The notes under the pieces were generated by a model, which was not told the origin of the DNA, did not search any database, and was given only the letters and a program-made list of their open reading frames with translations. Positions 1-52,730 of a stretch of DNA of 52,730 bases are shown here, one piece after another. Source of the stretch: Lachnospiraceae bacterium A4 (GTDB taxonomy: Bacteria > Bacillota > Clostridia > Lachnospirales > Lachnospiraceae); assembly GCA_000403215.2 (NCBI GenBank), contig KE159549.1, positions 108,489 to 161,218 on the forward strand, in the 5' to 3' direction. The position numbers were made by a program, and so were the translations under genes. Position 1 is the stretch's first letter. Every line of letters starts with the position of its first letter.

Positions 1-101
1 GAGAAATGTCCATCTCCTTGGCTCATTCATCTGAGATATGTAACTATAAATTCCTTGATTTTTTAAGGAAAATCACTTGACAATATAGGGAGGAAGATGA
101 A

Positions 102-1343
102 ATGAAGAAAAGAAAATTATTTTCAACAGTAGTAACAGGTGCTCTTATTGCAGCGCAGATGACAATGTCAGTTATGGCGGCGACAGGAAGCGTAAACACT
201 GATGTAACCACAAAGAATGCAGTAATCAGGGTACAGGTTCCCACGAAACTTGGAGTTGCTGTTGATGAATTTGAGACAGCGGGAGATGGTTCACAGATTT
301 ATTCCGAGGAGTTTGGGATTAAAAACTTTAGTACTGTTCCTGTGCATGTATCAACGGAATCCGTAGTGGTTGTAGGTACAGATGTAACACTTAAGGCTAC
401 TAAAGATGAGGTTGTTGAGGATGCGGCAAAGAAGGGAAATGCATGGTTGGCTGTAGCGGCAAAAACAGCGGCAGACAAATATGGCTCTGGGACAATCGCA
501 GATTTGACAGAAACCAGTTCAAATGTTACAACTGTTAACCCGGCAGACGGAAAGTCAAAACAAGAATTTTATCTTGATAAAGGAACAGGAAATGTAGAGT
601 ATAAGCTGCAGATTGCTGATACAGACGTTCCTTCCTATGCAGAGTTTTATGAACTTACAGAAGATACTACTATTACAGATGATACTAAGTTAGCAACAGC
701 ACTCAAGGCATCTGATATATATGTAGTTGCTTCAGCAGATGCTACCACGAATGGAGCGACTGTTAGTAAGTTGGAAAAGGATTCAACCGCGACTTATGCT
801 GGTACTAACAAATACTATAAGGCAGCAACAACGGCTTCGGTTCCGGCTGCAAGTAAGAACTATGTATACGCAGGTCAGACAACTGTTGGCGGAGAGGCTG
901 GATTCAGATTTGTTGGCAAGTTGTCAACAGGTAAGTCGGGTGGCTGGACAAAGAATGATTTTACCTCTATTACAATTAATTATGATATTACGGGTGTGCA
1001 GGGATCTGCATATGAGCTTGTAAAGGATAGCTGTACATATGGTCTGTATAAAGAGGCAGCAGTTAGCTTTAGTGCAGATGGTGTTATTACTCTTACAAAC
1101 TTTAATGGTGCTAATTATGCGTCATTAAGTATTAACGATGGAACAGATGATTATACATTGAATGATGCTGATCCAGCAGATGGTGAATGGGTATGGGATT
1201 CAGATGATTCATCAAGTGTAAAAACATTTACACTTGGTAGCAATTGGACGAGCTACATACTTGGAAAAACGATTACAGTAACAGTTAACTTACAGAATGG
1301 TACAACAATGGAGAGTACACCTGTTGCAGTTCCAACTAATTAA
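102..1343 (+). CDS. Secreted surface protein of unknown family
   Basis: The 413-residue product starts with a clear Sec signal peptide: KKRK, a hydrophobic stretch, then a likely signal peptidase I site at VMAA near residue 27. The mature part is rich in Thr, Ala, Val and Asp and predicted mostly beta-stranded. An early block (PTKLGVAVDEF, then IKNFSTVPVHV) resembles the opening strands of several Gram-positive surface or WxL-like proteins, but I see no WxL motif, LPxTG sorting signal or S-layer homology domain. The start is supported by the ribosome site AGGGAGGAAG at 88-97. A strong hairpin follows the gene, and the glycan locus lies behind it. The protein may be a substrate or product of that locus; this is inference from position only. 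Confidence 0.85.
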   Translation: MKKRKLFSTVVTGALIAAQMTMSVMAATGSVNTDVTTKNAVIRVQVPTKLGVAVDEFETAGDGSQIYSEEFGIKNFSTVPVHVSTESVVVVGTDVTLKATKDEVVEDAAKKGNAWLAVAAKTAADKYGSGTIADLTETSSNVTTVNPADGKSKQEFYLDKGTGNVEYKLQIADTDVPSYAEFYELTEDTTITDDTKLATALKASDIYVVASADATTNGATVSKLEKDSTATYAGTNKYYKAATTASVPAASKNYVYAGQTTVGGEAGFRFVGKLSTGKSGGWTKNDFTSITINYDITGVQGSAYELVKDSCTYGLYKEAAVSFSADGVITLTNFNGANYASLSINDGTDDYTLNDADPADGEWVWDSDDSSSVKTFTLGSNWTSYILGKTITVTVNLQNGTTMESTPVAVPTN

Positions 1344-1412
1344 CTTTATTTGTTAAATATTTTGGTAAAGTTAGGTTTGTTTTACTGTATGATAGTTATT
1401 ATAAGTTGGTTG

Positions 1413-1436
1413 TCCCCCACAATTTATTGTGGGGGA
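1413..1436 (+). terminator. Strong GC-rich hairpin after the surface protein gene
   Basis: CCCCCACAAT (1414-1423) and ATTGTGGGGG (1426-1435) form a perfect palindrome, extended by one T-A pair. No long T run follows; the next bases are AGCTGGCTTTAT. It may act as a leaky terminator or an mRNA-stabilising 3' end, keeping the surface protein expressed above the glycan genes. Confidence 0.7.
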
Positions 1437-1549
1437 GCTGGCTTTATAAAGAGTTTCTGAAAAAACAGGTCTGGGAGAAATAAATGATGATGTAAAATAT
1501 GAAATTGTTAATACAATATAATGTTTTACATCTTTTTTGGGAGTAAAGC

Positions 1550-2713
1550 ATGTTAAAAAGGCCATTTTATTTTGTGGATTATATTCAGATAAATAATGAG
1601 ATTTGGTTTACATCGGGAGATTACAACGGATTATATAAATACAATCTGGAAGAAAAAAGGACAGAAAGAATAGCAATATTTCCATATGAGCCATTTGAAC
1701 AAGTTGGATTATTTTTGAAGATGGTTCAATATAAAAACAGCTTAATTTTCGTGCCAGCAACCGCCAAGAGAATATATATATTTAATATTGAAGGCGGGGG
1801 TTTTACAGATGTAAAGATACCTGGCTTGTCAGATATTTTGCAGCCAATATATTTTGGTGAAGCAGTAATTTACAAGGAGTATCTTTACTTGTTAGGAGTA
1901 CGATATCCTGGAATAGTGAAAATTAATCTTGAGAGTTATGAAGTAGAGATTGTCGATCAGTGGTTGGATGAACTCAGTGATGAAATAATGTTGGATAAGA
2001 ATGAAAATATTTTGGGATATGGAGGAGTAGTGGAGGAGGACAGATTCCTGATTCCATGTTATCAGTGTAACAGAGTTTTGGAATTTAATATGAATACAGG
2101 CGAATATTGTTTTCATGAGATTGGTAATAAAGTAAATAAGTATGTCAGGATGATAAGAATTAAGGATACTTATGTATTAGTAACACATGATAATGAAGAA
2201 ATATGTCATGTTATTTTTTGGAATTATGTAAAAGGTGGATGTGAAGAAACACAGATTCAGATGCAGGCATTTGTGGACAGAGGGGTTATAGCGTATTTAG
2301 GTGATATTTGGGTTATATCATATATATCAAATGAAATCTGTCGATTGGAGACTGACGAAAGGAAAGCAAGTTATTATTCAGTAGCAGATGTAGAAAAAAT
2401 AAATATTGTATTTGCTGGAGTAATTGATAATAAATTGTATTTTTGTGATTATTCTACACAAGCATGGTATGTTATAAATAATTTTGGTGTGATAGAAAAA
2501 GCAGGGAGAGGCATAAAGGAATGCATAGATGAACATGAAATAGAAAAGTTGCTTTTGACAGAAAAATGGAGTAATCAATATTATGTTGAAGATTTTTTTC
2601 ATCCTTTGGAATTTCTGATTAAAAAGATTAAGAAATCAGATTATATTCATGATGACTTTCAAAAAAATGTCATTGCAGGAAATGTTATATATGAATCATT
2701 CAGTAGGAAGTGA
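1550..2713 (+). CDS. Cytoplasmic beta-propeller-like protein of unknown role
   Basis: The 387-residue product has no signal peptide or membrane segment. Its sequence shows repeated short blade-like units of the pattern 'hydrophobic-x-Y-x-N', for example LYKYNLEEK, IYIFNIEGG, IVKINLESY and LEFNMNTG. Each is followed by a turn and strands such as YLYLLGVRYPG, typical of six- or seven-bladed propellers. No catalytic motif is recognisable. GGGAG lies about 6 bases before the ATG. It is the first gene of the glycan locus, 207 bases after the surface protein and 106 before the first methyltransferase. Propeller proteins often act as scaffolds or sensors, but nothing in the sequence fixes the role. 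Confidence 0.8.
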   Translation: MLKRPFYFVDYIQINNEIWFTSGDYNGLYKYNLEEKRTERIAIFPYEPFEQVGLFLKMVQYKNSLIFVPATAKRIYIFNIEGGGFTDVKIPGLSDILQPIYFGEAVIYKEYLYLLGVRYPGIVKINLESYEVEIVDQWLDELSDEIMLDKNENILGYGGVVEEDRFLIPCYQCNRVLEFNMNTGEYCFHEIGNKVNKYVRMIRIKDTYVLVTHDNEEICHVIFWNYVKGGCEETQIQMQAFVDRGVIAYLGDIWVISYISNEICRLETDERKASYYSVADVEKINIVFAGVIDNKLYFCDYSTQAWYVINNFGVIEKAGRGIKECIDEHEIEKLLLTEKWSNQYYVEDFFHPLEFLIKKIKKSDYIHDDFQKNVIAGNVIYESFSRK

Positions 2714-2818
2714 CATTTTCTTCTGAAAGTGGAAAACAAGGTAGACATGTTGAAGTTTGTTTAATGAAGAGAAAAGATAGAACACAATGAATAAAATCAT
2801 AAAAGGAGAAAAAATAAG

Positions 2819-3919
2819 ATGTTTTTTGAGGAAAAGTTAGAAGAGATAAGAATGGCAATTGATCAAATGAATGAAAGTGAAAGAATAGTAGTATGGGGAA
2901 CAGGGAGACATACGGATGAATTAATGAAATATACAAAGCTCTTATTGTATCCTAACGTGATGTTTGCAAGTAGAGATCATAGTGATGATTTATATTTTGG
3001 AAGGGCAATAACTGAAACATCAGAGTTAGACTTGAACGGGATTGACAGTATTGTAATATCATCGTATAAATTTCAGGATGAGATTGAGAAAGAAATAAGA
3101 AATAAGAAATTTAGTGGGAAAATCATAAAATTTTATAATACGGGAAGTGAAAGTGAATTTTATCTGATGCCTCATTCCGACAGTAAAAAAGGATTTTATG
3201 TACAGGGGGATTATGCGTCATGGGAGGAGGCAAAGAAACATGCAGATGGATATGATAACCAGGTTATTTTAGATAAGGTTTATAGGGCTACTTTGGAAGT
3301 GATGAACGGAAAAGCAAAGTATGAGAGGGATTCTGTTGTGTTTTATGATACAGCATATACATATCATTTGCTCACTCTGATTGGAGTAATATGCAGCCTG
3401 AAAGATACGATAAATGTTGTTGATGTCGGGGGGGCGTTAGGAAGTCTGTATTGGCAGAATAAAGATTTTTTAGATGTTTATGAGGGGAAAAATATTTTAT
3501 GGGAAATTGTCGAACATCCAAATTATGTAAAATGCGGAAGAGAAAAGATACAACATGAAAAAATTAATTTTTGGGACGATTTGAGTGATATACAACGTGC
3601 GGATATTGTGATTTTTTCAGGGGTATTGCAGTGTATTAAGGATTATGAAGTAATGGTTAAAAAGGCTATAAAATTAAGGCCTAAGTACATTTTGATAGAC
3701 AGGACAATGTTTTCGGTAAGGAGTAGAATTGCCATTCAGTATGCAGATGAGACAATATGTACAAATGCTTATCCGATAAAGATATTTGAAGAAACGGAAA
3801 TATTACAGTTAATGGAAGGTTATCATCTGAAGGTACAATTTCCATCCTGTGTGGACGGTATTTTTTATGTGGATAGACAGAGGGTTGATGTAAAATGTAT
3901 GATTTTTGAGTTGGAGTAA
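2819..3919 (+). CDS. Rossmann module fused to LIC12133/TIGR04325-type methyltransferase
   Basis: Residues about 21-115 form the locus-wide Rossmann-like module (RIVVWGTGRHTDEL, then DSIVISS). From about residue 133 the protein matches the putative methyltransferase family named after LIC12133. It shows SWEEAKKHADGYD, then YERDSVVF, the SAM-binding VVDVGGALGSLYWQ, then WEIVEHPNYV, FSGVLQCI and ILIDRT. That family is usually 250-280 residues; the extra N-terminal length here is the added module. It probably methylates a sugar of the surface glycan in the cytoplasm, but the acceptor is unknown. The ribosome site AAAAGGAG at 2802-2809 supports the ATG. Confidence 0.85.
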   Translation: MFFEEKLEEIRMAIDQMNESERIVVWGTGRHTDELMKYTKLLLYPNVMFASRDHSDDLYFGRAITETSELDLNGIDSIVISSYKFQDEIEKEIRNKKFSGKIIKFYNTGSESEFYLMPHSDSKKGFYVQGDYASWEEAKKHADGYDNQVILDKVYRATLEVMNGKAKYERDSVVFYDTAYTYHLLTLIGVICSLKDTINVVDVGGALGSLYWQNKDFLDVYEGKNILWEIVEHPNYVKCGREKIQHEKINFWDDLSDIQRADIVIFSGVLQCIKDYEVMVKKAIKLRPKYILIDRTMFSVRSRIAIQYADETICTNAYPIKIFEETEILQLMEGYHLKVQFPSCVDGIFYVDRQRVDVKCMIFELE

Positions 3920-3949
3920 TATAGAAAGTATAATCTTTATATGAATTAG

Positions 3950-4431
3950 CGATACCAAAGGAAAAAGTTCTTATTTGAAAATTTTAAGATAGATTTGGGA
4001 GAAGGTCATGTACTGCCAAGATATGAGAAATTCTATAAAATGTATGACAGTTTTTTTCGTATTTGGCACAAATGACACAAGAAAAGGAAGGAAAGTGGAA
4101 TATTGATATTGGAGCAAGTGTAGGAGATACATTAGCCGCCATATGGAATTATACCGACGATTTTGTTCTGTGCATAGAGCCGGTGAAAAAGTTTTTGGAG
4201 CTTTTGACTGATAATGTCCAACGTTTTGGAATAAATGACAAAGTATGTTTGGAGCAGGCATTTATTACAGATAATATGAATCAAATCTTTCAGACTGAAA
4301 TTTCTGAAAAAGGAACAACTGTTAAGAAAATTACACAGGATGTATGCCATGCGGTTTCTGGCAAAACATTAGATTGTCTGATAAAAGAAAATGGATTAGC
4401 ATTGAGCGAAATATTTAGAATAATGAAATAA
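3950..4431 (+). pseudogene. Broken FkbM-type methyltransferase
   Basis: Two reading frames together match an FkbM SAM-dependent methyltransferase. Bases 3950-4075 read ...LPRYEKFYKMYDSFF and then hit a stop. From 4063 the next frame reads LAQMTQEKEGKWNIDIGASVGDT. Adding one base just after the T run at 4051-4057 (for example CCG TAT for CGT AT) would join them as DSFFPYLAQM, which fits the family. The 5' end has no start codon after the stop at 3947-3949. The 3' end stops after TLDCLIKENGLAL, before the usual DxEGAE motif. The gene is thus truncated at both ends and frameshifted. The downstream frame has no convincing ribosome site. Confidence 0.8.
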
Positions 4432-4496
4432 TGCGCTAAAAAATTCATATTAGATTACGAAAGGAACAAAAATATTTACTATGAAAGGGAGAGGGT

Positions 4497-5633
4497 ATGA
4501 ATTATATACCTGTAAATGAACCGTTATTAAATGGGAATGAAAAAGAGTATTTGTGCGAGTGTATTGATAAGGGATGGATTTCTTCTGAGGGACCATTTGT
4601 TAAAGAATTTGAGCAGAAGATGAGTGTTGTTGTTAATAGAGGGTATGGTATTGCGGTTTCCAGTGGTACTGCAGCACTGGAAATAGCTGTACAGGCATTG
4701 GGCATTGGTAAGGGAGATGAGGTAATTATGCCTACATTTACTATTATTTCATGTGCAATGGCAGTTATGAAAGTAGGAGCTGTTCCTGTATTAGTTGATA
4801 GTGATCTGTATACTTGGAATATGAATGTGGACGAAATTGAGGCTAAGATAACACCGAGAACAAAGGCTATTATGATAGTCCATTTGTATGGACTTCCTGT
4901 AAAAGTTGATAGGGTTATGGCATTGGCAAAAAAATTTAATTTGAAAATTATTGAAGATGCGGCGGAGATGCATGGTCAGACATATAATAAGAAACCTTGT
5001 GGAAGTTTCGGAGATATCAGCATATTCAGTTTTTATCCAAATAAGCATATTACCACAGGCGAAGGTGGAATGGTGTTGACAGATGATAAGGAAATAGCTG
5101 AACGATGTAGAATGCTTAGAAATCTTTGCTTTAGGAAGGATGTTCGTTATGTGCATGATGAAATCAGTGGTAATTATCGTTTTACCAATTTACAGGCAGC
5201 AGTCGGATTAGCACAATTGGAAAGATTACATGAGTTTATAGAAAAGAAAAGATGGATGGGCAGATATTATACTGAGCGGTTGCAAGATGTAGAAGGATTA
5301 ATACTTCCAATTGAAAAAACTGAATATGCCGAGAATATTTATTGGGTGTATGGGATTGTATTAGATAAAAATATTCAAGCAGATAATAGAACGGTACAAA
5401 GGCTTTTAGAAGAAGAAGGGATTGGTTCGAGAGCTTTCTTTTGGTGTATGCATCAGCAGCCAGTATACCAGCAGCAAGGAATGTTTGTGAATGAGATGTA
5501 TCTTAATGCAGAGTATCTGGCAAGAAAAGGGTTTTATATCCCAAGCGGACTTGCTCTTACAAAGGAGCAAATGAATATTGTGGCAGAAAAAGTTTTAAAA
5601 GTAGTTAACAATATTAAGAAGGGTACGGAGTAG
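4497..5633 (+). CDS. DegT/DnrJ/EryC1/StrS sugar aminotransferase (perosamine synthase-like)
   Basis: The 378-residue product is full length for PLP-dependent aminotransferases that convert an NDP-4-keto-6-deoxysugar to the 4-amino sugar. It shows GWISSEGPFVKEFE at 27-40, the SSGTAAL phosphate-binding loop at 55-61, the PLP-contacting EDAAE at 153-157 and the Schiff-base lysine K183 in SFYPNKHITTGEGG. The substrate is probably GDP- or UDP-4-keto-6-deoxyhexose. The matching 4,6-dehydratase is not in the window and must be encoded elsewhere. The start has a GAAAGGGAGAGGG ribosome site. The gene gives the locus its own amino-deoxysugar, and its AT-rich codon use matches its neighbours. Confidence 0.92.
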   Translation: MNYIPVNEPLLNGNEKEYLCECIDKGWISSEGPFVKEFEQKMSVVVNRGYGIAVSSGTAALEIAVQALGIGKGDEVIMPTFTIISCAMAVMKVGAVPVLVDSDLYTWNMNVDEIEAKITPRTKAIMIVHLYGLPVKVDRVMALAKKFNLKIIEDAAEMHGQTYNKKPCGSFGDISIFSFYPNKHITTGEGGMVLTDDKEIAERCRMLRNLCFRKDVRYVHDEISGNYRFTNLQAAVGLAQLERLHEFIEKKRWMGRYYTERLQDVEGLILPIEKTEYAENIYWVYGIVLDKNIQADNRTVQRLLEEEGIGSRAFFWCMHQQPVYQQQGMFVNEMYLNAEYLARKGFYIPSGLALTKEQMNIVAEKVLKVVNNIKKGTE

Positions 5634-5668
5634 CAGAAATGTATGAATAGCAGCATGGAGGAGACAGG

Positions 5669-6844
5669 ATGCATAAAATGAATGTATTAATATATGGATA
5701 TGGGGAAACATACCAAAAAAATGTTTATTGGATTAACCAGTTATATAATATAGTAGGGATTACTGATTCTAAATTTAATATATCAAGCTGGGAAATGAAG
5801 AAATACAAAGTTGAAGATGCGGTTAATCTGGCGTTTGACATAATTTTGATAACAAGTATATTTTTTGAAGAAATCAAAGCAAGTCTGATAGGAAGGTTTA
5901 ACATAGAGGAGTCAAAAATATCCTGGTTTATGGATGAGTTTTGCAATGAACGTTGTGAAACATTCGGAGAAAAAAATCCAAACGTTATATTTTATATTTA
6001 CAGGGCACATTGGCAGGAATCAAAAAATGGATTTTACAATTTTTTTGACCGGGCTATGGCATTATATTATAAAACACGACAACTAGGATATGAATTATTA
6101 GTTGATATGAAAAATTATTATACAGAATATAGCGGATTAGATCGTTATGGCATTGTAAATGTATGGGAGGACTACTATGAACAGCCGTCTAAATATACAC
6201 TTGATGAGGCATATCAAAGTAAAAAGGTTATTTTAAGTAAGTTTGACAGTGTAGAATATAATTATTTAACACTGTCAAAAAGTGAGTATTTATCTTGCGA
6301 ATGGTGGAGGGAAACTTATGAAAATTTAGGAAAAGTGACTCATTTTACGCCAAGTCAGATGTTAAAAAATCAAATTAATAAAGAATTAAATCACCTGAAG
6401 ATGTCAGGAAAAATTTTAGGAGTATTGGCAAGAGGTACAGATTATGTTTGTTTGAAACCTAAAAATCATCCGATTCCTTTTGATACAGATTTATTAATTG
6501 ATGAATGTCAAAGCAAATTTCAGAAGGGAGAGTATAATTATATTTATTTAGCAACAGAAGATTTAAATATTTTTGAGAAGTTTAAGAAATCTTTTGGTGA
6601 AAATCTGCTTTTCACAGAACAAACAAGAGTAAAAACTGATATAAATAAGATGTTAATAGATGTAAAATTTGAAAGAGAAAATGATAATTATTTAAGAGGA
6701 TTGGAATACTGTACAGCTATAGAAGTTTTAGCAAGATGTAATTATTTATTAGCCAACTGTTATTGTTATGGTGCACTTGGAGCACTTGCTATAGGAGGGG
6801 GGAGTATTAAAAGCGAAATTCTGGATATGGGAATATATGATTGA
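5669..6844 (+). CDS. Rossmann module fused to a putative GT-B transferase (NodZ/fucosyltransferase-like)
   Basis: Residues 4-88 are the locus-wide Rossmann-like module (MNVLIYGYGETYQKN, ITDSK, DIILITS). Residues about 105-391 form a second domain with LGVLARGTDYV at 250-260, followed by HPIPFDTDLL and IYLATED. It ends with an ND..RGLEYCTAIEVLARC block. The RGTDY element and the following order resemble GDP-fucose-binding GT23/NodZ-type enzymes, where Arg and Asp contact the nucleotide sugar. I infer a sugar transferase but cannot name the donor. The stop overlaps the next gene by 8 bases, so the two are translationally coupled. GGAGGAGACAGG precedes the ATG. Confidence 0.7.
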   Translation: MHKMNVLIYGYGETYQKNVYWINQLYNIVGITDSKFNISSWEMKKYKVEDAVNLAFDIILITSIFFEEIKASLIGRFNIEESKISWFMDEFCNERCETFGEKNPNVIFYIYRAHWQESKNGFYNFFDRAMALYYKTRQLGYELLVDMKNYYTEYSGLDRYGIVNVWEDYYEQPSKYTLDEAYQSKKVILSKFDSVEYNYLTLSKSEYLSCEWWRETYENLGKVTHFTPSQMLKNQINKELNHLKMSGKILGVLARGTDYVCLKPKNHPIPFDTDLLIDECQSKFQKGEYNYIYLATEDLNIFEKFKKSFGENLLFTEQTRVKTDINKMLIDVKFERENDNYLRGLEYCTAIEVLARCNYLLANCYCYGALGALAIGGGSIKSEILDMGIYD

Positions 6845-7970
6845 AAGTGAGGAAATTAGAATAGTGAAGGTTGTATTATTTGGAACAGGAAATTATGCAA
6901 GAAATATATATTCTAAAATTGAGAAGAATCTTTCTGGACTTGATATCGTTGGATTTTGTGATAATAATTCAGATAATTGGGGAGAATGTTTTGGCAGGAG
7001 AGTATATGCGCCACATGAACTGGGGAAGGAAATAGATAAGATTATTATTTTGTCGAATCTGAATTTTGAGGAAATTAAAGACGGGTTAATATACTGGCAT
7101 AAAATACCCGAAGATAAGATTGAAAATATTTATTTTTTATTAAAGTGTTTAATGTCAGAAAAATATCAGACTTCTGAAGATTTGGATATATTGGAAACCC
7201 TAGAGTATTGGAAAAATAATCAGCTTACTGTATTTAATCAGTTTGTAAAGGAAGAAATGTTTCATGTGGTAGAATGGGATTATATAGAAAATATGCCATT
7301 TATAATATTGGAAGATAAGAAAATGTATTACCCATATGATACTAAGTTTGAAAGTTTTGAAGGTAAAAAAATTATAAGAAATGTAATGCAGGAGCAACAG
7401 GAAACATCTCCGCATTTATATATTAAAGATGATATTACGATAAATGAAGGGGATATTATTGCTGATGTTGGAGCGGCAGAAGGAGATTTTTCGATACGTT
7501 TTGTTGAAAAGGCTTCTAAAATCTATTTATTTGAGGGAGATAAAAAATGGTGGAAACCATTAAGAAAAACGTTTGAAAAATTTAAAGACAAGATAGAATT
7601 TATTAATAAATATGCAGGATATATAGATGATAATAATTTGGTTAGAATGGATACGATAATAAAGGAAAAAATAGATTTTTTGAAAATGGATGTTGAGGGA
7701 TCAGAATGTGAAGCATTATTAGGTGCAAGAAAATTATTAATTAATGGGAATGTCAAGTGTGCCATTTGCAGTTATCATAGGGCAGGGGATGAAATTGCTT
7801 TAAAAGATATTTTGAATGCTTACGGTTATAGGACTAATACATCTATGGGGTATATGCTCTATTATCATGATGCAAATATATTTTCTACTCTTGATTTTAG
7901 GCGTGGAATTGTTTATGGCAGAAAGGAAAAAGGGTTGACATTAAGAAGAGGTTATAATGAGACAAATTGA
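6837..7970 (+). CDS. Rossmann module fused to FkbM methyltransferase
   Basis: Residues about 8-92 form the Rossmann-like module (VKVVLFGTGNYARN, GFCDNNSDNWG, IIILSN). The C-terminal half, from about residue 195, is an FkbM methyltransferase. It shows the SAM-binding IADVGAAEGDFS, the acidic YLFEGD at the end of the second strand, and LKMDVEGSECEALLGA, the family's hallmark. FkbM enzymes O-methylate sugar or polyketide hydroxyls in the cytoplasm. The gene overlaps its predecessor by 8 bases and the next gene by 14, so the three form one translational unit. The middle region (95-190) matches nothing I recognise. Confidence 0.87.
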   Translation: MIESEEIRIVKVVLFGTGNYARNIYSKIEKNLSGLDIVGFCDNNSDNWGECFGRRVYAPHELGKEIDKIIILSNLNFEEIKDGLIYWHKIPEDKIENIYFLLKCLMSEKYQTSEDLDILETLEYWKNNQLTVFNQFVKEEMFHVVEWDYIENMPFIILEDKKMYYPYDTKFESFEGKKIIRNVMQEQQETSPHLYIKDDITINEGDIIADVGAAEGDFSIRFVEKASKIYLFEGDKKWWKPLRKTFEKFKDKIEFINKYAGYIDDNNLVRMDTIIKEKIDFLKMDVEGSECEALLGARKLLINGNVKCAICSYHRAGDEIALKDILNAYGYRTNTSMGYMLYYHDANIFSTLDFRRGIVYGRKEKGLTLRRGYNETN

Positions 7971-8397
7971 AGAAGTAAAGAAAAGGGAAAAATTGTTAGC
8001 GATGATTATACGCAGCAATTATACATATGAAGGAGTAGATTTTATTACGCCGAATCAGTATTCACAACAAGTGGCATATATGCATCATCCGGCAGGAAAG
8101 GTAATAGATGCACATATACATAATTTGGTACACAGAAATGTGGTATTGACGCAGGAAGTGTTATTCATAAAAAAAGGAAAAATGAGAATAGATTTTTATG
8201 ATGAATATGAAGACTATCTGGAAAGCCGAAATCTATATGCAGGCGACACTATTCTGTTGGTGTCAGGAGGGCATGGCTTTAAAGTGCTGGAAGAAGTAGA
8301 AATGATTGAGGTAAAACAGGGACCGTATGCAGGTGAGAGCGATAAAAAGAAATTTGTTGGCGTAGCTGAAGATGCGATTAAATATATACAGGGATAG
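7957..8397 (+). CDS. Small cupin-fold protein
   Basis: The 146-residue product has a single cupin core. The first motif is HIHN...RNVVLTQEVLFIKKGKMRIDFYD, the second GDTILLVSGGHGFKVLEEVEMIEVKQGPY. The two His of HIH, the Glu of QEVLF and the His of GGHGF fit the usual cupin metal ligands. Cupins of this size in glycan loci are often sugar-nucleotide epimerases, isomerases or regulatory binders; this one lacks the RmlC-type signature, so the reaction is open. The start lies inside the end of the FkbM gene behind AGAGG. Confidence 0.75.
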   Translation: MRQIEEVKKREKLLAMIIRSNYTYEGVDFITPNQYSQQVAYMHHPAGKVIDAHIHNLVHRNVVLTQEVLFIKKGKMRIDFYDEYEDYLESRNLYAGDTILLVSGGHGFKVLEEVEMIEVKQGPYAGESDKKKFVGVAEDAIKYIQG

Positions 8398-8457
8398 GAA
8401 GATATGGAATAGTAAATAAAAGGATTACTATGGGGAATGCCGGATGGGAGGGACTGC

Positions 8458-9125
8458 ATGGAAGTGTTTCGGGATTATGCATATTATTATAATACATTTT
8501 ATCAGGATATAGATTATCGGACAGAGGCTGGACAATTTGATATATTATTGAAAAAATATGGAGACCGTAACATTAAAACAATACTTAATTTTGGGTGTGG
8601 TACCGGAAAGCATGATATCGAATTGTCCAGATTGAGATATGAGTGTAGTGGGATTGATATGAGTCCTGCAATGATTGAAATAGTCAGAGAAAATAGTAGG
8701 AAGGAAAACGTTAGCATAAGATTTTCGGTGGCTGATATTAGAAAGTATGTATCGGTTAAAAAATATGAAGCTGTAATGGCGCTTTTCATGTATGGTATGG
8801 ACCAGGAGTATTAAGTGATAAATCTCTGGTTCGCGTAAAAGAAGTTCAGGATGAGAAATTCAAATTGATTCGTGTAGTCAGAACAATTATGCATGATAAA
8901 ACAAATACTGTAGATGTTTTTTATGAGGTTTTGGCAATTGAAAAAATATCAAATGAAACGAGAGTGATAAATGAAGTACATAATATGCGATATTTTTTCA
9001 GAGCACAATTAGAAACATTTCTAAAAGAAACTGAATTTGAGCTTATTGATAATTTGGAGTGTAAAACGCTTGAAGAAACGGTTTATAGTTCATGGACAAG
9101 TTATTTTGTTGCAAGAGCTATATGA
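8458..9125 (+). pseudogene. Broken class I SAM methyltransferase
   Basis: The start at 8458 has GGGAGGG at 8445-8451. The first part contains a good SAM motif (ILNFGCGTGKHDIELS), GIDMSPAMIE and VADIRKY, then ends at 8814. The rest continues in another frame as WYGPGVLSDKSLVRVK, then VVRTIMHDKTNTVDVFYEV and HNMRYFF, ending in SWTSYFVARAI. Intact relatives, as I recall them, carry several tens of residues between LFHV and WYGPG. Here one T is missing in the run at about 8771-8776, and the middle block is deleted, leaving FHV joined to WYGPG. The gene cannot make a working enzyme. Confidence 0.82.
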
Positions 9126-9390
9126 GATGTATTATTTGGTGGTAAGTTTGAAACAAACAAAAAACAGGCATTTTTTAGGGTGTAGCAACATAAACAGACT
9201 CGCATAGCGAGCCTTGGATACCAATATTCCCACCTTAAAACTACTTTGGCGCACCTGCACATCAAAACCAAACGAATGGGTGAATCTGATACTGATGCCG
9301 GGATGCCATAGTTGTATTTTGAGGTAGGAAAATTATATCACAAAAATTTGAAAAGCGAAAGCCGAAATAAGGTTTCATAACCCCATCGAT
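9126..9390. other. Non-coding block, possible remnant of inserted DNA
   Basis: No gene is visible between the broken methyltransferase and the next glycosyltransferase. The stretch from about 9175 to 9310 is noticeably more GC-rich than the flanking genes and contains the palindrome-like ACTCGCATAGCGAGCC. On the minus strand two frames stay open for over 100 bases but match nothing I know. It may be a relic of an inserted element or a long untranslated leader for the gene at 9419. Confidence 0.35.
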
Positions 9391-9409
9391 GCCTTTCGCA
9401 GAAAGGCGG
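9391..9409 (+). promoter_or_regulatory. Hairpin covering the ribosome site of the GT4 gene
   Basis: GCCTTTC (9391-9397) pairs perfectly with GAAAGGC (9401-9407) around the 3-base loop GCA. The ribosome site AGGCGG (9404-9409) lies in the 3' arm, 9 bases before the ATG at 9419. In the folded state the site would be hidden, so translation initiation here may be controlled. Confidence 0.55.
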
Positions 9410-9418
9410 ATTATAAAT

Positions 9419-10585
9419 ATGAAAAAATGTAAAATTGCAATAATATTAGCTACTGAGCCCTATTTTGGTGGAGGGCATCAATATGCAATGCTAGTGGCTG
9501 AATGTTTAGCACAAAATGCGGGTTTAACATATGAACTTATTGCTATATGCTATAATCGCTTTTGGCGAAGATGGTGTCGAAAACATCAAGTAAGATGTAT
9601 GGATAGAGTGATTCCATCTTTGAAACAAAGAGAAAAAATAGTTAATTACAAATTTCCTTATTTATGTCAAATCTATAATACATATATGACACCTATGGGA
9701 AAGTTGCTGCGCAAGGAAGGGATTGATATTTTATTTTCTACGCAACAGTTTTTCTTTATTCCTAATTATAGTGCAAAAATTATTGTACCAGTTCATGATC
9801 TGATGCATAGATACGAAACTCGTTTTCCAGAAGTTATGGGAGCGTATAGTGACAGAGAAATAGATATGAAAAGTTACATGAGATATGCATGTGTTATATT
9901 AACTGATTCAAAGTTGGGGAAAAGTCAACTTTTGGAGTCATATAGGGCAAAAAGGAAAAAAGTACCGCATATTATTAGCCTGCCTTTTGTTGCTCCAGAA
10001 TATATATATAATGCAAATGAAGAATACATAGATGTTCCTGATAGATATATTTTTTATCCGGCACAATTTTGGAATCACAAGAATCATATTAATTTAGTAA
10101 AAGCCATTCGGACATTAAGGGATAGGATAGAAGATATACACTTAATTTTAGTTGGTTCTGAAAAGAATTGCTGTAAAAAAATAAAAAAATATATAATAAA
10201 TAATGGCTTAGAGAATAATGTGACTATTTTGGGTTATGTCAGTAATGGAAATATTGCATATTTGTATAAACATGCAGTGGGTATGGTTATGCCATCATAT
10301 TTTGGACCTACAAACATTCCTCCACTTGAGGCAATGTTGTTAGGGTGTCCAGTTGCTGTTTCTGACAAATATGCGATGCCAGAACAAGTGGGAAATGCAG
10401 GATTGTTATTTAATCCAGATTCTCCAGAAGAAATAGCATCTTGCATTGAAAAACTTTGGATGGATGAAAATCTAAGAGAACGATTGAAGAAGCTTGGTTA
10501 TAAGAGGGTCAAGCAATGGAATAAAGAAAAGTTTAATAAGAGGCTATTGAAAGTAGTTAAGGAAGTAGAACAGGTCAAAATTTAA
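9419..10585 (+). CDS. Glycosyltransferase family 4 (GT-B retaining)
   Basis: The 388-residue product has the GT4 layout. The N-terminal acceptor domain carries a glycine-rich loop (YFGGGHQYAM). The C-terminal donor domain contains FYPAQFWNHKNHINLVKA, then LILVGS, VTILGYVSNGNIAYLY and the nucleotide-sugar site PSYFGPTNIPPLEAMLLGCPV. The EX7E-type acidic residues lie in that last block. I place the start at 9419, behind AGGCGG, rather than at an upstream ATG at 9389 whose first ten codons fall in the hairpin. It likely adds a hexose or deoxyhexose to the cytoplasmic glycan. It lacks the Rossmann module found in many of its neighbours. Confidence 0.88.
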   Translation: MKKCKIAIILATEPYFGGGHQYAMLVAECLAQNAGLTYELIAICYNRFWRRWCRKHQVRCMDRVIPSLKQREKIVNYKFPYLCQIYNTYMTPMGKLLRKEGIDILFSTQQFFFIPNYSAKIIVPVHDLMHRYETRFPEVMGAYSDREIDMKSYMRYACVILTDSKLGKSQLLESYRAKRKKVPHIISLPFVAPEYIYNANEEYIDVPDRYIFYPAQFWNHKNHINLVKAIRTLRDRIEDIHLILVGSEKNCCKKIKKYIINNGLENNVTILGYVSNGNIAYLYKHAVGMVMPSYFGPTNIPPLEAMLLGCPVAVSDKYAMPEQVGNAGLLFNPDSPEEIASCIEKLWMDENLRERLKKLGYKRVKQWNKEKFNKRLLKVVKEVEQVKI

Positions 10586-10743
10586 ATATGCATACTATGT
10601 GGAATTTATATAAAAAAATTTATCCATGTAAATACTATGAGTAGATTTGTGTAGAAAATAATGCAATAGCAGTAAAGGATTATAATAGATTTGTTTGGAT
10701 GTGGAATTGTAGGTAAAGAAAAAGCAGATACGAGGCAATACAG

Positions 10744-11586
10744 ATGTTATATGGGAATGTTCGAAAGGAATATGGAATAAAGCAAAAAACAAAACGAAAT
10801 CATAGAATCGAAAAAAGGGCAGTGCTATTGATTACGTCATCTATTGTACCACAGGAAAAAAGATTTTTGATCTTGAAGGAACCCAAACAGCGCTTGTCTC
10901 AATATCTGGATAGTTTGAGGTTTTATATTGTTCATACAAATCTTAATAATATTGTATTATGCGATAATAGTGGATTCAATTTTCCAGTTGATGAAATGAC
11001 TGCATTGGCCAAAGAATATGGGAAAAAACTTGAAATTATTCAGTTTGTTGGAGATAAAAAGAAAATTATAGAGAATGGAAAAGGATATGGAGAGGGAGAG
11101 ATTATAGAATATGCCTTGCATCATAGTTTACTATTAAAAAAATCATCATATTTTATCAAGGTTACAGGACGGTTGAAAGTTACTAATATCGATCAGATAA
11201 TAGAAAGGATAGATTTAACTAAAATATATATGAATAAAAATATTCATAATTTTCGAAAATCTGAAAAAAGTACAAAGATGAATACTGTGCTATACGGAAT
11301 CCCTAAAAAGATTTATATGGCTGTTTTTGTAGATGCATATAAAAATGTTTGTGATAAAAGGGGAATATATTTAGAGCATGTGTTTGCAAAGCGGATCATT
11401 GAAAATGGATTAATCATATATAATATTCCGCACTTTCCTGTCATAGATGGAATAAGTGGTTCATTAGGAAATAGATATCAGGAAACAATTGGCTGGGAGA
11501 GATGTTTGTATGAACTGCTTTCCAGATGGTCACTTTTTAATTGTGATTTATTACGGGACACAGTTACTTATACATTTGATAGATAG
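10744..11586 (+). CDS. Putative GT-A glycosyltransferase of uncharacterised family
   Basis: The 280-residue product opens with a basic segment and then a strand-rich GT-A-like core. Visible are LLITSSIVPQ, RFYIVHTNLNNIVLCDNSG (nucleotide-binding-like), then GYGEGEIIEYALHHSLLL, YFIKVTGRLKVTNID and a C-terminal FPVIDGISGS. The KxTGRL segment sits where related capsule enzymes carry their donor site, but there is no classical DXD. The family is recurrent in capsule and glycoprotein loci; the specificity is unknown. GAGG lies 8 bases before the ATG. It is separated by 158 bases from the GT4 gene and by 38 from the fucosyltransferase. Confidence 0.62.
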   Translation: MLYGNVRKEYGIKQKTKRNHRIEKRAVLLITSSIVPQEKRFLILKEPKQRLSQYLDSLRFYIVHTNLNNIVLCDNSGFNFPVDEMTALAKEYGKKLEIIQFVGDKKKIIENGKGYGEGEIIEYALHHSLLLKKSSYFIKVTGRLKVTNIDQIIERIDLTKIYMNKNIHNFRKSEKSTKMNTVLYGIPKKIYMAVFVDAYKNVCDKRGIYLEHVFAKRIIENGLIIYNIPHFPVIDGISGSLGNRYQETIGWERCLYELLSRWSLFNCDLLRDTVTYTFDR

Positions 11587-11624
11587 AGTTGAGTGTAAAA
11601 AATCTATAGATCGTGAGGGGTGCA

Positions 11625-12506
11625 ATGATAATTGTAAAGATATATGAAGGACTTGGCAACCAGCTATTTCAATATGCATTTGCTCGAAGTATACAAGTAA
11701 ATGGGAAAAAGGTATTTTTAGATACAAGCGGATACACGGATCAGCTATTTCCGCTGTGCAGAACAAGTACAAGGCGTAGATATCAATTAAATTGTTTTAA
11801 TATAAGGATAAAGGAAGTTGAGAAGAAAAACATAGAGAAATACAGTTTTCTTATTCAAGAGGACATGTTCGGAAAACTGATATCCAAATTAGCGAAACTT
11901 CATTTATGGATGTATAAGGTAACAATTCAACAAAATGCACAAGAGTATAAGGAAAGCTATTTGAATACCAGAGGAAATGTTTATTATAAGGGATGGTTTC
12001 AGAATCCTAAATATTTTTCTTCTATTCGCAGGCTGCTGCTTAAAGAAATTACGCCCAAATATAAAATACGTATACCGGCTGAATTAAGAGAGCTGTTACA
12101 GGAAGACAATATAGTCGCAGTTCATTGCCGAAGAGGGGACTATCAATATATTAGGAACTGCCTGCCTGTAAATTATTACAAGAAAGCAATGGCGTATATG
12201 GAGAAAAAACTGGGAGTACCACGGTATCTTTTTTTCTCGGATGATCTGTCATGGGTTAAAAGGCAGTTTGGAAATAAAGATAATAATTATTATATTGAGG
12301 ATTATGGCAAATTTGAGGATTATCAAGAATTGATGATTATGAGCAGGTGCAGGAATTTTATTATCGCTAACAGCACCTTTAGCTGGTGGGCAGCATGGCT
12401 GTGTTCTTATGAAAACAAGGTGGTGATAATGCCGCGAGTATGGACTTATGTAGGAGGACAGGGAGTGGAGATGTCAGACTTTCCGGCAGATTGGATTAGA
12501 ATATAG
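11625..12506 (+). CDS. Alpha-1,2-fucosyltransferase, GT11
   Basis: The product of about 293 residues begins MIIVKIYEGLGNQLFQYAFA, the N-terminal signature of GT11. It contains the GDP-fucose-binding HCRRGDY motif, then YLFFSDDLSWVK and the C-terminal NSTFSWWAAWL block. All the usual GT11 motifs are intact and the length is normal. It transfers L-fucose from GDP-fucose to a galactose or similar 2-OH. I prefer the ATG at 11625, behind GAGGGG, over the GTG at 11613. GDP-fucose synthesis genes are not in the window. Confidence 0.93.
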   Translation: MIIVKIYEGLGNQLFQYAFARSIQVNGKKVFLDTSGYTDQLFPLCRTSTRRRYQLNCFNIRIKEVEKKNIEKYSFLIQEDMFGKLISKLAKLHLWMYKVTIQQNAQEYKESYLNTRGNVYYKGWFQNPKYFSSIRRLLLKEITPKYKIRIPAELRELLQEDNIVAVHCRRGDYQYIRNCLPVNYYKKAMAYMEKKLGVPRYLFFSDDLSWVKRQFGNKDNNYYIEDYGKFEDYQELMIMSRCRNFIIANSTFSWWAAWLCSYENKVVIMPRVWTYVGGQGVEMSDFPADWIRI

Positions 12507-12523
12507 AGTATGGAGTGAAGGAT

Positions 12524-13216
12524 GTGAAAATATCGATCATAACGCCATGTCTGAACAGTGCGAAAACGATAAGGCAGACGATTGAAAGTGTACTGAATCA
12601 GACCTATCAAGATATTGAATACATCATTGTGGATGGTGCCTCAACGGATGGTACTTTGGAAATTATTCAGGAGTACGAGGATCAGTTTCAAGGCAGAATG
12701 CAGTATGTAAGTGAGCCTGACAATGGGATTTATGATGCCATGAATAAGGGGATACGAATGTCGCATGGAAATGTTATAGGAATCATCAATAGTGATGATT
12801 TTTATGAGGAGGATGCTGTGGATAATGTTGTGATGCATTTGGGGCGTGAAAAATATCAGGTGATTTATGGATACTGCAAAATGTTTGACGGTTGTCACTG
12901 TGCTGGTATATTAAGAAGGAGTCATCGTAATCTGCCGCAGGAAATGATTCCTCATCCAACATGTTTTCTTACAAGGAGTATTTATAAGAAATTTGGATTG
13001 TTTCTGGAAAGTTTTAAGATTGCAGGTGATTATGAACTGATGCTTCGGTTATATTTGAGTGACAGAGTGAAATTTGTTCAGATTAACAGAGTTATTGCAA
13101 ATTTTAGAATGGGTGGGATAAGTAGTTTTTCCAAGCAGCTTAAAAGAGAACGCGCATGGATATTATTTCGTTATAAGTTCATCTCATTTTTAAAAATGAT
13201 AGAACAAATGGTGTGA
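12524..13216 (+). CDS. Glycosyltransferase family 2
   Basis: The product of about 230 residues has the GT-A fold of GT2. It shows VKISIITPCLNSAKTI, QTYQDIEYIIVDGASTDGT, then EPDNGIYDAMNKGI and INSDDFYE, where NSDD serves as the DXD metal and nucleotide site. It resembles WcaA/WcaE-type enzymes of exopolysaccharide loci. The start may be GTG 12524, with GGAG 7 bases upstream, or GTG 12515; both lie just after the fucosyltransferase stop. It has no Rossmann module. Confidence 0.88.
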   Translation: MKISIITPCLNSAKTIRQTIESVLNQTYQDIEYIIVDGASTDGTLEIIQEYEDQFQGRMQYVSEPDNGIYDAMNKGIRMSHGNVIGIINSDDFYEEDAVDNVVMHLGREKYQVIYGYCKMFDGCHCAGILRRSHRNLPQEMIPHPTCFLTRSIYKKFGLFLESFKIAGDYELMLRLYLSDRVKFVQINRVIANFRMGGISSFSKQLKRERAWILFRYKFISFLKMIEQMV

Positions 13217-13217
13217 T

Positions 13218-14129
13218 ATGATGAAACTGGTTAAGGCATGTTACAAGTTAAAGTATTGTCTGCAAAAAATATTTGGAGTACAGACCAGTGACTCTTTCTA
13301 TGAAAAATTGATCACAAGGTACTATAAAATATTCAGGTGTGAAAAAGCGGGTATCAAAATAGAAAACAAAAGAAAAAGAAGATTTATTCTATCTATAACA
13401 TCGATTCCGTCACGGATAGACAAGAGCTGGATTACAATAGAAAGTCTCCTGAGACAGTCCTATAAACCGGATAAAATTATCTTATGGCTGGCGGAGGATG
13501 AGTTTCGGAATGTAAGACTGCCAGAACGTCTGAAGGAACAGCAGAAGCGGGGGCTTGAGATATGTTACTGTGACAATCTGAGATCCTATAAGAAGTTTTA
13601 TTATACAGCAAAAAAGTATCCCAATGATTATATTGTAACAGCTGATGATGATATCATTTATACAGAGGATATGTTAGAGATATTAGTAAAAACTTATCGA
13701 AAGAATCCGGGGAATGTTGTATGTCACCGTTCTCATTATATACAGAAGCATGGCGGGAGACTGCGGCTGTACAATGAATGGATTCATTATGAAGAACGGA
13801 GACATATGAAAGAGATACCTTCTTTTCAGAATTTTTTTACCAGTGGCGCCGGAACATTGATTCCTATATTTCGCTTGAGGAAAGAAATTTTGAATCGGGA
13901 TGCTTTTATGGAGCTGGTGCCATATGCAGATGATGTTTGGTTGAATTTTTGCGCATGGAAGTCTGGAATCAGGACGGTCAATACGAAAGGGATCTGCGGA
14001 CATCTTATTTCGATAGAAAGGAGTTCTGATAAAGGATTGTCCTGTATTAACGTTATTTATGGAAAAAATGATGAGCAGATCGAGCGGGTATTAAAATACT
14101 TAAAAGTAGATGTCAATCAGTATCTTTAA
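13218..14129 (+). CDS. GT-A type glycosyltransferase
   Basis: The 303-residue product has a basic N-terminal helix, then RRFILSITSIPSRI, a GT-A core (LLRQSYKPDKIILWLAEDEF) and the metal site VTADDDIIY. ADDVWLNFCAWKSGI is a conserved C-terminal acidic block. This arrangement matches uncharacterised GT2-related enzymes in Firmicutes capsule and glycoprotein loci. The start lies 1 base after the stop of the preceding GT2 gene, indicating one operon. Donor and acceptor cannot be deduced. Confidence 0.8.
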   Translation: MMKLVKACYKLKYCLQKIFGVQTSDSFYEKLITRYYKIFRCEKAGIKIENKRKRRFILSITSIPSRIDKSWITIESLLRQSYKPDKIILWLAEDEFRNVRLPERLKEQQKRGLEICYCDNLRSYKKFYYTAKKYPNDYIVTADDDIIYTEDMLEILVKTYRKNPGNVVCHRSHYIQKHGGRLRLYNEWIHYEERRHMKEIPSFQNFFTSGAGTLIPIFRLRKEILNRDAFMELVPYADDVWLNFCAWKSGIRTVNTKGICGHLISIERSSDKGLSCINVIYGKNDEQIERVLKYLKVDVNQYL

Positions 14130-14208
14130 GAAAACATTATGCAGCTAGTTTTAGGCAAGAATGTATACATTGGTGTAAAATTCGATTTAGAAAGTGGAGG
14201 AAAATCAC

Positions 14209-14697
14209 ATGAAAAAGAAACTTGGCGGAGCAGTTTTAGGACTGGCAGGTATGGCGGCAGGAGTCGTGGCAGGAGGCGCAGTATCAGCGAGAGCATCATC
14301 AAAGAAGGTCAATGAGCTGATGGAAGGACATAGGAAAGTCCATGCGCTTTATATGGCATTTGATCAATGGTTGCGCATACATCAGGAGGGGAAGACACTT
14401 GTTGAATATTTCAGGCAGAATCAGTATCAGACAGTGGCGATTTATGGGATGAAAGAGCTGGGAGAACGTCTGTATGACGAACTGAAAGGAACGGATGTTA
14501 CGGTGCGTTATATTATTGATCAGAATGCGGATATGATTTATGCGGATGTGGATGTTGTGACGCCGGAGGATGTATTGGAGCCAGTGGACGTGATAGTAGT
14601 AACCGCGATCTATTATTTTGATGAGATTGAGGAAAATCTATCTGGAAAGATTCAGTGTCCGATTGTTTCGTTAGAGGACATTCTATATGAAATCTAG
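14209..14697 (+). CDS. Stand-alone Rossmann module behind a glycine-rich membrane segment
   Basis: The 162-residue product starts MKKKLGGAVLGLAGMAAGVV, a hydrophobic, glycine-rich segment that may anchor it in the membrane or be a cleavable signal. After a linker, from about residue 65, comes the same Rossmann-like module carried by neighbouring enzymes: VAIYGMKELGERLYDEL, then YIIDQNAD and VDVIVVTAIYYFDEI. There is no catalytic partner domain. It is the only free copy of the module here. GGAGG at 14194-14199 supports the ATG at 14209. Its stop overlaps the next gene by 11 bases. Confidence 0.8.
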   Translation: MKKKLGGAVLGLAGMAAGVVAGGAVSARASSKKVNELMEGHRKVHALYMAFDQWLRIHQEGKTLVEYFRQNQYQTVAIYGMKELGERLYDELKGTDVTVRYIIDQNADMIYADVDVVTPEDVLEPVDVIVVTAIYYFDEIEENLSGKIQCPIVSLEDILYEI

Positions 14698-15889
14698 TGA
14701 TCTGTCTGCGCCTCTGGTCTCTGTAGTAATCCCCGTTTATAATAGAGAAACGACAGTCGGCCGCGCAGCCGCGAGTGTTTTAAATCAGTCTTATACAAAT
14801 CTGGAGTTAATTATTGTGGATGATTGTTCCAATGATAATTCCTTACAAGTAATTCACGAATTTCAGGATAAGAGAATTATAGTCATTACATCGGAACAAA
14901 ATTCGGGCGCTAATGCAGCCAGAAACAAAGGTATTCTGGCTGCAAAGGGGCAGTATGTTGCTTTTCAGGACAGCGACGACGAATGGGTTAAGGATAAATT
15001 AAAAATACAGATGCAGGATATGATAAATAGAGATTTATCCGCCAGTTTTTGTGCACACTGTCTGATAGATGGTAGGATTAAACGTATCGTACCTGATGAT
15101 TATGAGGATAAGTTAAAGTATGAAAACGAACTAATGAATGTGCTGGCAGACTGTAATGTGGTAAGTACGCAGACGCTTATAGTCAAAAGAGATGTTTTTG
15201 ACAAAATCGGTTATTTTGATGAAGAAATGCCGCGGCTTCAGGATTATGAATTTGTGATCAGACTGGCGCAGAAGGAGAAGATTGGATATATAGCCTGCCC
15301 GCTGGTATTGGTTTATCACTCCCAAATAAGCATTTCCACGAATTTGGAAGCGCTGTGCGAGGCGGTTATACTGCTTCTTATTAAGCATGGGGATTTTGTG
15401 AACAAGCAGTCTATGGTTTCTCTGTTCCTGAATAATGCACTGTTATCTGGACAAAGCAGTCAGTTATACACAGACTGCATTCGGTTTCAGAATATGGCAG
15501 TGAGAAAAAACATTCAGGATCTAAACATTCTGGAATATGTTCTGGATTGTCTCGTTCACAAATACAGATCATGCAGTTATATTCAAAGAAAACTATATGA
15601 GAGTCAGATGGAGGACTTAAAGCCGGATCAATTCGTTATTTATGGCGCAGGACATGTTGGCAGAAAGATATATCGGGAGTTGAAGGACAAAGGAATATAT
15701 CCTAAGTGCTTTTTAGTGACGCAGGATAAGAAAGAGGATATGATTGATGGAATCCCTGTTTGTATCATAGATGAGTGGGATGATAAGGATATAATGGTAG
15801 TAGTGGGAACAGCGGCAGTTTTGCAGAATGAGATCATTGATATTTTAATCAGTCGGAACTATAAACATATCATTTGTTATCCAGATTAG
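14687..15889 (+). CDS. GT2 glycosyltransferase with C-terminal Rossmann module
   Basis: Residues 8-230 form a GT2 domain: VSVVIPVYNRETTVGRAA, LELIIVDDCSNDNS, NSGANAARNKGI and the metal site FQDSDDEW. A helical linker follows. Residues 316-400 are the Rossmann-like module, FVIYGAGHVGRKIYREL followed by IMVVVGT. The first 11 bases overlap the free module gene, so the two products are made together. The module adds about 85 residues beyond a normal GT2 of this type. Donor unknown. Confidence 0.9.
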   Translation: MKSSDLSAPLVSVVIPVYNRETTVGRAAASVLNQSYTNLELIIVDDCSNDNSLQVIHEFQDKRIIVITSEQNSGANAARNKGILAAKGQYVAFQDSDDEWVKDKLKIQMQDMINRDLSASFCAHCLIDGRIKRIVPDDYEDKLKYENELMNVLADCNVVSTQTLIVKRDVFDKIGYFDEEMPRLQDYEFVIRLAQKEKIGYIACPLVLVYHSQISISTNLEALCEAVILLLIKHGDFVNKQSMVSLFLNNALLSGQSSQLYTDCIRFQNMAVRKNIQDLNILEYVLDCLVHKYRSCSYIQRKLYESQMEDLKPDQFVIYGAGHVGRKIYRELKDKGIYPKCFLVTQDKKEDMIDGIPVCIIDEWDDKDIMVVVGTAAVLQNEIIDILISRNYKHIICYPD

Positions 15890-15905
15890 AAATCGGAGGT
15901 TCAGG

Positions 15906-16937
15906 GTGGAAAATATTGCGATATATGGGGCAGGCGGCTTTGGACAAAAAATGCTTGAAGTTCTGCAGAGAATTGGGTGTAAAGTAATACTGTTTGTTCA
16001 AAGCTTGAAATCAGATGTAAAGGAATACAAAGGAATTTCAATTATTTCTGCGGAAGAATATTTTAAGGGAAATTATGATTGTTATATTTTTATTGCCATC
16101 AACAATTCAGATGCGGTGGACAGTATATATGATTTGTTTTTAGAGCAAAAATATGACAGGAGTAAAATTTTTGACTGCAGGTCATTCATCGAAGATAATT
16201 ACCTGGGTCATACAGACGCTGCAGACGGCAGTAAACAATGTAATTTATGCGGACATCATGTCAGTAGATTTCTTCCGGGTGGTATGGATACACCGCTTTT
16301 CAAGGAGTTAAAAGTAATTGGCGGGGGGTACAGGGAAAATGTCATTTGTCCATACTGCGGCTGCATGGACCGAAGCCGATGGGTCTATTGGGTATTGAAA
16401 GAACAGACAAATATATTTGATGGCGGGACTGTTTTACATTTTGCACCGGAGAAAATGATTCGGAAAAAATTTGAAAATAAGAATCAGTGTGACTACTATG
16501 CCGGAGATCTTGTGTTAAAACCAGGGATTCATAAAATTGATGTTACGAAGATATCGTTTCCAGATGAATTTTTTGATTATATATTGATCAATCATGTTTT
16601 GGAACACGTTGCGGACGAGGCACAGGCATTTGGTGAGTTAAAAAGAGTCATGAAACCAGATGGGAGAATGATCTTTTCCGTTCCAGTAACCATGGAAACC
16701 GAAACGATTGAAATAGAGGGAATATGCAGCGATGAGGACAGGGAGAAATACTATGGTCAGAAAGACCATGTAAGACTTTACGGCAGAGATTATAAAGAAC
16801 GTATTGAATCATATGGATGGGAAGTCCAGCAGTATACACCGGAGTGTATGGTGAGTATGTCAGAAATAGAAAAATTTGGGTATATAAAAAATGATATTTT
16901 ACTTATTTGTACAAAAACCTGCGCAAAAAATGATTGA
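15906..16937 (+). CDS. Rossmann module fused to zinc-ribbon class I methyltransferase
   Basis: The GTG start at 15906 follows GGAGG at 15896-15900. Residues 1-100 are the Rossmann-like module (ENIAIYGAGGFGQKMLEVL, CYIFIAI). A four-cysteine ribbon follows, C112/C115 (CNLC) and C148/C151 (CPYC). Then comes a class I SAM methyltransferase with an atypical motif I (VLHFAPEKMI), the acidic YAGDL, and FDYILINHVLEHV with LKRVMKPDGRMIFSVPV. Such ribbon methyltransferases occur in glycan loci across Clostridia; the acceptor is probably a sugar or lipid-linked sugar. Confidence 0.85.
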   Translation: MENIAIYGAGGFGQKMLEVLQRIGCKVILFVQSLKSDVKEYKGISIISAEEYFKGNYDCYIFIAINNSDAVDSIYDLFLEQKYDRSKIFDCRSFIEDNYLGHTDAADGSKQCNLCGHHVSRFLPGGMDTPLFKELKVIGGGYRENVICPYCGCMDRSRWVYWVLKEQTNIFDGGTVLHFAPEKMIRKKFENKNQCDYYAGDLVLKPGIHKIDVTKISFPDEFFDYILINHVLEHVADEAQAFGELKRVMKPDGRMIFSVPVTMETETIEIEGICSDEDREKYYGQKDHVRLYGRDYKERIESYGWEVQQYTPECMVSMSEIEKFGYIKNDILLICTKTCAKND

Positions 16938-16973
16938 GTTTCAATCTTTGAATATGCTGAGCTGGTGCGTACT

Positions 16974-18089
16974 ATGAAGCGGTTAGGGATATATGTCATA
17001 TATGATTGTGAGAATATCGTAGATGATTACATTGGTTATATGCTGCAGGAACTGCGCAAAGTTGTGGATTGTTTGGCTGTAGTGTGCAATTTTAAAGTGA
17101 TTCGAAGGGGTATTCAAAATATCAATGCCTATGCGGACAGAGTATATTATAGAGACAATACAGGCTTTGACGCAGGGGCTTACAAGGATGCGCTGTGTCG
17201 TTTTATTGGATGGAGTGAAGTATCCGCCTATGAAGAGTTAGTGCTTCTCAATGATTCATTTTATGGACCGTTTTATCCAATGGAAGATTTATTCATTAAA
17301 ATGGATAAAATATCCGTTGATTATTGGGGGCTGACAAAATCACCGGCAGGAACATGGATGGGAAAATATACTTATGACAGTCATATACAGAGTTATTTTC
17401 TTGTTTTTAGGAAAAACGTTTTGGATGACAGACGGTTTAGAGATTTTTGGGAATCAATGTCATATCCTGAATCGTTTTCGCAGGCAGTCCGTGTGTTTGA
17501 ATTAGAGTGCAGCAGACTGCTGAATGAATGTGGATGGAAGGGGACCGCATTGTCTGAACTGGGGCAGCATAAATACCACATCAAAGTAAATGAAAACCCA
17601 TATATGTTCTATTCATATGAATTGGTGCGGTACGCAGAAAATCCTGTATTAAAGCGCAAAAGTCTGGATATGCGTTTCCCGGGTTTCGGTAATGCATTGA
17701 AGGCGTTTCAATACATAGAAGATCAAGGTATTTATAATGTACAGCTAATCAAAAAACACATGTTAAGAACAGGGCAGCCGCTGCATGAAAAAGCGAAATT
17801 GGATTATTTCAGATTAGACGAATTTTATGATTCGCACGCCAGAATCTATTTATATGGTGCAGGAATATTGGGAAAGAATCTGGCAGAATATTTTAATTAC
17901 AGAGGATGGTCCTTTGAATGTTTTCTAGTGACAGATTCCAGCAGTTTACAAGACAGATGTATTGTTTTTGAAGAGGCTGATATAGCAGAGGATGATGGGA
18001 TTATGATAGCAGTGGGAACGAAAGAAGCCTATGCTGCAATACTGGATGTCGTCAAAAAGCGATGTGCTGAAAAGCAGATATTTCCATAA
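16974..18089 (+). CDS. RgpF-family glycosyltransferase with C-terminal Rossmann module
   Basis: Residues 1-230 match the rhamnan synthesis protein F family: LGIYVIYDCENIVDDYIGYM, YYRDNTGFDAGAYKDAL, VLLNDSFYGPF and HIQSYFLVFRK. These enzymes act in rhamnose-containing wall polysaccharide synthesis. Residues 291-371 are the Rossmann-like module (IYLYGAGILGKNLAEYF, FLVTDSSS, GIMIAVGTK). I use the ATG at 16974; a GTG lies 9 bases upstream. No rhamnose biosynthesis gene is in the window, so the transferred sugar remains open. Confidence 0.87.
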   Translation: MKRLGIYVIYDCENIVDDYIGYMLQELRKVVDCLAVVCNFKVIRRGIQNINAYADRVYYRDNTGFDAGAYKDALCRFIGWSEVSAYEELVLLNDSFYGPFYPMEDLFIKMDKISVDYWGLTKSPAGTWMGKYTYDSHIQSYFLVFRKNVLDDRRFRDFWESMSYPESFSQAVRVFELECSRLLNECGWKGTALSELGQHKYHIKVNENPYMFYSYELVRYAENPVLKRKSLDMRFPGFGNALKAFQYIEDQGIYNVQLIKKHMLRTGQPLHEKAKLDYFRLDEFYDSHARIYLYGAGILGKNLAEYFNYRGWSFECFLVTDSSSLQDRCIVFEEADIAEDDGIMIAVGTKEAYAAILDVVKKRCAEKQIFP

Positions 18090-18146
18090 TGAATTTTATC
18101 GGGACAAAAATTTCAATCAGGGTCAGAAGAGTAAAAGAGGTATACT

Positions 18147-19295
18147 ATGGAAAAAACTTATAATGGCAGAGTAAGCATAATTGTTCCTATTTATCAAGGG
18201 AAGAAATACATCCCCAAATTAATTAAAATGGCAGAAATGTGTCAGGAAAAGGCACAAAATCAACAAGGAATAGAACTGATCCTGTCCAACGATGATCCGC
18301 ATGAGAAAATAGAGGAATCTCTTTTCTCTGATACGATAACGATTCATATCCTGAATACAGAAATAAACAGAGGCATTCAGGCGGCCAGAATTCGGGGCCT
18401 TGAAGCAGCAAATGGTGATTTTGTCGTCTTTCTTGATCAGGACGATATTTTATATCCAGATTATATCAACAGCCAGTTATCCCACCTAGGAGATGCCGAT
18501 ACCGCAGTATGCAGATGTATCCATGAGAATCAGCAGTTCTATAACGCTGACAGGAAGTTTGAAGAAGTCATATCAAAAGGCTACATGATGCAAAAAGGCA
18601 ATCCCATCATCTCTGCAGGACAGGTACTGATACGCCGCACATCAGTACCGAAAGTATGGACAGAGAACATCATGAAAACAAATTGCGCAGATGACTATCT
18701 GCTTTGGCTCTGTATGATGGCACAGGGGGCAAAGTTTGCCTTAAATCAGGACATTTTATTTGAGCACGTGGTTCACGGGAACAATTTATCATTGGACAGT
18801 CGGCGTGAATTATCATCTCTGGAGGAAATGTGTGATATTCTCTCCCAAAACAGCGTGTTTGACGAACGGGGAATGAAGCAGATCAGAAGTATGTGTCAGC
18901 ATGTGTTGTCTGAGAGAATAGGGCTTTTGGAAAAGTTCAGAGAGATGTTTTTTGTGCTGAATAAAATGGCAGTCTGTAAAGAGGCGGGGTATACAGTAGG
19001 AAAATATTTACAATCACAAGGGATACACCGAGTTTGTATTTATGGAGCTGGCTATATTGGAAAGCGGCTGGCAGGAGAACTAAAAGAATGTAATATAGAG
19101 ACCGCCTTTTTTATAGACAGAAATGCACATTACCTGACAGAAGAAATTCCGGTTTATCGGTTAGAAGAAGCCCCTAAAGAGGTAGATGCAGTCATTATTT
19201 CTTTAGTGCAAAATTATGATTCAGTCAGAAATGAACTTAGAACAAAATATAAGACAAAGATATATGCAATTCGGGAAATTATAGAGGCCATATAG
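18147..19295 (+). CDS. GT2 glycosyltransferase with C-terminal Rossmann module
   Basis: Residues 9-220 form a GT2 domain: VSIIVPIYQGKKYI, NRGIQAARIRGLEAA and the metal site VFLDQDDILY. A later segment, NCADDYLLWL, is the acceptor-side acidic block. Residues 296-382 are the Rossmann-like module: VCIYGAGYIGKRLAGEL, FFIDRNAHY and AVIISLV. AAAAGAGG precedes the ATG. The architecture is the same as in the genes at 14687 and 19303, yet the catalytic domains differ clearly from one another, so these are not recent tandem copies. Confidence 0.9.
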   Translation: MEKTYNGRVSIIVPIYQGKKYIPKLIKMAEMCQEKAQNQQGIELILSNDDPHEKIEESLFSDTITIHILNTEINRGIQAARIRGLEAANGDFVVFLDQDDILYPDYINSQLSHLGDADTAVCRCIHENQQFYNADRKFEEVISKGYMMQKGNPIISAGQVLIRRTSVPKVWTENIMKTNCADDYLLWLCMMAQGAKFALNQDILFEHVVHGNNLSLDSRRELSSLEEMCDILSQNSVFDERGMKQIRSMCQHVLSERIGLLEKFREMFFVLNKMAVCKEAGYTVGKYLQSQGIHRVCIYGAGYIGKRLAGELKECNIETAFFIDRNAHYLTEEIPVYRLEEAPKEVDAVIISLVQNYDSVRNELRTKYKTKIYAIREIIEAI

Positions 19296-19302
19296 AAAGA
19301 AA

Positions 19303-20484
19303 ATGGCAGGACGAGAGGATTTGGCTGTGGATATGAAGTTAAGTATTATTGTACCAGTATACAACACAAAGCCCTACTTGGACGTGTGTCTGCAAAGTAT
19401 TATTGGACAAACCTATCAAAATCTGGAGATTCTCATAATAGATGATGGTTCTACAGATGGGTCAGATATAGTTTGTAAATCCTATGCTGAGAAAGATCAA
19501 CGTATTTTATACATATGGCAGGAAAATAAAGGTTTGATAGGCGCACGGCACACAGGTGTTGAGCATGCTTCCGGTGATTTTCTGATGTTTGTTGACTCAG
19601 ATGACTGGATTGATAGCGGTATGGCTGCGTTTTTGGCAGAGCAGATACAGGATAGCGATCTGGTTACGACAGGAGTGCATTATGAAACGAAGCCCAATAT
19701 TGTGACAGAATACCTAGATCAGTATGAGGAAGGGGCATATCGCGGAGCAGATAAAGCATTTTTGCTGAAAACAATGCTTTATGATCAGGAATCCGATACA
19801 TTGCAGCGGATGACGCCTTGGATTTGGAACAAGTTATATCGTACGAAAATAGCAAGACAGGTCTATCAGAGTATAGATACAGATAATGCTTTTGCGGAGG
19901 ACGGCGTATTTTTATATAACTATCTCATTCTTACCGGGGCAGTGAAAGTCAGTCACAAGTGTTTTTATCATTACCGCTATCGCTCAGATTCTATGTTTCA
20001 TGGTGGAAATCCCAACATGCTGTCAGATATCAATCAAGCATATCTGGCATTGCAGCCCAATTTTGCGAGGCATCCATTTCATGAAGATTTACTGTCACAG
20101 TTACAGTGCTGGGTAACAGTCACCGCAGTGATGGCAGTAAATGGCGGAATGGGATTTACACCGCAGTGCCAGATTCCTGAATTTATTCTTGACACAGATG
20201 GGTTGAAGGGAAAAAAGATTGTGCTTTATGGTGCTGGAAAGGCGGGAAAAGACTATTTCAGACAGCTTACGAAGATGGGGTATGAAGTTGTTCTCTGGGT
20301 TGACAGGAATTATTGTAATGAAGAACATGTAAAGAATCCGCAGGAAATCCTGAGAGCAGAATATGATGTCATATTGATAGCGGTTAGCAGACCCGAATAT
20401 GTAAAGAGTATCAGGCAGTTATTACAAAGTCTGGGAATTGCAGAGGAAAAGATGATGTGGAAACAGCCTGTCAGAATGATTTAA
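19303..20484 (+). CDS. GT2 glycosyltransferase with C-terminal Rossmann module
   Basis: The GT2 domain begins KLSIIVPVYNTKPYLDVCL, with LEILIIDDGSTDGS, NKGLIGARHTGVEHA and MFVDSDDWID as the metal site. FAEDGVFLYNYL is the downstream acidic block. Residues 306-393 are the Rossmann-like module: IVLYGAGKAGKDYFRQL, LWVDRNY and DVILIAVSRPEY, ending WKQPVRMI. That last tail is closely matched by an orphan remnant at 22449-22586. The start may be ATG 19303 or ATG 19336; the latter gives the usual N-terminus. Confidence 0.9.
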   Translation: MAGREDLAVDMKLSIIVPVYNTKPYLDVCLQSIIGQTYQNLEILIIDDGSTDGSDIVCKSYAEKDQRILYIWQENKGLIGARHTGVEHASGDFLMFVDSDDWIDSGMAAFLAEQIQDSDLVTTGVHYETKPNIVTEYLDQYEEGAYRGADKAFLLKTMLYDQESDTLQRMTPWIWNKLYRTKIARQVYQSIDTDNAFAEDGVFLYNYLILTGAVKVSHKCFYHYRYRSDSMFHGGNPNMLSDINQAYLALQPNFARHPFHEDLLSQLQCWVTVTAVMAVNGGMGFTPQCQIPEFILDTDGLKGKKIVLYGAGKAGKDYFRQLTKMGYEVVLWVDRNYCNEEHVKNPQEILRAEYDVILIAVSRPEYVKSIRQLLQSLGIAEEKMMWKQPVRMI

Positions 20485-20511
20485 ATAGTTTAAGAAGAGA
20501 GGAACTGCAAT

Positions 20512-21366
20512 ATGCATTCTAGTTCATATCTGAAAATGGAGTGGTTTAAGAACCAATATCTTATTACACATAGAAATGAAAAACTAAAGATTCTTGATGT
20601 TGGATCCTACAATATGGGCGGCAGTTATAAACCGCTTTTCAATGAAACTGAATGGACATATACAGGCATGGATATGGTACAGGGGTCAGGAGTGGATATT
20701 GTTGTTCAGAACTGTTATGAATGGAAAGAAATAGAAAATTCAGTTTACGATGTGGTTATTTCAGGTCAGGCGTTTGAACATATGCCATATTTCTGGCTGG
20801 TTATGCAGGAGATTGCACGCGTCTTAAAACCGGATGGCATATGCTGCATTATAGCACCGAGTGCAGGTCCAGAGCATAGGTGTCCAGTGGACTGCTATCG
20901 ATTTTATACAGATGGTATGATTGCACTGGCAGAATATGTCAATATGAATGTGTTACATGCATTTACAGGAGAAGGCATAAGGAATCATAACAGAGACATC
21001 TTTCAGGATAACAGTGGAATATGGCATGATTCAATGCTGATTGCACAAAAGGGCTGGCGTTATCAGATATTAGACACTACAGGAAAAAAGAAAGTAGCTG
21101 CGTGGGGGACAGGAACGCTGGCTGCAAAATTGTGGAATAGGGTGCCTAATCTGGATATTCACATTGTGGTGTTTGTGGATAATGATATGACAAGGCAGGG
21201 AAGTTTTTTTCGCGGAATCAAGGTGATAGCACCCGACGAATTATGGAGGATAGATTATGACATAGTTGTCATATGTTCTCACTATGTCAAAGAGATAAAA
21301 GAACAGCTGATGAGGGAGCTGCAAATAGATATAAAGAGAATAGTTGTGTGTGAGGATTTCATATGA
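20512..21366 (+). CDS. Class I methyltransferase with C-terminal Rossmann module
   Basis: Residues 20-175 form a SAM methyltransferase: LKILDVGSYNMGGSYKPLF (motif I), YTGMDMVQGSGVDIV (motif II), YDVVISGQAFEHM (motif IV) and ARVLKPDGICCIIAPSAG. Residues 193-284 are the Rossmann-like module, with KKVAAWGTGTLAAKLW, VVFVDNDM and DIVVICSHYVKEI. GAGAGGA precedes the ATG. The stop overlaps the next start in an ATGA arrangement, so the two methyltransferases are co-translated. The acceptor is unknown. Confidence 0.88.
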   Translation: MHSSSYLKMEWFKNQYLITHRNEKLKILDVGSYNMGGSYKPLFNETEWTYTGMDMVQGSGVDIVVQNCYEWKEIENSVYDVVISGQAFEHMPYFWLVMQEIARVLKPDGICCIIAPSAGPEHRCPVDCYRFYTDGMIALAEYVNMNVLHAFTGEGIRNHNRDIFQDNSGIWHDSMLIAQKGWRYQILDTTGKKKVAAWGTGTLAAKLWNRVPNLDIHIVVFVDNDMTRQGSFFRGIKVIAPDELWRIDYDIVVICSHYVKEIKEQLMRELQIDIKRIVVCEDFI

Positions 21367-22448
21367 TGCTGGGATTGAGAGATAAGCATATGATAGAAAA
21401 GATACAATATATGTATAGCAAGCTGGGAGATGCACTTTCCAAGGAAATATATATGGACAGGCTGTGTTACAGTATAACACATGATAACAGATATCTTGAG
21501 GATATGATCGGCAGGACAGTAAGAAATCAGGAAGAATGGAAAGGATTCTGCCAGTCTCTGATAGTAAAAGCAGTGGATTCTAAGATGTATTTGTTTGGCG
21601 CCGGTGTATGGGGAACAATACTCTATAATGAGACGAAAAAGTTTTTACAGTGGCAGGGCGTTTTGGATAATCATCCTATGGGAAAAACACTGGGGAATCT
21701 TAGTATTTATTCATTAGAACAATTCATAGATGTTTATGATGATGATGCAGTTATTATTATTACATCATATAAAAATAGTGCTGAAATGTTCACACAGTTA
21801 CAGGAGATAGGAATTTCCAGGAAACAAATATTGGATGCAGCCAGCATAATTTACAAATTGACAGAAGGAGCAATATATTTTGATTTGGAAGAATTAAATC
21901 CACAGAAACAATATGAGATCTTTGTAGATGCAGGCGGATATGACGGGCTTACAACAAAAGGATTTTTAAACTGGTGTAATAGAAAAGGATATTCATACTG
22001 TTTTGAGGCAGATAATACGAATTTGCTGTCTGCAGAATACAATTTGGCTGAGGATATGGAATGCTGTGAAATCGTGCCCAAAGCAGTATGGTCCCAAAGC
22101 TGTTATTTGTCAATGTGTATGAAAGGAAATTGTGCATCCGCTGTCATCAAAGATTCAGGAAGTAATAATATTCAAAGGGTGGAGACAGTGACGCTGGATG
22201 ATTATCTTGGAGATAAGCCAGTTACATATATAAAAATGGATGTTGAAGGTGCGGAGCTGGAAGTTATAAAAGGAGCAAAAAATATAATTATGAGGCAGCA
22301 TCCAAGACTTGCTGTGAGTATTTATCATAAGATAGAGGACATTTGGGAAATTCCGGCTTTGATTTTGGAATACTATCCAGGGTATCAATTGTATCTGCGT
22401 CATTATTCATTTTCGCATTATGATACAGTTTTATATGCGATACCTTAG
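21363..22448 (+). CDS. Rossmann module plus FkbM methyltransferase
   Basis: After a helical N-terminus of about 70 residues comes the Rossmann-like module (74-160): MYLFGAGVWGTILYNE, GVLDNHPMGKTLG and AVIIITSYKNSAEMF. The FkbM domain follows: YEIFVDAGGYDGLTT (motif I), YCFEADNTN (acidic residue after strand 2), then VTLDDYL and YIKMDVEGAELEVIKGA, ending AVSIYHKIEDIWEIP. Module-then-FkbM order matches the gene at 6837, although the two differ throughout. Start ATG 21363 overlaps the previous stop. Confidence 0.9.
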   Translation: MMLGLRDKHMIEKIQYMYSKLGDALSKEIYMDRLCYSITHDNRYLEDMIGRTVRNQEEWKGFCQSLIVKAVDSKMYLFGAGVWGTILYNETKKFLQWQGVLDNHPMGKTLGNLSIYSLEQFIDVYDDDAVIIITSYKNSAEMFTQLQEIGISRKQILDAASIIYKLTEGAIYFDLEELNPQKQYEIFVDAGGYDGLTTKGFLNWCNRKGYSYCFEADNTNLLSAEYNLAEDMECCEIVPKAVWSQSCYLSMCMKGNCASAVIKDSGSNNIQRVETVTLDDYLGDKPVTYIKMDVEGAELEVIKGAKNIIMRQHPRLAVSIYHKIEDIWEIPALILEYYPGYQLYLRHYSFSHYDTVLYAIP

Positions 22449-22586
22449 CAACTGTATTATAAGTATAATCTGATCCTAACAGCCGTCATCAGACAGGAAT
22501 ACGCTGACAGTTTGATTCGTGTTTTGTTAGACATGGGGATAGACCAGAAGCAGACCGTATGGAAGAAGCCAGTGAGAACATTCTAA
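22449..22586 (+). pseudogene. Orphan C-terminal tail of a Rossmann-module protein
   Basis: In the frame opening right after the stop of the FkbM gene, the DNA reads YNLILTAVIRQEYADSLI, then VLLDMGIDQKQTVWKKPVRT and a phenylalanine before TAA at 22584-22586. This aligns without gaps with the last 40 residues of the GT2 protein at 19303 (YDVILIAVSRPEY...WKQPVRMI), with about 17 of 40 identical by eye. There is no start codon and no ribosome site. It is the leftover end of a gene whose body is gone. Confidence 0.75.
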
Positions 22587-22621
22587 AGTACATGTTTGCA
22601 AAAACAAGGGAGGGCAGCAGG

Positions 22622-24037
22622 ATGCACTTTTTACTTTTCGGCACAGGTGATTATTATAACAGGTTTAAGAAATGGTTTCCCAGAGAAAATGTTCTGGCGC
22701 TGCTTGATAATTCTCCTGTCAGGCAGCATACCTTAGTTGATGGAATAGAGGTTTTGCCGCCGTCGGAGGGGATAAAACTAGATTATGACAGTATTGTCAT
22801 TTTAAGTTTTTATATAAAGGAAATGCGGCAGCAGCTTTTAGAACTTGGTGTGGAAGAACGCAGAATCGTGCATTTTTATGATCTGCACTGGCTGATATAT
22901 AATGATTCAGCGAAAAGGGATATACAATATTATGCATGTGCGGATAAAATGATTCTGTCTGATAACAGGGGGCATAACAGAATTTTGCTCCTGTCACACG
23001 ATCTGGAACTGGGTGGACCGGCTCTGGCAGTATTTCATGCCGCAAAAGTGTTGAAACACACTGGCTATCAAGTGGTGGTTGCTTCTATGCAGGATGGTTT
23101 ATTGAGAGATAAAATGGTACAAGAAACAATTCCTGTGGTGGTGGATGTGAATCTTCAGATAGAAACTATGGTGAATGCAGATTGGATAACAAATTTTGAT
23201 TTAATCATCTGTAATACAATCAATTACCATATATTTTTGACAGAGCGTGCTGAGAATGTACCAGTTCTCTGGTGGCTTCATGATTCAGAATTTTTTTATC
23301 ATGGTGTCAGACAGGAAGTTTTGCGTATGATTTCAACAGATCATCTTACAGTCTGTTCTGTTGGAAATGTACCAGCACAGGCGATTCATACATTTTTACC
23401 TGAACTGCCTGTGAAAGAGCTGCTGTATGGAGTGGAAGATACTGTATACGGGGAGGATTATGTGTTGTCTTGTGATGAAGTGAGGGACAAAATTCGCTTT
23501 GTTACAATCGGTTACATAGAGAATAGGAAGGGACAGGATATTTTAATACAGGCTGTCAGATTATTGCCGGAGGAGCTAAGGCAGAAGGCAGAATTTTATC
23601 TAGTGGGGCAGAAATCTTCTATGTTTGCAGGAAAACTGTTAGAGCAGACACGATTAATGCCAGAGATTTTTTTTATTGGAACGGTGGACAGGCAGCGTAT
23701 CAATCAACTGTTAAAGAAGGCGAATGTGATGATTTGTCCGTCGAGAGAAGATCCAATGCCTACGGTTTGCGCAGAAGCCATGATGCATTCTGTACCCTGT
23801 ATTTTATCTGATGCAGCAGGTACAGCAGCATACGTTGAAGATGGCGTCAACGGGCTTGTGTTTCAGAGTGAAAATGTGCAGGAACTTTCGGAAAAAATTA
23901 AATGGTGTATGAATCATATGACGCAGCTGAAAAAAATGGGAGAGGAATCCAGACGAGTATATGAGGCATATTTTTCCATGAGTGTATTTGAGCAGAATCT
24001 TTTGGGCATTGTGGAAAAGAGCATCTTACAATCCTGA
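22622..24037 (+). CDS. Rossmann module fused to GT4 glycosyltransferase
   Basis: I place the start at ATG 22622, which has GGGAGGG 7 bases upstream. An earlier in-frame ATG at 22559 lies inside the orphan tail of a lost gene. Residues 1-95 are the Rossmann-like module (MHFLLFGTGDYYNRF, LALLDNSP, DSIVILSFYIKEM). The rest is GT4: ILLLSHDLELGGPALAVFHA, then VPVLWWLHDSEFF, FVTIGYIENRKGQDILIQA, FFIGTVDRQRINQLL and the donor site PSREDPMPTVCAEAMMHSVPC. Total length is about 471 residues. Confidence 0.9.
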   Translation: MHFLLFGTGDYYNRFKKWFPRENVLALLDNSPVRQHTLVDGIEVLPPSEGIKLDYDSIVILSFYIKEMRQQLLELGVEERRIVHFYDLHWLIYNDSAKRDIQYYACADKMILSDNRGHNRILLLSHDLELGGPALAVFHAAKVLKHTGYQVVVASMQDGLLRDKMVQETIPVVVDVNLQIETMVNADWITNFDLIICNTINYHIFLTERAENVPVLWWLHDSEFFYHGVRQEVLRMISTDHLTVCSVGNVPAQAIHTFLPELPVKELLYGVEDTVYGEDYVLSCDEVRDKIRFVTIGYIENRKGQDILIQAVRLLPEELRQKAEFYLVGQKSSMFAGKLLEQTRLMPEIFFIGTVDRQRINQLLKKANVMICPSREDPMPTVCAEAMMHSVPCILSDAAGTAAYVEDGVNGLVFQSENVQELSEKIKWCMNHMTQLKKMGEESRRVYEAYFSMSVFEQNLLGIVEKSILQS

Positions 24038-24108
24038 TTGGTACGCCTGTGAAAGCAGGAAGATGGAGTTTCGTGTGTCATTGCTTTGAGGATGGAGAAC
24101 ATACAGTA

Positions 24109-26163
24109 ATGGATAATTTGAAACAGATTTTTAGTGATTATATTGATTGTCCGATTGCATTATATGGGCTTGGAATCGAAACAGAGAAGGTGCTGCTTAT
24201 ATTAGAAGGGACATTTCATATTGTTGGGCTGCTGGATAGTTTCCGAGAGGAGGGAGAGCTTTATGGAAAGCGGATTATACCCTTATCTGAATGTGTCCAA
24301 CAGGAAGTAAAACTGATTATTGTTGTAGCGCGTCCCGGTTCGTGCAGGGCAATAGCAAAAAAAATTGGGAACTATTGTATTGAGCATCAAATACAATTGA
24401 TGGATGTCAGGGGTAAAGATTTATGTATGACAAAGCAGGATAGCTATCGTTTTACCAAACAGGGAATTAGCAGAAAACAGTTGGCTGGGCTGGTTGATGA
24501 CAAAGATGCAGTCAGCTTCGATTTGTTTGACACACTGATTATGCGTCAGGTGCTTTTCCCGTCAGATGTAGTGGAACTGACAGAAAACAGATTCAAGAAA
24601 AAGGGTATTTATATAGAAAATTTTCTGCAAAAAAGACAGCAGGCTGAAAAAGAATTATCTATAAAATATGCTCCCTCGTTAATAGACATATATCAATTTG
24701 TATTGGAACATTCTTCGCACGTCTTGGCGAGCGCGGAGGAACTGGCGCAGGTGGAATGGGAAATAGATTATGAACTGGTGACAGCAAGACAGGAGATGGT
24801 TGATTTTGCCGCAGAAATTTATAGAAGAGGGAAGCCTGTATATATTACAACTGATACTTATTATAGCAGGAACCAAATAGAGCAATTGTTTGCAAAATGC
24901 GGGATTACATGCTATACAGATCTCTTGGTGTCCTCCGAATATAAGACGGGAAAAACACAGAAGCTTTTCTGTCATCTAAGGGATATACTACAGGGAAATT
25001 CGTGTGTTCACATAGGAGATGACTTGGCTGTTGACGTGGAAAGCGCCGACAGATGCGGGCTCTGTGGCTGTCAGATTTACAGTGGAGTAGATTTGTTTGA
25101 GATGACTGGTTATCTTGGCATGTGGGAATATATTGAAAGTCTGTCGTCAAGGATAAAACTTGGAATGTTTGTGGCAAGGTTGTTTAACAGTCCATTTCAG
25201 TTTGAGACGCGAAATATGCAGCAAAGTGTCTGCAATGCATATGATGTTGGATATCTTTTTATGGCACCGATCATAACAGATTTTGTACTTTGGTTTAAGA
25301 AACAGGTTATGAAGAAGAGTATCAAAAATGTTTGGTTCTGTGCGAGGGATGGATATTTGATAAAAAAGCTTTATGACATGTTATGTGGTGATGAATTATC
25401 CGTTTATTTTCTATCTTCACGTGCGGCTGCCATCAGAGCAGGGATTGAGAATGAAGCAGATATTGCGTATGTGGATACAATGAAATTCAGCGGTACATTA
25501 TCCCAACAACTGCGAGATCGGTTTGGAATCATTGTGAATGAAGATGTGTTAACAGGAAAAAAGCTCGTTGATTTTTCGCAGGATATTATAGAAAAAGCCA
25601 AACGATATAGGCATCATTATCAAAAGTATATTGACAGTATTGCAAAGGAATCAGGAGATATTGCTTTTTTTGATTTTGTGGCAAAAGGTACTTGTCAGAT
25701 GTTTGTCAACAGGCTTGTGGACAACAAGCTGAGGGGATTGTATTTTCTTCAGATAGAAAAGTCATTTATGAAAGATAAGGCGCTTGACATTACGGCATTT
25801 TATGAGCAGGATGAATCACGGGAAAATGCCATATATGAGGACTATTATATTCTGGAAACGGTTTTGACTTCTCAAGAACCATCTATTGTGGGATTTCATG
25901 AAAACGGAACACCATGTTATACCCGTGAAACAAGAACACAGCAGGAGCTGAGATGCATTGAAAAAATGCAGGACGGTATAACAGATTATTTCCTGAAATA
26001 TTGTAGTTTGTGTCCCAAGGACAAAACAGAGGCAGATCAGAAACTTGACGAGAAACTTCTAAATCAAATACATCGTATTCGGATTCTGGATGAGGACTTT
26101 TGGGCGTTGAAGGTGGAGGATGCTTTTTTTAACAGGATGACAAATATGTCAGATCTGATCTAG
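24109..26163 (+). CDS. Rossmann module fused to HAD-family protein (COG5610-like) with a long C-terminal domain
   Basis: From ATG 24109 the product is about 684 residues. Residues 14-105 form the Rossmann-like module (PIALYGLGIETEKVLL, GLLDSFRE, LIIVVARPG). A HAD domain follows with all four motifs: FDLFDTLI at 137-144, TTDTYYS at 247-253, the lysine of YKTGKTQK at about 282 and HIGDDLAVD at 302-310. The last 330 residues contain NVWFCARDGYLIKKLYDML, YFLSSRAAAIRAG and IAFFDFVAKGTCQMFVN, shared with COG5610-type proteins of glycan loci. Hydrolase or phosphotransferase activity is plausible. The GTG at 24049 has no ribosome site. Confidence 0.85.
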   Translation: MDNLKQIFSDYIDCPIALYGLGIETEKVLLILEGTFHIVGLLDSFREEGELYGKRIIPLSECVQQEVKLIIVVARPGSCRAIAKKIGNYCIEHQIQLMDVRGKDLCMTKQDSYRFTKQGISRKQLAGLVDDKDAVSFDLFDTLIMRQVLFPSDVVELTENRFKKKGIYIENFLQKRQQAEKELSIKYAPSLIDIYQFVLEHSSHVLASAEELAQVEWEIDYELVTARQEMVDFAAEIYRRGKPVYITTDTYYSRNQIEQLFAKCGITCYTDLLVSSEYKTGKTQKLFCHLRDILQGNSCVHIGDDLAVDVESADRCGLCGCQIYSGVDLFEMTGYLGMWEYIESLSSRIKLGMFVARLFNSPFQFETRNMQQSVCNAYDVGYLFMAPIITDFVLWFKKQVMKKSIKNVWFCARDGYLIKKLYDMLCGDELSVYFLSSRAAAIRAGIENEADIAYVDTMKFSGTLSQQLRDRFGIIVNEDVLTGKKLVDFSQDIIEKAKRYRHHYQKYIDSIAKESGDIAFFDFVAKGTCQMFVNRLVDNKLRGLYFLQIEKSFMKDKALDITAFYEQDESRENAIYEDYYILETVLTSQEPSIVGFHENGTPCYTRETRTQQELRCIEKMQDGITDYFLKYCSLCPKDKTEADQKLDEKLLNQIHRIRILDEDFWALKVEDAFFNRMTNMSDLI

Positions 26164-26210
26164 CACAGGAAATGAGGCTATCCAGTTTTTAGACAGGAGG
26201 AAAGTATAAA

Positions 26211-26882
26211 ATGTACTTTGAATTGACGGCATCAATGATGTGTGCCAATTATGGAAATCTGGAAAATGAGATCAAACAGCTCGACGAGAGCGGCATTGAT
26301 TCTTTCCACATCGACATTATGGACGGACGCTTCGTGCCAAACTACGCCATGTCTTTAAATGACATGAAATACATCGCCAGCGCGACAAAGAAACCACTCG
26401 ACGTACACCTAATGATCGAACACCCAAACAATAATGTGCAGTTATTTCTGAATAATTTAAGACCCGGCGATACCGTCTACATTCATCCAGAAGCAGAGTA
26501 TCACCCTTCCACAACGCTGCAAAAGATCATCAATGCAGGAATGATTCCCGGAATTGCCATCAATCCGGGCACCAGCGTAGAGACCGTGTATGAGATGCTC
26601 CGCATTGTGAAAAAGGTTCTCGTCATGACGGTGAATCCGGGCAATGCAGGACAGATGTACATGCCCTATGTCGGCAAAAAGATCTCACGTCTGCTGCTCC
26701 TCAAAGGAGAGATGTGCTTCAGACTCTACTGGGACGGGGCATGCAGTGCGGACAAGATTCTCAAGTTTGCACCGATGGGCATGGACGGGTTTGTGCTTGG
26801 CACGACACTGCTTTTTGGCAAGAAAAGATCATATAAAGAAATTATGCAGGAAATTCGCAAGTGCTGTGATGATATAGATTGA
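26211..26882 (+). CDS. Ribulose-phosphate 3-epimerase family protein
   Basis: The 223-residue TIM barrel shows HIDIMDGRFVPNYAMS (metal His and catalytic Asp), DVHLMIEHP (metal His), VMTVNPGNAGQMY and LYWDGACS, where the Asp is the second catalytic acid. It interconverts ribulose-5-phosphate and xylulose-5-phosphate, or a close analogue such as allulose-6-phosphate. The VNPGNAGQ loop differs from the usual VNPGFGGQ, hinting at a different substrate. AGGAGG stands before the ATG. It lies 12 bases upstream of a cytidylyltransferase, suggesting pentulose or pentitol supply for a CDP-activated sugar alcohol. GC-rich codons begin here. Confidence 0.85.
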   Translation: MYFELTASMMCANYGNLENEIKQLDESGIDSFHIDIMDGRFVPNYAMSLNDMKYIASATKKPLDVHLMIEHPNNNVQLFLNNLRPGDTVYIHPEAEYHPSTTLQKIINAGMIPGIAINPGTSVETVYEMLRIVKKVLVMTVNPGNAGQMYMPYVGKKISRLLLLKGEMCFRLYWDGACSADKILKFAPMGMDGFVLGTTLLFGKKRSYKEIMQEIRKCCDDID

Positions 26883-26894
26883 TGGAGGGGAAAC

Positions 26895-27602
26895 ATGAAC
26901 ACTGCATTGATTTTATCAGGGGGGATCGGCGGCCGTATGGGGATTGAGATACCAAAGCAGTATATCGAGGTGCAGAACAGGCTTGTTATCTCGTATTCCA
27001 TAGAGGTATTGTCGAGGCATGCCGGAATTGATGCGATACAGATTGTGGCAGCGCCGCAGTGGCATGAAAAGATTGTGGAATCTTTGACAACGTATGATAA
27101 GGATAAAAAGTTTCGCGGCTTTTCAGCACCGGGTGAAAACAGGCAGCTTTCCATATATCATGGATTGACAGATATTAGAAGCTTTGCAAAAGATTCAGAT
27201 ATCGTGCTGGTACATGATGCGGCAAGACCGCTGTTGTCTGAGCAGATAATAACGGACAGCCTGTCCGCGGTAGAGGGACATGACGGTGTGCTGCCGATCC
27301 TTTCCATGAAAGATACGGTATACAAAAGTGAAGATGGCAGGAGGATTGACGCGCTCCTTGACAGAGATAAGCTCTTTGCAGGGCAGGCGCCGGAGACTTT
27401 TCGCATTGGGGTGTACTATCAGGCGAACAGGAGACTTAGGTTTGATCAGATGTTAAGCATTAACGGCGCAGCGGAACCCGCATTTATGGCAGGGCTGGAT
27501 ATCGTCATGATTACAGGGGACGAGGACAATTTTAAGATAACGACGAAGAAGGACTTGGAACGGTTTGAGCGAATATCGGAAATGTCATTGTTAAAGGATT
27601 AA
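26895..27602 (+). CDS. IspD/TarI-family cytidylyltransferase
   Basis: The 235-residue product has the IspD/TarI fold signature: ALILSGGIGGRMGIEIPKQYIEV, QIVAAPQWH, then VLVHDAARPLLSEQII and GQAPETFRI. Such enzymes make CDP-methylerythritol or CDP-ribitol from CTP and the phosphate. Linkage to a ribulose-phosphate epimerase and a surface glycan locus favours a TarI-like role with a pentitol-phosphate. The usual partner reductase (TarJ) is absent from the window, so IspD cannot be excluded. GGAGGGG precedes the ATG. Confidence 0.82.
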   Translation: MNTALILSGGIGGRMGIEIPKQYIEVQNRLVISYSIEVLSRHAGIDAIQIVAAPQWHEKIVESLTTYDKDKKFRGFSAPGENRQLSIYHGLTDIRSFAKDSDIVLVHDAARPLLSEQIITDSLSAVEGHDGVLPILSMKDTVYKSEDGRRIDALLDRDKLFAGQAPETFRIGVYYQANRRLRFDQMLSINGAAEPAFMAGLDIVMITGDEDNFKITTKKDLERFERISEMSLLKD

Positions 27603-27748
27603 AAATATGGTATAATTCATTAAACTTTTTCTCCCTTTTCGGAATTGTGTATCCACTTGAAAATTAGTTTGTAAATATACATTGTGAACGGCAGGCAAAT
27701 TTTTTACAATTTATACATAATATTGTTATTTGCGAAGGAGACGGCAGT

Positions 27749-28366
27749 ATGAAAATCGCCATAGTGATATTGCTTACAACGTTGGTAAATTATTTGATAA
27801 TTACAACGATTGTAGATAGCTTCCTAATGGGGGTGCTACACTTTCATTTTTCAACGAAATGTAGGAAAAAGGAGTTTTTCATTACAAAAGCAAACAGAAT
27901 AGACCTGCAAAATGGATACCAATGTTCTGCGTTTTCATCAGCATATATTTTAAGACATTGGGATATTGAAGAACATGGTGATAACTTATATAAAGTCATT
28001 CCCAATAAAATGAGAGATGGATGCGTGTACCCAAGAGGGATACTGATTATACTTTCCCAATATTGTTTTAAGGCAAAGTATTGCACCGGGAATATCGCTG
28101 CGCTAAAAAATGAAGTCAGCAAAGGGAATCCGGTAATTGTGATGATAAGGATACAGACGGATAAAAGCTGGCTGCATTATGTGCCTGTTGTTGGGTATGA
28201 TGAACAATATATTTTTATTGCCGAATCATTAGCGGATTTTGCTAATTCCAATGAGCAATATTATAACAGAAAAATATCCGTAAAAGAGTTTAAAGAACTA
28301 TGGAATACAAGTATGCTTAAAATGCCGTTTTACAGAAATACATATATAACAATATCTAAAATCTGA
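27749..28366 (+). CDS. Membrane-anchored C39-like cysteine peptidase domain protein
   Basis: The 205-residue product begins with one transmembrane or signal-anchor helix (residues 3-30). The rest fits the C39_2 papain-like fold. NGYQCSAFSSAYILRHW carries the candidate Cys in QCSAFSSAYIL, and GNPVIVMIRIQ is the central strand. SWLHYVPVVGYDEQYIFI has the His, followed by an Asp-rich ADFANSNEQYY. The domain probably faces the outside or membrane surface. It is unlike the bacteriocin-exporter C39 peptidases, which are fused to ABC transporters. GAAGGAGA precedes the ATG. Partners are unknown. Confidence 0.72.
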   Translation: MKIAIVILLTTLVNYLIITTIVDSFLMGVLHFHFSTKCRKKEFFITKANRIDLQNGYQCSAFSSAYILRHWDIEEHGDNLYKVIPNKMRDGCVYPRGILIILSQYCFKAKYCTGNIAALKNEVSKGNPVIVMIRIQTDKSWLHYVPVVGYDEQYIFIAESLADFANSNEQYYNRKISVKEFKELWNTSMLKMPFYRNTYITISKI

Positions 28367-28454
28367 AGCAGCAGAGAAGTCTCAATGGAAATTGGATATG
28401 AAGGCCCCGATATGAATTTTTCCTTGTAGCTGGCGGCTGATATATTGGGTACTC

Positions 28455-28478
28455 TTTTCCGAAAAGGGAAAACTTTTT
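28455..28478 (+). terminator. Weak hairpin with T run
   Basis: TTTTCC (28455-28460) and GGAAAA (28467-28472) pair around a 6-base loop, followed by CTTTTT. The stem is short and AT-rich, so termination may be partial. It separates the C39-like gene from the retropepsin pair. Confidence 0.4.
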
Positions 28479-28519
28479 AGGTATGAAAGGATATTTAAGG
28501 AGAGGTATGGTGGTTCTAT

Positions 28520-28771
28520 ATGGGAACGGTTATAACTGGACAGCGGCTTACATGGGAACAGATACGTACTGCTTATCCTGATCAATGGGTGGCTCTTTCA
28601 GATGTTAAATACATGAACGATGATGAAATAAATGTTGAATCTGCGGTTGTCATCTGCGGTATGGCTGACGGTGATTATATAGGGCAGCGTCTGGAATTTA
28701 TGAGACAAGGCAGAATGTATGAATATGAGCGTACAGAAGATACGAGGGGATTTATGGGAGTGATGTTATGA
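28520..28771 (+). CDS. Small protein paired with a retropepsin-like gene
   Basis: The 83-residue product is acidic and has no signal or membrane segment. It reads MGTVITGQRLTWEQIRTAYP, then QWVALSDVKYM and VVICGMADGDYIGQRLEF. I recognise it as the small protein that commonly precedes a retropepsin-like gene in Clostridia, but know no function for it. Its stop overlaps the next start as ATGA. GGAGAGG lies about 15 bases upstream, rather far from the ATG. Confidence 0.68.
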   Translation: MGTVITGQRLTWEQIRTAYPDQWVALSDVKYMNDDEINVESAVVICGMADGDYIGQRLEFMRQGRMYEYERTEDTRGFMGVML

Positions 28772-29004
28772 TTGAGCTTAAATTTCCGCTGAATATTACG
28801 CTGGATTCTCCAAGGCCAATTTTTAAGGCATACATTAACGGCGTTCCATTTCGATGTATGCTGGATACAGGAGCTGATCTTCCTGTATTTTGTAAAGGGA
28901 GGAATTTGTTTGAGGAACTTGTAAAGGGTATGCAGGGAATAGCTGAGTTTAAAACGCTGAAAGAACGCCAGATTTTTCAAAATCCGAGCCATTCTGTATC
29001 ATAG
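28768..29004 (+). pseudogene. Truncated retropepsin-like aspartic protease
   Basis: The product of 78 residues contains the catalytic loop MLDTGADLPVFCKG within NGVPFRCMLDTGAD, the hallmark of retroviral-type aspartic proteases. These function as dimers of about 120-140 residues. Here only the first half of the fold is present, ending after ERQIFQNPSHSVS, so the flap and C-terminal strands are missing. The stop lies inside a 15-bp palindrome, which suggests a deletion joined the gene to a terminator. It overlaps the upstream small gene by 4 bases. Confidence 0.68.
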
Positions 29005-29022
29005 AGTCAGAATGGCTCGGAT
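28982..29022. terminator. Bidirectional terminator between convergent genes
   Basis: A perfect 15-bp stem is formed by 28982-28996 and 29008-29022, with an 11-base loop. A-rich and T-rich bases flank both sides. It lies between the plus-strand retropepsin fragment and the minus-strand deoC, so it may end both transcripts. Confidence 0.75.
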
Positions 29023-29044
29023 ATATTATTTACCGCTATTCGAT

Positions 29045-29722
29045 TTAGTACCCAGCCCCATCATCGGCATTTTTAACGAGCTTGATCATACGGCTTGTTC
29101 CGAGGCGGTCGGCGCCCAGACGGATAAACTCTTTTGCGTCGTCCAGCGATGCGATCCCGCCGGCTGCCTTCACTTTCACATTTTCTCCGACATGCGCCCG
29201 CATGAGTTTGACGTCCTCAAACGTGGCGCCCGCTGTCGAGAAGCCTGTGGAGGTCTTGATATATTCTGCGCCCACGTTCGTGACAAGCTCGCACATTTTG
29301 ATCTTCTCGTCCTCTGTGAGCAGGCAGGTCTCGATAATGACCTTCAAGATCTTGCCGTCACATGCCGCGTGAATCTGGCGGATTTCGTCCTCGATTTCCT
29401 GATACTTTCCATCTTTGAGCCAGCCGATATTGATGACCATATCAATTTCCACCGCGCCGTTTGCGATGGCGTCTTTGGTTTCATAGACCTTGACAGCGGT
29501 CGTGTGATAGCCATTCGGAAAGCCAATCACGGTGCAAATGGGCAGTTTGCCATTCACATAGTCTGCGGCTTGCTTGACATAGGCGGCAGGAATACATGCC
29601 GAGGCGGTGCCGTAGGTGATGCCGTCGTCTAGGATTTGGCGGATTTCCTCCCATGTGGCAGTCTGGGTGAGGAGTGTGTGATCGACAGTTTTTAAGATTT
29701 CATTGATTTCTTTTTGGTCCAT
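29045..29722 (-). CDS. deoC: Deoxyribose-phosphate aldolase
   Basis: The 225-residue product, starting at 29722 behind AAAGGA, is a full-length DeoC. D94 lies in [10 protein letters not shown], the Schiff-base K156 in [14 protein letters not shown] and the proton-relay K185 in [11 protein letters not shown]. It splits 2-deoxyribose-5-phosphate into acetaldehyde and glyceraldehyde-3-phosphate. It is the last gene of the minus-strand nucleoside operon, 67 bases after deoB, and ends at a shared terminator. Codon use is more GC-rich than in the left half of the window. Confidence 0.96.
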
Positions 29723-29789
29723 GATGATAGTGTCCTTTCTATATATATCAATAATGAATATATCCATAATTACGCTGCATTTTTCTGCT

Positions 29790-30989
29790 TTATTGTAATT
29801 GGGCAAGCAGAGAGTGTCCGATGGTGCCCGCTGGCATCGGAATGCCAAAGTTGTCGGCAATGGTGGCGCCGATGACGGCAAAGGTTTCTGCATCTTCTAA
29901 TTTTCCGCTGCCTGTAAGGGACGGAGAGTAGGCGAGCAATGGCACATCTTCCCGCGTGTGGTCAGTTCCGGTGTGTGTCGGATCGTTTCCGTGGTCCGCG
30001 GTGATGAGAAGCAGATCATCGTCCTTTAGGCGCTTTAGGAACGCACCGAGCTTCTCGTCAAACTTTTCAAGCTCCTGCGCATAGCCAGACACATTCCGGC
30101 GGTGTCCCCAGAGCGCGTCAAAATCGACGAGGTTGACGAAACACAGCCCGCGAAAGTCTCTCCCCGCGATCTCGATTGTCTGCTCCATGCCGTGTACAGA
30201 GCTTTTGGATTTGTTGGATTCTGTGAGTCCCTCACCGTCAAAAATATCATAGATCTTGCCGACAGAGATGACATCGAGCCCCGCATCTTTCAGGGCATTG
30301 AGCGCGGTCTTGCCGTAGGGTTTGAGGGCGTAGTCGTGGCGGTTGCTGGTGCGCACAAACGCACCTTTTTTCTTTCCGACATAGGGTCTTGCGATGACGC
30401 GCCCGACCTTCCATTCGTCGCGCAGCGTCAGCTCTCTGGCGATTTCGCAGCAGCGGTAGAGCTCTTCCAGACCGAAAGTTTCCTCATTCCCGCAAATTTG
30501 CAGGACGGAATCTGCGGAGGTGTAGACGATCATGTGCCCTGTGGCGATCTCCTCCTCCGCAAGCTCGTCAAGGATTTCTGTGCCGCTGGCGCTCTTGTTG
30601 CCAATGATAACACGCCCGGTCCGCGCGGACAGTTCGTCGAGGAGTTCCTTGGGAAATCCCGTTTCAGTAAAAGTCTGGAACGGTTTCGTAATGTGCAGTC
30701 CCATCATTTCCCAGTGCCCTGTCATCGTGTCCTTTCCAGTGCTCGCTTCATGCAGCCGCGCATAATATCCTGTGGGATTTGGGGCAGGGGCCACGCCATG
30801 CAGAGAATGTAAGTTTGCGATTCCAAGCTTTTGCAGATTGGGTAGCTCGAAATGCGCTGTGCGCTGTGCAATATGACCCAGTGTGTCTGTTCCGGCATCG
30901 CCGTAGGCTGCCGCGTCTGCGGCAGCGCCAATGCCTAGAGAGTCAATGACGATGGTAAAGATTCGGTTGTATTTCGGATGTTCGTTCAT
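29790..30989 (-). CDS. deoB: Phosphopentomutase
   Basis: The 399-residue product matches DeoB, an alkaline phosphatase superfamily mutase that converts (deoxy)ribose-1-phosphate to the 5-phosphate. It shows [20 protein letters not shown] with a metal Asp, then [32 protein letters not shown] and [15 protein letters not shown] 30989 follows AAGGAG with good spacing; the TTG 9 bases upstream is too close to it. It takes the sugar phosphate made by the phosphorylase and passes it to DeoC. Confidence 0.96.
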
Positions 30990-31007
30990 AATTTTCAACT
31001 CCTTCCA

Positions 31008-32207
31008 TTAAAACAACATGATGATACCGACAATCATCGCGCTCAGCATACTCACGAAGATACCGCCGAGCATCGCTCGAAATACCAGACGGGAGAGTGT
31101 GCTTTTCTTTTCGGGGCAGAGTACGGCAATACCGGACACACAGATGCCAAGGCTTGACAGATTGGCAAAGCCGCAGAGGGAGATTGCGCAGATCATACCG
31201 GTTCTGGCATCTAGTGAATCGAGGATTGCGCCTAAATCCTGAAAGGCGACAAACTCGTTGACAATCAGTTTGTTGCCGAGCAGAGAACCCTCCATGAGCA
31301 CATTGCCGCCATCGAGTCCCATCAGGAAGCCAAACGGCGCAAATACGTAGGAGAAAATTTGCTCTAGCCGGATTCCGGCAAAGCCTAGGAACATGTTCAC
31401 AACTGCCACGATGCCAATAATGCCGACAAGGGAGGCGGCGATGGAAATAACCATCTGCATTCCAGTTGATGCGCCCTCTGCGATCGCGTCGATCACGTTT
31501 GCGTTATTTCCTTTATTGTCCATCTTTACATCGCTGATGGACTGTGCCGTCTCTGTCTGTGGAAGAATCATCTTGGCAACGAGGATACTTCCGACGGGAA
31601 CCATAGCGCTTGCAATCAGCAGGTAATCCATCGGAATGCCGAGTGCGTGATAACCGCCGAGGATGGACACCGACATACTTCCCATTCCTGAGACCAGAAT
31701 AACAAAGATTTCACTGTCGGTCAATGACCGAATGTATTTACTTACCAAAATAGGGCTGTCGGTCTGACCCAGAAACATATTTGCCACAGCGACAAAGCTT
31801 TCAACCTCTGTCGTGCCCATCAGTTTGCCAACGCCCTTTCCAATCCATTTCACCACAAATCCCAGCACACCGATATAGTACAAAAGACTTACCAGCGCGG
31901 ATACAAAGATAATGTTGCCAAGGGTCTGCACGATGAAGATACTGCCCAGTGACGCGCTGTCCGCAAGGCTTCCAAAGACGAAGGACAGACCCTCCTGCCC
32001 GCAGTTGATGATGGCGGTGACACCGTCGGAAAGCACAGAGACAATGGTCTTTCCGATCGGTATTTTGACAAGTAACAAGGCAATCACAAACTGGATCACG
32101 ACTGCGCGGAGCACTGTTTTCCATTGAATGTTCTTGCGGTCCCACGATAGCAGGAAGATAAGTCCTAAAATGACAATAATGCCGATGAAGTTCAGTAGTA
32201 GCTTCAT
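31008..32207 (-). CDS. nupC: Concentrative nucleoside transporter (CNT family)
   Basis: The 399-residue membrane protein has about ten hydrophobic segments and the CNT signatures: FVFGSLAD, FIVQTLGNIIFVSAL, VANMFLGQTDSPILV and a late NEFVAFQDL. It imports nucleosides with a cation gradient. Position between udp and deoB, with 18-base and 29-base spacers, shows operon membership. The specificity is probably pyrimidine nucleosides, given the uridine phosphorylase. Confidence 0.94.
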   Translation of the reverse strand: MKLLLNFIGIIVILGLIFLLSWDRKNIQWKTVLRAVVIQFVIALLLVKIPIGKTIVSVLSDGVTAIINCGQEGLSFVFGSLADSASLGSIFIVQTLGNIIFVSALVSLLYYIGVLGFVVKWIGKGVGKLMGTTEVESFVAVANMFLGQTDSPILVSKYIRSLTDSEIFVILVSGMGSMSVSILGGYHALGIPMDYLLIASAMVPVGSILVAKMILPQTETAQSISDVKMDNKGNNANVIDAIAEGASTGMQMVISIAASLVGIIGIVAVVNMFLGFAGIRLEQIFSYVFAPFGFLMGLDGGNVLMEGSLLGNKLIVNEFVAFQDLGAILDSLDARTGMICAISLCGFANLSSLGICVSGIAVLCPEKKSTLSRLVFRAMLGGIFVSMLSAMIVGIIMLF

Positions 32208-32236
32208 GTGATGTGCCTCCTGTCCGCCCGGAGGCT

Positions 32237-33016
32237 TTATTTTTCGCGGTCTGCTGCGATAAGTTTACGGATTGCAAGGACCGCAGTCTTGATTGCGGAT
32301 TCGGTGTCATGAATAATCGGATTTTCCATGCCCAGCGCGTTTCGCTCCTGATTGCCCACAACGAGGAAGTTCGAGCCGCAGCGAACACGAAGGTGGCTTG
32401 CCGCGATGAACAGGGCTGCGGATTCCATCTCAGAGGCTTTGCAGCCCATGCGTTTCCATGCCTCCCACTTATTTAACAGTTCGTAGCTGACGGGCATACG
32501 CTCTGGCTCATGCTGTCCATAGAAAGCATCCTTGCACTGCACAACGCCTGTGTGATAGGGATTGCCCAACTCTTTGCTCGCAGCGACGAGGGCGTTTGTG
32601 ACATCCAAATCCGCCACAGCGGGGTATTCAATTGGCGCATACTCGCGGCTTGTGCCCTCCATGCGGACAGCGCCCGTCGCGATCACAATGTCGCCGCCTT
32701 TGACCTCGAGGTCGATGCCGCCGCAGGTGCCAACGCGTATAAAGGTGTCAGCGCCGCACAGCACGAGCTCTTCAAGTGCGATCGACGCAGATGGACCGCC
32801 AATGCCAGTGGAAGTCACACTCACTTTTTCGCCGTCGAGGGTTCCTGTGTAAGTGACAAACTCACGGCTGTCTGCAACCAGTCTGGCGTCCTCGAAATGC
32901 TTTGCAATTTTCTCACACCGTTTGGGATCTCCCGGCAAGATCACGTAGCGGCCGACATCGCCCGGACGAATTTGTAAATGATACTGTAATCCTACTTCAC
33001 CTGAATAATTCTGCAT
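32237..33016 (-). CDS. udp: Uridine phosphorylase family nucleoside phosphorylase
   Basis: The 259-residue product belongs to the NP-I family: [15 protein letters not shown] (phosphate loop), [38 protein letters not shown] and [13 protein letters not shown] (nucleoside site). It cleaves uridine or deoxyuridine with phosphate to base and (deoxy)ribose-1-phosphate. I use ATG 33016 behind AAGGAGGAAAA; the upstream extension has no ribosome site. It is the first gene of the operon, with a candidate promoter about 140 bases upstream. Confidence 0.92.
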
Positions 33017-33156
33017 AGTGTTTTCCTCCTTTTGGCAGTATGTACGCCTTGCGTTTCTTTTATACTTGATTAGACAATTCTTGCTGAGAACACGCAGACA
33101 GGCATACATGAAATTAGTTTGTTTTTATGATGTTTGCGGAACTTGATTGTAAAACA

Positions 33157-33185
33157 ATCATAACATTATACTTGTATAAAAACAA
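33157..33185 (-). promoter_or_regulatory. Candidate promoter of the udp-nupC-deoB-deoC operon
   Basis: Read on the minus strand: TTGTTT (33185-33180), a 17-base spacer, then TATGAT (33162-33157). The spacer contains TATACAAG (CTTGTATA on the plus strand, 33171-33178), also present in the spacer of the facing gntR promoter. That placement fits a repressor site. Confidence 0.55.
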
Positions 33186-33285
33186 GACGCATTTTTAGAC
33201 AAATTAGACAAGTTGTTTTTGGTTAAAATTGACGAATATCGGTGATCAATAGGAGAAAACTATAGATATTAATGCATTTAGATGT

Positions 33286-33335
33286 GTATACAGGCAGATG
33301 TTCATGTAGACAACTGTATAGCTGGAACAGTATAC
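33286..33335. promoter_or_regulatory. Two GTATAC palindromes in the divergent intergenic region
   Basis: GTATAC occurs at 33286-33291 and 33330-33335, the second within ACAGTATACAAT. With the CTTGTATA octamers in both promoters they could be operators for the adjacent GntR regulator. The sites are short and the assignment is inference. Confidence 0.35.
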
Positions 33336-33367
33336 AATCTAAAAGACAAGGTATATTTTTGAGTTTA

Positions 33368-33396
33368 TTGACTTTTTACTTGTATAGTTTTATGAT
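33368..33396 (+). promoter_or_regulatory. Candidate sigma-A promoter of the GntR gene
   Basis: TTGACT (33368-33373), 17-base spacer, TATGAT (33391-33396). The spacer contains CTTGTATA at 33379-33386. It is the best promoter match in this region and reads toward the regulator gene. Confidence 0.65.
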
Positions 33397-33468
33397 ATAG
33401 GTAGTACATTTTTTGGATGTATATTCTGAGTGAGAAGGCGGTTACTTGTCTAAATAGCTGTCACACCG

Positions 33469-33493
33469 AAAAATGCCAAAGACAGGCATTTTT
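33469..33493. terminator. Hairpin with flanking A and T runs in the GntR leader
   Basis: AAAAATGCC (33469-33477) and GGCATTTTT (33485-33493) pair over a 7-base loop. It lies between the regulator promoter and its ATG, 40 bases upstream. It could attenuate the regulator or block read-through. Confidence 0.5.
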
Positions 33494-33532
33494 CATCACG
33501 TTGGCTAGTTTTAAAATGAATAGAGGTATGAT

Positions 33533-34357
33533 ATGATCAAAGAGAACGAATTTGAAAATGAAAATAAAGAAAGTAGTGAAGGCAAAGAAAGGAATGAAAA
33601 TAAAGAATTAGATGAGAGTAAAGAAAGTAGTGAAAATAAGGAAGCAAAAGAAAGTAAATTAAAACATGTCAGGGTGTATGACCAGCTCTACGAGATGATT
33701 CAGAACGGGACATTTCCGCCCGACTCGCGGCTGCCGTCAGAGACCGTGTTGTCCGCGCAGCTGGATGTGAGCCGCATGACACTTCGAAAGGCGCTGACGC
33801 TGCTGCAGGACGATGGTATGACAAGGAATGTGCAGGGGGTCGGGCATTTTGTGTGCCGCCAGCCGCAGACTGGGCAGGAACAGCATCCGGTCAACATGCC
33901 GCAGCACCCTGTCTATTCGTATTGTACGGAGGAATTAGATGCCGTGGAGATGGCGTTTCGCATTGAACCGCCGACAAAGTCCATTTCAGATGTCCTCAAA
34001 CAGTATACGCCTGCCGTAGTCATTGTAGACCGCTGGTACAAACAAAAGGGCGTACCGCTTGCGTACTCGCTGAGTTTTCTGCCAATTGGACAGGTCGGTG
34101 AGGAGAAGATTGACCTAAACCAGCCCAGCCAATTACAGGAGTATCTGGAGAGACAGTGCTATGATGGGAAAAATTGTTTCCGGCGCATCTGCTCGCATTC
34201 GACCGCAGGAAACTTTACGGCGCTGACCTATACACTCTCAGACGACAATTCTTTCCTGCTGGTGCAGGAGAATATCTCAGATGCAGACGGAAGGATACTC
34301 GTATCAAGCAAGCATTATATCCCATCAGGACTGTTTCGGATTGAGATTTGTATATAA
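33533..34357 (+). CDS. GntR-family (HutC/UTRA) transcriptional regulator with charged N-terminal extension
   Basis: Residues about 44-110 form the winged helix-turn-helix: VYDQLYEMIQNGTFPPDSRLPSE is the first part, followed by VSRMTLRKALTLLQDDG. From about 130 to the end is a UTRA ligand domain. The first 42 residues are a low-complexity Glu/Lys/Ser/Asn stretch with repeated NKESSE/SKESSEN units, absent from usual GntR proteins. The ATG may lie further in, but no internal start has a better ribosome site. It stands divergent from the nucleoside operon and probably represses it, with a nucleoside or sugar phosphate as effector. Confidence 0.88.
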   Translation: MIKENEFENENKESSEGKERNENKELDESKESSENKEAKESKLKHVRVYDQLYEMIQNGTFPPDSRLPSETVLSAQLDVSRMTLRKALTLLQDDGMTRNVQGVGHFVCRQPQTGQEQHPVNMPQHPVYSYCTEELDAVEMAFRIEPPTKSISDVLKQYTPAVVIVDRWYKQKGVPLAYSLSFLPIGQVGEEKIDLNQPSQLQEYLERQCYDGKNCFRRICSHSTAGNFTALTYTLSDDNSFLLVQENISDADGRILVSSKHYIPSGLFRIEICI

Positions 34358-34399
34358 ATTTTTATTCCAAACTTGCATTCGGTTAGAAAGGAGATTCAA

Positions 34400-34882
34400 A
34401 TGCAAAAACCAATGATTGATGAAACAAAGCTGCCGGAGGTAAAGCAGATTATTTGCGAAGCAGATTCGATTATGTCAAAGCTGTACTGTAACGAGAACGA
34501 AGATTTGAGAAAGGACTTGGAACAACTGCAAATCAGGTTAAGAAACCTAACTGGGGATCAACAACTGCAAATCAAAGAGTATTGGCACTATGATGAGGCG
34601 GTAAGTCTGGATACCGCTGCCAGAAGTGCACTCATGTGTCCACCTAAAAAGGAGGATTTGACGGACGAACAAATCAAAGATATCGTTGTCCATATTCTTG
34701 ATCATGATGAGGCGAAAATGGACTGGTGGCTTCTGTACTTGGAGGTGAACACGGGTCTGCCGGATTTGTCGGATTATATTTTCTATCCCAATTTGATCGG
34801 CCTTGACGGCGATCCGTCTATGGAGGAAATCGCAGAGAAGATTATTGAGGACAGAAGGCAAGGCGTTAAAATATTTTTATGA
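34400..34882 (+). CDS. Hypothetical acidic protein
   Basis: The 160-residue product is acidic, mostly helical and without signal or membrane segments. Notable segments are LPEVKQIICEADSIMSKL, a Leu/Gln-rich coil (EDLRKDLEQLQIRLRNL), DHDEAKMDWWLLYLEVNTGL and SDYIFYPNLIGLDGDP. I do not recognise the family. GAAAGGAG before ATG 34400 supports this start over a TTG at 34373. It follows the GntR gene by 42 bases and may share its transcript. Confidence 0.6.
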   Translation: MQKPMIDETKLPEVKQIICEADSIMSKLYCNENEDLRKDLEQLQIRLRNLTGDQQLQIKEYWHYDEAVSLDTAARSALMCPPKKEDLTDEQIKDIVVHILDHDEAKMDWWLLYLEVNTGLPDLSDYIFYPNLIGLDGDPSMEEIAEKIIEDRRQGVKIFL

Positions 34883-34890
34883 AAAATAGC

Positions 34891-34919
34891 TTGCGTTTTG
34901 GCAAATCCTGTGCTATACT
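34891..34919 (+). promoter_or_regulatory. Candidate promoter of the ABC exporter leader
   Basis: TTGCGT (34891-34896), 17-base spacer, TATACT (34914-34919), with TG at 34911-34912 just before the -10. It directs transcription into the short leader ORF and the exporter operon. Confidence 0.6.
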
Positions 34920-35004
34920 GACTAAAATTTTAAGGAACAATAAGTTAGAGAAACTTTTCCTATTTGATTTTTGATTTGAGCCGCAGAAGGCGGCATGGAG
35001 GATT

Positions 35005-35085
35005 ATGATGTTTCAGCACAATACAAACCTATTTATTTCGATTATTCCGCAGTTTCAGATTTTTCAGCGTACAGCCATAGAGTAA
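35005..35085 (+). CDS. 26-codon leader ORF before the ABC exporter
   Basis: The ATG at 35005 or 35008 follows GGAGG (34998-35002), the best ribosome site in this leader. The peptide begins MMFQHNTNLFISIIPQFQIF and ends QRTAIE before TAA at 35083-35085. It is rich in Phe, Ile and Gln. Just upstream GCCGC/GCGGC (34980-34994) forms a small hairpin. Just downstream ACAGCCAT (35071-35078) can pair with ATGGCTGT (35110-35117), and a terminator follows at 35182. This layout resembles a translated attenuation leader. Not a recognised peptide. Confidence 0.5.
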   Translation: MMFQHNTNLFISIIPQFQIFQRTAIE

Positions 35086-35181
35086 ACCGATCAACATGAG
35101 ATGGGATGCATGGCTGTAGGACGAAAAGTCTTATTTGGCTATGCGGTCATCGAAAGGTATTGTGTATTTGTAATAGACAAG

Positions 35182-35231
35182 AAGCCGCATGGTATATACA
35201 TTTCAGTGTATGTAACATGGCGGCTTTTTTT
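35182..35231 (+). terminator. Terminator or attenuator before the ABC exporter operon
   Basis: AAGCCGC (35182-35188) pairs with GCGGCTT (35220-35226). The stem extends inward through ATG/CAT with one bulged G and an inner ATACA/TGTAT stem, and a T run follows (35225-35231). It lies 65 bases before the first structural gene and after the leader ORF, so it can limit read-through into the operon. Confidence 0.75.
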
Positions 35232-35295
35232 GTACCCTGACGGATACAAATAAGGTGTGGCGCGTAAGAGAAGAAAAGGAGTATGGAGGGCGGCA

Positions 35296-35727
35296 ATGAA
35301 GAACTGTATGCTTGAGAATTTAAAAAGTATCATGATACTGCTGCGCAGTGATATTCGAAATCGAAGGGGAAAAGAGCTCGTGCATCTGTGTCATCAGGCG
35401 TTTCAAAATCAGATGAGCAACGGCGAAATGTGTGAGAAAATGATTGAGATGATGCCAACGTGGCAAGGCTGGCTGAATTGCGGCGAAACGCCTGACTGGT
35501 TTGTGCAGGAAGATGTGGCTGCGTTTATCAATATGGCATTGGAGGTTATGGAGGAGACTTTGCACGCTGGCGAATTTGAGATGGCATACGATCTTGCAGA
35601 TCTGCTGCACGTTGTGCCGGATGTGATTGCGAAGAATGACAAAGCGTCGGTGAAAAGATACTGGAAAGTATTTGTGGTGAAATTTCATCAAAAATGGAAC
35701 TGCAATATATTTCATAAATTTTATTGA
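35296..35727 (+). CDS. Hypothetical helical protein, first gene of the exporter operon
   Basis: The 143-residue product is predicted almost all-helical: LENLKSIMILLRSDIRNRRG, LVHLCHQAFQNQMSNGEM, FVQEDVAAFINMALEVMEE and FEMAYDLADLLHVVPDV. There is no membrane segment and no recognised domain. I use ATG 35296 with GGAGGG 7 bases upstream; an upstream GTG at 35257 has none. It ends 13 bases before the ABC ATPase start, so it is almost certainly co-transcribed with the transporter. It may be a regulatory or accessory subunit; this is inference. Confidence 0.65.
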   Translation: MKNCMLENLKSIMILLRSDIRNRRGKELVHLCHQAFQNQMSNGEMCEKMIEMMPTWQGWLNCGETPDWFVQEDVAAFINMALEVMEETLHAGEFEMAYDLADLLHVVPDVIAKNDKASVKRYWKVFVVKFHQKWNCNIFHKFY

Positions 35728-35740
35728 GGAGGGATTGACG

Positions 35741-36733
35741 ATGAAGGTGATCGAGGCAGAGGACTTATCCAAAAATTTTCGGGTGAAGCGCAAGGAAAAG
35801 GGAATGCGCGGCAGTATCCGGTCCATTTTTCACCCACAGACAGAGGAAATCTGCGCGGTGGACAGTGTGTCTTTTGGCGTGGAGGAGGGGGAAATACTTG
35901 CATTTATCGGTCCAAACGGAGCTGGCAAGAGCACGACAATCAAAATGCTGACAGGTATTTTGTACCCGGACAGCGGGCATGTGGAGGTGCTTGGCATTGA
36001 TCCGGTGCGCAAAAGACGGCAGCTTGCGTATCAGATTGGGACGGTATTTGGCCAGAAAGAACAGCTCTGGACACATTTGACGCCGTATGACAACTTTCGT
36101 TTTTTCGGTGCGATTTATGATTTGGACAATGATGCGGCAGAGTCGCGCATTGCTGAGCTGGCAGAGATTTTTGAACTGGGTGCGTTTATCAATACACCAG
36201 TTCGGAACTTGTCGCTGGGGCAGCGTATCCGCTGTGAGATCGTGGCGTCACTCATTCACAGGCCCAAAGTTTTATTCTTAGATGAACCGACGATCGGATT
36301 AGACCCTGTTGTCAAGGAAAATATCCGTGTATTAATCAAGCAGATGAACAGGGAACTGCACACGACCATTTTCCTGACAAGCCACGATATCGGGGACATC
36401 GAGAAGCTCTGCAAGCGCATTGTCATCGTGAATGCCGGACAGATTGTGCTTGATGACTCGATGGAACACCTAAAATATCATTATCTCAACAAGAAAATCG
36501 TCGAGGTAAAGTTGCAGGAGGAGGCGCTCTGGCCGCCGATGGAGGGGATTACGATTCTAAAGAAAAAGGGCGGCAATATCAAGTTTGAGGTGGATACTGC
36601 AATTTTAAAAATTAATGATGTGCTGCGCGGCATCAACGCAGAACACATTCAGGATATCAACATTTCCAATATTCCGCTGGAAAACATTATTATGGAAATC
36701 TACAGGACAGAGGGGAGGGCGGATCGTTTATGA
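35741..36733 (+). CDS. ABC transporter ATP-binding protein
   Basis: The product of about 330 residues shows Walker A GPNGAGKST, Q-loop GTVFGQKEQLW, signature LSLGQRIRCE (GQR in place of GGQ), Walker B VLFLDEPTIGLD and the H-loop TSHDIGD. The last 80 residues form a C-terminal domain typical of NatA-like ATPases that pair with ABC-2 permeases. It energises the two downstream permeases. GGAGGG precedes ATG 35741. The stop overlaps the first permease start by 4 bases. Confidence 0.95.
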   Translation: MKVIEAEDLSKNFRVKRKEKGMRGSIRSIFHPQTEEICAVDSVSFGVEEGEILAFIGPNGAGKSTTIKMLTGILYPDSGHVEVLGIDPVRKRRQLAYQIGTVFGQKEQLWTHLTPYDNFRFFGAIYDLDNDAAESRIAELAEIFELGAFINTPVRNLSLGQRIRCEIVASLIHRPKVLFLDEPTIGLDPVVKENIRVLIKQMNRELHTTIFLTSHDIGDIEKLCKRIVIVNAGQIVLDDSMEHLKYHYLNKKIVEVKLQEEALWPPMEGITILKKKGGNIKFEVDTAILKINDVLRGINAEHIQDINISNIPLENIIMEIYRTEGRADRL

Positions 36734-37521
36734 GAAAGTATGTGGTCATTTACCGCGCTGTTTTTATTGAAAATTTGCAGTACACTGCCAATATTATGAT
36801 GGGATTTATCACTTACTTGATACTGAGCGTTGTGTTTCTCAATCTGTGGGGTTATATGTATGATGCGCCGGGGGAGTTGATTGCCGGATATACGAAGGAG
36901 CAAATGATCTGGTATGTGATGATCACGGAGATGATTTGGTTTGGCGCACGCTCGTCCACCGTCAGGGAACAGGTGGCGGCGGATATCCGCGGCGGGAATA
37001 TCGCTTATCTGATAAATAAGCCCTATTGTTATCCGTTCTATATTCTTGCAAAATATACGGGGGAGTGGAATATTCAGTTATCCATGTACGCGGGACTTAC
37101 CGCAGTGGTCGGCTGCATGATGGTGGGAGCGCTTCCAAACTTTCATTGGAGTACGCTTGCGGCGGTAGTGCCCTGCATTGTGCTGGGCATGACAATTCAT
37201 GCAGTGTTTAAAATATGCATCAGTATGCTTTCGTTTTGGATTGAGGACGCGAAGCCTTTTCAGTGGCTGTATGACAAGCTGATTCTGGTGGTGGGAACGA
37301 TTTTTCCCGTGGAAATCTTTCCGGCGGCCGTGCAGCCTGTGCTGAAGCTCACGCCGATCTATACGGTCTGCTATGGGCCGGCGAAGCTGATAGTGGATTT
37401 CAGTGTGGAAAAGTATCTGGAAATTCTGCTGGCGCAGGTGCTGTACTTGGCGTTTGGCAGTGTGATTTTGCTCTGGATTTATGAGAGAGGAGGGCGGAAG
37501 CTGTATGTTAATGGCGGTTAA
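36730..37521 (+). CDS. ABC-2 type permease (first subunit)
   Basis: The 263-residue product has six hydrophobic segments and the layout of ABC2_membrane_6-type permeases, with YVVIYRAVFIENLQYTANIM at the start. It contains ARSSTVREQVAADIRGGNIAYL, the coupling-helix region after the second segment, and a C-terminal IYERGGRKLYVNG. It should form a heterodimer with the next gene product. The ATGA overlap with the ATPase gene means coupled translation. The exported substrate is unknown. Confidence 0.9.
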   Translation: MRKYVVIYRAVFIENLQYTANIMMGFITYLILSVVFLNLWGYMYDAPGELIAGYTKEQMIWYVMITEMIWFGARSSTVREQVAADIRGGNIAYLINKPYCYPFYILAKYTGEWNIQLSMYAGLTAVVGCMMVGALPNFHWSTLAAVVPCIVLGMTIHAVFKICISMLSFWIEDAKPFQWLYDKLILVVGTIFPVEIFPAAVQPVLKLTPIYTVCYGPAKLIVDFSVEKYLEILLAQVLYLAFGSVILLWIYERGGRKLYVNGG

Positions 37522-38302
37522 GAATCAGATGCGGGTGTGCGCGCTCGCAGTCAAGTACAACATCATGCGGGAGATGCTCAACAAAGTGACTTTTTTGACG
37601 AATATTCTGTTTATGATGTTCAACAATGCGACTTTTATCGTGCAGTGGGTGATCTTGCTGCGGCTGAGGGAGGATGTCGGCGGCTATACGATGCGTGAGG
37701 TGATGCTCTTGTGGGGGCTTGCGGCGAGCAGCTTTGGGCTGTCACACTTATTGTTTTCAAGGGTGTTTTCTCTGCCGGAGCTGATTGTCAACGGCAAATT
37801 GGATGCCTATCTGGTGCAGCCCAAAAATGTTCTGCTCAGCGTGATGACCTCTGCGACTTCCGCGTCTGCCATCGGAGATTTTTTGTATGGGCTGGTGCTG
37901 ATCTGCATTTTCTGTTTCAGTGTGAGACGGCTGCTGTTGTTTTTGCTGTTCACTGTGACTGGGGCGTTGATTATGACAGATTTTGCGCTGCTGATGGGCA
38001 GTCTGACCTTCTGGTTTGTGCGGGCGGAGATGCTTGGCAGCAATATTGTGGCCAGCGCGATTACATTTGCGACTTACCCAGACGGTATTTTTCATGGCGT
38101 ATCGCGTTTTCTGCTCTATAACATCATACCAGTGGGCATGGCGATATATCATCCAGTACACATTATGATAGCGTTTGATGTGCGAAAGCTGCTTGCGGTG
38201 CTGGGGTATTTGGTGTTTTTGTCAGCGGCGGCGGTGTTTGTATTTTATCGCGGTCTGAGACGGTATTCCTCCAGCAGTTTGATGCAGTCTGGGCGGGTTT
38301 GA
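37505..38302 (+). CDS. ABC-2 type permease (second subunit)
   Basis: About 265 residues with six hydrophobic segments. FSRVFSLPELIVNGKLDAYLVQPKN is the equivalent coupling region, and YHPVHIMIAFDVRKLL comes near the C-terminus. I use ATG 37505, behind GGAGGGCGG and overlapping the previous gene by 17 bases; an ATG at 37481 has no ribosome site. Together with the ATPase and the first permease it makes a three-gene exporter. Confidence 0.9.
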   Translation: MLMAVKNQMRVCALAVKYNIMREMLNKVTFLTNILFMMFNNATFIVQWVILLRLREDVGGYTMREVMLLWGLAASSFGLSHLLFSRVFSLPELIVNGKLDAYLVQPKNVLLSVMTSATSASAIGDFLYGLVLICIFCFSVRRLLLFLLFTVTGALIMTDFALLMGSLTFWFVRAEMLGSNIVASAITFATYPDGIFHGVSRFLLYNIIPVGMAIYHPVHIMIAFDVRKLLAVLGYLVFLSAAAVFVFYRGLRRYSSSSLMQSGRV

Positions 38303-38305
38303 ATT

Positions 38306-39058
38306 CTAATTTTTTTCGATACGGGCGATTTGTCTTGCCCATGTTTTTTCAGTCTGTGTGATGAGAAAGTTGCGAAGCATATCCAGATTTTGATTGGAAT
38401 CCCATGCTTCCAGCGCTTCGAAGTAAGCCCTGCGGTCCTCCTCATGAATGATGATGGGCGGGTGATTGTGCAGAACGAGGAAATAGTTCATGGCAAGCCG
38501 CCCTGTGCGCCCATTCCAATCAGCAAATGGGTGAATATTTTCAAATTTGGCATGGAAGTAAGCCGCAGCAGTCAGTGCATTTTGTTCGGATACGTTTTGC
38601 AGCTCACAAAGCAGTTCGCAAAGTTCTTCCTGTACGTCCTCGGGTGCGGCGCCTACTTCGCTCTTTCCGGTTACAAAGTCGTGGCGTTTGTAAGTACCGG
38701 GACGTTCACCAAGCTGCCATCGGCGAGGATCGTAGGTGTTTTGGGTGAGTAACAGTTGCATTTTTTGGATAAGATTTTCGTCGAGTACATGTCTTTCTTG
38801 AAATGCTGTCAGAAAGTACTCATAGGCATCTCTGGAATTGCGGATTTCAAATAGAGTGCGCAGATCGCCTGTGTAGGAGGTCACGCCATCGTGCTCAAAA
38901 ATTTCCCTTGTATCGTGATAGGTAATCCGATCATTTTCTATTTTTCCAGAGTGGTACGCAAAGGAGATGCTCTGTCCATTGAGCGCTTCTGATAATTCGG
39001 CGTCAGAGGTGATATGTTTCTGTCGCCATAATGCGAGGGCTTTTTCGTAATCTGTCAT
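38306..39058 (-). CDS. Fic-domain protein with N-terminal inhibitory motif
   Basis: The 250-residue product carries the Fic core HPFADWNGRTGR at 176-187, which AMPylates or otherwise modifies a target from ATP. The position normally held by Gly (HPFxDGNGR) is Trp. Near the N-terminus SGKIEN (37-42) matches the [S/T]xxxE[G/N] inhibitory helix, so the protein can block its own active site. No toxin-antitoxin partner is adjacent. Start 39058 has GGAAG upstream. It faces the exporter operon with only 3 bases between the two stop codons. Confidence 0.9.
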   Translation of the reverse strand: MTDYEKALALWRQKHITSDAELSEALNGQSISFAYHSGKIENDRITYHDTREIFEHDGVTSYTGDLRTLFEIRNSRDAYEYFLTAFQERHVLDENLIQKMQLLLTQNTYDPRRWQLGERPGTYKRHDFVTGKSEVGAAPEDVQEELCELLCELQNVSEQNALTAAAYFHAKFENIHPFADWNGRTGRLAMNYFLVLHNHPPIIIHEEDRRAYFEALEAWDSNQNLDMLRNFLITQTEKTWARQIARIEKN

Positions 39059-39181
39059 GGTATCACTTCCTTCTATAATATGCTGCATTTAAAATTGTAT
39101 GGTATGTTTGACAAACATTTTTATGCACACGGAAAAACGGTGCAGCGAAAGCAGCCCGCGTCCGGGGCGAGGAGGGAGAAA

Positions 39182-39277
39182 ATGAATCTTCTCTACTCGA
39201 TTAAAGACAGTATAACACAGTGTGGTATAAAAGTCTATTTGGGGCTTTGGACTATTTGTCCAATGCAGAAAGGATAG
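39182..39277 (+). CDS. Possible small protein of 31 residues
   Basis: A short open frame starts at ATG 39182 with GAGGAGGG 5-6 bases upstream. It reads MNLLYSIKDSITQCGIKVYL, then GLWTICPMQKG. No relatives come to mind. The strong ribosome site is the only support. The rest of the 300-base gap around it, between the Fic gene and the next gene, shows nothing else. Confidence 0.3.
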   Translation: MNLLYSIKDSITQCGIKVYLGLWTICPMQKG

Positions 39278-39382
39278 ATGTGTGCTATAATCTTTTCATG
39301 AATCAATAGTGTGAGAAGTAATGTATGAAATCTGATTGCGGCAGTTGTTCTCAATGTGTTATAATATGTTTATACAGAAATC

Positions 39383-40195
39383 TTGCGAGAAACGAAGCAT
39401 TTTGTCCAAGGCTGTATTGCAATATGGAAAGGAAAAAATTTACCTCTTCGAATTGATTTGCTGATTATTCGAAAAAAGCCGGGAGAGGTTATCAAAAACG
39501 AAATAGGTACATTTTTCCTTGGACATAATATCATAGAGTATAAGTCGCCTGATGACAGTATGAATATTGATACTTTTTATAAAGTATTGTCCTATGCCTG
39601 CCTGTATAAAGCAGATACGGATACAGTAGACGAAATTCTGGATACAGATATCACCGTTTCGTTGATTCGTGAGCGTAAGCCTGTGAAACTTTTGCGGCAG
39701 TTGGAAAAGAAATATCAGGTAAAACAGGCGGGGAAAGGAATTTATCGTATTGATGGAATGTTGTTTCCGATGCAGGTCATTGTGACAAGGGAACTTGAAA
39801 CAGACCGCCATATTTGGCTGAAATCATTAACGCGGAATATAGACATCGTTCAGGCGGAAGAACTACTGGACAGTTTTGACCGGCTTGAAGCGGAGGAAAC
39901 GCGTGCGAAGGCAGCCGTAGTAGTGAATCTAGTGTCGGATCTTAACAGTGGAGTCTTTGAACAAATCGTCAATGGAGGTGGTCGAATGAGTGAGGCGTTG
40001 AAGAGAATGATATTGCCAGAGCTGGGGGAACTGAAAGAACTGCTTGCAGATAAGATTGCTGAGCTCGCAGATAAGGACGCTGAGCTTGCGGATAAAAATG
40101 CTGAGCTTGCGGATAAAGATGCCAAACTAGCAGATAAAGATGCTGAGCTCGCAGCTTTGAAATGTATATTGGCTGAAAAGGAGGGGCAGCGCTAA
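39383..40195 (+). CDS. PD-(D/E)XK/Rpn-like protein with heptad-repeat tail
   Basis: Residues about 20-150 match a nuclease-fold family common in Lachnospiraceae: LRIDLLIIRKK, then HNIIEYKSPDDSMNIDTFYKVLSYACLYK and VIVTRELE. The IDLLII and IEYKSP strands carry the D...ExK acidic pattern. The C-terminus is an almost perfect 7-residue repeat (LADKDAE) of five units, then ELAALK, predicted to be a coiled coil. The TTG start at 39383 is weak and residues before HFVQG look unlike the family, so the 5' end may be damaged. Confidence 0.7.
   Translation: MRETKHFVQGCIAIWKGKNLPLRIDLLIIRKKPGEVIKNEIGTFFLGHNIIEYKSPDDSMNIDTFYKVLSYACLYKADTDTVDEILDTDITVSLIRERKPVKLLRQLEKKYQVKQAGKGIYRIDGMLFPMQVIVTRELETDRHIWLKSLTRNIDIVQAEELLDSFDRLEAEETRAKAAVVVNLVSDLNSGVFEQIVNGGGRMSEALKRMILPELGELKELLADKIAELADKDAELADKNAELADKDAKLADKDAELAALKCILAEKEGQR
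40043..40147 (+). repeat. Five 21-bp tandem repeats inside a coding region
   Basis: Units start at 40043, 40064, 40085, 40106 and 40127, each encoding LADKxAE or a close variant (LADKDAK once). Units differ at several third-codon positions, so the array is not brand new. In-frame copy change would lengthen or shorten the coiled coil without breaking the gene. Confidence 0.85.
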
Positions 40196-40310
40196 AAACA
40201 CTAACACAGCAGCTTTGGGATAAAATGAAGAAAAAACAGACCAATCCATACAGCGTGGTGCCTGAGATACAGGAGGCATGGGCATGCGGATTCAGATGCA
40301 TTTGGAGATC

Positions 40311-40340
40311 AAGGACAGAGGCAGTACCCTCTGTCTTTCT
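40311..40340 (+). terminator. Terminator after the heptad-repeat protein gene
   Basis: GACAGAGG (40314-40321) and CCTCTGTC (40328-40335) form a perfect 8-bp stem with A/T extension and TTTCTT behind. It reads on the plus strand but lies against the end of the minus-strand lipoprotein gene, so it may serve both. Confidence 0.6.
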
Positions 40341-40348
40341 TGTGCCGG

Positions 40349-40816
40349 CTATATTTTCGTCAAAATTAATTGTACATGATACTCATTTTCTTCACCGTTT
40401 AGATTTTTGGTCTTTAATTCAAAGAAAAGGTTATTTTGCAATTCGTCAAGGTCTGCTTCTTCAATCAGATCGCCAGACACTTTCCCGATTTCATCAGAAA
40501 TATTGATCGTTGCTCCTGTTAGATCTTCTACGCGATTGCACAGCAAAATTCTGTCTTTATCATCGGACTGTAGATACACCGATGTAGAATACGAAACAAT
40601 ATCTTCGAACTTTCCTTGCGTTTCTTCAAGATTACCACCATAGAATATGTCTTTTGTATCGCTCAAAACAATGACGCCGTTGGAAATTGTAAAGAACTCA
40701 TTTTCCCCGCGAAAAGAATATACATGAGATTGTTCCGCTGCTGGCGCTATGCCACAACCTGAAAACAGGCAGGAATAAACCAGCATTATAGCGATCGTTT
40801 TTGGTATTGTTTTCAT
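40349..40816 (-). CDS. Small lipoprotein of unknown function
   Basis: The 155-residue product has a lipoprotein signal: positively charged start, hydrophobic stretch and a lipobox at LFSGC near residue 21. The mature part is acidic, with a beta-rich core (FFTISNGVIVLSDTKDIFYG) and no recognisable domain. Its start overlaps the nucleotidyltransferase stop as ATGA, so the two are coupled although one is exported and the other cytoplasmic. Confidence 0.75.
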   Translation of the reverse strand: MKTIPKTIAIMLVYSCLFSGCGIAPAAEQSHVYSFRGENEFFTISNGVIVLSDTKDIFYGGNLEETQGKFEDIVSYSTSVYLQSDDKDRILLCNRVEDLTGATINISDEIGKVSGDLIEEADLDELQNNLFFELKTKNLNGEENEYHVQLILTKI

Positions 40817-41700
40817 TTTTTTATCTCCAAATAAATATCTTTCGCATCCTTTGGCAAGTTCCGCACATGTTCAAGAAATCTCCGCGCTGCCTTTCCTTCC
40901 GCGGCATGATAGGCATATCCTAGTCTGTTTCCTACATAAACTGCTGTCTGCTCAAACAAATCGCACATATGCAGCACCGCCGCCCACGCTTCTGCAACAT
41001 TTCCACCAAAGTAAGTATTCAGGTATGCTTGATACTCGTCTGCTTCAAGCCACTTGTATAAGTACTTTGCAGACTTTCCGACACTGATCTGAAAATTCGT
41101 CAAAAGACCTGCTTTCCAAGAGAGCATTTTTTCTAACTGTTTGCGAACGACAAAGTTGGTCATGTCCTGCACGTAGGGCATCTCTTCCCGCCACAAGCCC
41201 TTAGCGAGATTGTTGCTGCACCACCAGAACTCATTGGCACATGCCAGAAACTGTGCTTCGGTGGGCTTTTTGACATGATAATCTGCATCTGTCGCTTCTG
41301 GCACGGGTGGAAGAATATTTTCCTGATCTACAAGAATCCGACAAAGTTTATCATCATGAATATGTTCTCTGGCAAACTGAATTGTCTGTACGGTAAGGTC
41401 AATCCGCACACCATCTTCGAACTGCATCAGCCAGCCGTAATGATTTTCCTTGTCATTTGGATATTCTGGGTTTTCGTCGGGATACTGCATATACAGGATT
41501 TTGCCAAACTTGTGAATCCAGTCCTTGTCCTCAATAAAGGACTGGGTGTCCCGCACCACATACACAATGTCGTAGTCCTGAAAAATATCTTTAGGAACGT
41601 TCGGATTTGTCCGTGAACCATTCATATAGACTGCGCGTATTCGATCGTCTGCCCTTGCGATCTCCATAAACAACGCATACATTTGCTCTTCATTCCGCAT
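40813..41700 (-). CDS. ANT(6)/AadE-like nucleotidyltransferase
   Basis: The 295-residue product matches aminoglycoside 6-adenylyltransferases: AVYMNGSRTNP, then DIFQDYDIVYVV with catalytic acids D42 and D44, HYGWLMQFEDGVRIDLTV and NEFWWCSNNLAKGLWREE. It would transfer AMP from ATP to streptomycin-like aminoglycosides, but chromosomal homologues are numerous and resistance is not assured. GGGAGG precedes ATG 41700. Nothing around it suggests a resistance island. Confidence 0.87.
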   Translation of the reverse strand: MRNEEQMYALFMEIARADDRIRAVYMNGSRTNPNVPKDIFQDYDIVYVVRDTQSFIEDKDWIHKFGKILYMQYPDENPEYPNDKENHYGWLMQFEDGVRIDLTVQTIQFAREHIHDDKLCRILVDQENILPPVPEATDADYHVKKPTEAQFLACANEFWWCSNNLAKGLWREEMPYVQDMTNFVVRKQLEKMLSWKAGLLTNFQISVGKSAKYLYKWLEADEYQAYLNTYFGGNVAEAWAAVLHMCDLFEQTAVYVGNRLGYAYHAAEGKAARRFLEHVRNLPKDAKDIYLEIKK

Positions 41701-41956
41701 AAGAAGCCTCCCAATTTAGGAATAAATTATTTATGACATTATTTTACTATAAGTGCGTGCGCAATGCCACTAAATTTTCGTAAATTGTAAAAATTTTCCT
41801 TGAGATGCGGCACTTTTTATGATTCTTTCGGCAGTGCTGTGCGGGTAACAAAATTTTAAGGAACTTCAAAGGAATTTAATGAAAGAAACATAGCGCTGGC
41901 TGGGGAATTATGGTAGGATAATTTGACAGAGCTTACATTGAAAGGAGATAGTAGCA

Positions 41957-42730
41957 ATGTTCAAATTTTTGATATGTTTTATCGCGGGGATTGGCGCGGG
42001 GCTGGGAACTGGATTTGCGGGCATGAGTGCAGCGGCGGTGATCAGTCCGATGCTCATTACATTTCTGGGAATGCCGGCATATGAGGCAGTTGGCATAGCG
42101 CTGGCAAGTGATGTGCTGGCGAGCGCAGTGAGTGCGTACACGTATGGAAAAAATAAAAATCTTGATATCCGAAACGGCATGGTCATGATGATCACGGTGT
42201 TGGCATTTACGCTTTTTGGGAGTTGGATTGCAAGCAGGGTGCCCAACACGACGATGGGAAGCTTCTCGGTGTTTATGACGTTGTTATTGGGAATAAAGTT
42301 TATCGTGAAACCTGTCATGACAACGAAGGAAGCGATGGCGGCAGTCAGCACAAAGAAGCGGGTCATTCAGTCTGTTATCAGTGGAATGATCGTTGGGTTT
42401 ATCTGCGGTTTTATCGGTGCAGGCGGCGGAATGATGATGCTGTTGATCCTGACAAGTGTCTTAGGCTATGAGCTGAAAACAGCCGTTGGGACAAGTGTGT
42501 TTATCATGACCTTTACGGCGCTGACGGGTGCAGGCAGTCACTTTGCAATCGGCGGGCTGCCAGATCTGTGGTGTCTGGTGTTCTGCGTCGCATCGACTTT
42601 GCTGTGGGCGCGCATCGCAGCGAAGTTTGCAAACAAGGCGAGTGCTGTGACATTGAACCGGGCGACAGGCGTGGTGCTCGCCGTCCTCGGCGCGGCGATT
42701 CTTGCGGTGAATATCATGACAAAGAAATAA
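41957..42730 (+). CDS. TauE/SafE family membrane exporter
   Basis: The 257-residue membrane protein has about eight hydrophobic segments with an internal duplication: AGIGAGLGTGFAGMSAAAV in the first half and GFICGFIGAGGGMMMLLIL in the second, both glycine-rich. It belongs to the sulfite/organosulfonate exporter family, whose substrates are often sulfur-containing anions. GAAAGGAG lies before the ATG, and a strong terminator follows. It stands alone between divergent and convergent neighbours. Confidence 0.9.
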   Translation: MFKFLICFIAGIGAGLGTGFAGMSAAAVISPMLITFLGMPAYEAVGIALASDVLASAVSAYTYGKNKNLDIRNGMVMMITVLAFTLFGSWIASRVPNTTMGSFSVFMTLLLGIKFIVKPVMTTKEAMAAVSTKKRVIQSVISGMIVGFICGFIGAGGGMMMLLILTSVLGYELKTAVGTSVFIMTFTALTGAGSHFAIGGLPDLWCLVFCVASTLLWARIAAKFANKASAVTLNRATGVVLAVLGAAILAVNIMTKK

Positions 42731-42735
42731 TTAGG

Positions 42736-42780
42736 GCGTCTAAGCGGTGTACAAAAAACACTGCTTAGACGCTTTTCTTT
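42736..42780 (+). terminator. Rho-independent terminator
   Basis: GCGTCTAAGC (42736-42745) and GCTTAGACGC (42763-42772) form a perfect 10-bp stem followed by TTTTCTTT. It ends the exporter transcript and borders the convergent AraC gene. Confidence 0.88.
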
Positions 42781-42787
42781 GTGCTTG

Positions 42788-43882
42788 TCAGGTGTGCATT
42801 CGCCGGTACTCCTTGGGGGTGACACCATATTTTTCTTTGAAGAGGGCATAGAAGTGCGTGCGGTTTGTGAAGCGCAGCTTTGCGGCGATGGCGCTGATGG
42901 ACTGGCTCGTTTCTGTCAGGTACTGCGCCGCTTTTTTCATGCAGAAGGTCAGGCCATAATCATACAGACACATGCCAGTAAATTTGTTGACAATGCGGTT
43001 GAGGTAGTCGCCGCTGTAATGAAGCAGTTGTTCAAGCTCGCTGCGTGTCATGCGCCCGTCACTCTCCTCAAAGAGCCGTGTGATGCGTGAGAAGAGCAGG
43101 AAATCGCTGTTTGTGTCAAGACGCAGCGTCGTACAGTGATAGTCGCTTGGCGCTGACAGATAGGACAAAAGACTGCACAACTGCCCGCAGAGCTGATAAG
43201 AGGCGCCAAAAGATGAAAATAAAAGAGTCTGCATCATAGCTTCTGCGATGGCATGAAGGCGCGCTGCGGGCACGCGGTTCTGATAGGCTGGAATAAAATC
43301 CAGATAAGCCCGCTCGCCGGGGTGCGTGAGATCGGCGGTAATAAAATCATAAAGAATCGTGTCGTAGATTTTTTTCTCGCTCGAAAACAGGGCGTTTTGT
43401 GCAGCGTCAAACAAAGTTGTAATAAAATCGGGAGATATGCCGATAAATAAGACACTGCACTGTGACGTATAGCGCTCCATGTGGCGCAGATTTCGGTTGA
43501 TGAGGCAGCATGAGCCGGCAGGATACAGATAGTCCCTGCCCTCTATTTTCTGCGTGATGGTTCCGCGAAGGACGATGACCAATTCAAAAAAATCATGCAA
43601 ATGCGGGGCGTTTTCTGTATAGGAATAATTTTTAACCGAGAGCGCTTCCTGATACAGTACAGCCTTCTCAAAAGACACAGTCACGATATTGACATAATCC
43701 TCTGGTTTGCCGCCGTCACAGTATTCTAATGTGAGTTGAAAGGGTACATTCATGTGATAGAAACGGCTGAAATCACTCTCGCCGTTGCGGACGTTGATGG
43801 AGGAAGCGCCGCTGTCAAGCACCTTCTGCATATCAGAGGCGTTTGACACAAATGTTGTCTCTCGTTTCTTCTTTTCTTCCAT
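42788..43882 (-). CDS. AraC-family transcriptional regulator
   Basis: The product of 364 residues ends in two helix-turn-helix units: LEQLLHYSGDYLNRIVNKFTG, and SISAIAAKLRFTNRTHFYALF followed by YGVTPKEYRRMH. The middle has an AraC-type cupin: HLHDFFELVIVLRG and YLYPAGSCCLINRN. I use the start at 43882 with GGAGG 11 bases upstream. It faces the GH53-derived lipoprotein across 183 bases and probably activates it in response to a galactan-derived sugar; that inducer is inference. Confidence 0.9.
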   Translation of the reverse strand: MEEKKKRETTFVSNASDMQKVLDSGASSINVRNGESDFSRFYHMNVPFQLTLEYCDGGKPEDYVNIVTVSFEKAVLYQEALSVKNYSYTENAPHLHDFFELVIVLRGTITQKIEGRDYLYPAGSCCLINRNLRHMERYTSQCSVLFIGISPDFITTLFDAAQNALFSSEKKIYDTILYDFITADLTHPGERAYLDFIPAYQNRVPAARLHAIAEAMMQTLLFSSFGASYQLCGQLCSLLSYLSAPSDYHCTTLRLDTNSDFLLFSRITRLFEESDGRMTRSELEQLLHYSGDYLNRIVNKFTGMCLYDYGLTFCMKKAAQYLTETSQSISAIAAKLRFTNRTHFYALFKEKYGVTPKEYRRMHT

Positions 43883-44065
43883 AATCGAACAAGCCTCCAT
43901 ACAGAAAATATCAATCCCGAATATGATACAGTTTGGGCTGGTTGAAACCGCTTTGTGATATTGCTGGACAAGAAGCAATCCAGTACAATACATATTATAG
44001 AAAACTTTGACTTGCTTGTAAAGGAAATAAAGCGGTATTAAAATAAGAAAGGCAGGAATCAGATC

Positions 44066-45760
44066 ATGAAGCGATTGCACAAAAAAATAACTGCGCTGTC
44101 TCTCAGCCTCAGTCTTTGCGCTGCTGTTTTGGCAGGGTGCGGCGCACCAAAGCAGGTATCTACGAAAACGCAGGCGGAAGTGTCCACGCAAGCACCGGCG
44201 CCAGCGGAAACGCAGGAGGCCGCACAGATCGAAACGACCCAAGAGATCTTGGCGGAGGTGGAGGAGACGGCAGGAAAAATGCCGGCGGGAGAAATTTACA
44301 TAGAGCCTGTTGAGGGGATTTCAGACGATTTTATCCGTGGTATGGATGCATCTTCCGTTCTGGTTGAGGAGAACAGCGGTGTGAAGTACTACAACTTTGA
44401 TGGCGAAGAGCAGGACGTTTTTCAGACATTGGCAGAAGGCGGCGTCCGTGAAATCTCAGAAAAATATCAGAAGGATATTTCGATTGCGATTCATTACACG
44501 CGGATTACGGACAAAGCACAGGTGGACAGTCTGGTAGCGAATCTGGAAAAGTCAGAGATGGACTATGATATGATCGGGCTTTCGTTCTATCCGTTCTGGG
44601 ACGGGTCGATGAGCAACATGCAGCGTGTGGTTGAGCTGATTCAGGAGAGATATGGCAAGAAGGTATTTATCGCGGAGACTTCCTATTGTTACACGTCGGA
44701 GGACGGTGACGGCAGTGGAAACAGCCTTGTCGGTATAGATGATTTGGCTGAGGGATATCCGGCGACAGTGCAGGGGCAGGCAAGCATGGTGCGCGATGTC
44801 TGTGCGGCAGCACATGAAGCTGGCGCGCTTGGCGTGTTCTACTGGGAGGGCGTATGGCTTCCAGTCGGGGAGGCGACAGCGGACAATTCCCCTGTTTGGG
44901 AAAAATATGGCAGCGGCTGGGCGAGCAGTTATGCGGCGGACTATGACCCGGAGGACGCTGGATTGTATTATGGCGGCTGTTCGTGGGATAATCAGGCAAT
45001 GTTTGACTTTGAGGGGTATCCATTGGAATCCCTGAAGGTATTTAAATACTTAGAAACAGGCTGTGCGGCGCCGCTGAAGGTGGATTCAGTGCCAGCGCTT
45101 CATGTGACCTGCAATGTCGGCGGTGAGCTTATTTTGCCAGAGCAGGTTGATGTGATCTATAATGACCGCTCAGCAAACAAACCGTCCGCAGTGACATGGA
45201 ATGCGGCGCAGCTTGCAGCAATTGACATGAATGCTGGCGGTGTCTATGAGGTCACCGGATCGCTGGAAGATGGCACTGCGGTTACGGCCACCGTCGAGAT
45301 TAAGATGGATAACCTTGTGCGGAATCCGAGCTTTGAGGACAGCGATACCTCTATGTGGAAGGTCACATATGAGGGCACTGACAATCCGACGGATTATCAA
45401 GTCAATGAGGTGGACGCACACAGCGGTGAGGTTGCATTTCATTTCTGGTCGGAGGATACAGAGATGGACTTTTCTATCGAACAGGAGTTTACAGATTTGG
45501 AGGCGGGCACATACCAGCTTATGACCTACGCGCAGGGCGGTGATCTGACGGAGGGGGCCGCTATGGAGTTGTATGCAGTGACAAGTGACGGGGAGCAGAC
45601 AGAACCGTTTATGGTGACAACCTACAAGGACTGGAAGAATCCCACAATCCCGCAAATCAAGGTTTCAGATGGCAGTCTCACGATTGGGGTGCGTATCAGA
45701 TGCAATCCTTTGAGCTGGGGAACGGTAGATGATTTTGTATTGAACAGAGTATCAGACTGA
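44066..45760 (+). CDS. GH53 galactanase-derived lipoprotein with Ig-like and CBM61-like domains, catalytic core deleted
   Basis: The signal ends in lipobox VLAGC (C25), followed by a Thr/Glu/Ala linker. GMDASSVLVEENSGVKYY and DGEEQDVFQTLAEGGV are the start of an endo-beta-1,4-galactanase barrel. At residue 127/128 the sequence jumps to REISEKYQKDISIAIHYT, a later segment. The block with the acid/base Glu (GNE motif) is missing, while the nucleophile E204 in IAETSY remains. After the barrel come a Big_4-like domain (about 345-415) and a CBM61-like galactan-binding domain (about 420-564). It may bind galactan but should not cleave it. Confidence 0.85.
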   Translation: MKRLHKKITALSLSLSLCAAVLAGCGAPKQVSTKTQAEVSTQAPAPAETQEAAQIETTQEILAEVEETAGKMPAGEIYIEPVEGISDDFIRGMDASSVLVEENSGVKYYNFDGEEQDVFQTLAEGGVREISEKYQKDISIAIHYTRITDKAQVDSLVANLEKSEMDYDMIGLSFYPFWDGSMSNMQRVVELIQERYGKKVFIAETSYCYTSEDGDGSGNSLVGIDDLAEGYPATVQGQASMVRDVCAAAHEAGALGVFYWEGVWLPVGEATADNSPVWEKYGSGWASSYAADYDPEDAGLYYGGCSWDNQAMFDFEGYPLESLKVFKYLETGCAAPLKVDSVPALHVTCNVGGELILPEQVDVIYNDRSANKPSAVTWNAAQLAAIDMNAGGVYEVTGSLEDGTAVTATVEIKMDNLVRNPSFEDSDTSMWKVTYEGTDNPTDYQVNEVDAHSGEVAFHFWSEDTEMDFSIEQEFTDLEAGTYQLMTYAQGGDLTEGAAMELYAVTSDGEQTEPFMVTTYKDWKNPTIPQIKVSDGSLTIGVRIRCNPLSWGTVDDFVLNRVSD

Positions 45761-45768
45761 CGAAATAT

Positions 45769-45800
45769 AAAAATGGCACATCGCATGATGTGTCATTTTT
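45769..45800. terminator. Bidirectional terminator between GH53 and NUDIX genes
   Basis: A 14-bp stem (one G-T pair) is formed by 45769-45782 and 45787-45800 with loop GCAT, and an A run and a T run flank it. It overlaps the stop of the minus-strand NUDIX gene at 45793, so it can end both transcripts. Confidence 0.82.
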
Positions 45801-46371
45801 GTGCCTGCACTTTATCCACCAGTACTTTTTCGATTAGCTTTTTGTAAATCCATGTCACAAACCAAGGCTCTTTGGGCACTTTTAATGCGTCCTCAAAGGA
45901 CCACCACTGTACGGCTTGGTTTTCGTTTTCATTCACAAGCAGCGCTTCATTTTCGTCTGCTTCCGCCAGATAGGTAACGTTCATATGCAGATGACTGGAT
46001 ACGTAATTTCCATTTTTGATATGGCCATCGACCGTTAAGATTTCCAGACTGAAAATATCCGGGCGCACGAGGACGGCGTGCCGAACGCCAGTTTCCTCTT
46101 GCAGCTCGCGCAGTGCCACCGCGCGCAAATCTTCGATGCCGTCTGCGTGGCCGCCAATCCATGACCATGAGTCGTAGATATTGTGATACACCATCAAAGT
46201 CTTTGTGCGCGCCTTGTTGATTGTCCAGATGGAAGCTGAAAAATGGGCAGTCTGGTTTTCACGGCTCAGATAATCTGGGTGATGTGCCATATAGTCGAGC
46301 ATACGCGCCCGATCGCAGGCTTCCTGCTGGTTGCAGGGCTGGTAGTTTTTTATTTCCTGTAAGAGCTTCAT
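45793..46371 (-). CDS. NUDIX hydrolase
   Basis: The 192-residue product has a complete NUDIX box: GGHADGIEDLRAVALRELQE is followed directly by ETG, matching Gx5Ex7REUxEExGU. Before it, SIWTINKARTKTLMVYH and SWSWIGGHADG are the usual strands. The substrate is a nucleoside diphosphate linked to another group; which one is not deducible. GGAGAG precedes ATG 46371. Upstream to 46636 I see no further gene that I can support. Confidence 0.9.
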   Translation of the reverse strand: MKLLQEIKNYQPCNQQEACDRARMLDYMAHHPDYLSRENQTAHFSASIWTINKARTKTLMVYHNIYDSWSWIGGHADGIEDLRAVALRELQEETGVRHAVLVRPDIFSLEILTVDGHIKNGNYVSSHLHMNVTYLAEADENEALLVNENENQAVQWWSFEDALKVPKEPWFVTWIYKKLIEKVLVDKVQAQK

Positions 46372-46636
46372 AGAGGGGCTCTCCTTTCCCGATGCTTTCG
46401 TACAGCGAATATTCAGTGACGGGCAGTTTGACTTGCCGGTTTTGCTGACAGCACTGCGGCCAAACCTCAGCACAGACACCGCTGCACCGGCGTTTGTGAG
46501 GCAGCACTCTCAAAAGGGATTCAGCGTCAAACAATTCAAAACTTGATTTTCGTTACATTAGATGATATCAGTATAACATTTCGTGGCGCTGATGTATACA
46601 GTTTTTCAAGAATGTAGTAATATAGGTGGCAACGCG

Positions 46637-46772
46637 GTTACTGTTCACAGGTCAGGAATGCGCTGAACTGCGCATTCCGTGAGAAAACGTATAGCTTGCA
46701 ATGCAAAAATCCATTTGCGAAGCAAATTTTGCATGGATTTTTGCCTGTTACTGGAACGGAGTGAACAGTAAC
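46637..46772. repeat. Three-hairpin palindromic element
   Basis: The outer arms GTTACTGTTCAC (46637-46648) and GTGAACAGTAAC (46761-46772) are perfect 12-bp inverses. Inside lie GGAATGCGC/GCGCATTCC (46655-46663 with 46670-46678) and GCAAAAATCCAT/ATGGATTTTTGC (46703-46714 with 46733-46744). The latter encloses TTTGC-GAA-GCAAA. The shape resembles a MITE- or REP-like repeat or a structured RNA. It codes for nothing. Confidence 0.65.
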
Positions 46773-46838
46773 GTAACGTGCCTTCTAAGTTAGTCAATTC
46801 AAATTTTCCTACAATTTTCCTATAATTCCTTAAACCAG

Positions 46839-46867
46839 TTGACAAGCTGGTCTACTAATTGTAGAAT
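46839..46867 (+). promoter_or_regulatory. Promoter and candidate operator of the BlaI-type gene
   Basis: TTGACA (46839-46844), 17-base spacer, TAGAAT (46862-46867). The inverted repeat TCTAC-TAATT-GTAGA (46851-46865) overlaps the spacer and -10, where BlaI-type repressors bind, so the pair is probably autoregulated. Confidence 0.72.
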
Positions 46868-46903
46868 AAAAATAGGTTTACAGTCAGTAGAACGGAGGAA
46901 GTC

Positions 46904-47263
46904 ATGATGGAGTACAAATTAGGCGAAATCGAAATGAAGTTTGCAGATTTAATCTGGGAGAATGAGCCAATTACGTCAGGCGAGCTGGCAAAACGCTGTG
47001 AAAAAGCACTCTGCTGGAAAAAATCGACCACCTACACGATACTGCGGCGGGTGTGCGACAGGGGATTGTTCCGCAATGACAGTGGTATTGTGACTTCGTG
47101 CGTGTCTAAAATGGAATTTTTAACCAAACGGAGTGAACAGTTTGTGGAGGATACTTTTGAAGGCTCCCTGCCAAGGTTTCTGACTGCGTTTACTGCGGGC
47201 AAAAGACTTTCGGAGAGGGAGGTGGCAGCGCTCAAGAAAATTATAGAGGCAAACAGCCGGTGA
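46904..47263 (+). CDS. BlaI/MecI/CopY-family repressor
   Basis: The 119-residue product has the winged helix of BlaI repressors: LGEIEMKFADLIWENEPITSG, ELAKRCEKALCWKKSTTYTIL (the recognition helix) and CDRGLFRNDSGI. The C-terminal third is the dimerisation and cleavage region. Normally a BlaR1-type sensor protease triggers its inactivation. GGAGG lies 6 bases before ATG 46904, and the sensor gene follows 135 bases later. Confidence 0.92.
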   Translation: MMEYKLGEIEMKFADLIWENEPITSGELAKRCEKALCWKKSTTYTILRRVCDRGLFRNDSGIVTSCVSKMEFLTKRSEQFVEDTFEGSLPRFLTAFTAGKRLSEREVAALKKIIEANSR

Positions 47264-47293
47264 GGTTCGTGTGAGAAGAACGAAGTTTTACAC

Positions 47294-47323
47294 TGAGAAA
47301 TGCCTGAAATACGGCATTTCTCA
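47294..47323. promoter_or_regulatory. Hairpin between repressor and sensor genes
   Basis: TGAGAAATGCC (47294-47304) pairs with GGCATTTCTCA (47313-47323), 11 bp with an 8-base loop and no T run. It may be a processing or attenuation site that sets the ratio of repressor to sensor. Confidence 0.45.
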
Positions 47324-47398
47324 TCTGGATTTAATCCGCGGCAAAGGCGACATGGGGTGTAATATGAACGTTTGTTTAGAAAGGAGGTGCATAGGGAT

Positions 47399-50008
47399 AT
47401 GATAGTACCAATTATATTTTCAAGGGTTCTCACAATGAGTCTGACGGGTGGAATTGTGATTGTGCTGGTGCTGGTTATGCGGTTGTTCTTGGCGCGTCTG
47501 CCGAAAATATTCAGTTATCTGTTGTGGGGCGTGGTGCTGCTAAGACTGTTGTGCCCGGTTTCGTTTTCGTCTGGATTGTCTGTTTTTCAGGTGATAGCTC
47601 ATGCTGGTATAATACAAACAGAAGGCAATGAAGCGCAGGCATTGCCGCTTCGCTTCCCGTCTGTGAATTGGAATGCGGATTCATATGCGGATACGAATGC
47701 AAATAACACATCAGTTTTTTATGTGGAGGGGAAAACAGGAAGCAATGCGGCCCCAATGACAGCACTAGATGTACTTTATAATAAGAAAGAAGCCGATATG
47801 TCAGGGCATGATTCCCCAAGCAATGTCCAGACAGTCTGTGCAGCGGTCTGGCTATTGGGAAGCATGGTTTTATGGCTTTATAGTATTGTCAGTATCATTC
47901 GCCTAAAACGTCAGTTGATTGGCACAGTCCCCGACCAAAAGAGTACCCACAACAATATTTATCTGTGTGATTATATCCACACGGCATTTGTGATGGGCGT
48001 GCTGCGTCCGCGAATTTATCTGCCAACCACGCTCACGGAGACAGAGCGCCATTATATCCTGCTTCATGAGCAAACACATATTAGGAGAGGCGATCATGTT
48101 TTCCGTCTGCTGGCGTTTCTGGCGCTGTCGCTTCATTGGTTTAATCCACTCGTCTGGTGTGCCTTTTTCCTGTCAGAAAAGGATATGGAAATGTCATGTG
48201 ACGAGGCGGTGATGCGCCAGATGGGCACCGATTTGCGGGCAGCGTACTCTGCTTCTTTATTAAATCTGGCGAGTGGAAAAAAGGTTTTTGCGGGGGCGCC
48301 GCTTGGCTTTGGCGAGGGCAGTGTGAAGAGCCGCATCAAGAATATTATGCGGTATCAAAAAACAGCAGTGTTCGTTGCCGTTCCGGGATTTGTGCTGGTG
48401 GGGATTGTGCTGGTAGCGCTTGCAAGCAACCCTGCCAGAGACAGCGCAGTGAGCGCGGACGGGAACCAAAACGAGGAGGAAAGCAGAGACTCTTGGGGCA
48501 CTCATATAAATGAGAAGCCGCGCGGGGAGGATTGGCATCGGGAAAGCGCTGCGGACGAGCAGAAGCAGAACGCAGCTTCGCAGGCGTCGTCTGGCGCGGC
48601 AGAAGCAGAGGGCAGCGGAGAAAGAATGATGGTGTCTCCGGCGGTGGTGACAGACCAGATGGTGTGTGATATAGATGGCCCTGTTTTGGATTATGCAGAT
48701 CACAAAACGCTGATATTTCATCATAATTTTGGACTTTTTATCTATAATATTGGCGAAAACAGACTTGACAGCACCGTCAATTTAAAAGAGCTGGGGTGCC
48801 TTGATGCAAAGGGGCAGCTAAACTGTGAGATTTTTGTCACAGAGGATGGACAAAGGGTTGATCTGCATCCACTGGACACCGACAGGCTGTATGTGTATAA
48901 TGTCACCGACAGACGGCTGACGCAGGAGGCGTATGATGGCACATATTACGAGGAGCACAACATGGACTTTTTCGTATCGCGCAATCAGACAAAGAATTGT
49001 GTGTACCCGGACTATACGGTGTGGCGTTCAAAGGACTGTGTGCCGCTGAGCGGCAGTCAGACTCGCTATCTCTATCTGGAGAGCGGCAGCGGCATGGTGA
49101 TGGACCTCTATTATATGGTAGAGGCAGGTGATGGGGACGGCGAGCGCGTACAGTTTGCCAAGATTTTTGACGACGAAACTGCCCTCACACAAGGCGGCGG
49201 GCTTTTTGCGTATGCCAGTTATACTGGCTATATGGACGAGTGTGCCGCGTGGGATGGATATGGGCAGTTTGTGAATCGAGACTATGACGGTGACGGCAGG
49301 AGGGACCGCGTCTATAGGACGAACATAGGTTTGGATGATAGGTGCACCTATCGGATTGAGTTTGGAAACGGCGATGTGATTGAGACAAAACGGCTTGGCA
49401 TGGGAATCCCTGAGATACAAACCTGTGATTTGAACGGTGACGGTGTGAAGGAAATACTGATACAATTGTCATACGGGTTTAGCACAGATCCGAATGCCAA
49501 CGGAGAGATGGCATTGTTTGAAAAGAAAAATGGCAGGTACGAACCATTGATGCCGCCGGAGGAATTATATACTTCTATGAATGGAAACGAATCTGCGCTG
49601 CAAGATGGGAGTGAGATGTATCGTCCCAGTATTACAGTTGTCTGCAAAGAGCTTGGAGATGAATTTCCAGCTTGGGCGTCCATGCCGGAGAACGTGGATA
49701 AGCAAGTTCCGGCACGGCAGCTTACGGTGCAAGTAAAAGAGCTGACGGGGAATGCGGCAATCGAGAAGGTAATCCCGCTAAAGCAGGAAGCAGCTTATCT
49801 CTTGGAAGGGGCGGAGGATACATTAGATCACCAAAGCGTCAGCTATAAGACAGAGATTGTCAATGATGGAGAGCGGGATTTGCTGGCGTTTTATTTCGAA
49901 GCTGTCAACAAATGGTATCTGGATGAGATCGTGGTGACAGCAGCTTACGAAAATGGGGCGCTGCATGTCGTGGGCAGCAGGTATGTGTCTGAGGCTGATA
50001 TGGAGTAG
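47399..50008 (+). CDS. BlaR1/MecR1-like M56 sensor peptidase with FG-GAP/VCBS-like extracellular region
   Basis: Residues 1-370 hold four to five membrane helices and the M56 zinc peptidase: HEQTH at 223-227, SLHWFNPLVW and SEKDMEMSCDEAVM. After the last helix (about 330-345) comes a low-complexity Glu/Ser linker. The rest is a long outer domain with DYDGDGRRDRV and CDLNGDGVKEILI, Ca-binding FG-GAP/VCBS-like loops. A beta-lactam-binding penicillin-binding domain, usual in BlaR1, is absent. It should sense an extracellular ligand and cleave the BlaI-type repressor. AAGGAGG precedes ATG 47399. Confidence 0.88.
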   Translation: MIVPIIFSRVLTMSLTGGIVIVLVLVMRLFLARLPKIFSYLLWGVVLLRLLCPVSFSSGLSVFQVIAHAGIIQTEGNEAQALPLRFPSVNWNADSYADTNANNTSVFYVEGKTGSNAAPMTALDVLYNKKEADMSGHDSPSNVQTVCAAVWLLGSMVLWLYSIVSIIRLKRQLIGTVPDQKSTHNNIYLCDYIHTAFVMGVLRPRIYLPTTLTETERHYILLHEQTHIRRGDHVFRLLAFLALSLHWFNPLVWCAFFLSEKDMEMSCDEAVMRQMGTDLRAAYSASLLNLASGKKVFAGAPLGFGEGSVKSRIKNIMRYQKTAVFVAVPGFVLVGIVLVALASNPARDSAVSADGNQNEEESRDSWGTHINEKPRGEDWHRESAADEQKQNAASQASSGAAEAEGSGERMMVSPAVVTDQMVCDIDGPVLDYADHKTLIFHHNFGLFIYNIGENRLDSTVNLKELGCLDAKGQLNCEIFVTEDGQRVDLHPLDTDRLYVYNVTDRRLTQEAYDGTYYEEHNMDFFVSRNQTKNCVYPDYTVWRSKDCVPLSGSQTRYLYLESGSGMVMDLYYMVEAGDGDGERVQFAKIFDDETALTQGGGLFAYASYTGYMDECAAWDGYGQFVNRDYDGDGRRDRVYRTNIGLDDRCTYRIEFGNGDVIETKRLGMGIPEIQTCDLNGDGVKEILIQLSYGFSTDPNANGEMALFEKKNGRYEPLMPPEELYTSMNGNESALQDGSEMYRPSITVVCKELGDEFPAWASMPENVDKQVPARQLTVQVKELTGNAAIEKVIPLKQEAAYLLEGAEDTLDHQSVSYKTEIVNDGERDLLAFYFEAVNKWYLDEIVVTAAYENGALHVVGSRYVSEADME

Positions 50009-50035
50009 GAAAGTGTATTGATAAAAGGAGAAAAT

Positions 50036-50623
50036 ATGAGAACAAATAGAAAATTCAAGGTATCATTTAATTCGCCGGTAGTGATCTGCTTCACGGCTGT
50101 CTGCTTTGCCGCGCTGGTGCTGGGCTGGCTTACGAAAGGGTGGACCACAAACGCCTTTTTCAGTGTCTACCACTCCTCGCTGCTGTCGCCGCTGACATAT
50201 GTGCGGCTGATAGGCCATGTGTTCGGTCACGCAGGCTGGGAGCATTTTATCAACAATATCATGCTGCTATTGATTGTGGGACCGCTTCTCGAAGAAAAGT
50301 ATGGTTCATCGAATCTTTTGTTTGTGATTCTTGCAACCGCACTGGTGACAGGCATTGTGAATTATGTTTTTTTCCCGCATGTACAGCTTCTTGGCGCAAG
50401 CGGCGTGGTGTTCGCGTTTATACTGCTGTCCCCTTTTACGAGCGTGAAGGAGGGGAGTATACCGATCACACTGGTGCTGGTGGCGGCGCTCTATATCGGA
50501 GGACAGATTTACAGCGGTGTTTCCAGTCACGATAATGTGTCCCATCTGACGCACATTATAGGCGGCTGCGTGGGAGCCGGGCTGGGGTATGTGATGCACA
50601 AAAATAAAATGAATCGGTATTAG
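50036..50623 (+). CDS. Rhomboid-family intramembrane serine protease
   Basis: The 195-residue product has six hydrophobic segments. Catalytic S122 lies in GASGVVFAF, and its His partner is H173 in LTHIIGG. WEHFINNIMLLL (H70, N74) supplies the oxyanion-type residues. It cleaves transmembrane helices of unknown substrates in the membrane. ATG 50036 follows AAAGGAG; a TTG at 50018 has none. It follows the sensor gene by 27 bases and may be in the same transcript. Confidence 0.9.
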   Translation: MRTNRKFKVSFNSPVVICFTAVCFAALVLGWLTKGWTTNAFFSVYHSSLLSPLTYVRLIGHVFGHAGWEHFINNIMLLLIVGPLLEEKYGSSNLLFVILATALVTGIVNYVFFPHVQLLGASGVVFAFILLSPFTSVKEGSIPITLVLVAALYIGGQIYSGVSSHDNVSHLTHIIGGCVGAGLGYVMHKNKMNRY

Positions 50624-50641
50624 TGTGAAAAGGGAGTTCGT

Positions 50642-51517
50642 ATGAAGATTGCTGTATTATCAGATATCCATGGAAACAATATCGCGCTGCAAACCTGTAT
50701 GGAATATTTAGAAAAGCAGGCGATAGATGCCTATTGTTTTCTGGGGGATTACATAGGAGACTTTCCTCAAATCCGGCAGGTAATGGATACCCTCTATACA
50801 TTACAAAAGAACATGCCCTGTTATCTGATTCGGGGGAACAAAGAGGAGTATATCTTATCTGGAATAGGGGAAGCACACCCTGAATGGGACAGTTATCCGA
50901 GCACAGTCGGAATGCTGCGATACGCGAGGCAGCATTTGACGCGTGAGGATTTGTCCTTTTTAGAAGCGCTGCCAGTCACGGCGCGCATTCATATAGATGG
51001 TATGAAAGACATTAGAATTTGTCATGGCACACAGAGGGCAGTCAAGGAACAAATGCGCCCCGGAAACAGCCAAAATAAGGAAATTCTTGCCCAAGTGGCG
51101 GAGGAATACATGCTGTGTGGTCATACGCATAGGGTCATGGCGTTGCAGGAGTATGAAAAAATCGTATGGAATCCCGGCGCTGTGGGTCTGCCCAGCATTG
51201 AAAAGCGCGATACAAAAACGCAGTTTATGATACTGCATAGCGACAATGGTGCGTGGCAGCCTGAGTTTATAGAGCTGGATTACGACATTGAGCAAGTGAT
51301 ACAGGAAATGCATGATACAGGTTTGTATGAGACTGCCCCATATTGGGCGAGGACAACAGAGTGCATTCTGCGCGGCACAAAGGTGACGCACGGAACGATT
51401 CTGGGCAGGGCTATGGCGTTGTGCGAACAGGAGACTGGCAGGTGCGACTGGCCCGCAGTGCCAGAGATTTACTGGAAGCAGGCGTTGGAGGAGATAAAAA
51501 AACGTGAAAAGTACTGA
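50642..51517 (+). CDS. Calcineurin-like metallophosphoesterase
   Basis: The 291-residue product shows the full metal-site series: MKIAVLSDIHGNNIAL (D8, H10), FLGDYIGDFP, LIRGNKEEYI, RICHGT and LCGHTHRVMALQ. It belongs with YfcE/MPPE-type phosphodiesterases acting on nucleotides or phosphoesters. AAAAGGGAG precedes the ATG. The last base overlaps the GNAT start codon (TGATG), so both are coupled. Confidence 0.88.
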   Translation: MKIAVLSDIHGNNIALQTCMEYLEKQAIDAYCFLGDYIGDFPQIRQVMDTLYTLQKNMPCYLIRGNKEEYILSGIGEAHPEWDSYPSTVGMLRYARQHLTREDLSFLEALPVTARIHIDGMKDIRICHGTQRAVKEQMRPGNSQNKEILAQVAEEYMLCGHTHRVMALQEYEKIVWNPGAVGLPSIEKRDTKTQFMILHSDNGAWQPEFIELDYDIEQVIQEMHDTGLYETAPYWARTTECILRGTKVTHGTILGRAMALCEQETGRCDWPAVPEIYWKQALEEIKKREKY

Positions 51518-52044
51518 TGGAGGTAAACAAAGCTATGGTATTTGATATTCTTTGTCTGGAGGAGAGACCGGACTTAAAGGAGCGCGCAGCGCAGTGGTTT
51601 CACGAGAAATGGGGCATTCCGCTGGAGGCGTACATGGAGAGCATGGCGGAGTGTCTGGAAAAGAGAGGCGCAGTGCCGCAATGGTATCTGGCGATGGAAG
51701 GCGGGCAGATTATTGGCGGACTGGGTGTGATTGAGAATGATTTTCACGACCGGAAAGACCTTGCACCGAATGTCTGCGCCGTCTACACAGAGGAGGACAA
51801 AAGAGGTCAGGGCGTGGCGGGCGCGCTGCTGAATACGGTCTGCAAGGATATGCGCGACAGAGGCATTGACACGCTTTATCTTGTGACAGACCACACGTCG
51901 TTTTATGAGCGTTATGGCTGGGAATTTCTGTGCATGGTGCAGGGTGACGGAGAGCCGGACATGACGAGGATGTATATCCACAGGGAGAAGGACGTGCGGA
52001 GCGATACATTAACAAATCAAGCAAAATCAAATGTTTACGGTTAG
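51517..52044 (+). CDS. GNAT-family N-acetyltransferase
   Basis: The 175-residue product has the GNAT acetyl-CoA loop: NVCAVYTEEDKRGQGVAGAL, followed by IDTLYLVTDHTSFYERYGWEF. The substrate is unknown; small amines or proteins are typical. The stop at 52044 is followed by a strong terminator at 52065. The gene starts on the last base of the metallophosphoesterase gene. Confidence 0.88.
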   Translation: MEVNKAMVFDILCLEERPDLKERAAQWFHEKWGIPLEAYMESMAECLEKRGAVPQWYLAMEGGQIIGGLGVIENDFHDRKDLAPNVCAVYTEEDKRGQGVAGALLNTVCKDMRDRGIDTLYLVTDHTSFYERYGWEFLCMVQGDGEPDMTRMYIHREKDVRSDTLTNQAKSNVYG

Positions 52045-52061
52045 AGGGAAGTAATTTCAGA

Positions 52062-52469
52062 TTAGGCGGTATAGCCCCAATTACAAGGGCTGTACCGTCT
52101 TTTTGAGTTCCTATGCGCCTTGCCGTTTTGGTTGCTGACAGAAAGGAAATTGATTTCCCCTACAAAATTGAAAACAATATCTACATTCTGTACCCGTTTC
52201 CCGTCTATCTTTTCCGGCGCATGGACTATGATTTTCTTGATAAATTCATTGACGATTGTGGGAGTGAGTTCCTTTATCCCCACATACTTGCGGATAATTG
52301 TGGCGAAGCTGTCAAAATCGCTCTTGTTTTGTTCGTAGGTATCGACTTCCTGCTGGTCTGTCTTGACTTTTTCTTCCAGTTCCCGTTATTCCGCTTCATA
52401 TTCTGCGGACAGCTTCAAAAATCTGTCATGGCTGATTGTTCTCCCAAACCCTCTTGAAAGTCCTTTCAT
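52062..52469 (-). pseudogene. Decayed C-terminus of a large serine recombinase
   Basis: On the minus strand the frame reads HDRFLKLSAEYEAE, a TAA stop at 52388-52386, then RELEEKVKTDQQEVDTYEQN and FDSFATIIRKYVGIKELTP. It goes on TIVNEFIKKIIVHAPEKIDG and IVFNFVGEINFL. This is the coiled-coil and DUF4368-type tail of TnpX/TndX-like large serine recombinases of Clostridia transposons. The catalytic N-terminal part is missing, and no start codon with a ribosome site is present. Confidence 0.78.
52065..52105 (+). terminator. Rho-independent terminator after the GNAT gene
   Basis: A 13-bp stem with two G-T pairs is formed by 52065-52077 and 52087-52099 with a 9-base loop, followed by a T run (52100-52104). 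It overlaps the end of the minus-strand recombinase remnant. Confidence 0.85.
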
Positions 52470-52568
52470 TACCTACAACACCGCACAGGGCGGTTTTGAC
52501 GGAGTTTTGAGGAAAATTCTTCAAAAAAATTTCTTTGTTTCTTACTTGAGAGTAAAAAGTTTGCACTA

Positions 52569-52730
52569 TTAAGAAGCCAGTGAATCCTCATAGGTTCCTG
52601 ACGTATCTTGTTGGTTCCGAATTATTTGTGTTATTTGTAATTCCGGATGTTTTTCCGTAAACAGGAAAAAATATTTTCTCATGTAGGCCATAAGTGCAGC
52701 CTCCGATACCCTTCCTTTGGAAGGTGTCCG
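52569..52730 (-). CDS. Partial gene of unknown family running off the window edge
   Basis: An open minus-strand frame enters from the right edge and ends with TAA at 52571-52569. It reads RVSEAALMAYMRKYFFLFTE, KHPELQITQIIRNQQDTSGT and YEDSLAS. Only the last 53 residues are visible and I recognise no family. Frame and codon use look coding but without its start it cannot be judged. Bases 52470-52568 show nothing I can name. Confidence 0.4.
   Translation of the reverse strand, partial: RTPSKGRVSEAALMAYMRKYFFLFTEKHPELQITQIIRNQQDTSGTYEDSLAS

Follow-up and report, generated by a model that had tools for sequence, protein, structure and literature searches.

The DNA analysed here is a stretch of 52,730 nucleotides from Lachnospiraceae bacterium A4 (the window; all coordinates are positions in it). 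Thirteen of its genes carry a common segment, joined to methyltransferases, glycosyltransferases and other enzymes or, once, without a catalytic partner (Table 1).

Table 1. Module copies in the window, their host genes and the evidence for each
Feature	Position	Strand	Gene	Residues	Leave-one-out score (bits)	Further evidence
Module, N-side of TIGR04325/LIC12133-type methyltransferase	2876..3139	+	2819-3919	20-107	28.9	TIGR04325 E 3e-50
Module, N-terminus of NodZ/FUT8-like protein	5675..5959	+	5669-6844	3-97	31.4	Pfam FUT8_N_cat E 4e-4, below cut-off
Module, N-terminus of FkbM methyltransferase	6864..7136	+	6837-7970	10-100	49.0	FkbM E 6e-8
Stand-alone protein: hydrophobic N-terminal stretch, long helix, module	14194..14697	+				Relatives in other Lachnospiraceae
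Module of stand-alone protein	14422..14694	+		77-167	36.6	AlphaFold pLDDT mostly 97-98
Module, C-terminus of GT2	15623..15874	+	14687-15889	313-396	26.4	GT2 E 7e-35; strand-2 end Val, not Asp (alignment)
Module, N-terminus of methyltransferase with zinc-ribbon-like stretch (by eye)	15909..16184	+	15906-16937	2-93	32.3	PglD_N 29.8 bits, cut-off 23.4
Module, C-terminus of RgpF-type protein	17832..18083	+	16965-18089	290-373	29.9	RgpF E 4e-50; strand-2 end Val, not Asp (alignment)
Module, C-terminus of GT2	19020..19289	+	18147-19295	292-381	46.5	40-residue helix as joint in model
Module, C-terminus of GT2	20206..20466	+	19303-20484	302-388	42.7	
Module, C-terminus of class I methyltransferase	21082..21360	+	20512-21366	191-283	64.0	
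Module before FkbM methyltransferase, behind 71-residue N-terminal stretch	21576..21854	+	21363-22448	72-164	28.0	FkbM E 3e-14
Module, N-side of GT4	22619..22882	+	22559-24037	21-108	35.4	GT4 E 3e-31
Module, N-side of HAD-like protein; most divergent of the 13	24145..24429	+	24049-26163	33-127	16.3	TIGR02253 HAD E 6e-8, below cut-off

All thirteen segments are one homologous domain. A profile of twelve segments recovered the held-out thirteenth protein in every case, with scores of 16.3-64.0 bits (lowest for the 24049 gene) from hand-set segment ends and an alignment built on the full set of 13, from which one was then removed. None of 200 shuffles per protein reached the real score (best shuffles, 3.4-7.9 bits), and 10 window proteins without the module scored at most 1.9 bits. 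In the alignment of window segments, identity to the first segment is 15-27%; chance convergence is ruled out by the leave-one-out test. The initial annotation had read these segments as one recurring module and, since the profile aligns all thirteen, that reading stands, as does its division into N- and C-side placements by partner, judged by Pfam/TIGRFAM matches that are in part below cut-off or made by eye (the zinc ribbon of the 15906-gene methyltransferase was seen by eye only; Pfam E 0.83). Some details need adjustment. For four genes, the longest open reading frames begin slightly upstream of the starts given, at 14194, 16965, 22559 and 24049; "N-terminal" is loose for the 21363 and 24049 genes, whose modules begin at residues 72 and 33; and the protein said to be the module alone indeed lacks a catalytic partner but starts with a hydrophobic stretch and also includes a helix.

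The count of thirteen holds for the window but falls short for the genome, in which a profile search found 58 matches at E<=0.01, all within four regions; these include one short fragment (a 51-aa frame) and, by eye, one NeuD-like acyltransferase (L033_5208). Across Lachnospiraceae, 77 of 150 genomes (this one included) have a match and 28 of 150 have three or more. Among named commensals with such loci, Eubacterium plexicaudatum ASF492 has 27 matches and Butyrivibrio proteoclasticus P6B7 has 9. A wider profile also catches true Rossmann enzymes (KARI, L118; DUF2520, L109; Rex, L115) and, we suspect, FlaA1-like middle domains (L110, L113, L116), and misses divergent modules such as L123_3690 and L035_2288 (by eye). 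Identical proteins were dropped from the gene listing, so some named loci have no genes there; the sets used comprise 106 of 111 prepared rows (A2), 82 of 116 candidates (A6) and 193 of 195 proteins (A3 and A4). One Treponema MAG has 23 module matches. In its phylum, 36 of 120 genomes (the MAG included) have any match and 3 of 120 have three or more; with the module this sparse, gene transfer or mis-binning of the MAG is likelier than a spirochaete origin. Literature searches of open-licence PMC papers listed no title or abstract opening in which the module is described.

AlphaFold predicts a confident Rossmann-like domain over the module of the 14194 protein, and the full-length model of the 18147-gene GT2 (pLDDT 93.1, pTM 0.82) has a helix at residues 240-279; both models are monomers. 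By profile, the best solved relative is 3nkl, a FlaA1-type N-domain (E 5e-13), with Rex, CAC2185-N and VioB (E 5e-7) as further relatives. The WbaP accessory-domain chains match more weakly (E 1e-4), and several generic Rossmann enzymes rank between 3nkl and WbaP: dihydrodipicolinate reductase (2e-6), an AroE fusion (2e-5), STEAP4 (2e-5) and KARI (3e-5). With the 13-segment profile, the top structure is STEAP4 (8e-6). Structural neighbors are Rossmann folds with tied scores (best Foldseek E 6e-3); PglD is absent among the best 50 structural matches listed, which excludes nothing. Judged from these profiles, the segments form a predicted Rossmann-like accessory domain, which belongs in one superfamily with the N-domains of FlaA1/WbpM-type dehydratases (PF13727), of PglD/NeuD/VioB (PF17836) and of CAC2185 (PF22674) and with the NAD domain of Rex. 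The module is a new form within this known superfamily, in an unusually promiscuous setting. Thus, the AlphaFold model and about 30 partner labels bear out the proposed single fold with promiscuous fusion. The suggested kinship to PglD-N is likewise borne out by the VioB and FlaA1-type matches. The C-methyltransferase C-terminal domain, PF08484, has no match at E<=1e-3 in this genome and matches in 1 of 14 control genomes.

The named relatives and the module also differ. The PF13727 domain (PDB 3nkl, 8t53) occurs on phosphoglycosyl transferases or dehydratases, whereas the module occurs with about 30 other labels, at either end and many times per genome; a Pfam scan of the 13 window proteins at E<=1 does not list PF13727. 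The PglD_N domain (PF17836) of PglD, NeuD and VioB resembles the module in its Rossmann-like fold with a glycine loop and gives weak matches in some modules, but those proteins are acetyltransferases, and none of the 13 window proteins matches an acyltransferase family, of the left-handed helix type or any other. One of the 13 exceeds the PglD_N cut-off, and the other 12 are below it or unlisted at E<=1; genome-wide, 2 of 12 PglD_N matches are above cut-off, the second being a 228-aa NeuD-like frame. At E<=1e-3, PglD_N matches 10 of 98 N-type and 7 of 95 C-type proteins. The module also shares the fold of residues 1-98 (C2185-like_N) of PDB 2g6t, which we take to be CAC2185 of Clostridium acetobutylicum. 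None of the 13 reaches the C2185-like_N (PF22674) cut-off (best 18.4 vs 27 bits), which is reached by L035:11493-12383 in the same genome; unlike the C2185-like_N system, the window proteins have no DUF1919 match. Rex, the redox-sensing repressor, has a related NAD(H)-binding domain, but its DNA-binding domain PF06971 is absent in the 13 window proteins (E<=1). PF08484 overlaps the module in a methyltransferase of another genome (L090) and matches 4 of 95 C-type proteins.

The glycine loop (GxGxxG) and the Asp that ends strand 2 are conserved, with Gly85 in 98% and Asp109 in 82% of 599 modules, figures inflated by selection, as members were found by profile and the stand-alone-locus scan pattern contains the loop Tyr-Gly. 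Polar conservation falls at the nucleotide loop, located by sequence position rather than coordinates. This conservation favors a ligand-sensing role, and the cofactor-sensing idea of the initial annotation gains from it, while the ligand itself is one that we infer. The pocket is not uniform: Asp109 is replaced by Val in 91% of 12 RgpF-type and 85% of 7 DUF4422-type modules, which makes one ligand shared by all modules doubtful. Either the Asp or the third Gly is lost in some classes. These losses, the divergence of the sequences and their generic Rossmann similarity would suit an old fused domain retained for folding or solubility, without a ligand. We rate this as more unlikely than any other reading that we weighed, given the overall retention of Gly85 and Asp109 and the spread of the module over many enzyme families at either end.

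Our tentative preference, held with somewhat less than even confidence, is that the module is a nucleotide-binding, probably dimerizing control module of the attached glycan enzyme. The observations beneath it are homology, the predicted fold, a conserved pocket motif, the restriction of the module to four regions in this genome, and its attachment to transferases and to enzymes that modify glycans. The nucleotide would sit at the GxGxxG loop and the Asp ending strand 2; it would most likely be UMP/UDP or a UDP-sugar, alternatively NAD(H). The module would pair with another copy, and nucleotide binding would tune the attached enzyme, as proposed for WbaP. In the WbaP study, the accessory domain binds UMP, UDP and UTP, supplies the bulk of the dimer interface and has a link to inhibition by UMP, although UMP may act also at the active site, and UDP-Gal destabilized the domain (PMC10942596). 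Because generic Rossmann enzymes equal or outscore WbaP in matching the module, this uridine precedent is one of several, and the better profile matches to generic dehydrogenases weaken the control-module reading.

The partner enzymes carry about 30 family labels, among them methyltransferases, radical SAM, acyltransferases, PIG-L, LicD, GT2, FkbM and HAD, and whether the module is N- or C-terminal depends on the partner. A cytidylyltransferase part (L037_7101) also carries it. The 50 partner groups are not 50 families, since GT2, RgpF, radical SAM and Methyltransf_24 are each spread over two or more of them and a further three are cross-matches to true Rossmann enzymes (KARI, DUF2520, Rex). 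A member was scanned singly in 46 of the 50 (exceptions: groups 1, 4, 13 and 26), and groups 1 and 4 were named radical SAM and WbsX from family tallies; the tallies list 25 of 66 and 25 of 52 families for N- and C-type partners, and a further one 25 of 108. MptE-like partners, presumably Maf-related, also occur among the fusions.

Modules are alike by partner enzyme and hardly by locus. In a comparison of 599 of 620 modules (labels "other" and "ALONE" omitted, then ALONE-TM too), modules that share an enzyme type but come from different loci had a similarity of 0.682 (at most 0.612 in 300 permutations), and those on different enzymes of one locus 0.568 (permuted mean 0.553, SD 0.014). By partner, WbsX, RgpF and HAD give a strong signal, FkbM (0.588 vs 0.564) and GT2 (0.640 vs 0.570) a small one. 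A tree of 551 modules, given without support values, requires 105 changes of partner label against 233 (strong signal) and 398 changes of locus label against 410 in the lowest of 60 shuffles (slight signal); these are not numbers of fusion events. Recent local amplification inside the cluster is therefore unsupported.

Likeness by partner, together with the class-specific Asp/Val change, would also fit a module that holds the nucleotide of an NDP-sugar while the catalytic domain alters the sugar. The N-domain of PglD grips the nucleotide part of an NDP-linked sugar, and methyltransferases, radical SAM enzymes, acyltransferases, PIG-L and LicD are partners that might perform methylation, acylation or radical chemistry at that level. 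We consider such a substrate handle distinctly unlikely: the stand-alone class, which has no catalytic domain, keeps the Asp in 98% of 84 members, and 48 of 95 C-type proteins match GT2, whose enzymes hold their own nucleotide site.

The loci themselves are dense in modules. Those with at least four module genes contain 540 module genes and 249 intervening other genes of at least 150 aa (110 of the 249 were drawn as random sample A7). Neighboring pairs are raised in every order considered (C-then-N, 51 vs 32.9 expected; C-C, 73 vs 30.7; N-C, 58 vs 32.4), which reflects clustering only; C-terminal modules have no particular tendency to abut N-terminal ones end to start. In the four regions, the parts with modules contain no protein with at least three hydrophobic segments, and PF02397 initiating transferases, the family covered by the search, lie only on other contigs (C4 and C37), so an ordinary Wzx/Wzy capsule locus was set aside. 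Contigs C3, C39 and C12 carry flagellin genes, on C12 at 712 kb and thus some 300 kb away from the modules there; a flagellin glycosylation island is unsupported as context.

This crowding, and the lack of multi-spanning proteins and initiating transferases beside the modules, would suit a docking adaptor whereby modules bind each other and gather the soluble glycan enzymes of a locus into a complex, with the stand-alone module as membrane tether. Multi-enzyme chains do exist, such as methyltransferase-module-cytidylyltransferase-module-Caps_synth in 1159 aa, and the helix-plus-module unit of the stand-alone form is also the unit that ends GT2 proteins (A5 profile positions 20-159; end of the 18147 gene). 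However, locus-specific similarity is almost nil, conservation is polar at the nucleotide loop by sequence position, and the full-length stand-alone form with a hydrophobic N-terminus was recovered from just 5 of the 19 module-rich genomes and from 2 of the 4 regions here. Short "stand-alone" genes (<205 aa) may include pieces of longer genes. The membrane insertion of the stand-alone N-termini is itself uncertain because their hydropathy is modest in some (19-residue maximum 1.25-2.43). We regard docking as unlikely, and the common docking role that the initial annotation proposed, keeping the enzymes in one complex, is not established.

Control and docking could also be combined. Lachnospiraceae may have distinct glycan loci without Wzx/Wzy-type machinery, in which most transferases and tailoring enzymes would carry a common nucleotide-gated adaptor, pairing mutually and with a membrane-anchored stand-alone copy; new enzymes would be recruited to this interchangeable assembly line by gaining the tag. 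As a whole, we find this picture quite unlikely.

To our knowledge, the building of surface glycans and its control are poorly known in gut Lachnospiraceae. One domain that occurs about 60 times in a single genome, on proteins as different as GT2, radical SAM, FkbM, LicD and HAD, offers a general clue to the control or assembly of polymers and a marker for such glycan loci. At E<=1e-3, the nearest Pfam models see few copies (PglD_N 17 and C2185-like_N 9 of 193 fusions), so descriptions of module proteins tend to stop at the catalytic half. Altogether, these findings suggest that surface-glycan building has a common component, for control or assembly, which has mostly escaped family databases.

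The initial annotation had described a recurrent segment in 13 genes of the window; it spans about 85-95 residues, and this Rossmann-like module does form one alignable family. In leave-one-out searches (all 13 segments being in the alignment when it was built), a profile of any 12 found the held-out 13th at 16.3-64.0 bits, while shuffled controls (200 shuffles per protein) gave at most 7.9 bits and module-free window proteins (n = 10) at most 1.9 bits. The count of 13 holds for the window and falls short for the genome: the 13-segment profile yielded 58 matches in 6.96 Mb (E ≤ 0.01), all in four regions, with no match outside them at that threshold, although the genome must contain many ordinary dehydrogenases. 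Among the 58 are one fragment (51-aa frame) and one NeuD-like acyltransferase, recognized by eye; a profile retrained on these regions gave 64 matches (E ≤ 1e-3) in the stretches covering them. The suggested likeness to two named families survives in part: of the 13 window proteins, only that of the 15906 gene scored above the PglD_N (PF17836) cut-off (29.8 vs 23.4 bits); in the genome this model had 12 matches at E ≤ 1, two of them above the cut-off, and PF08484 had zero genomic matches at E ≤ 1e-3. The best C2185-like_N score in the 13 window proteins was 18.4 bits, below its cut-off of 27. Pfam hardly recognizes the module. Altogether, the module is real, more extensive than first noted and unnamed in the family databases used, and its domain superfamily is already known.

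Matches (E ≤ 1e-3) occurred in 77 of 150 same-family genomes, with at least three in 28 (this genome included) and a maximum of 19 in any other genome. Sampling across the phylum gave a match in 106 of 299 genomes and at least three in 12. Some weak single matches are genuine Rossmann enzymes: the three such proteins that were scanned proved to be KARI, a DUF2520 protein and Rex. A scan for the stand-alone form, which has no catalytic partner, recovered 77 named loci. Most of their titles name Lachnospiraceae or genera such as Blautia, Butyrivibrio, Herbinix, Anaerosacchariphilus and Eubacterium, and one is a Treponema MAG. This MAG (Treponema sp. MAG RUI307) has 23 module matches over several contigs; few genomes in its phylum are module-rich.

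Across 127 stretches, 620 modules lie in 612 of 1749 distinct genes, which divide into 248 N-terminal, 234 C-terminal, 8 multiple and 5 central cases and 117 whose proteins are <205 aa. The terminus used depends on the partner enzyme, labeled here by best BLAST match: GT2 (125 C-terminal, 2 N-terminal, 4 multiple), WbsX (14/14) and RgpF (12/12) carry the module C-terminally, FkbM (31/31) and radical SAM (25/26) N-terminally, and GT4 (20 N, 9 C, 1 multiple) and HAD (5 N, 6 C) at either end. The partner parts of 193 proteins formed 50 BLAST groups, some of the same family. Labels number about 30, counting the TIGR04325, FUT8-like and HAD-type window proteins, and overlap, some being related by fold. 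Among them are GT2, GT4, GT8, GT-D, WbsX, RgpF, TOD1_MUCI70, DUF5672, DUF4422, Gly_transf_sug, Caps_synth, NKWYS, MptE-like, LicD (either end), CDP-glycerol glycerophosphotransferase, FkbM, Methyltransf_11 and _24 types, TylF, radical SAM, PIG-L, GNAT, hexapeptide acyltransferases, WcbI, DUF1919, AP_endonuc_2, FrhB and cytidylyltransferase. Radical_SAM, matched by 22 of 98 N-type fusions in the family-level set, is absent from the 13 window fusions. The end of strand 2 is of Asp or Val type, largely set by partner class, with RgpF and DUF4422 mostly Val.

Loci of four or more module genes contain 540 genes with the module and, interspersed among these, 249 others (≥150 aa). Among the families listed for a random 110 of these 249 were 7 Epimerase, 6 NTP_transferase, 5 DegT and 5 Epimerase_2, as well as 13 GT4 and 11 GT2; many glycosyltransferase genes in module loci thus lack it. 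None of the first four families can make up more than 2 of the 98 N-type or 1 of the 95 C-type fusions, since all four are absent from the families listed for these, and sugar-nucleotide supply families had no match in single members scanned from 46 of the 50 partner groups. A NeuD-like acyltransferase (L033_5208, recognized by eye) and a cytidylyltransferase inside L037_7101 depart from this pattern. Because supply families are scarce among fusions and present among module-free locus genes, the module accompanies mainly transferases and tailoring enzymes, and less sugar-nucleotide synthesis.

No protein with at least three hydrophobic segments is encoded among the module genes in the examined stretches of the four regions. 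Initiating PF02397 transferases are on contigs other than those of module regions, and flagellin genes lie away from these regions. For two enzymes adjoining the window cluster, the matches, to models for ribulose-phosphate epimerase and for cytidylyltransferases of the IspD/ribitol-phosphate type, stayed below the cut-offs.

Module regions of the genome and individual features (L numbers, genomic stretches analysed)
Location	Feature	Observation
Window (C23), 2819-26163	Module region	13 genes
C1, ~584-621 kb	Module region	
C2, 65-103 kb	Module region	
C12, 384-416 kb	Module region	
Window 1550-2713; L032:10411-11625	Proteins resembling each other by eye, adjoining module genes in two regions	Propeller-like by eye; window protein without family match (Pfam E ≤ 1, NCBIfam E ≤ 1e-3)
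Window 4063-4431; 8437-8814	Short FkbM-like and class I methyltransferase ORFs without modules	Look like gene remnants; FkbM-like ORF, TIGR01444 E 4e-7, below cut-off
Window 8437-14129	Module-free block flanked by module-bearing blocks	GT4, GT11, GT2 genes by eye (family scan of 8437, 10744, 13218 only)
Window 15623-15874; 17832-18083	Modules	Asp/Val split, also at other loci
L037:7101-10580 (C12 region)	1159-aa chain	Methyltransferase, module, cytidylyltransferase, module, Caps_synth
L033:1493; L036:6754; L039:3987	581-aa ORFs, identical first 40 residues	Transposase-like by eye; inside or adjoining 3/4 module regions

In the stand-alone 14194 protein, a hydrophobic stretch at the N-terminus is followed by a long helix and then the module. 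Twelve aligned proteins, drawn from eight genomes, share this layout; Tyr84, Gly85, Gly90 and Asp109 are invariant in them and Trp59 nearly so. The full-length form occurs in 5 of 19 module-rich genomes, with one more cut by a contig end. Its N-terminal hydropathy (19-residue maximum 1.25-2.43) is modest in some proteins, and AlphaFold gave the first 30 residues of the 14194 protein pLDDT ~50 (module mostly 97-98); we therefore only infer membrane insertion. The stand-alone profile also fits the C-terminal helix and module of GT2 proteins; in the model of the 18147 gene fusion (pLDDT 93.1, pTM 0.82), helix 240-279 connects the catalytic domain with the module.

The initial annotation proposed that the module has a docking or cofactor-sensing role and holds the enzymes in one complex. 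Locus-specific docking interfaces predict that modules of one locus resemble each other, and those with different partners hardly do: within-locus similarity was 0.568, and permutation gave a mean of 0.553 (SD 0.014, highest 0.590), which speaks against such interfaces. Modules that share a partner but come from different loci reached 0.682, and none of 300 permutations exceeded 0.612. In the 551-module tree, partner labels changed 105 times (minimum in 60 shuffles, 233), termini 106 times (minimum 216) and loci 398 times (minimum 410), a slight locus signal only. A generic module-module contact would be compatible with these results, and docking ranks second, as an unlikely role. Use of the module as a substrate handle is improbable, and its being a structural leftover more improbable still. 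Nucleotide sensing and pairing is the likeliest role, a reading we hold tentatively. From the partner-wise, hardly locus-wise similarity of the modules, whole fusion genes seem to travel between loci, the module remaining with its enzyme.
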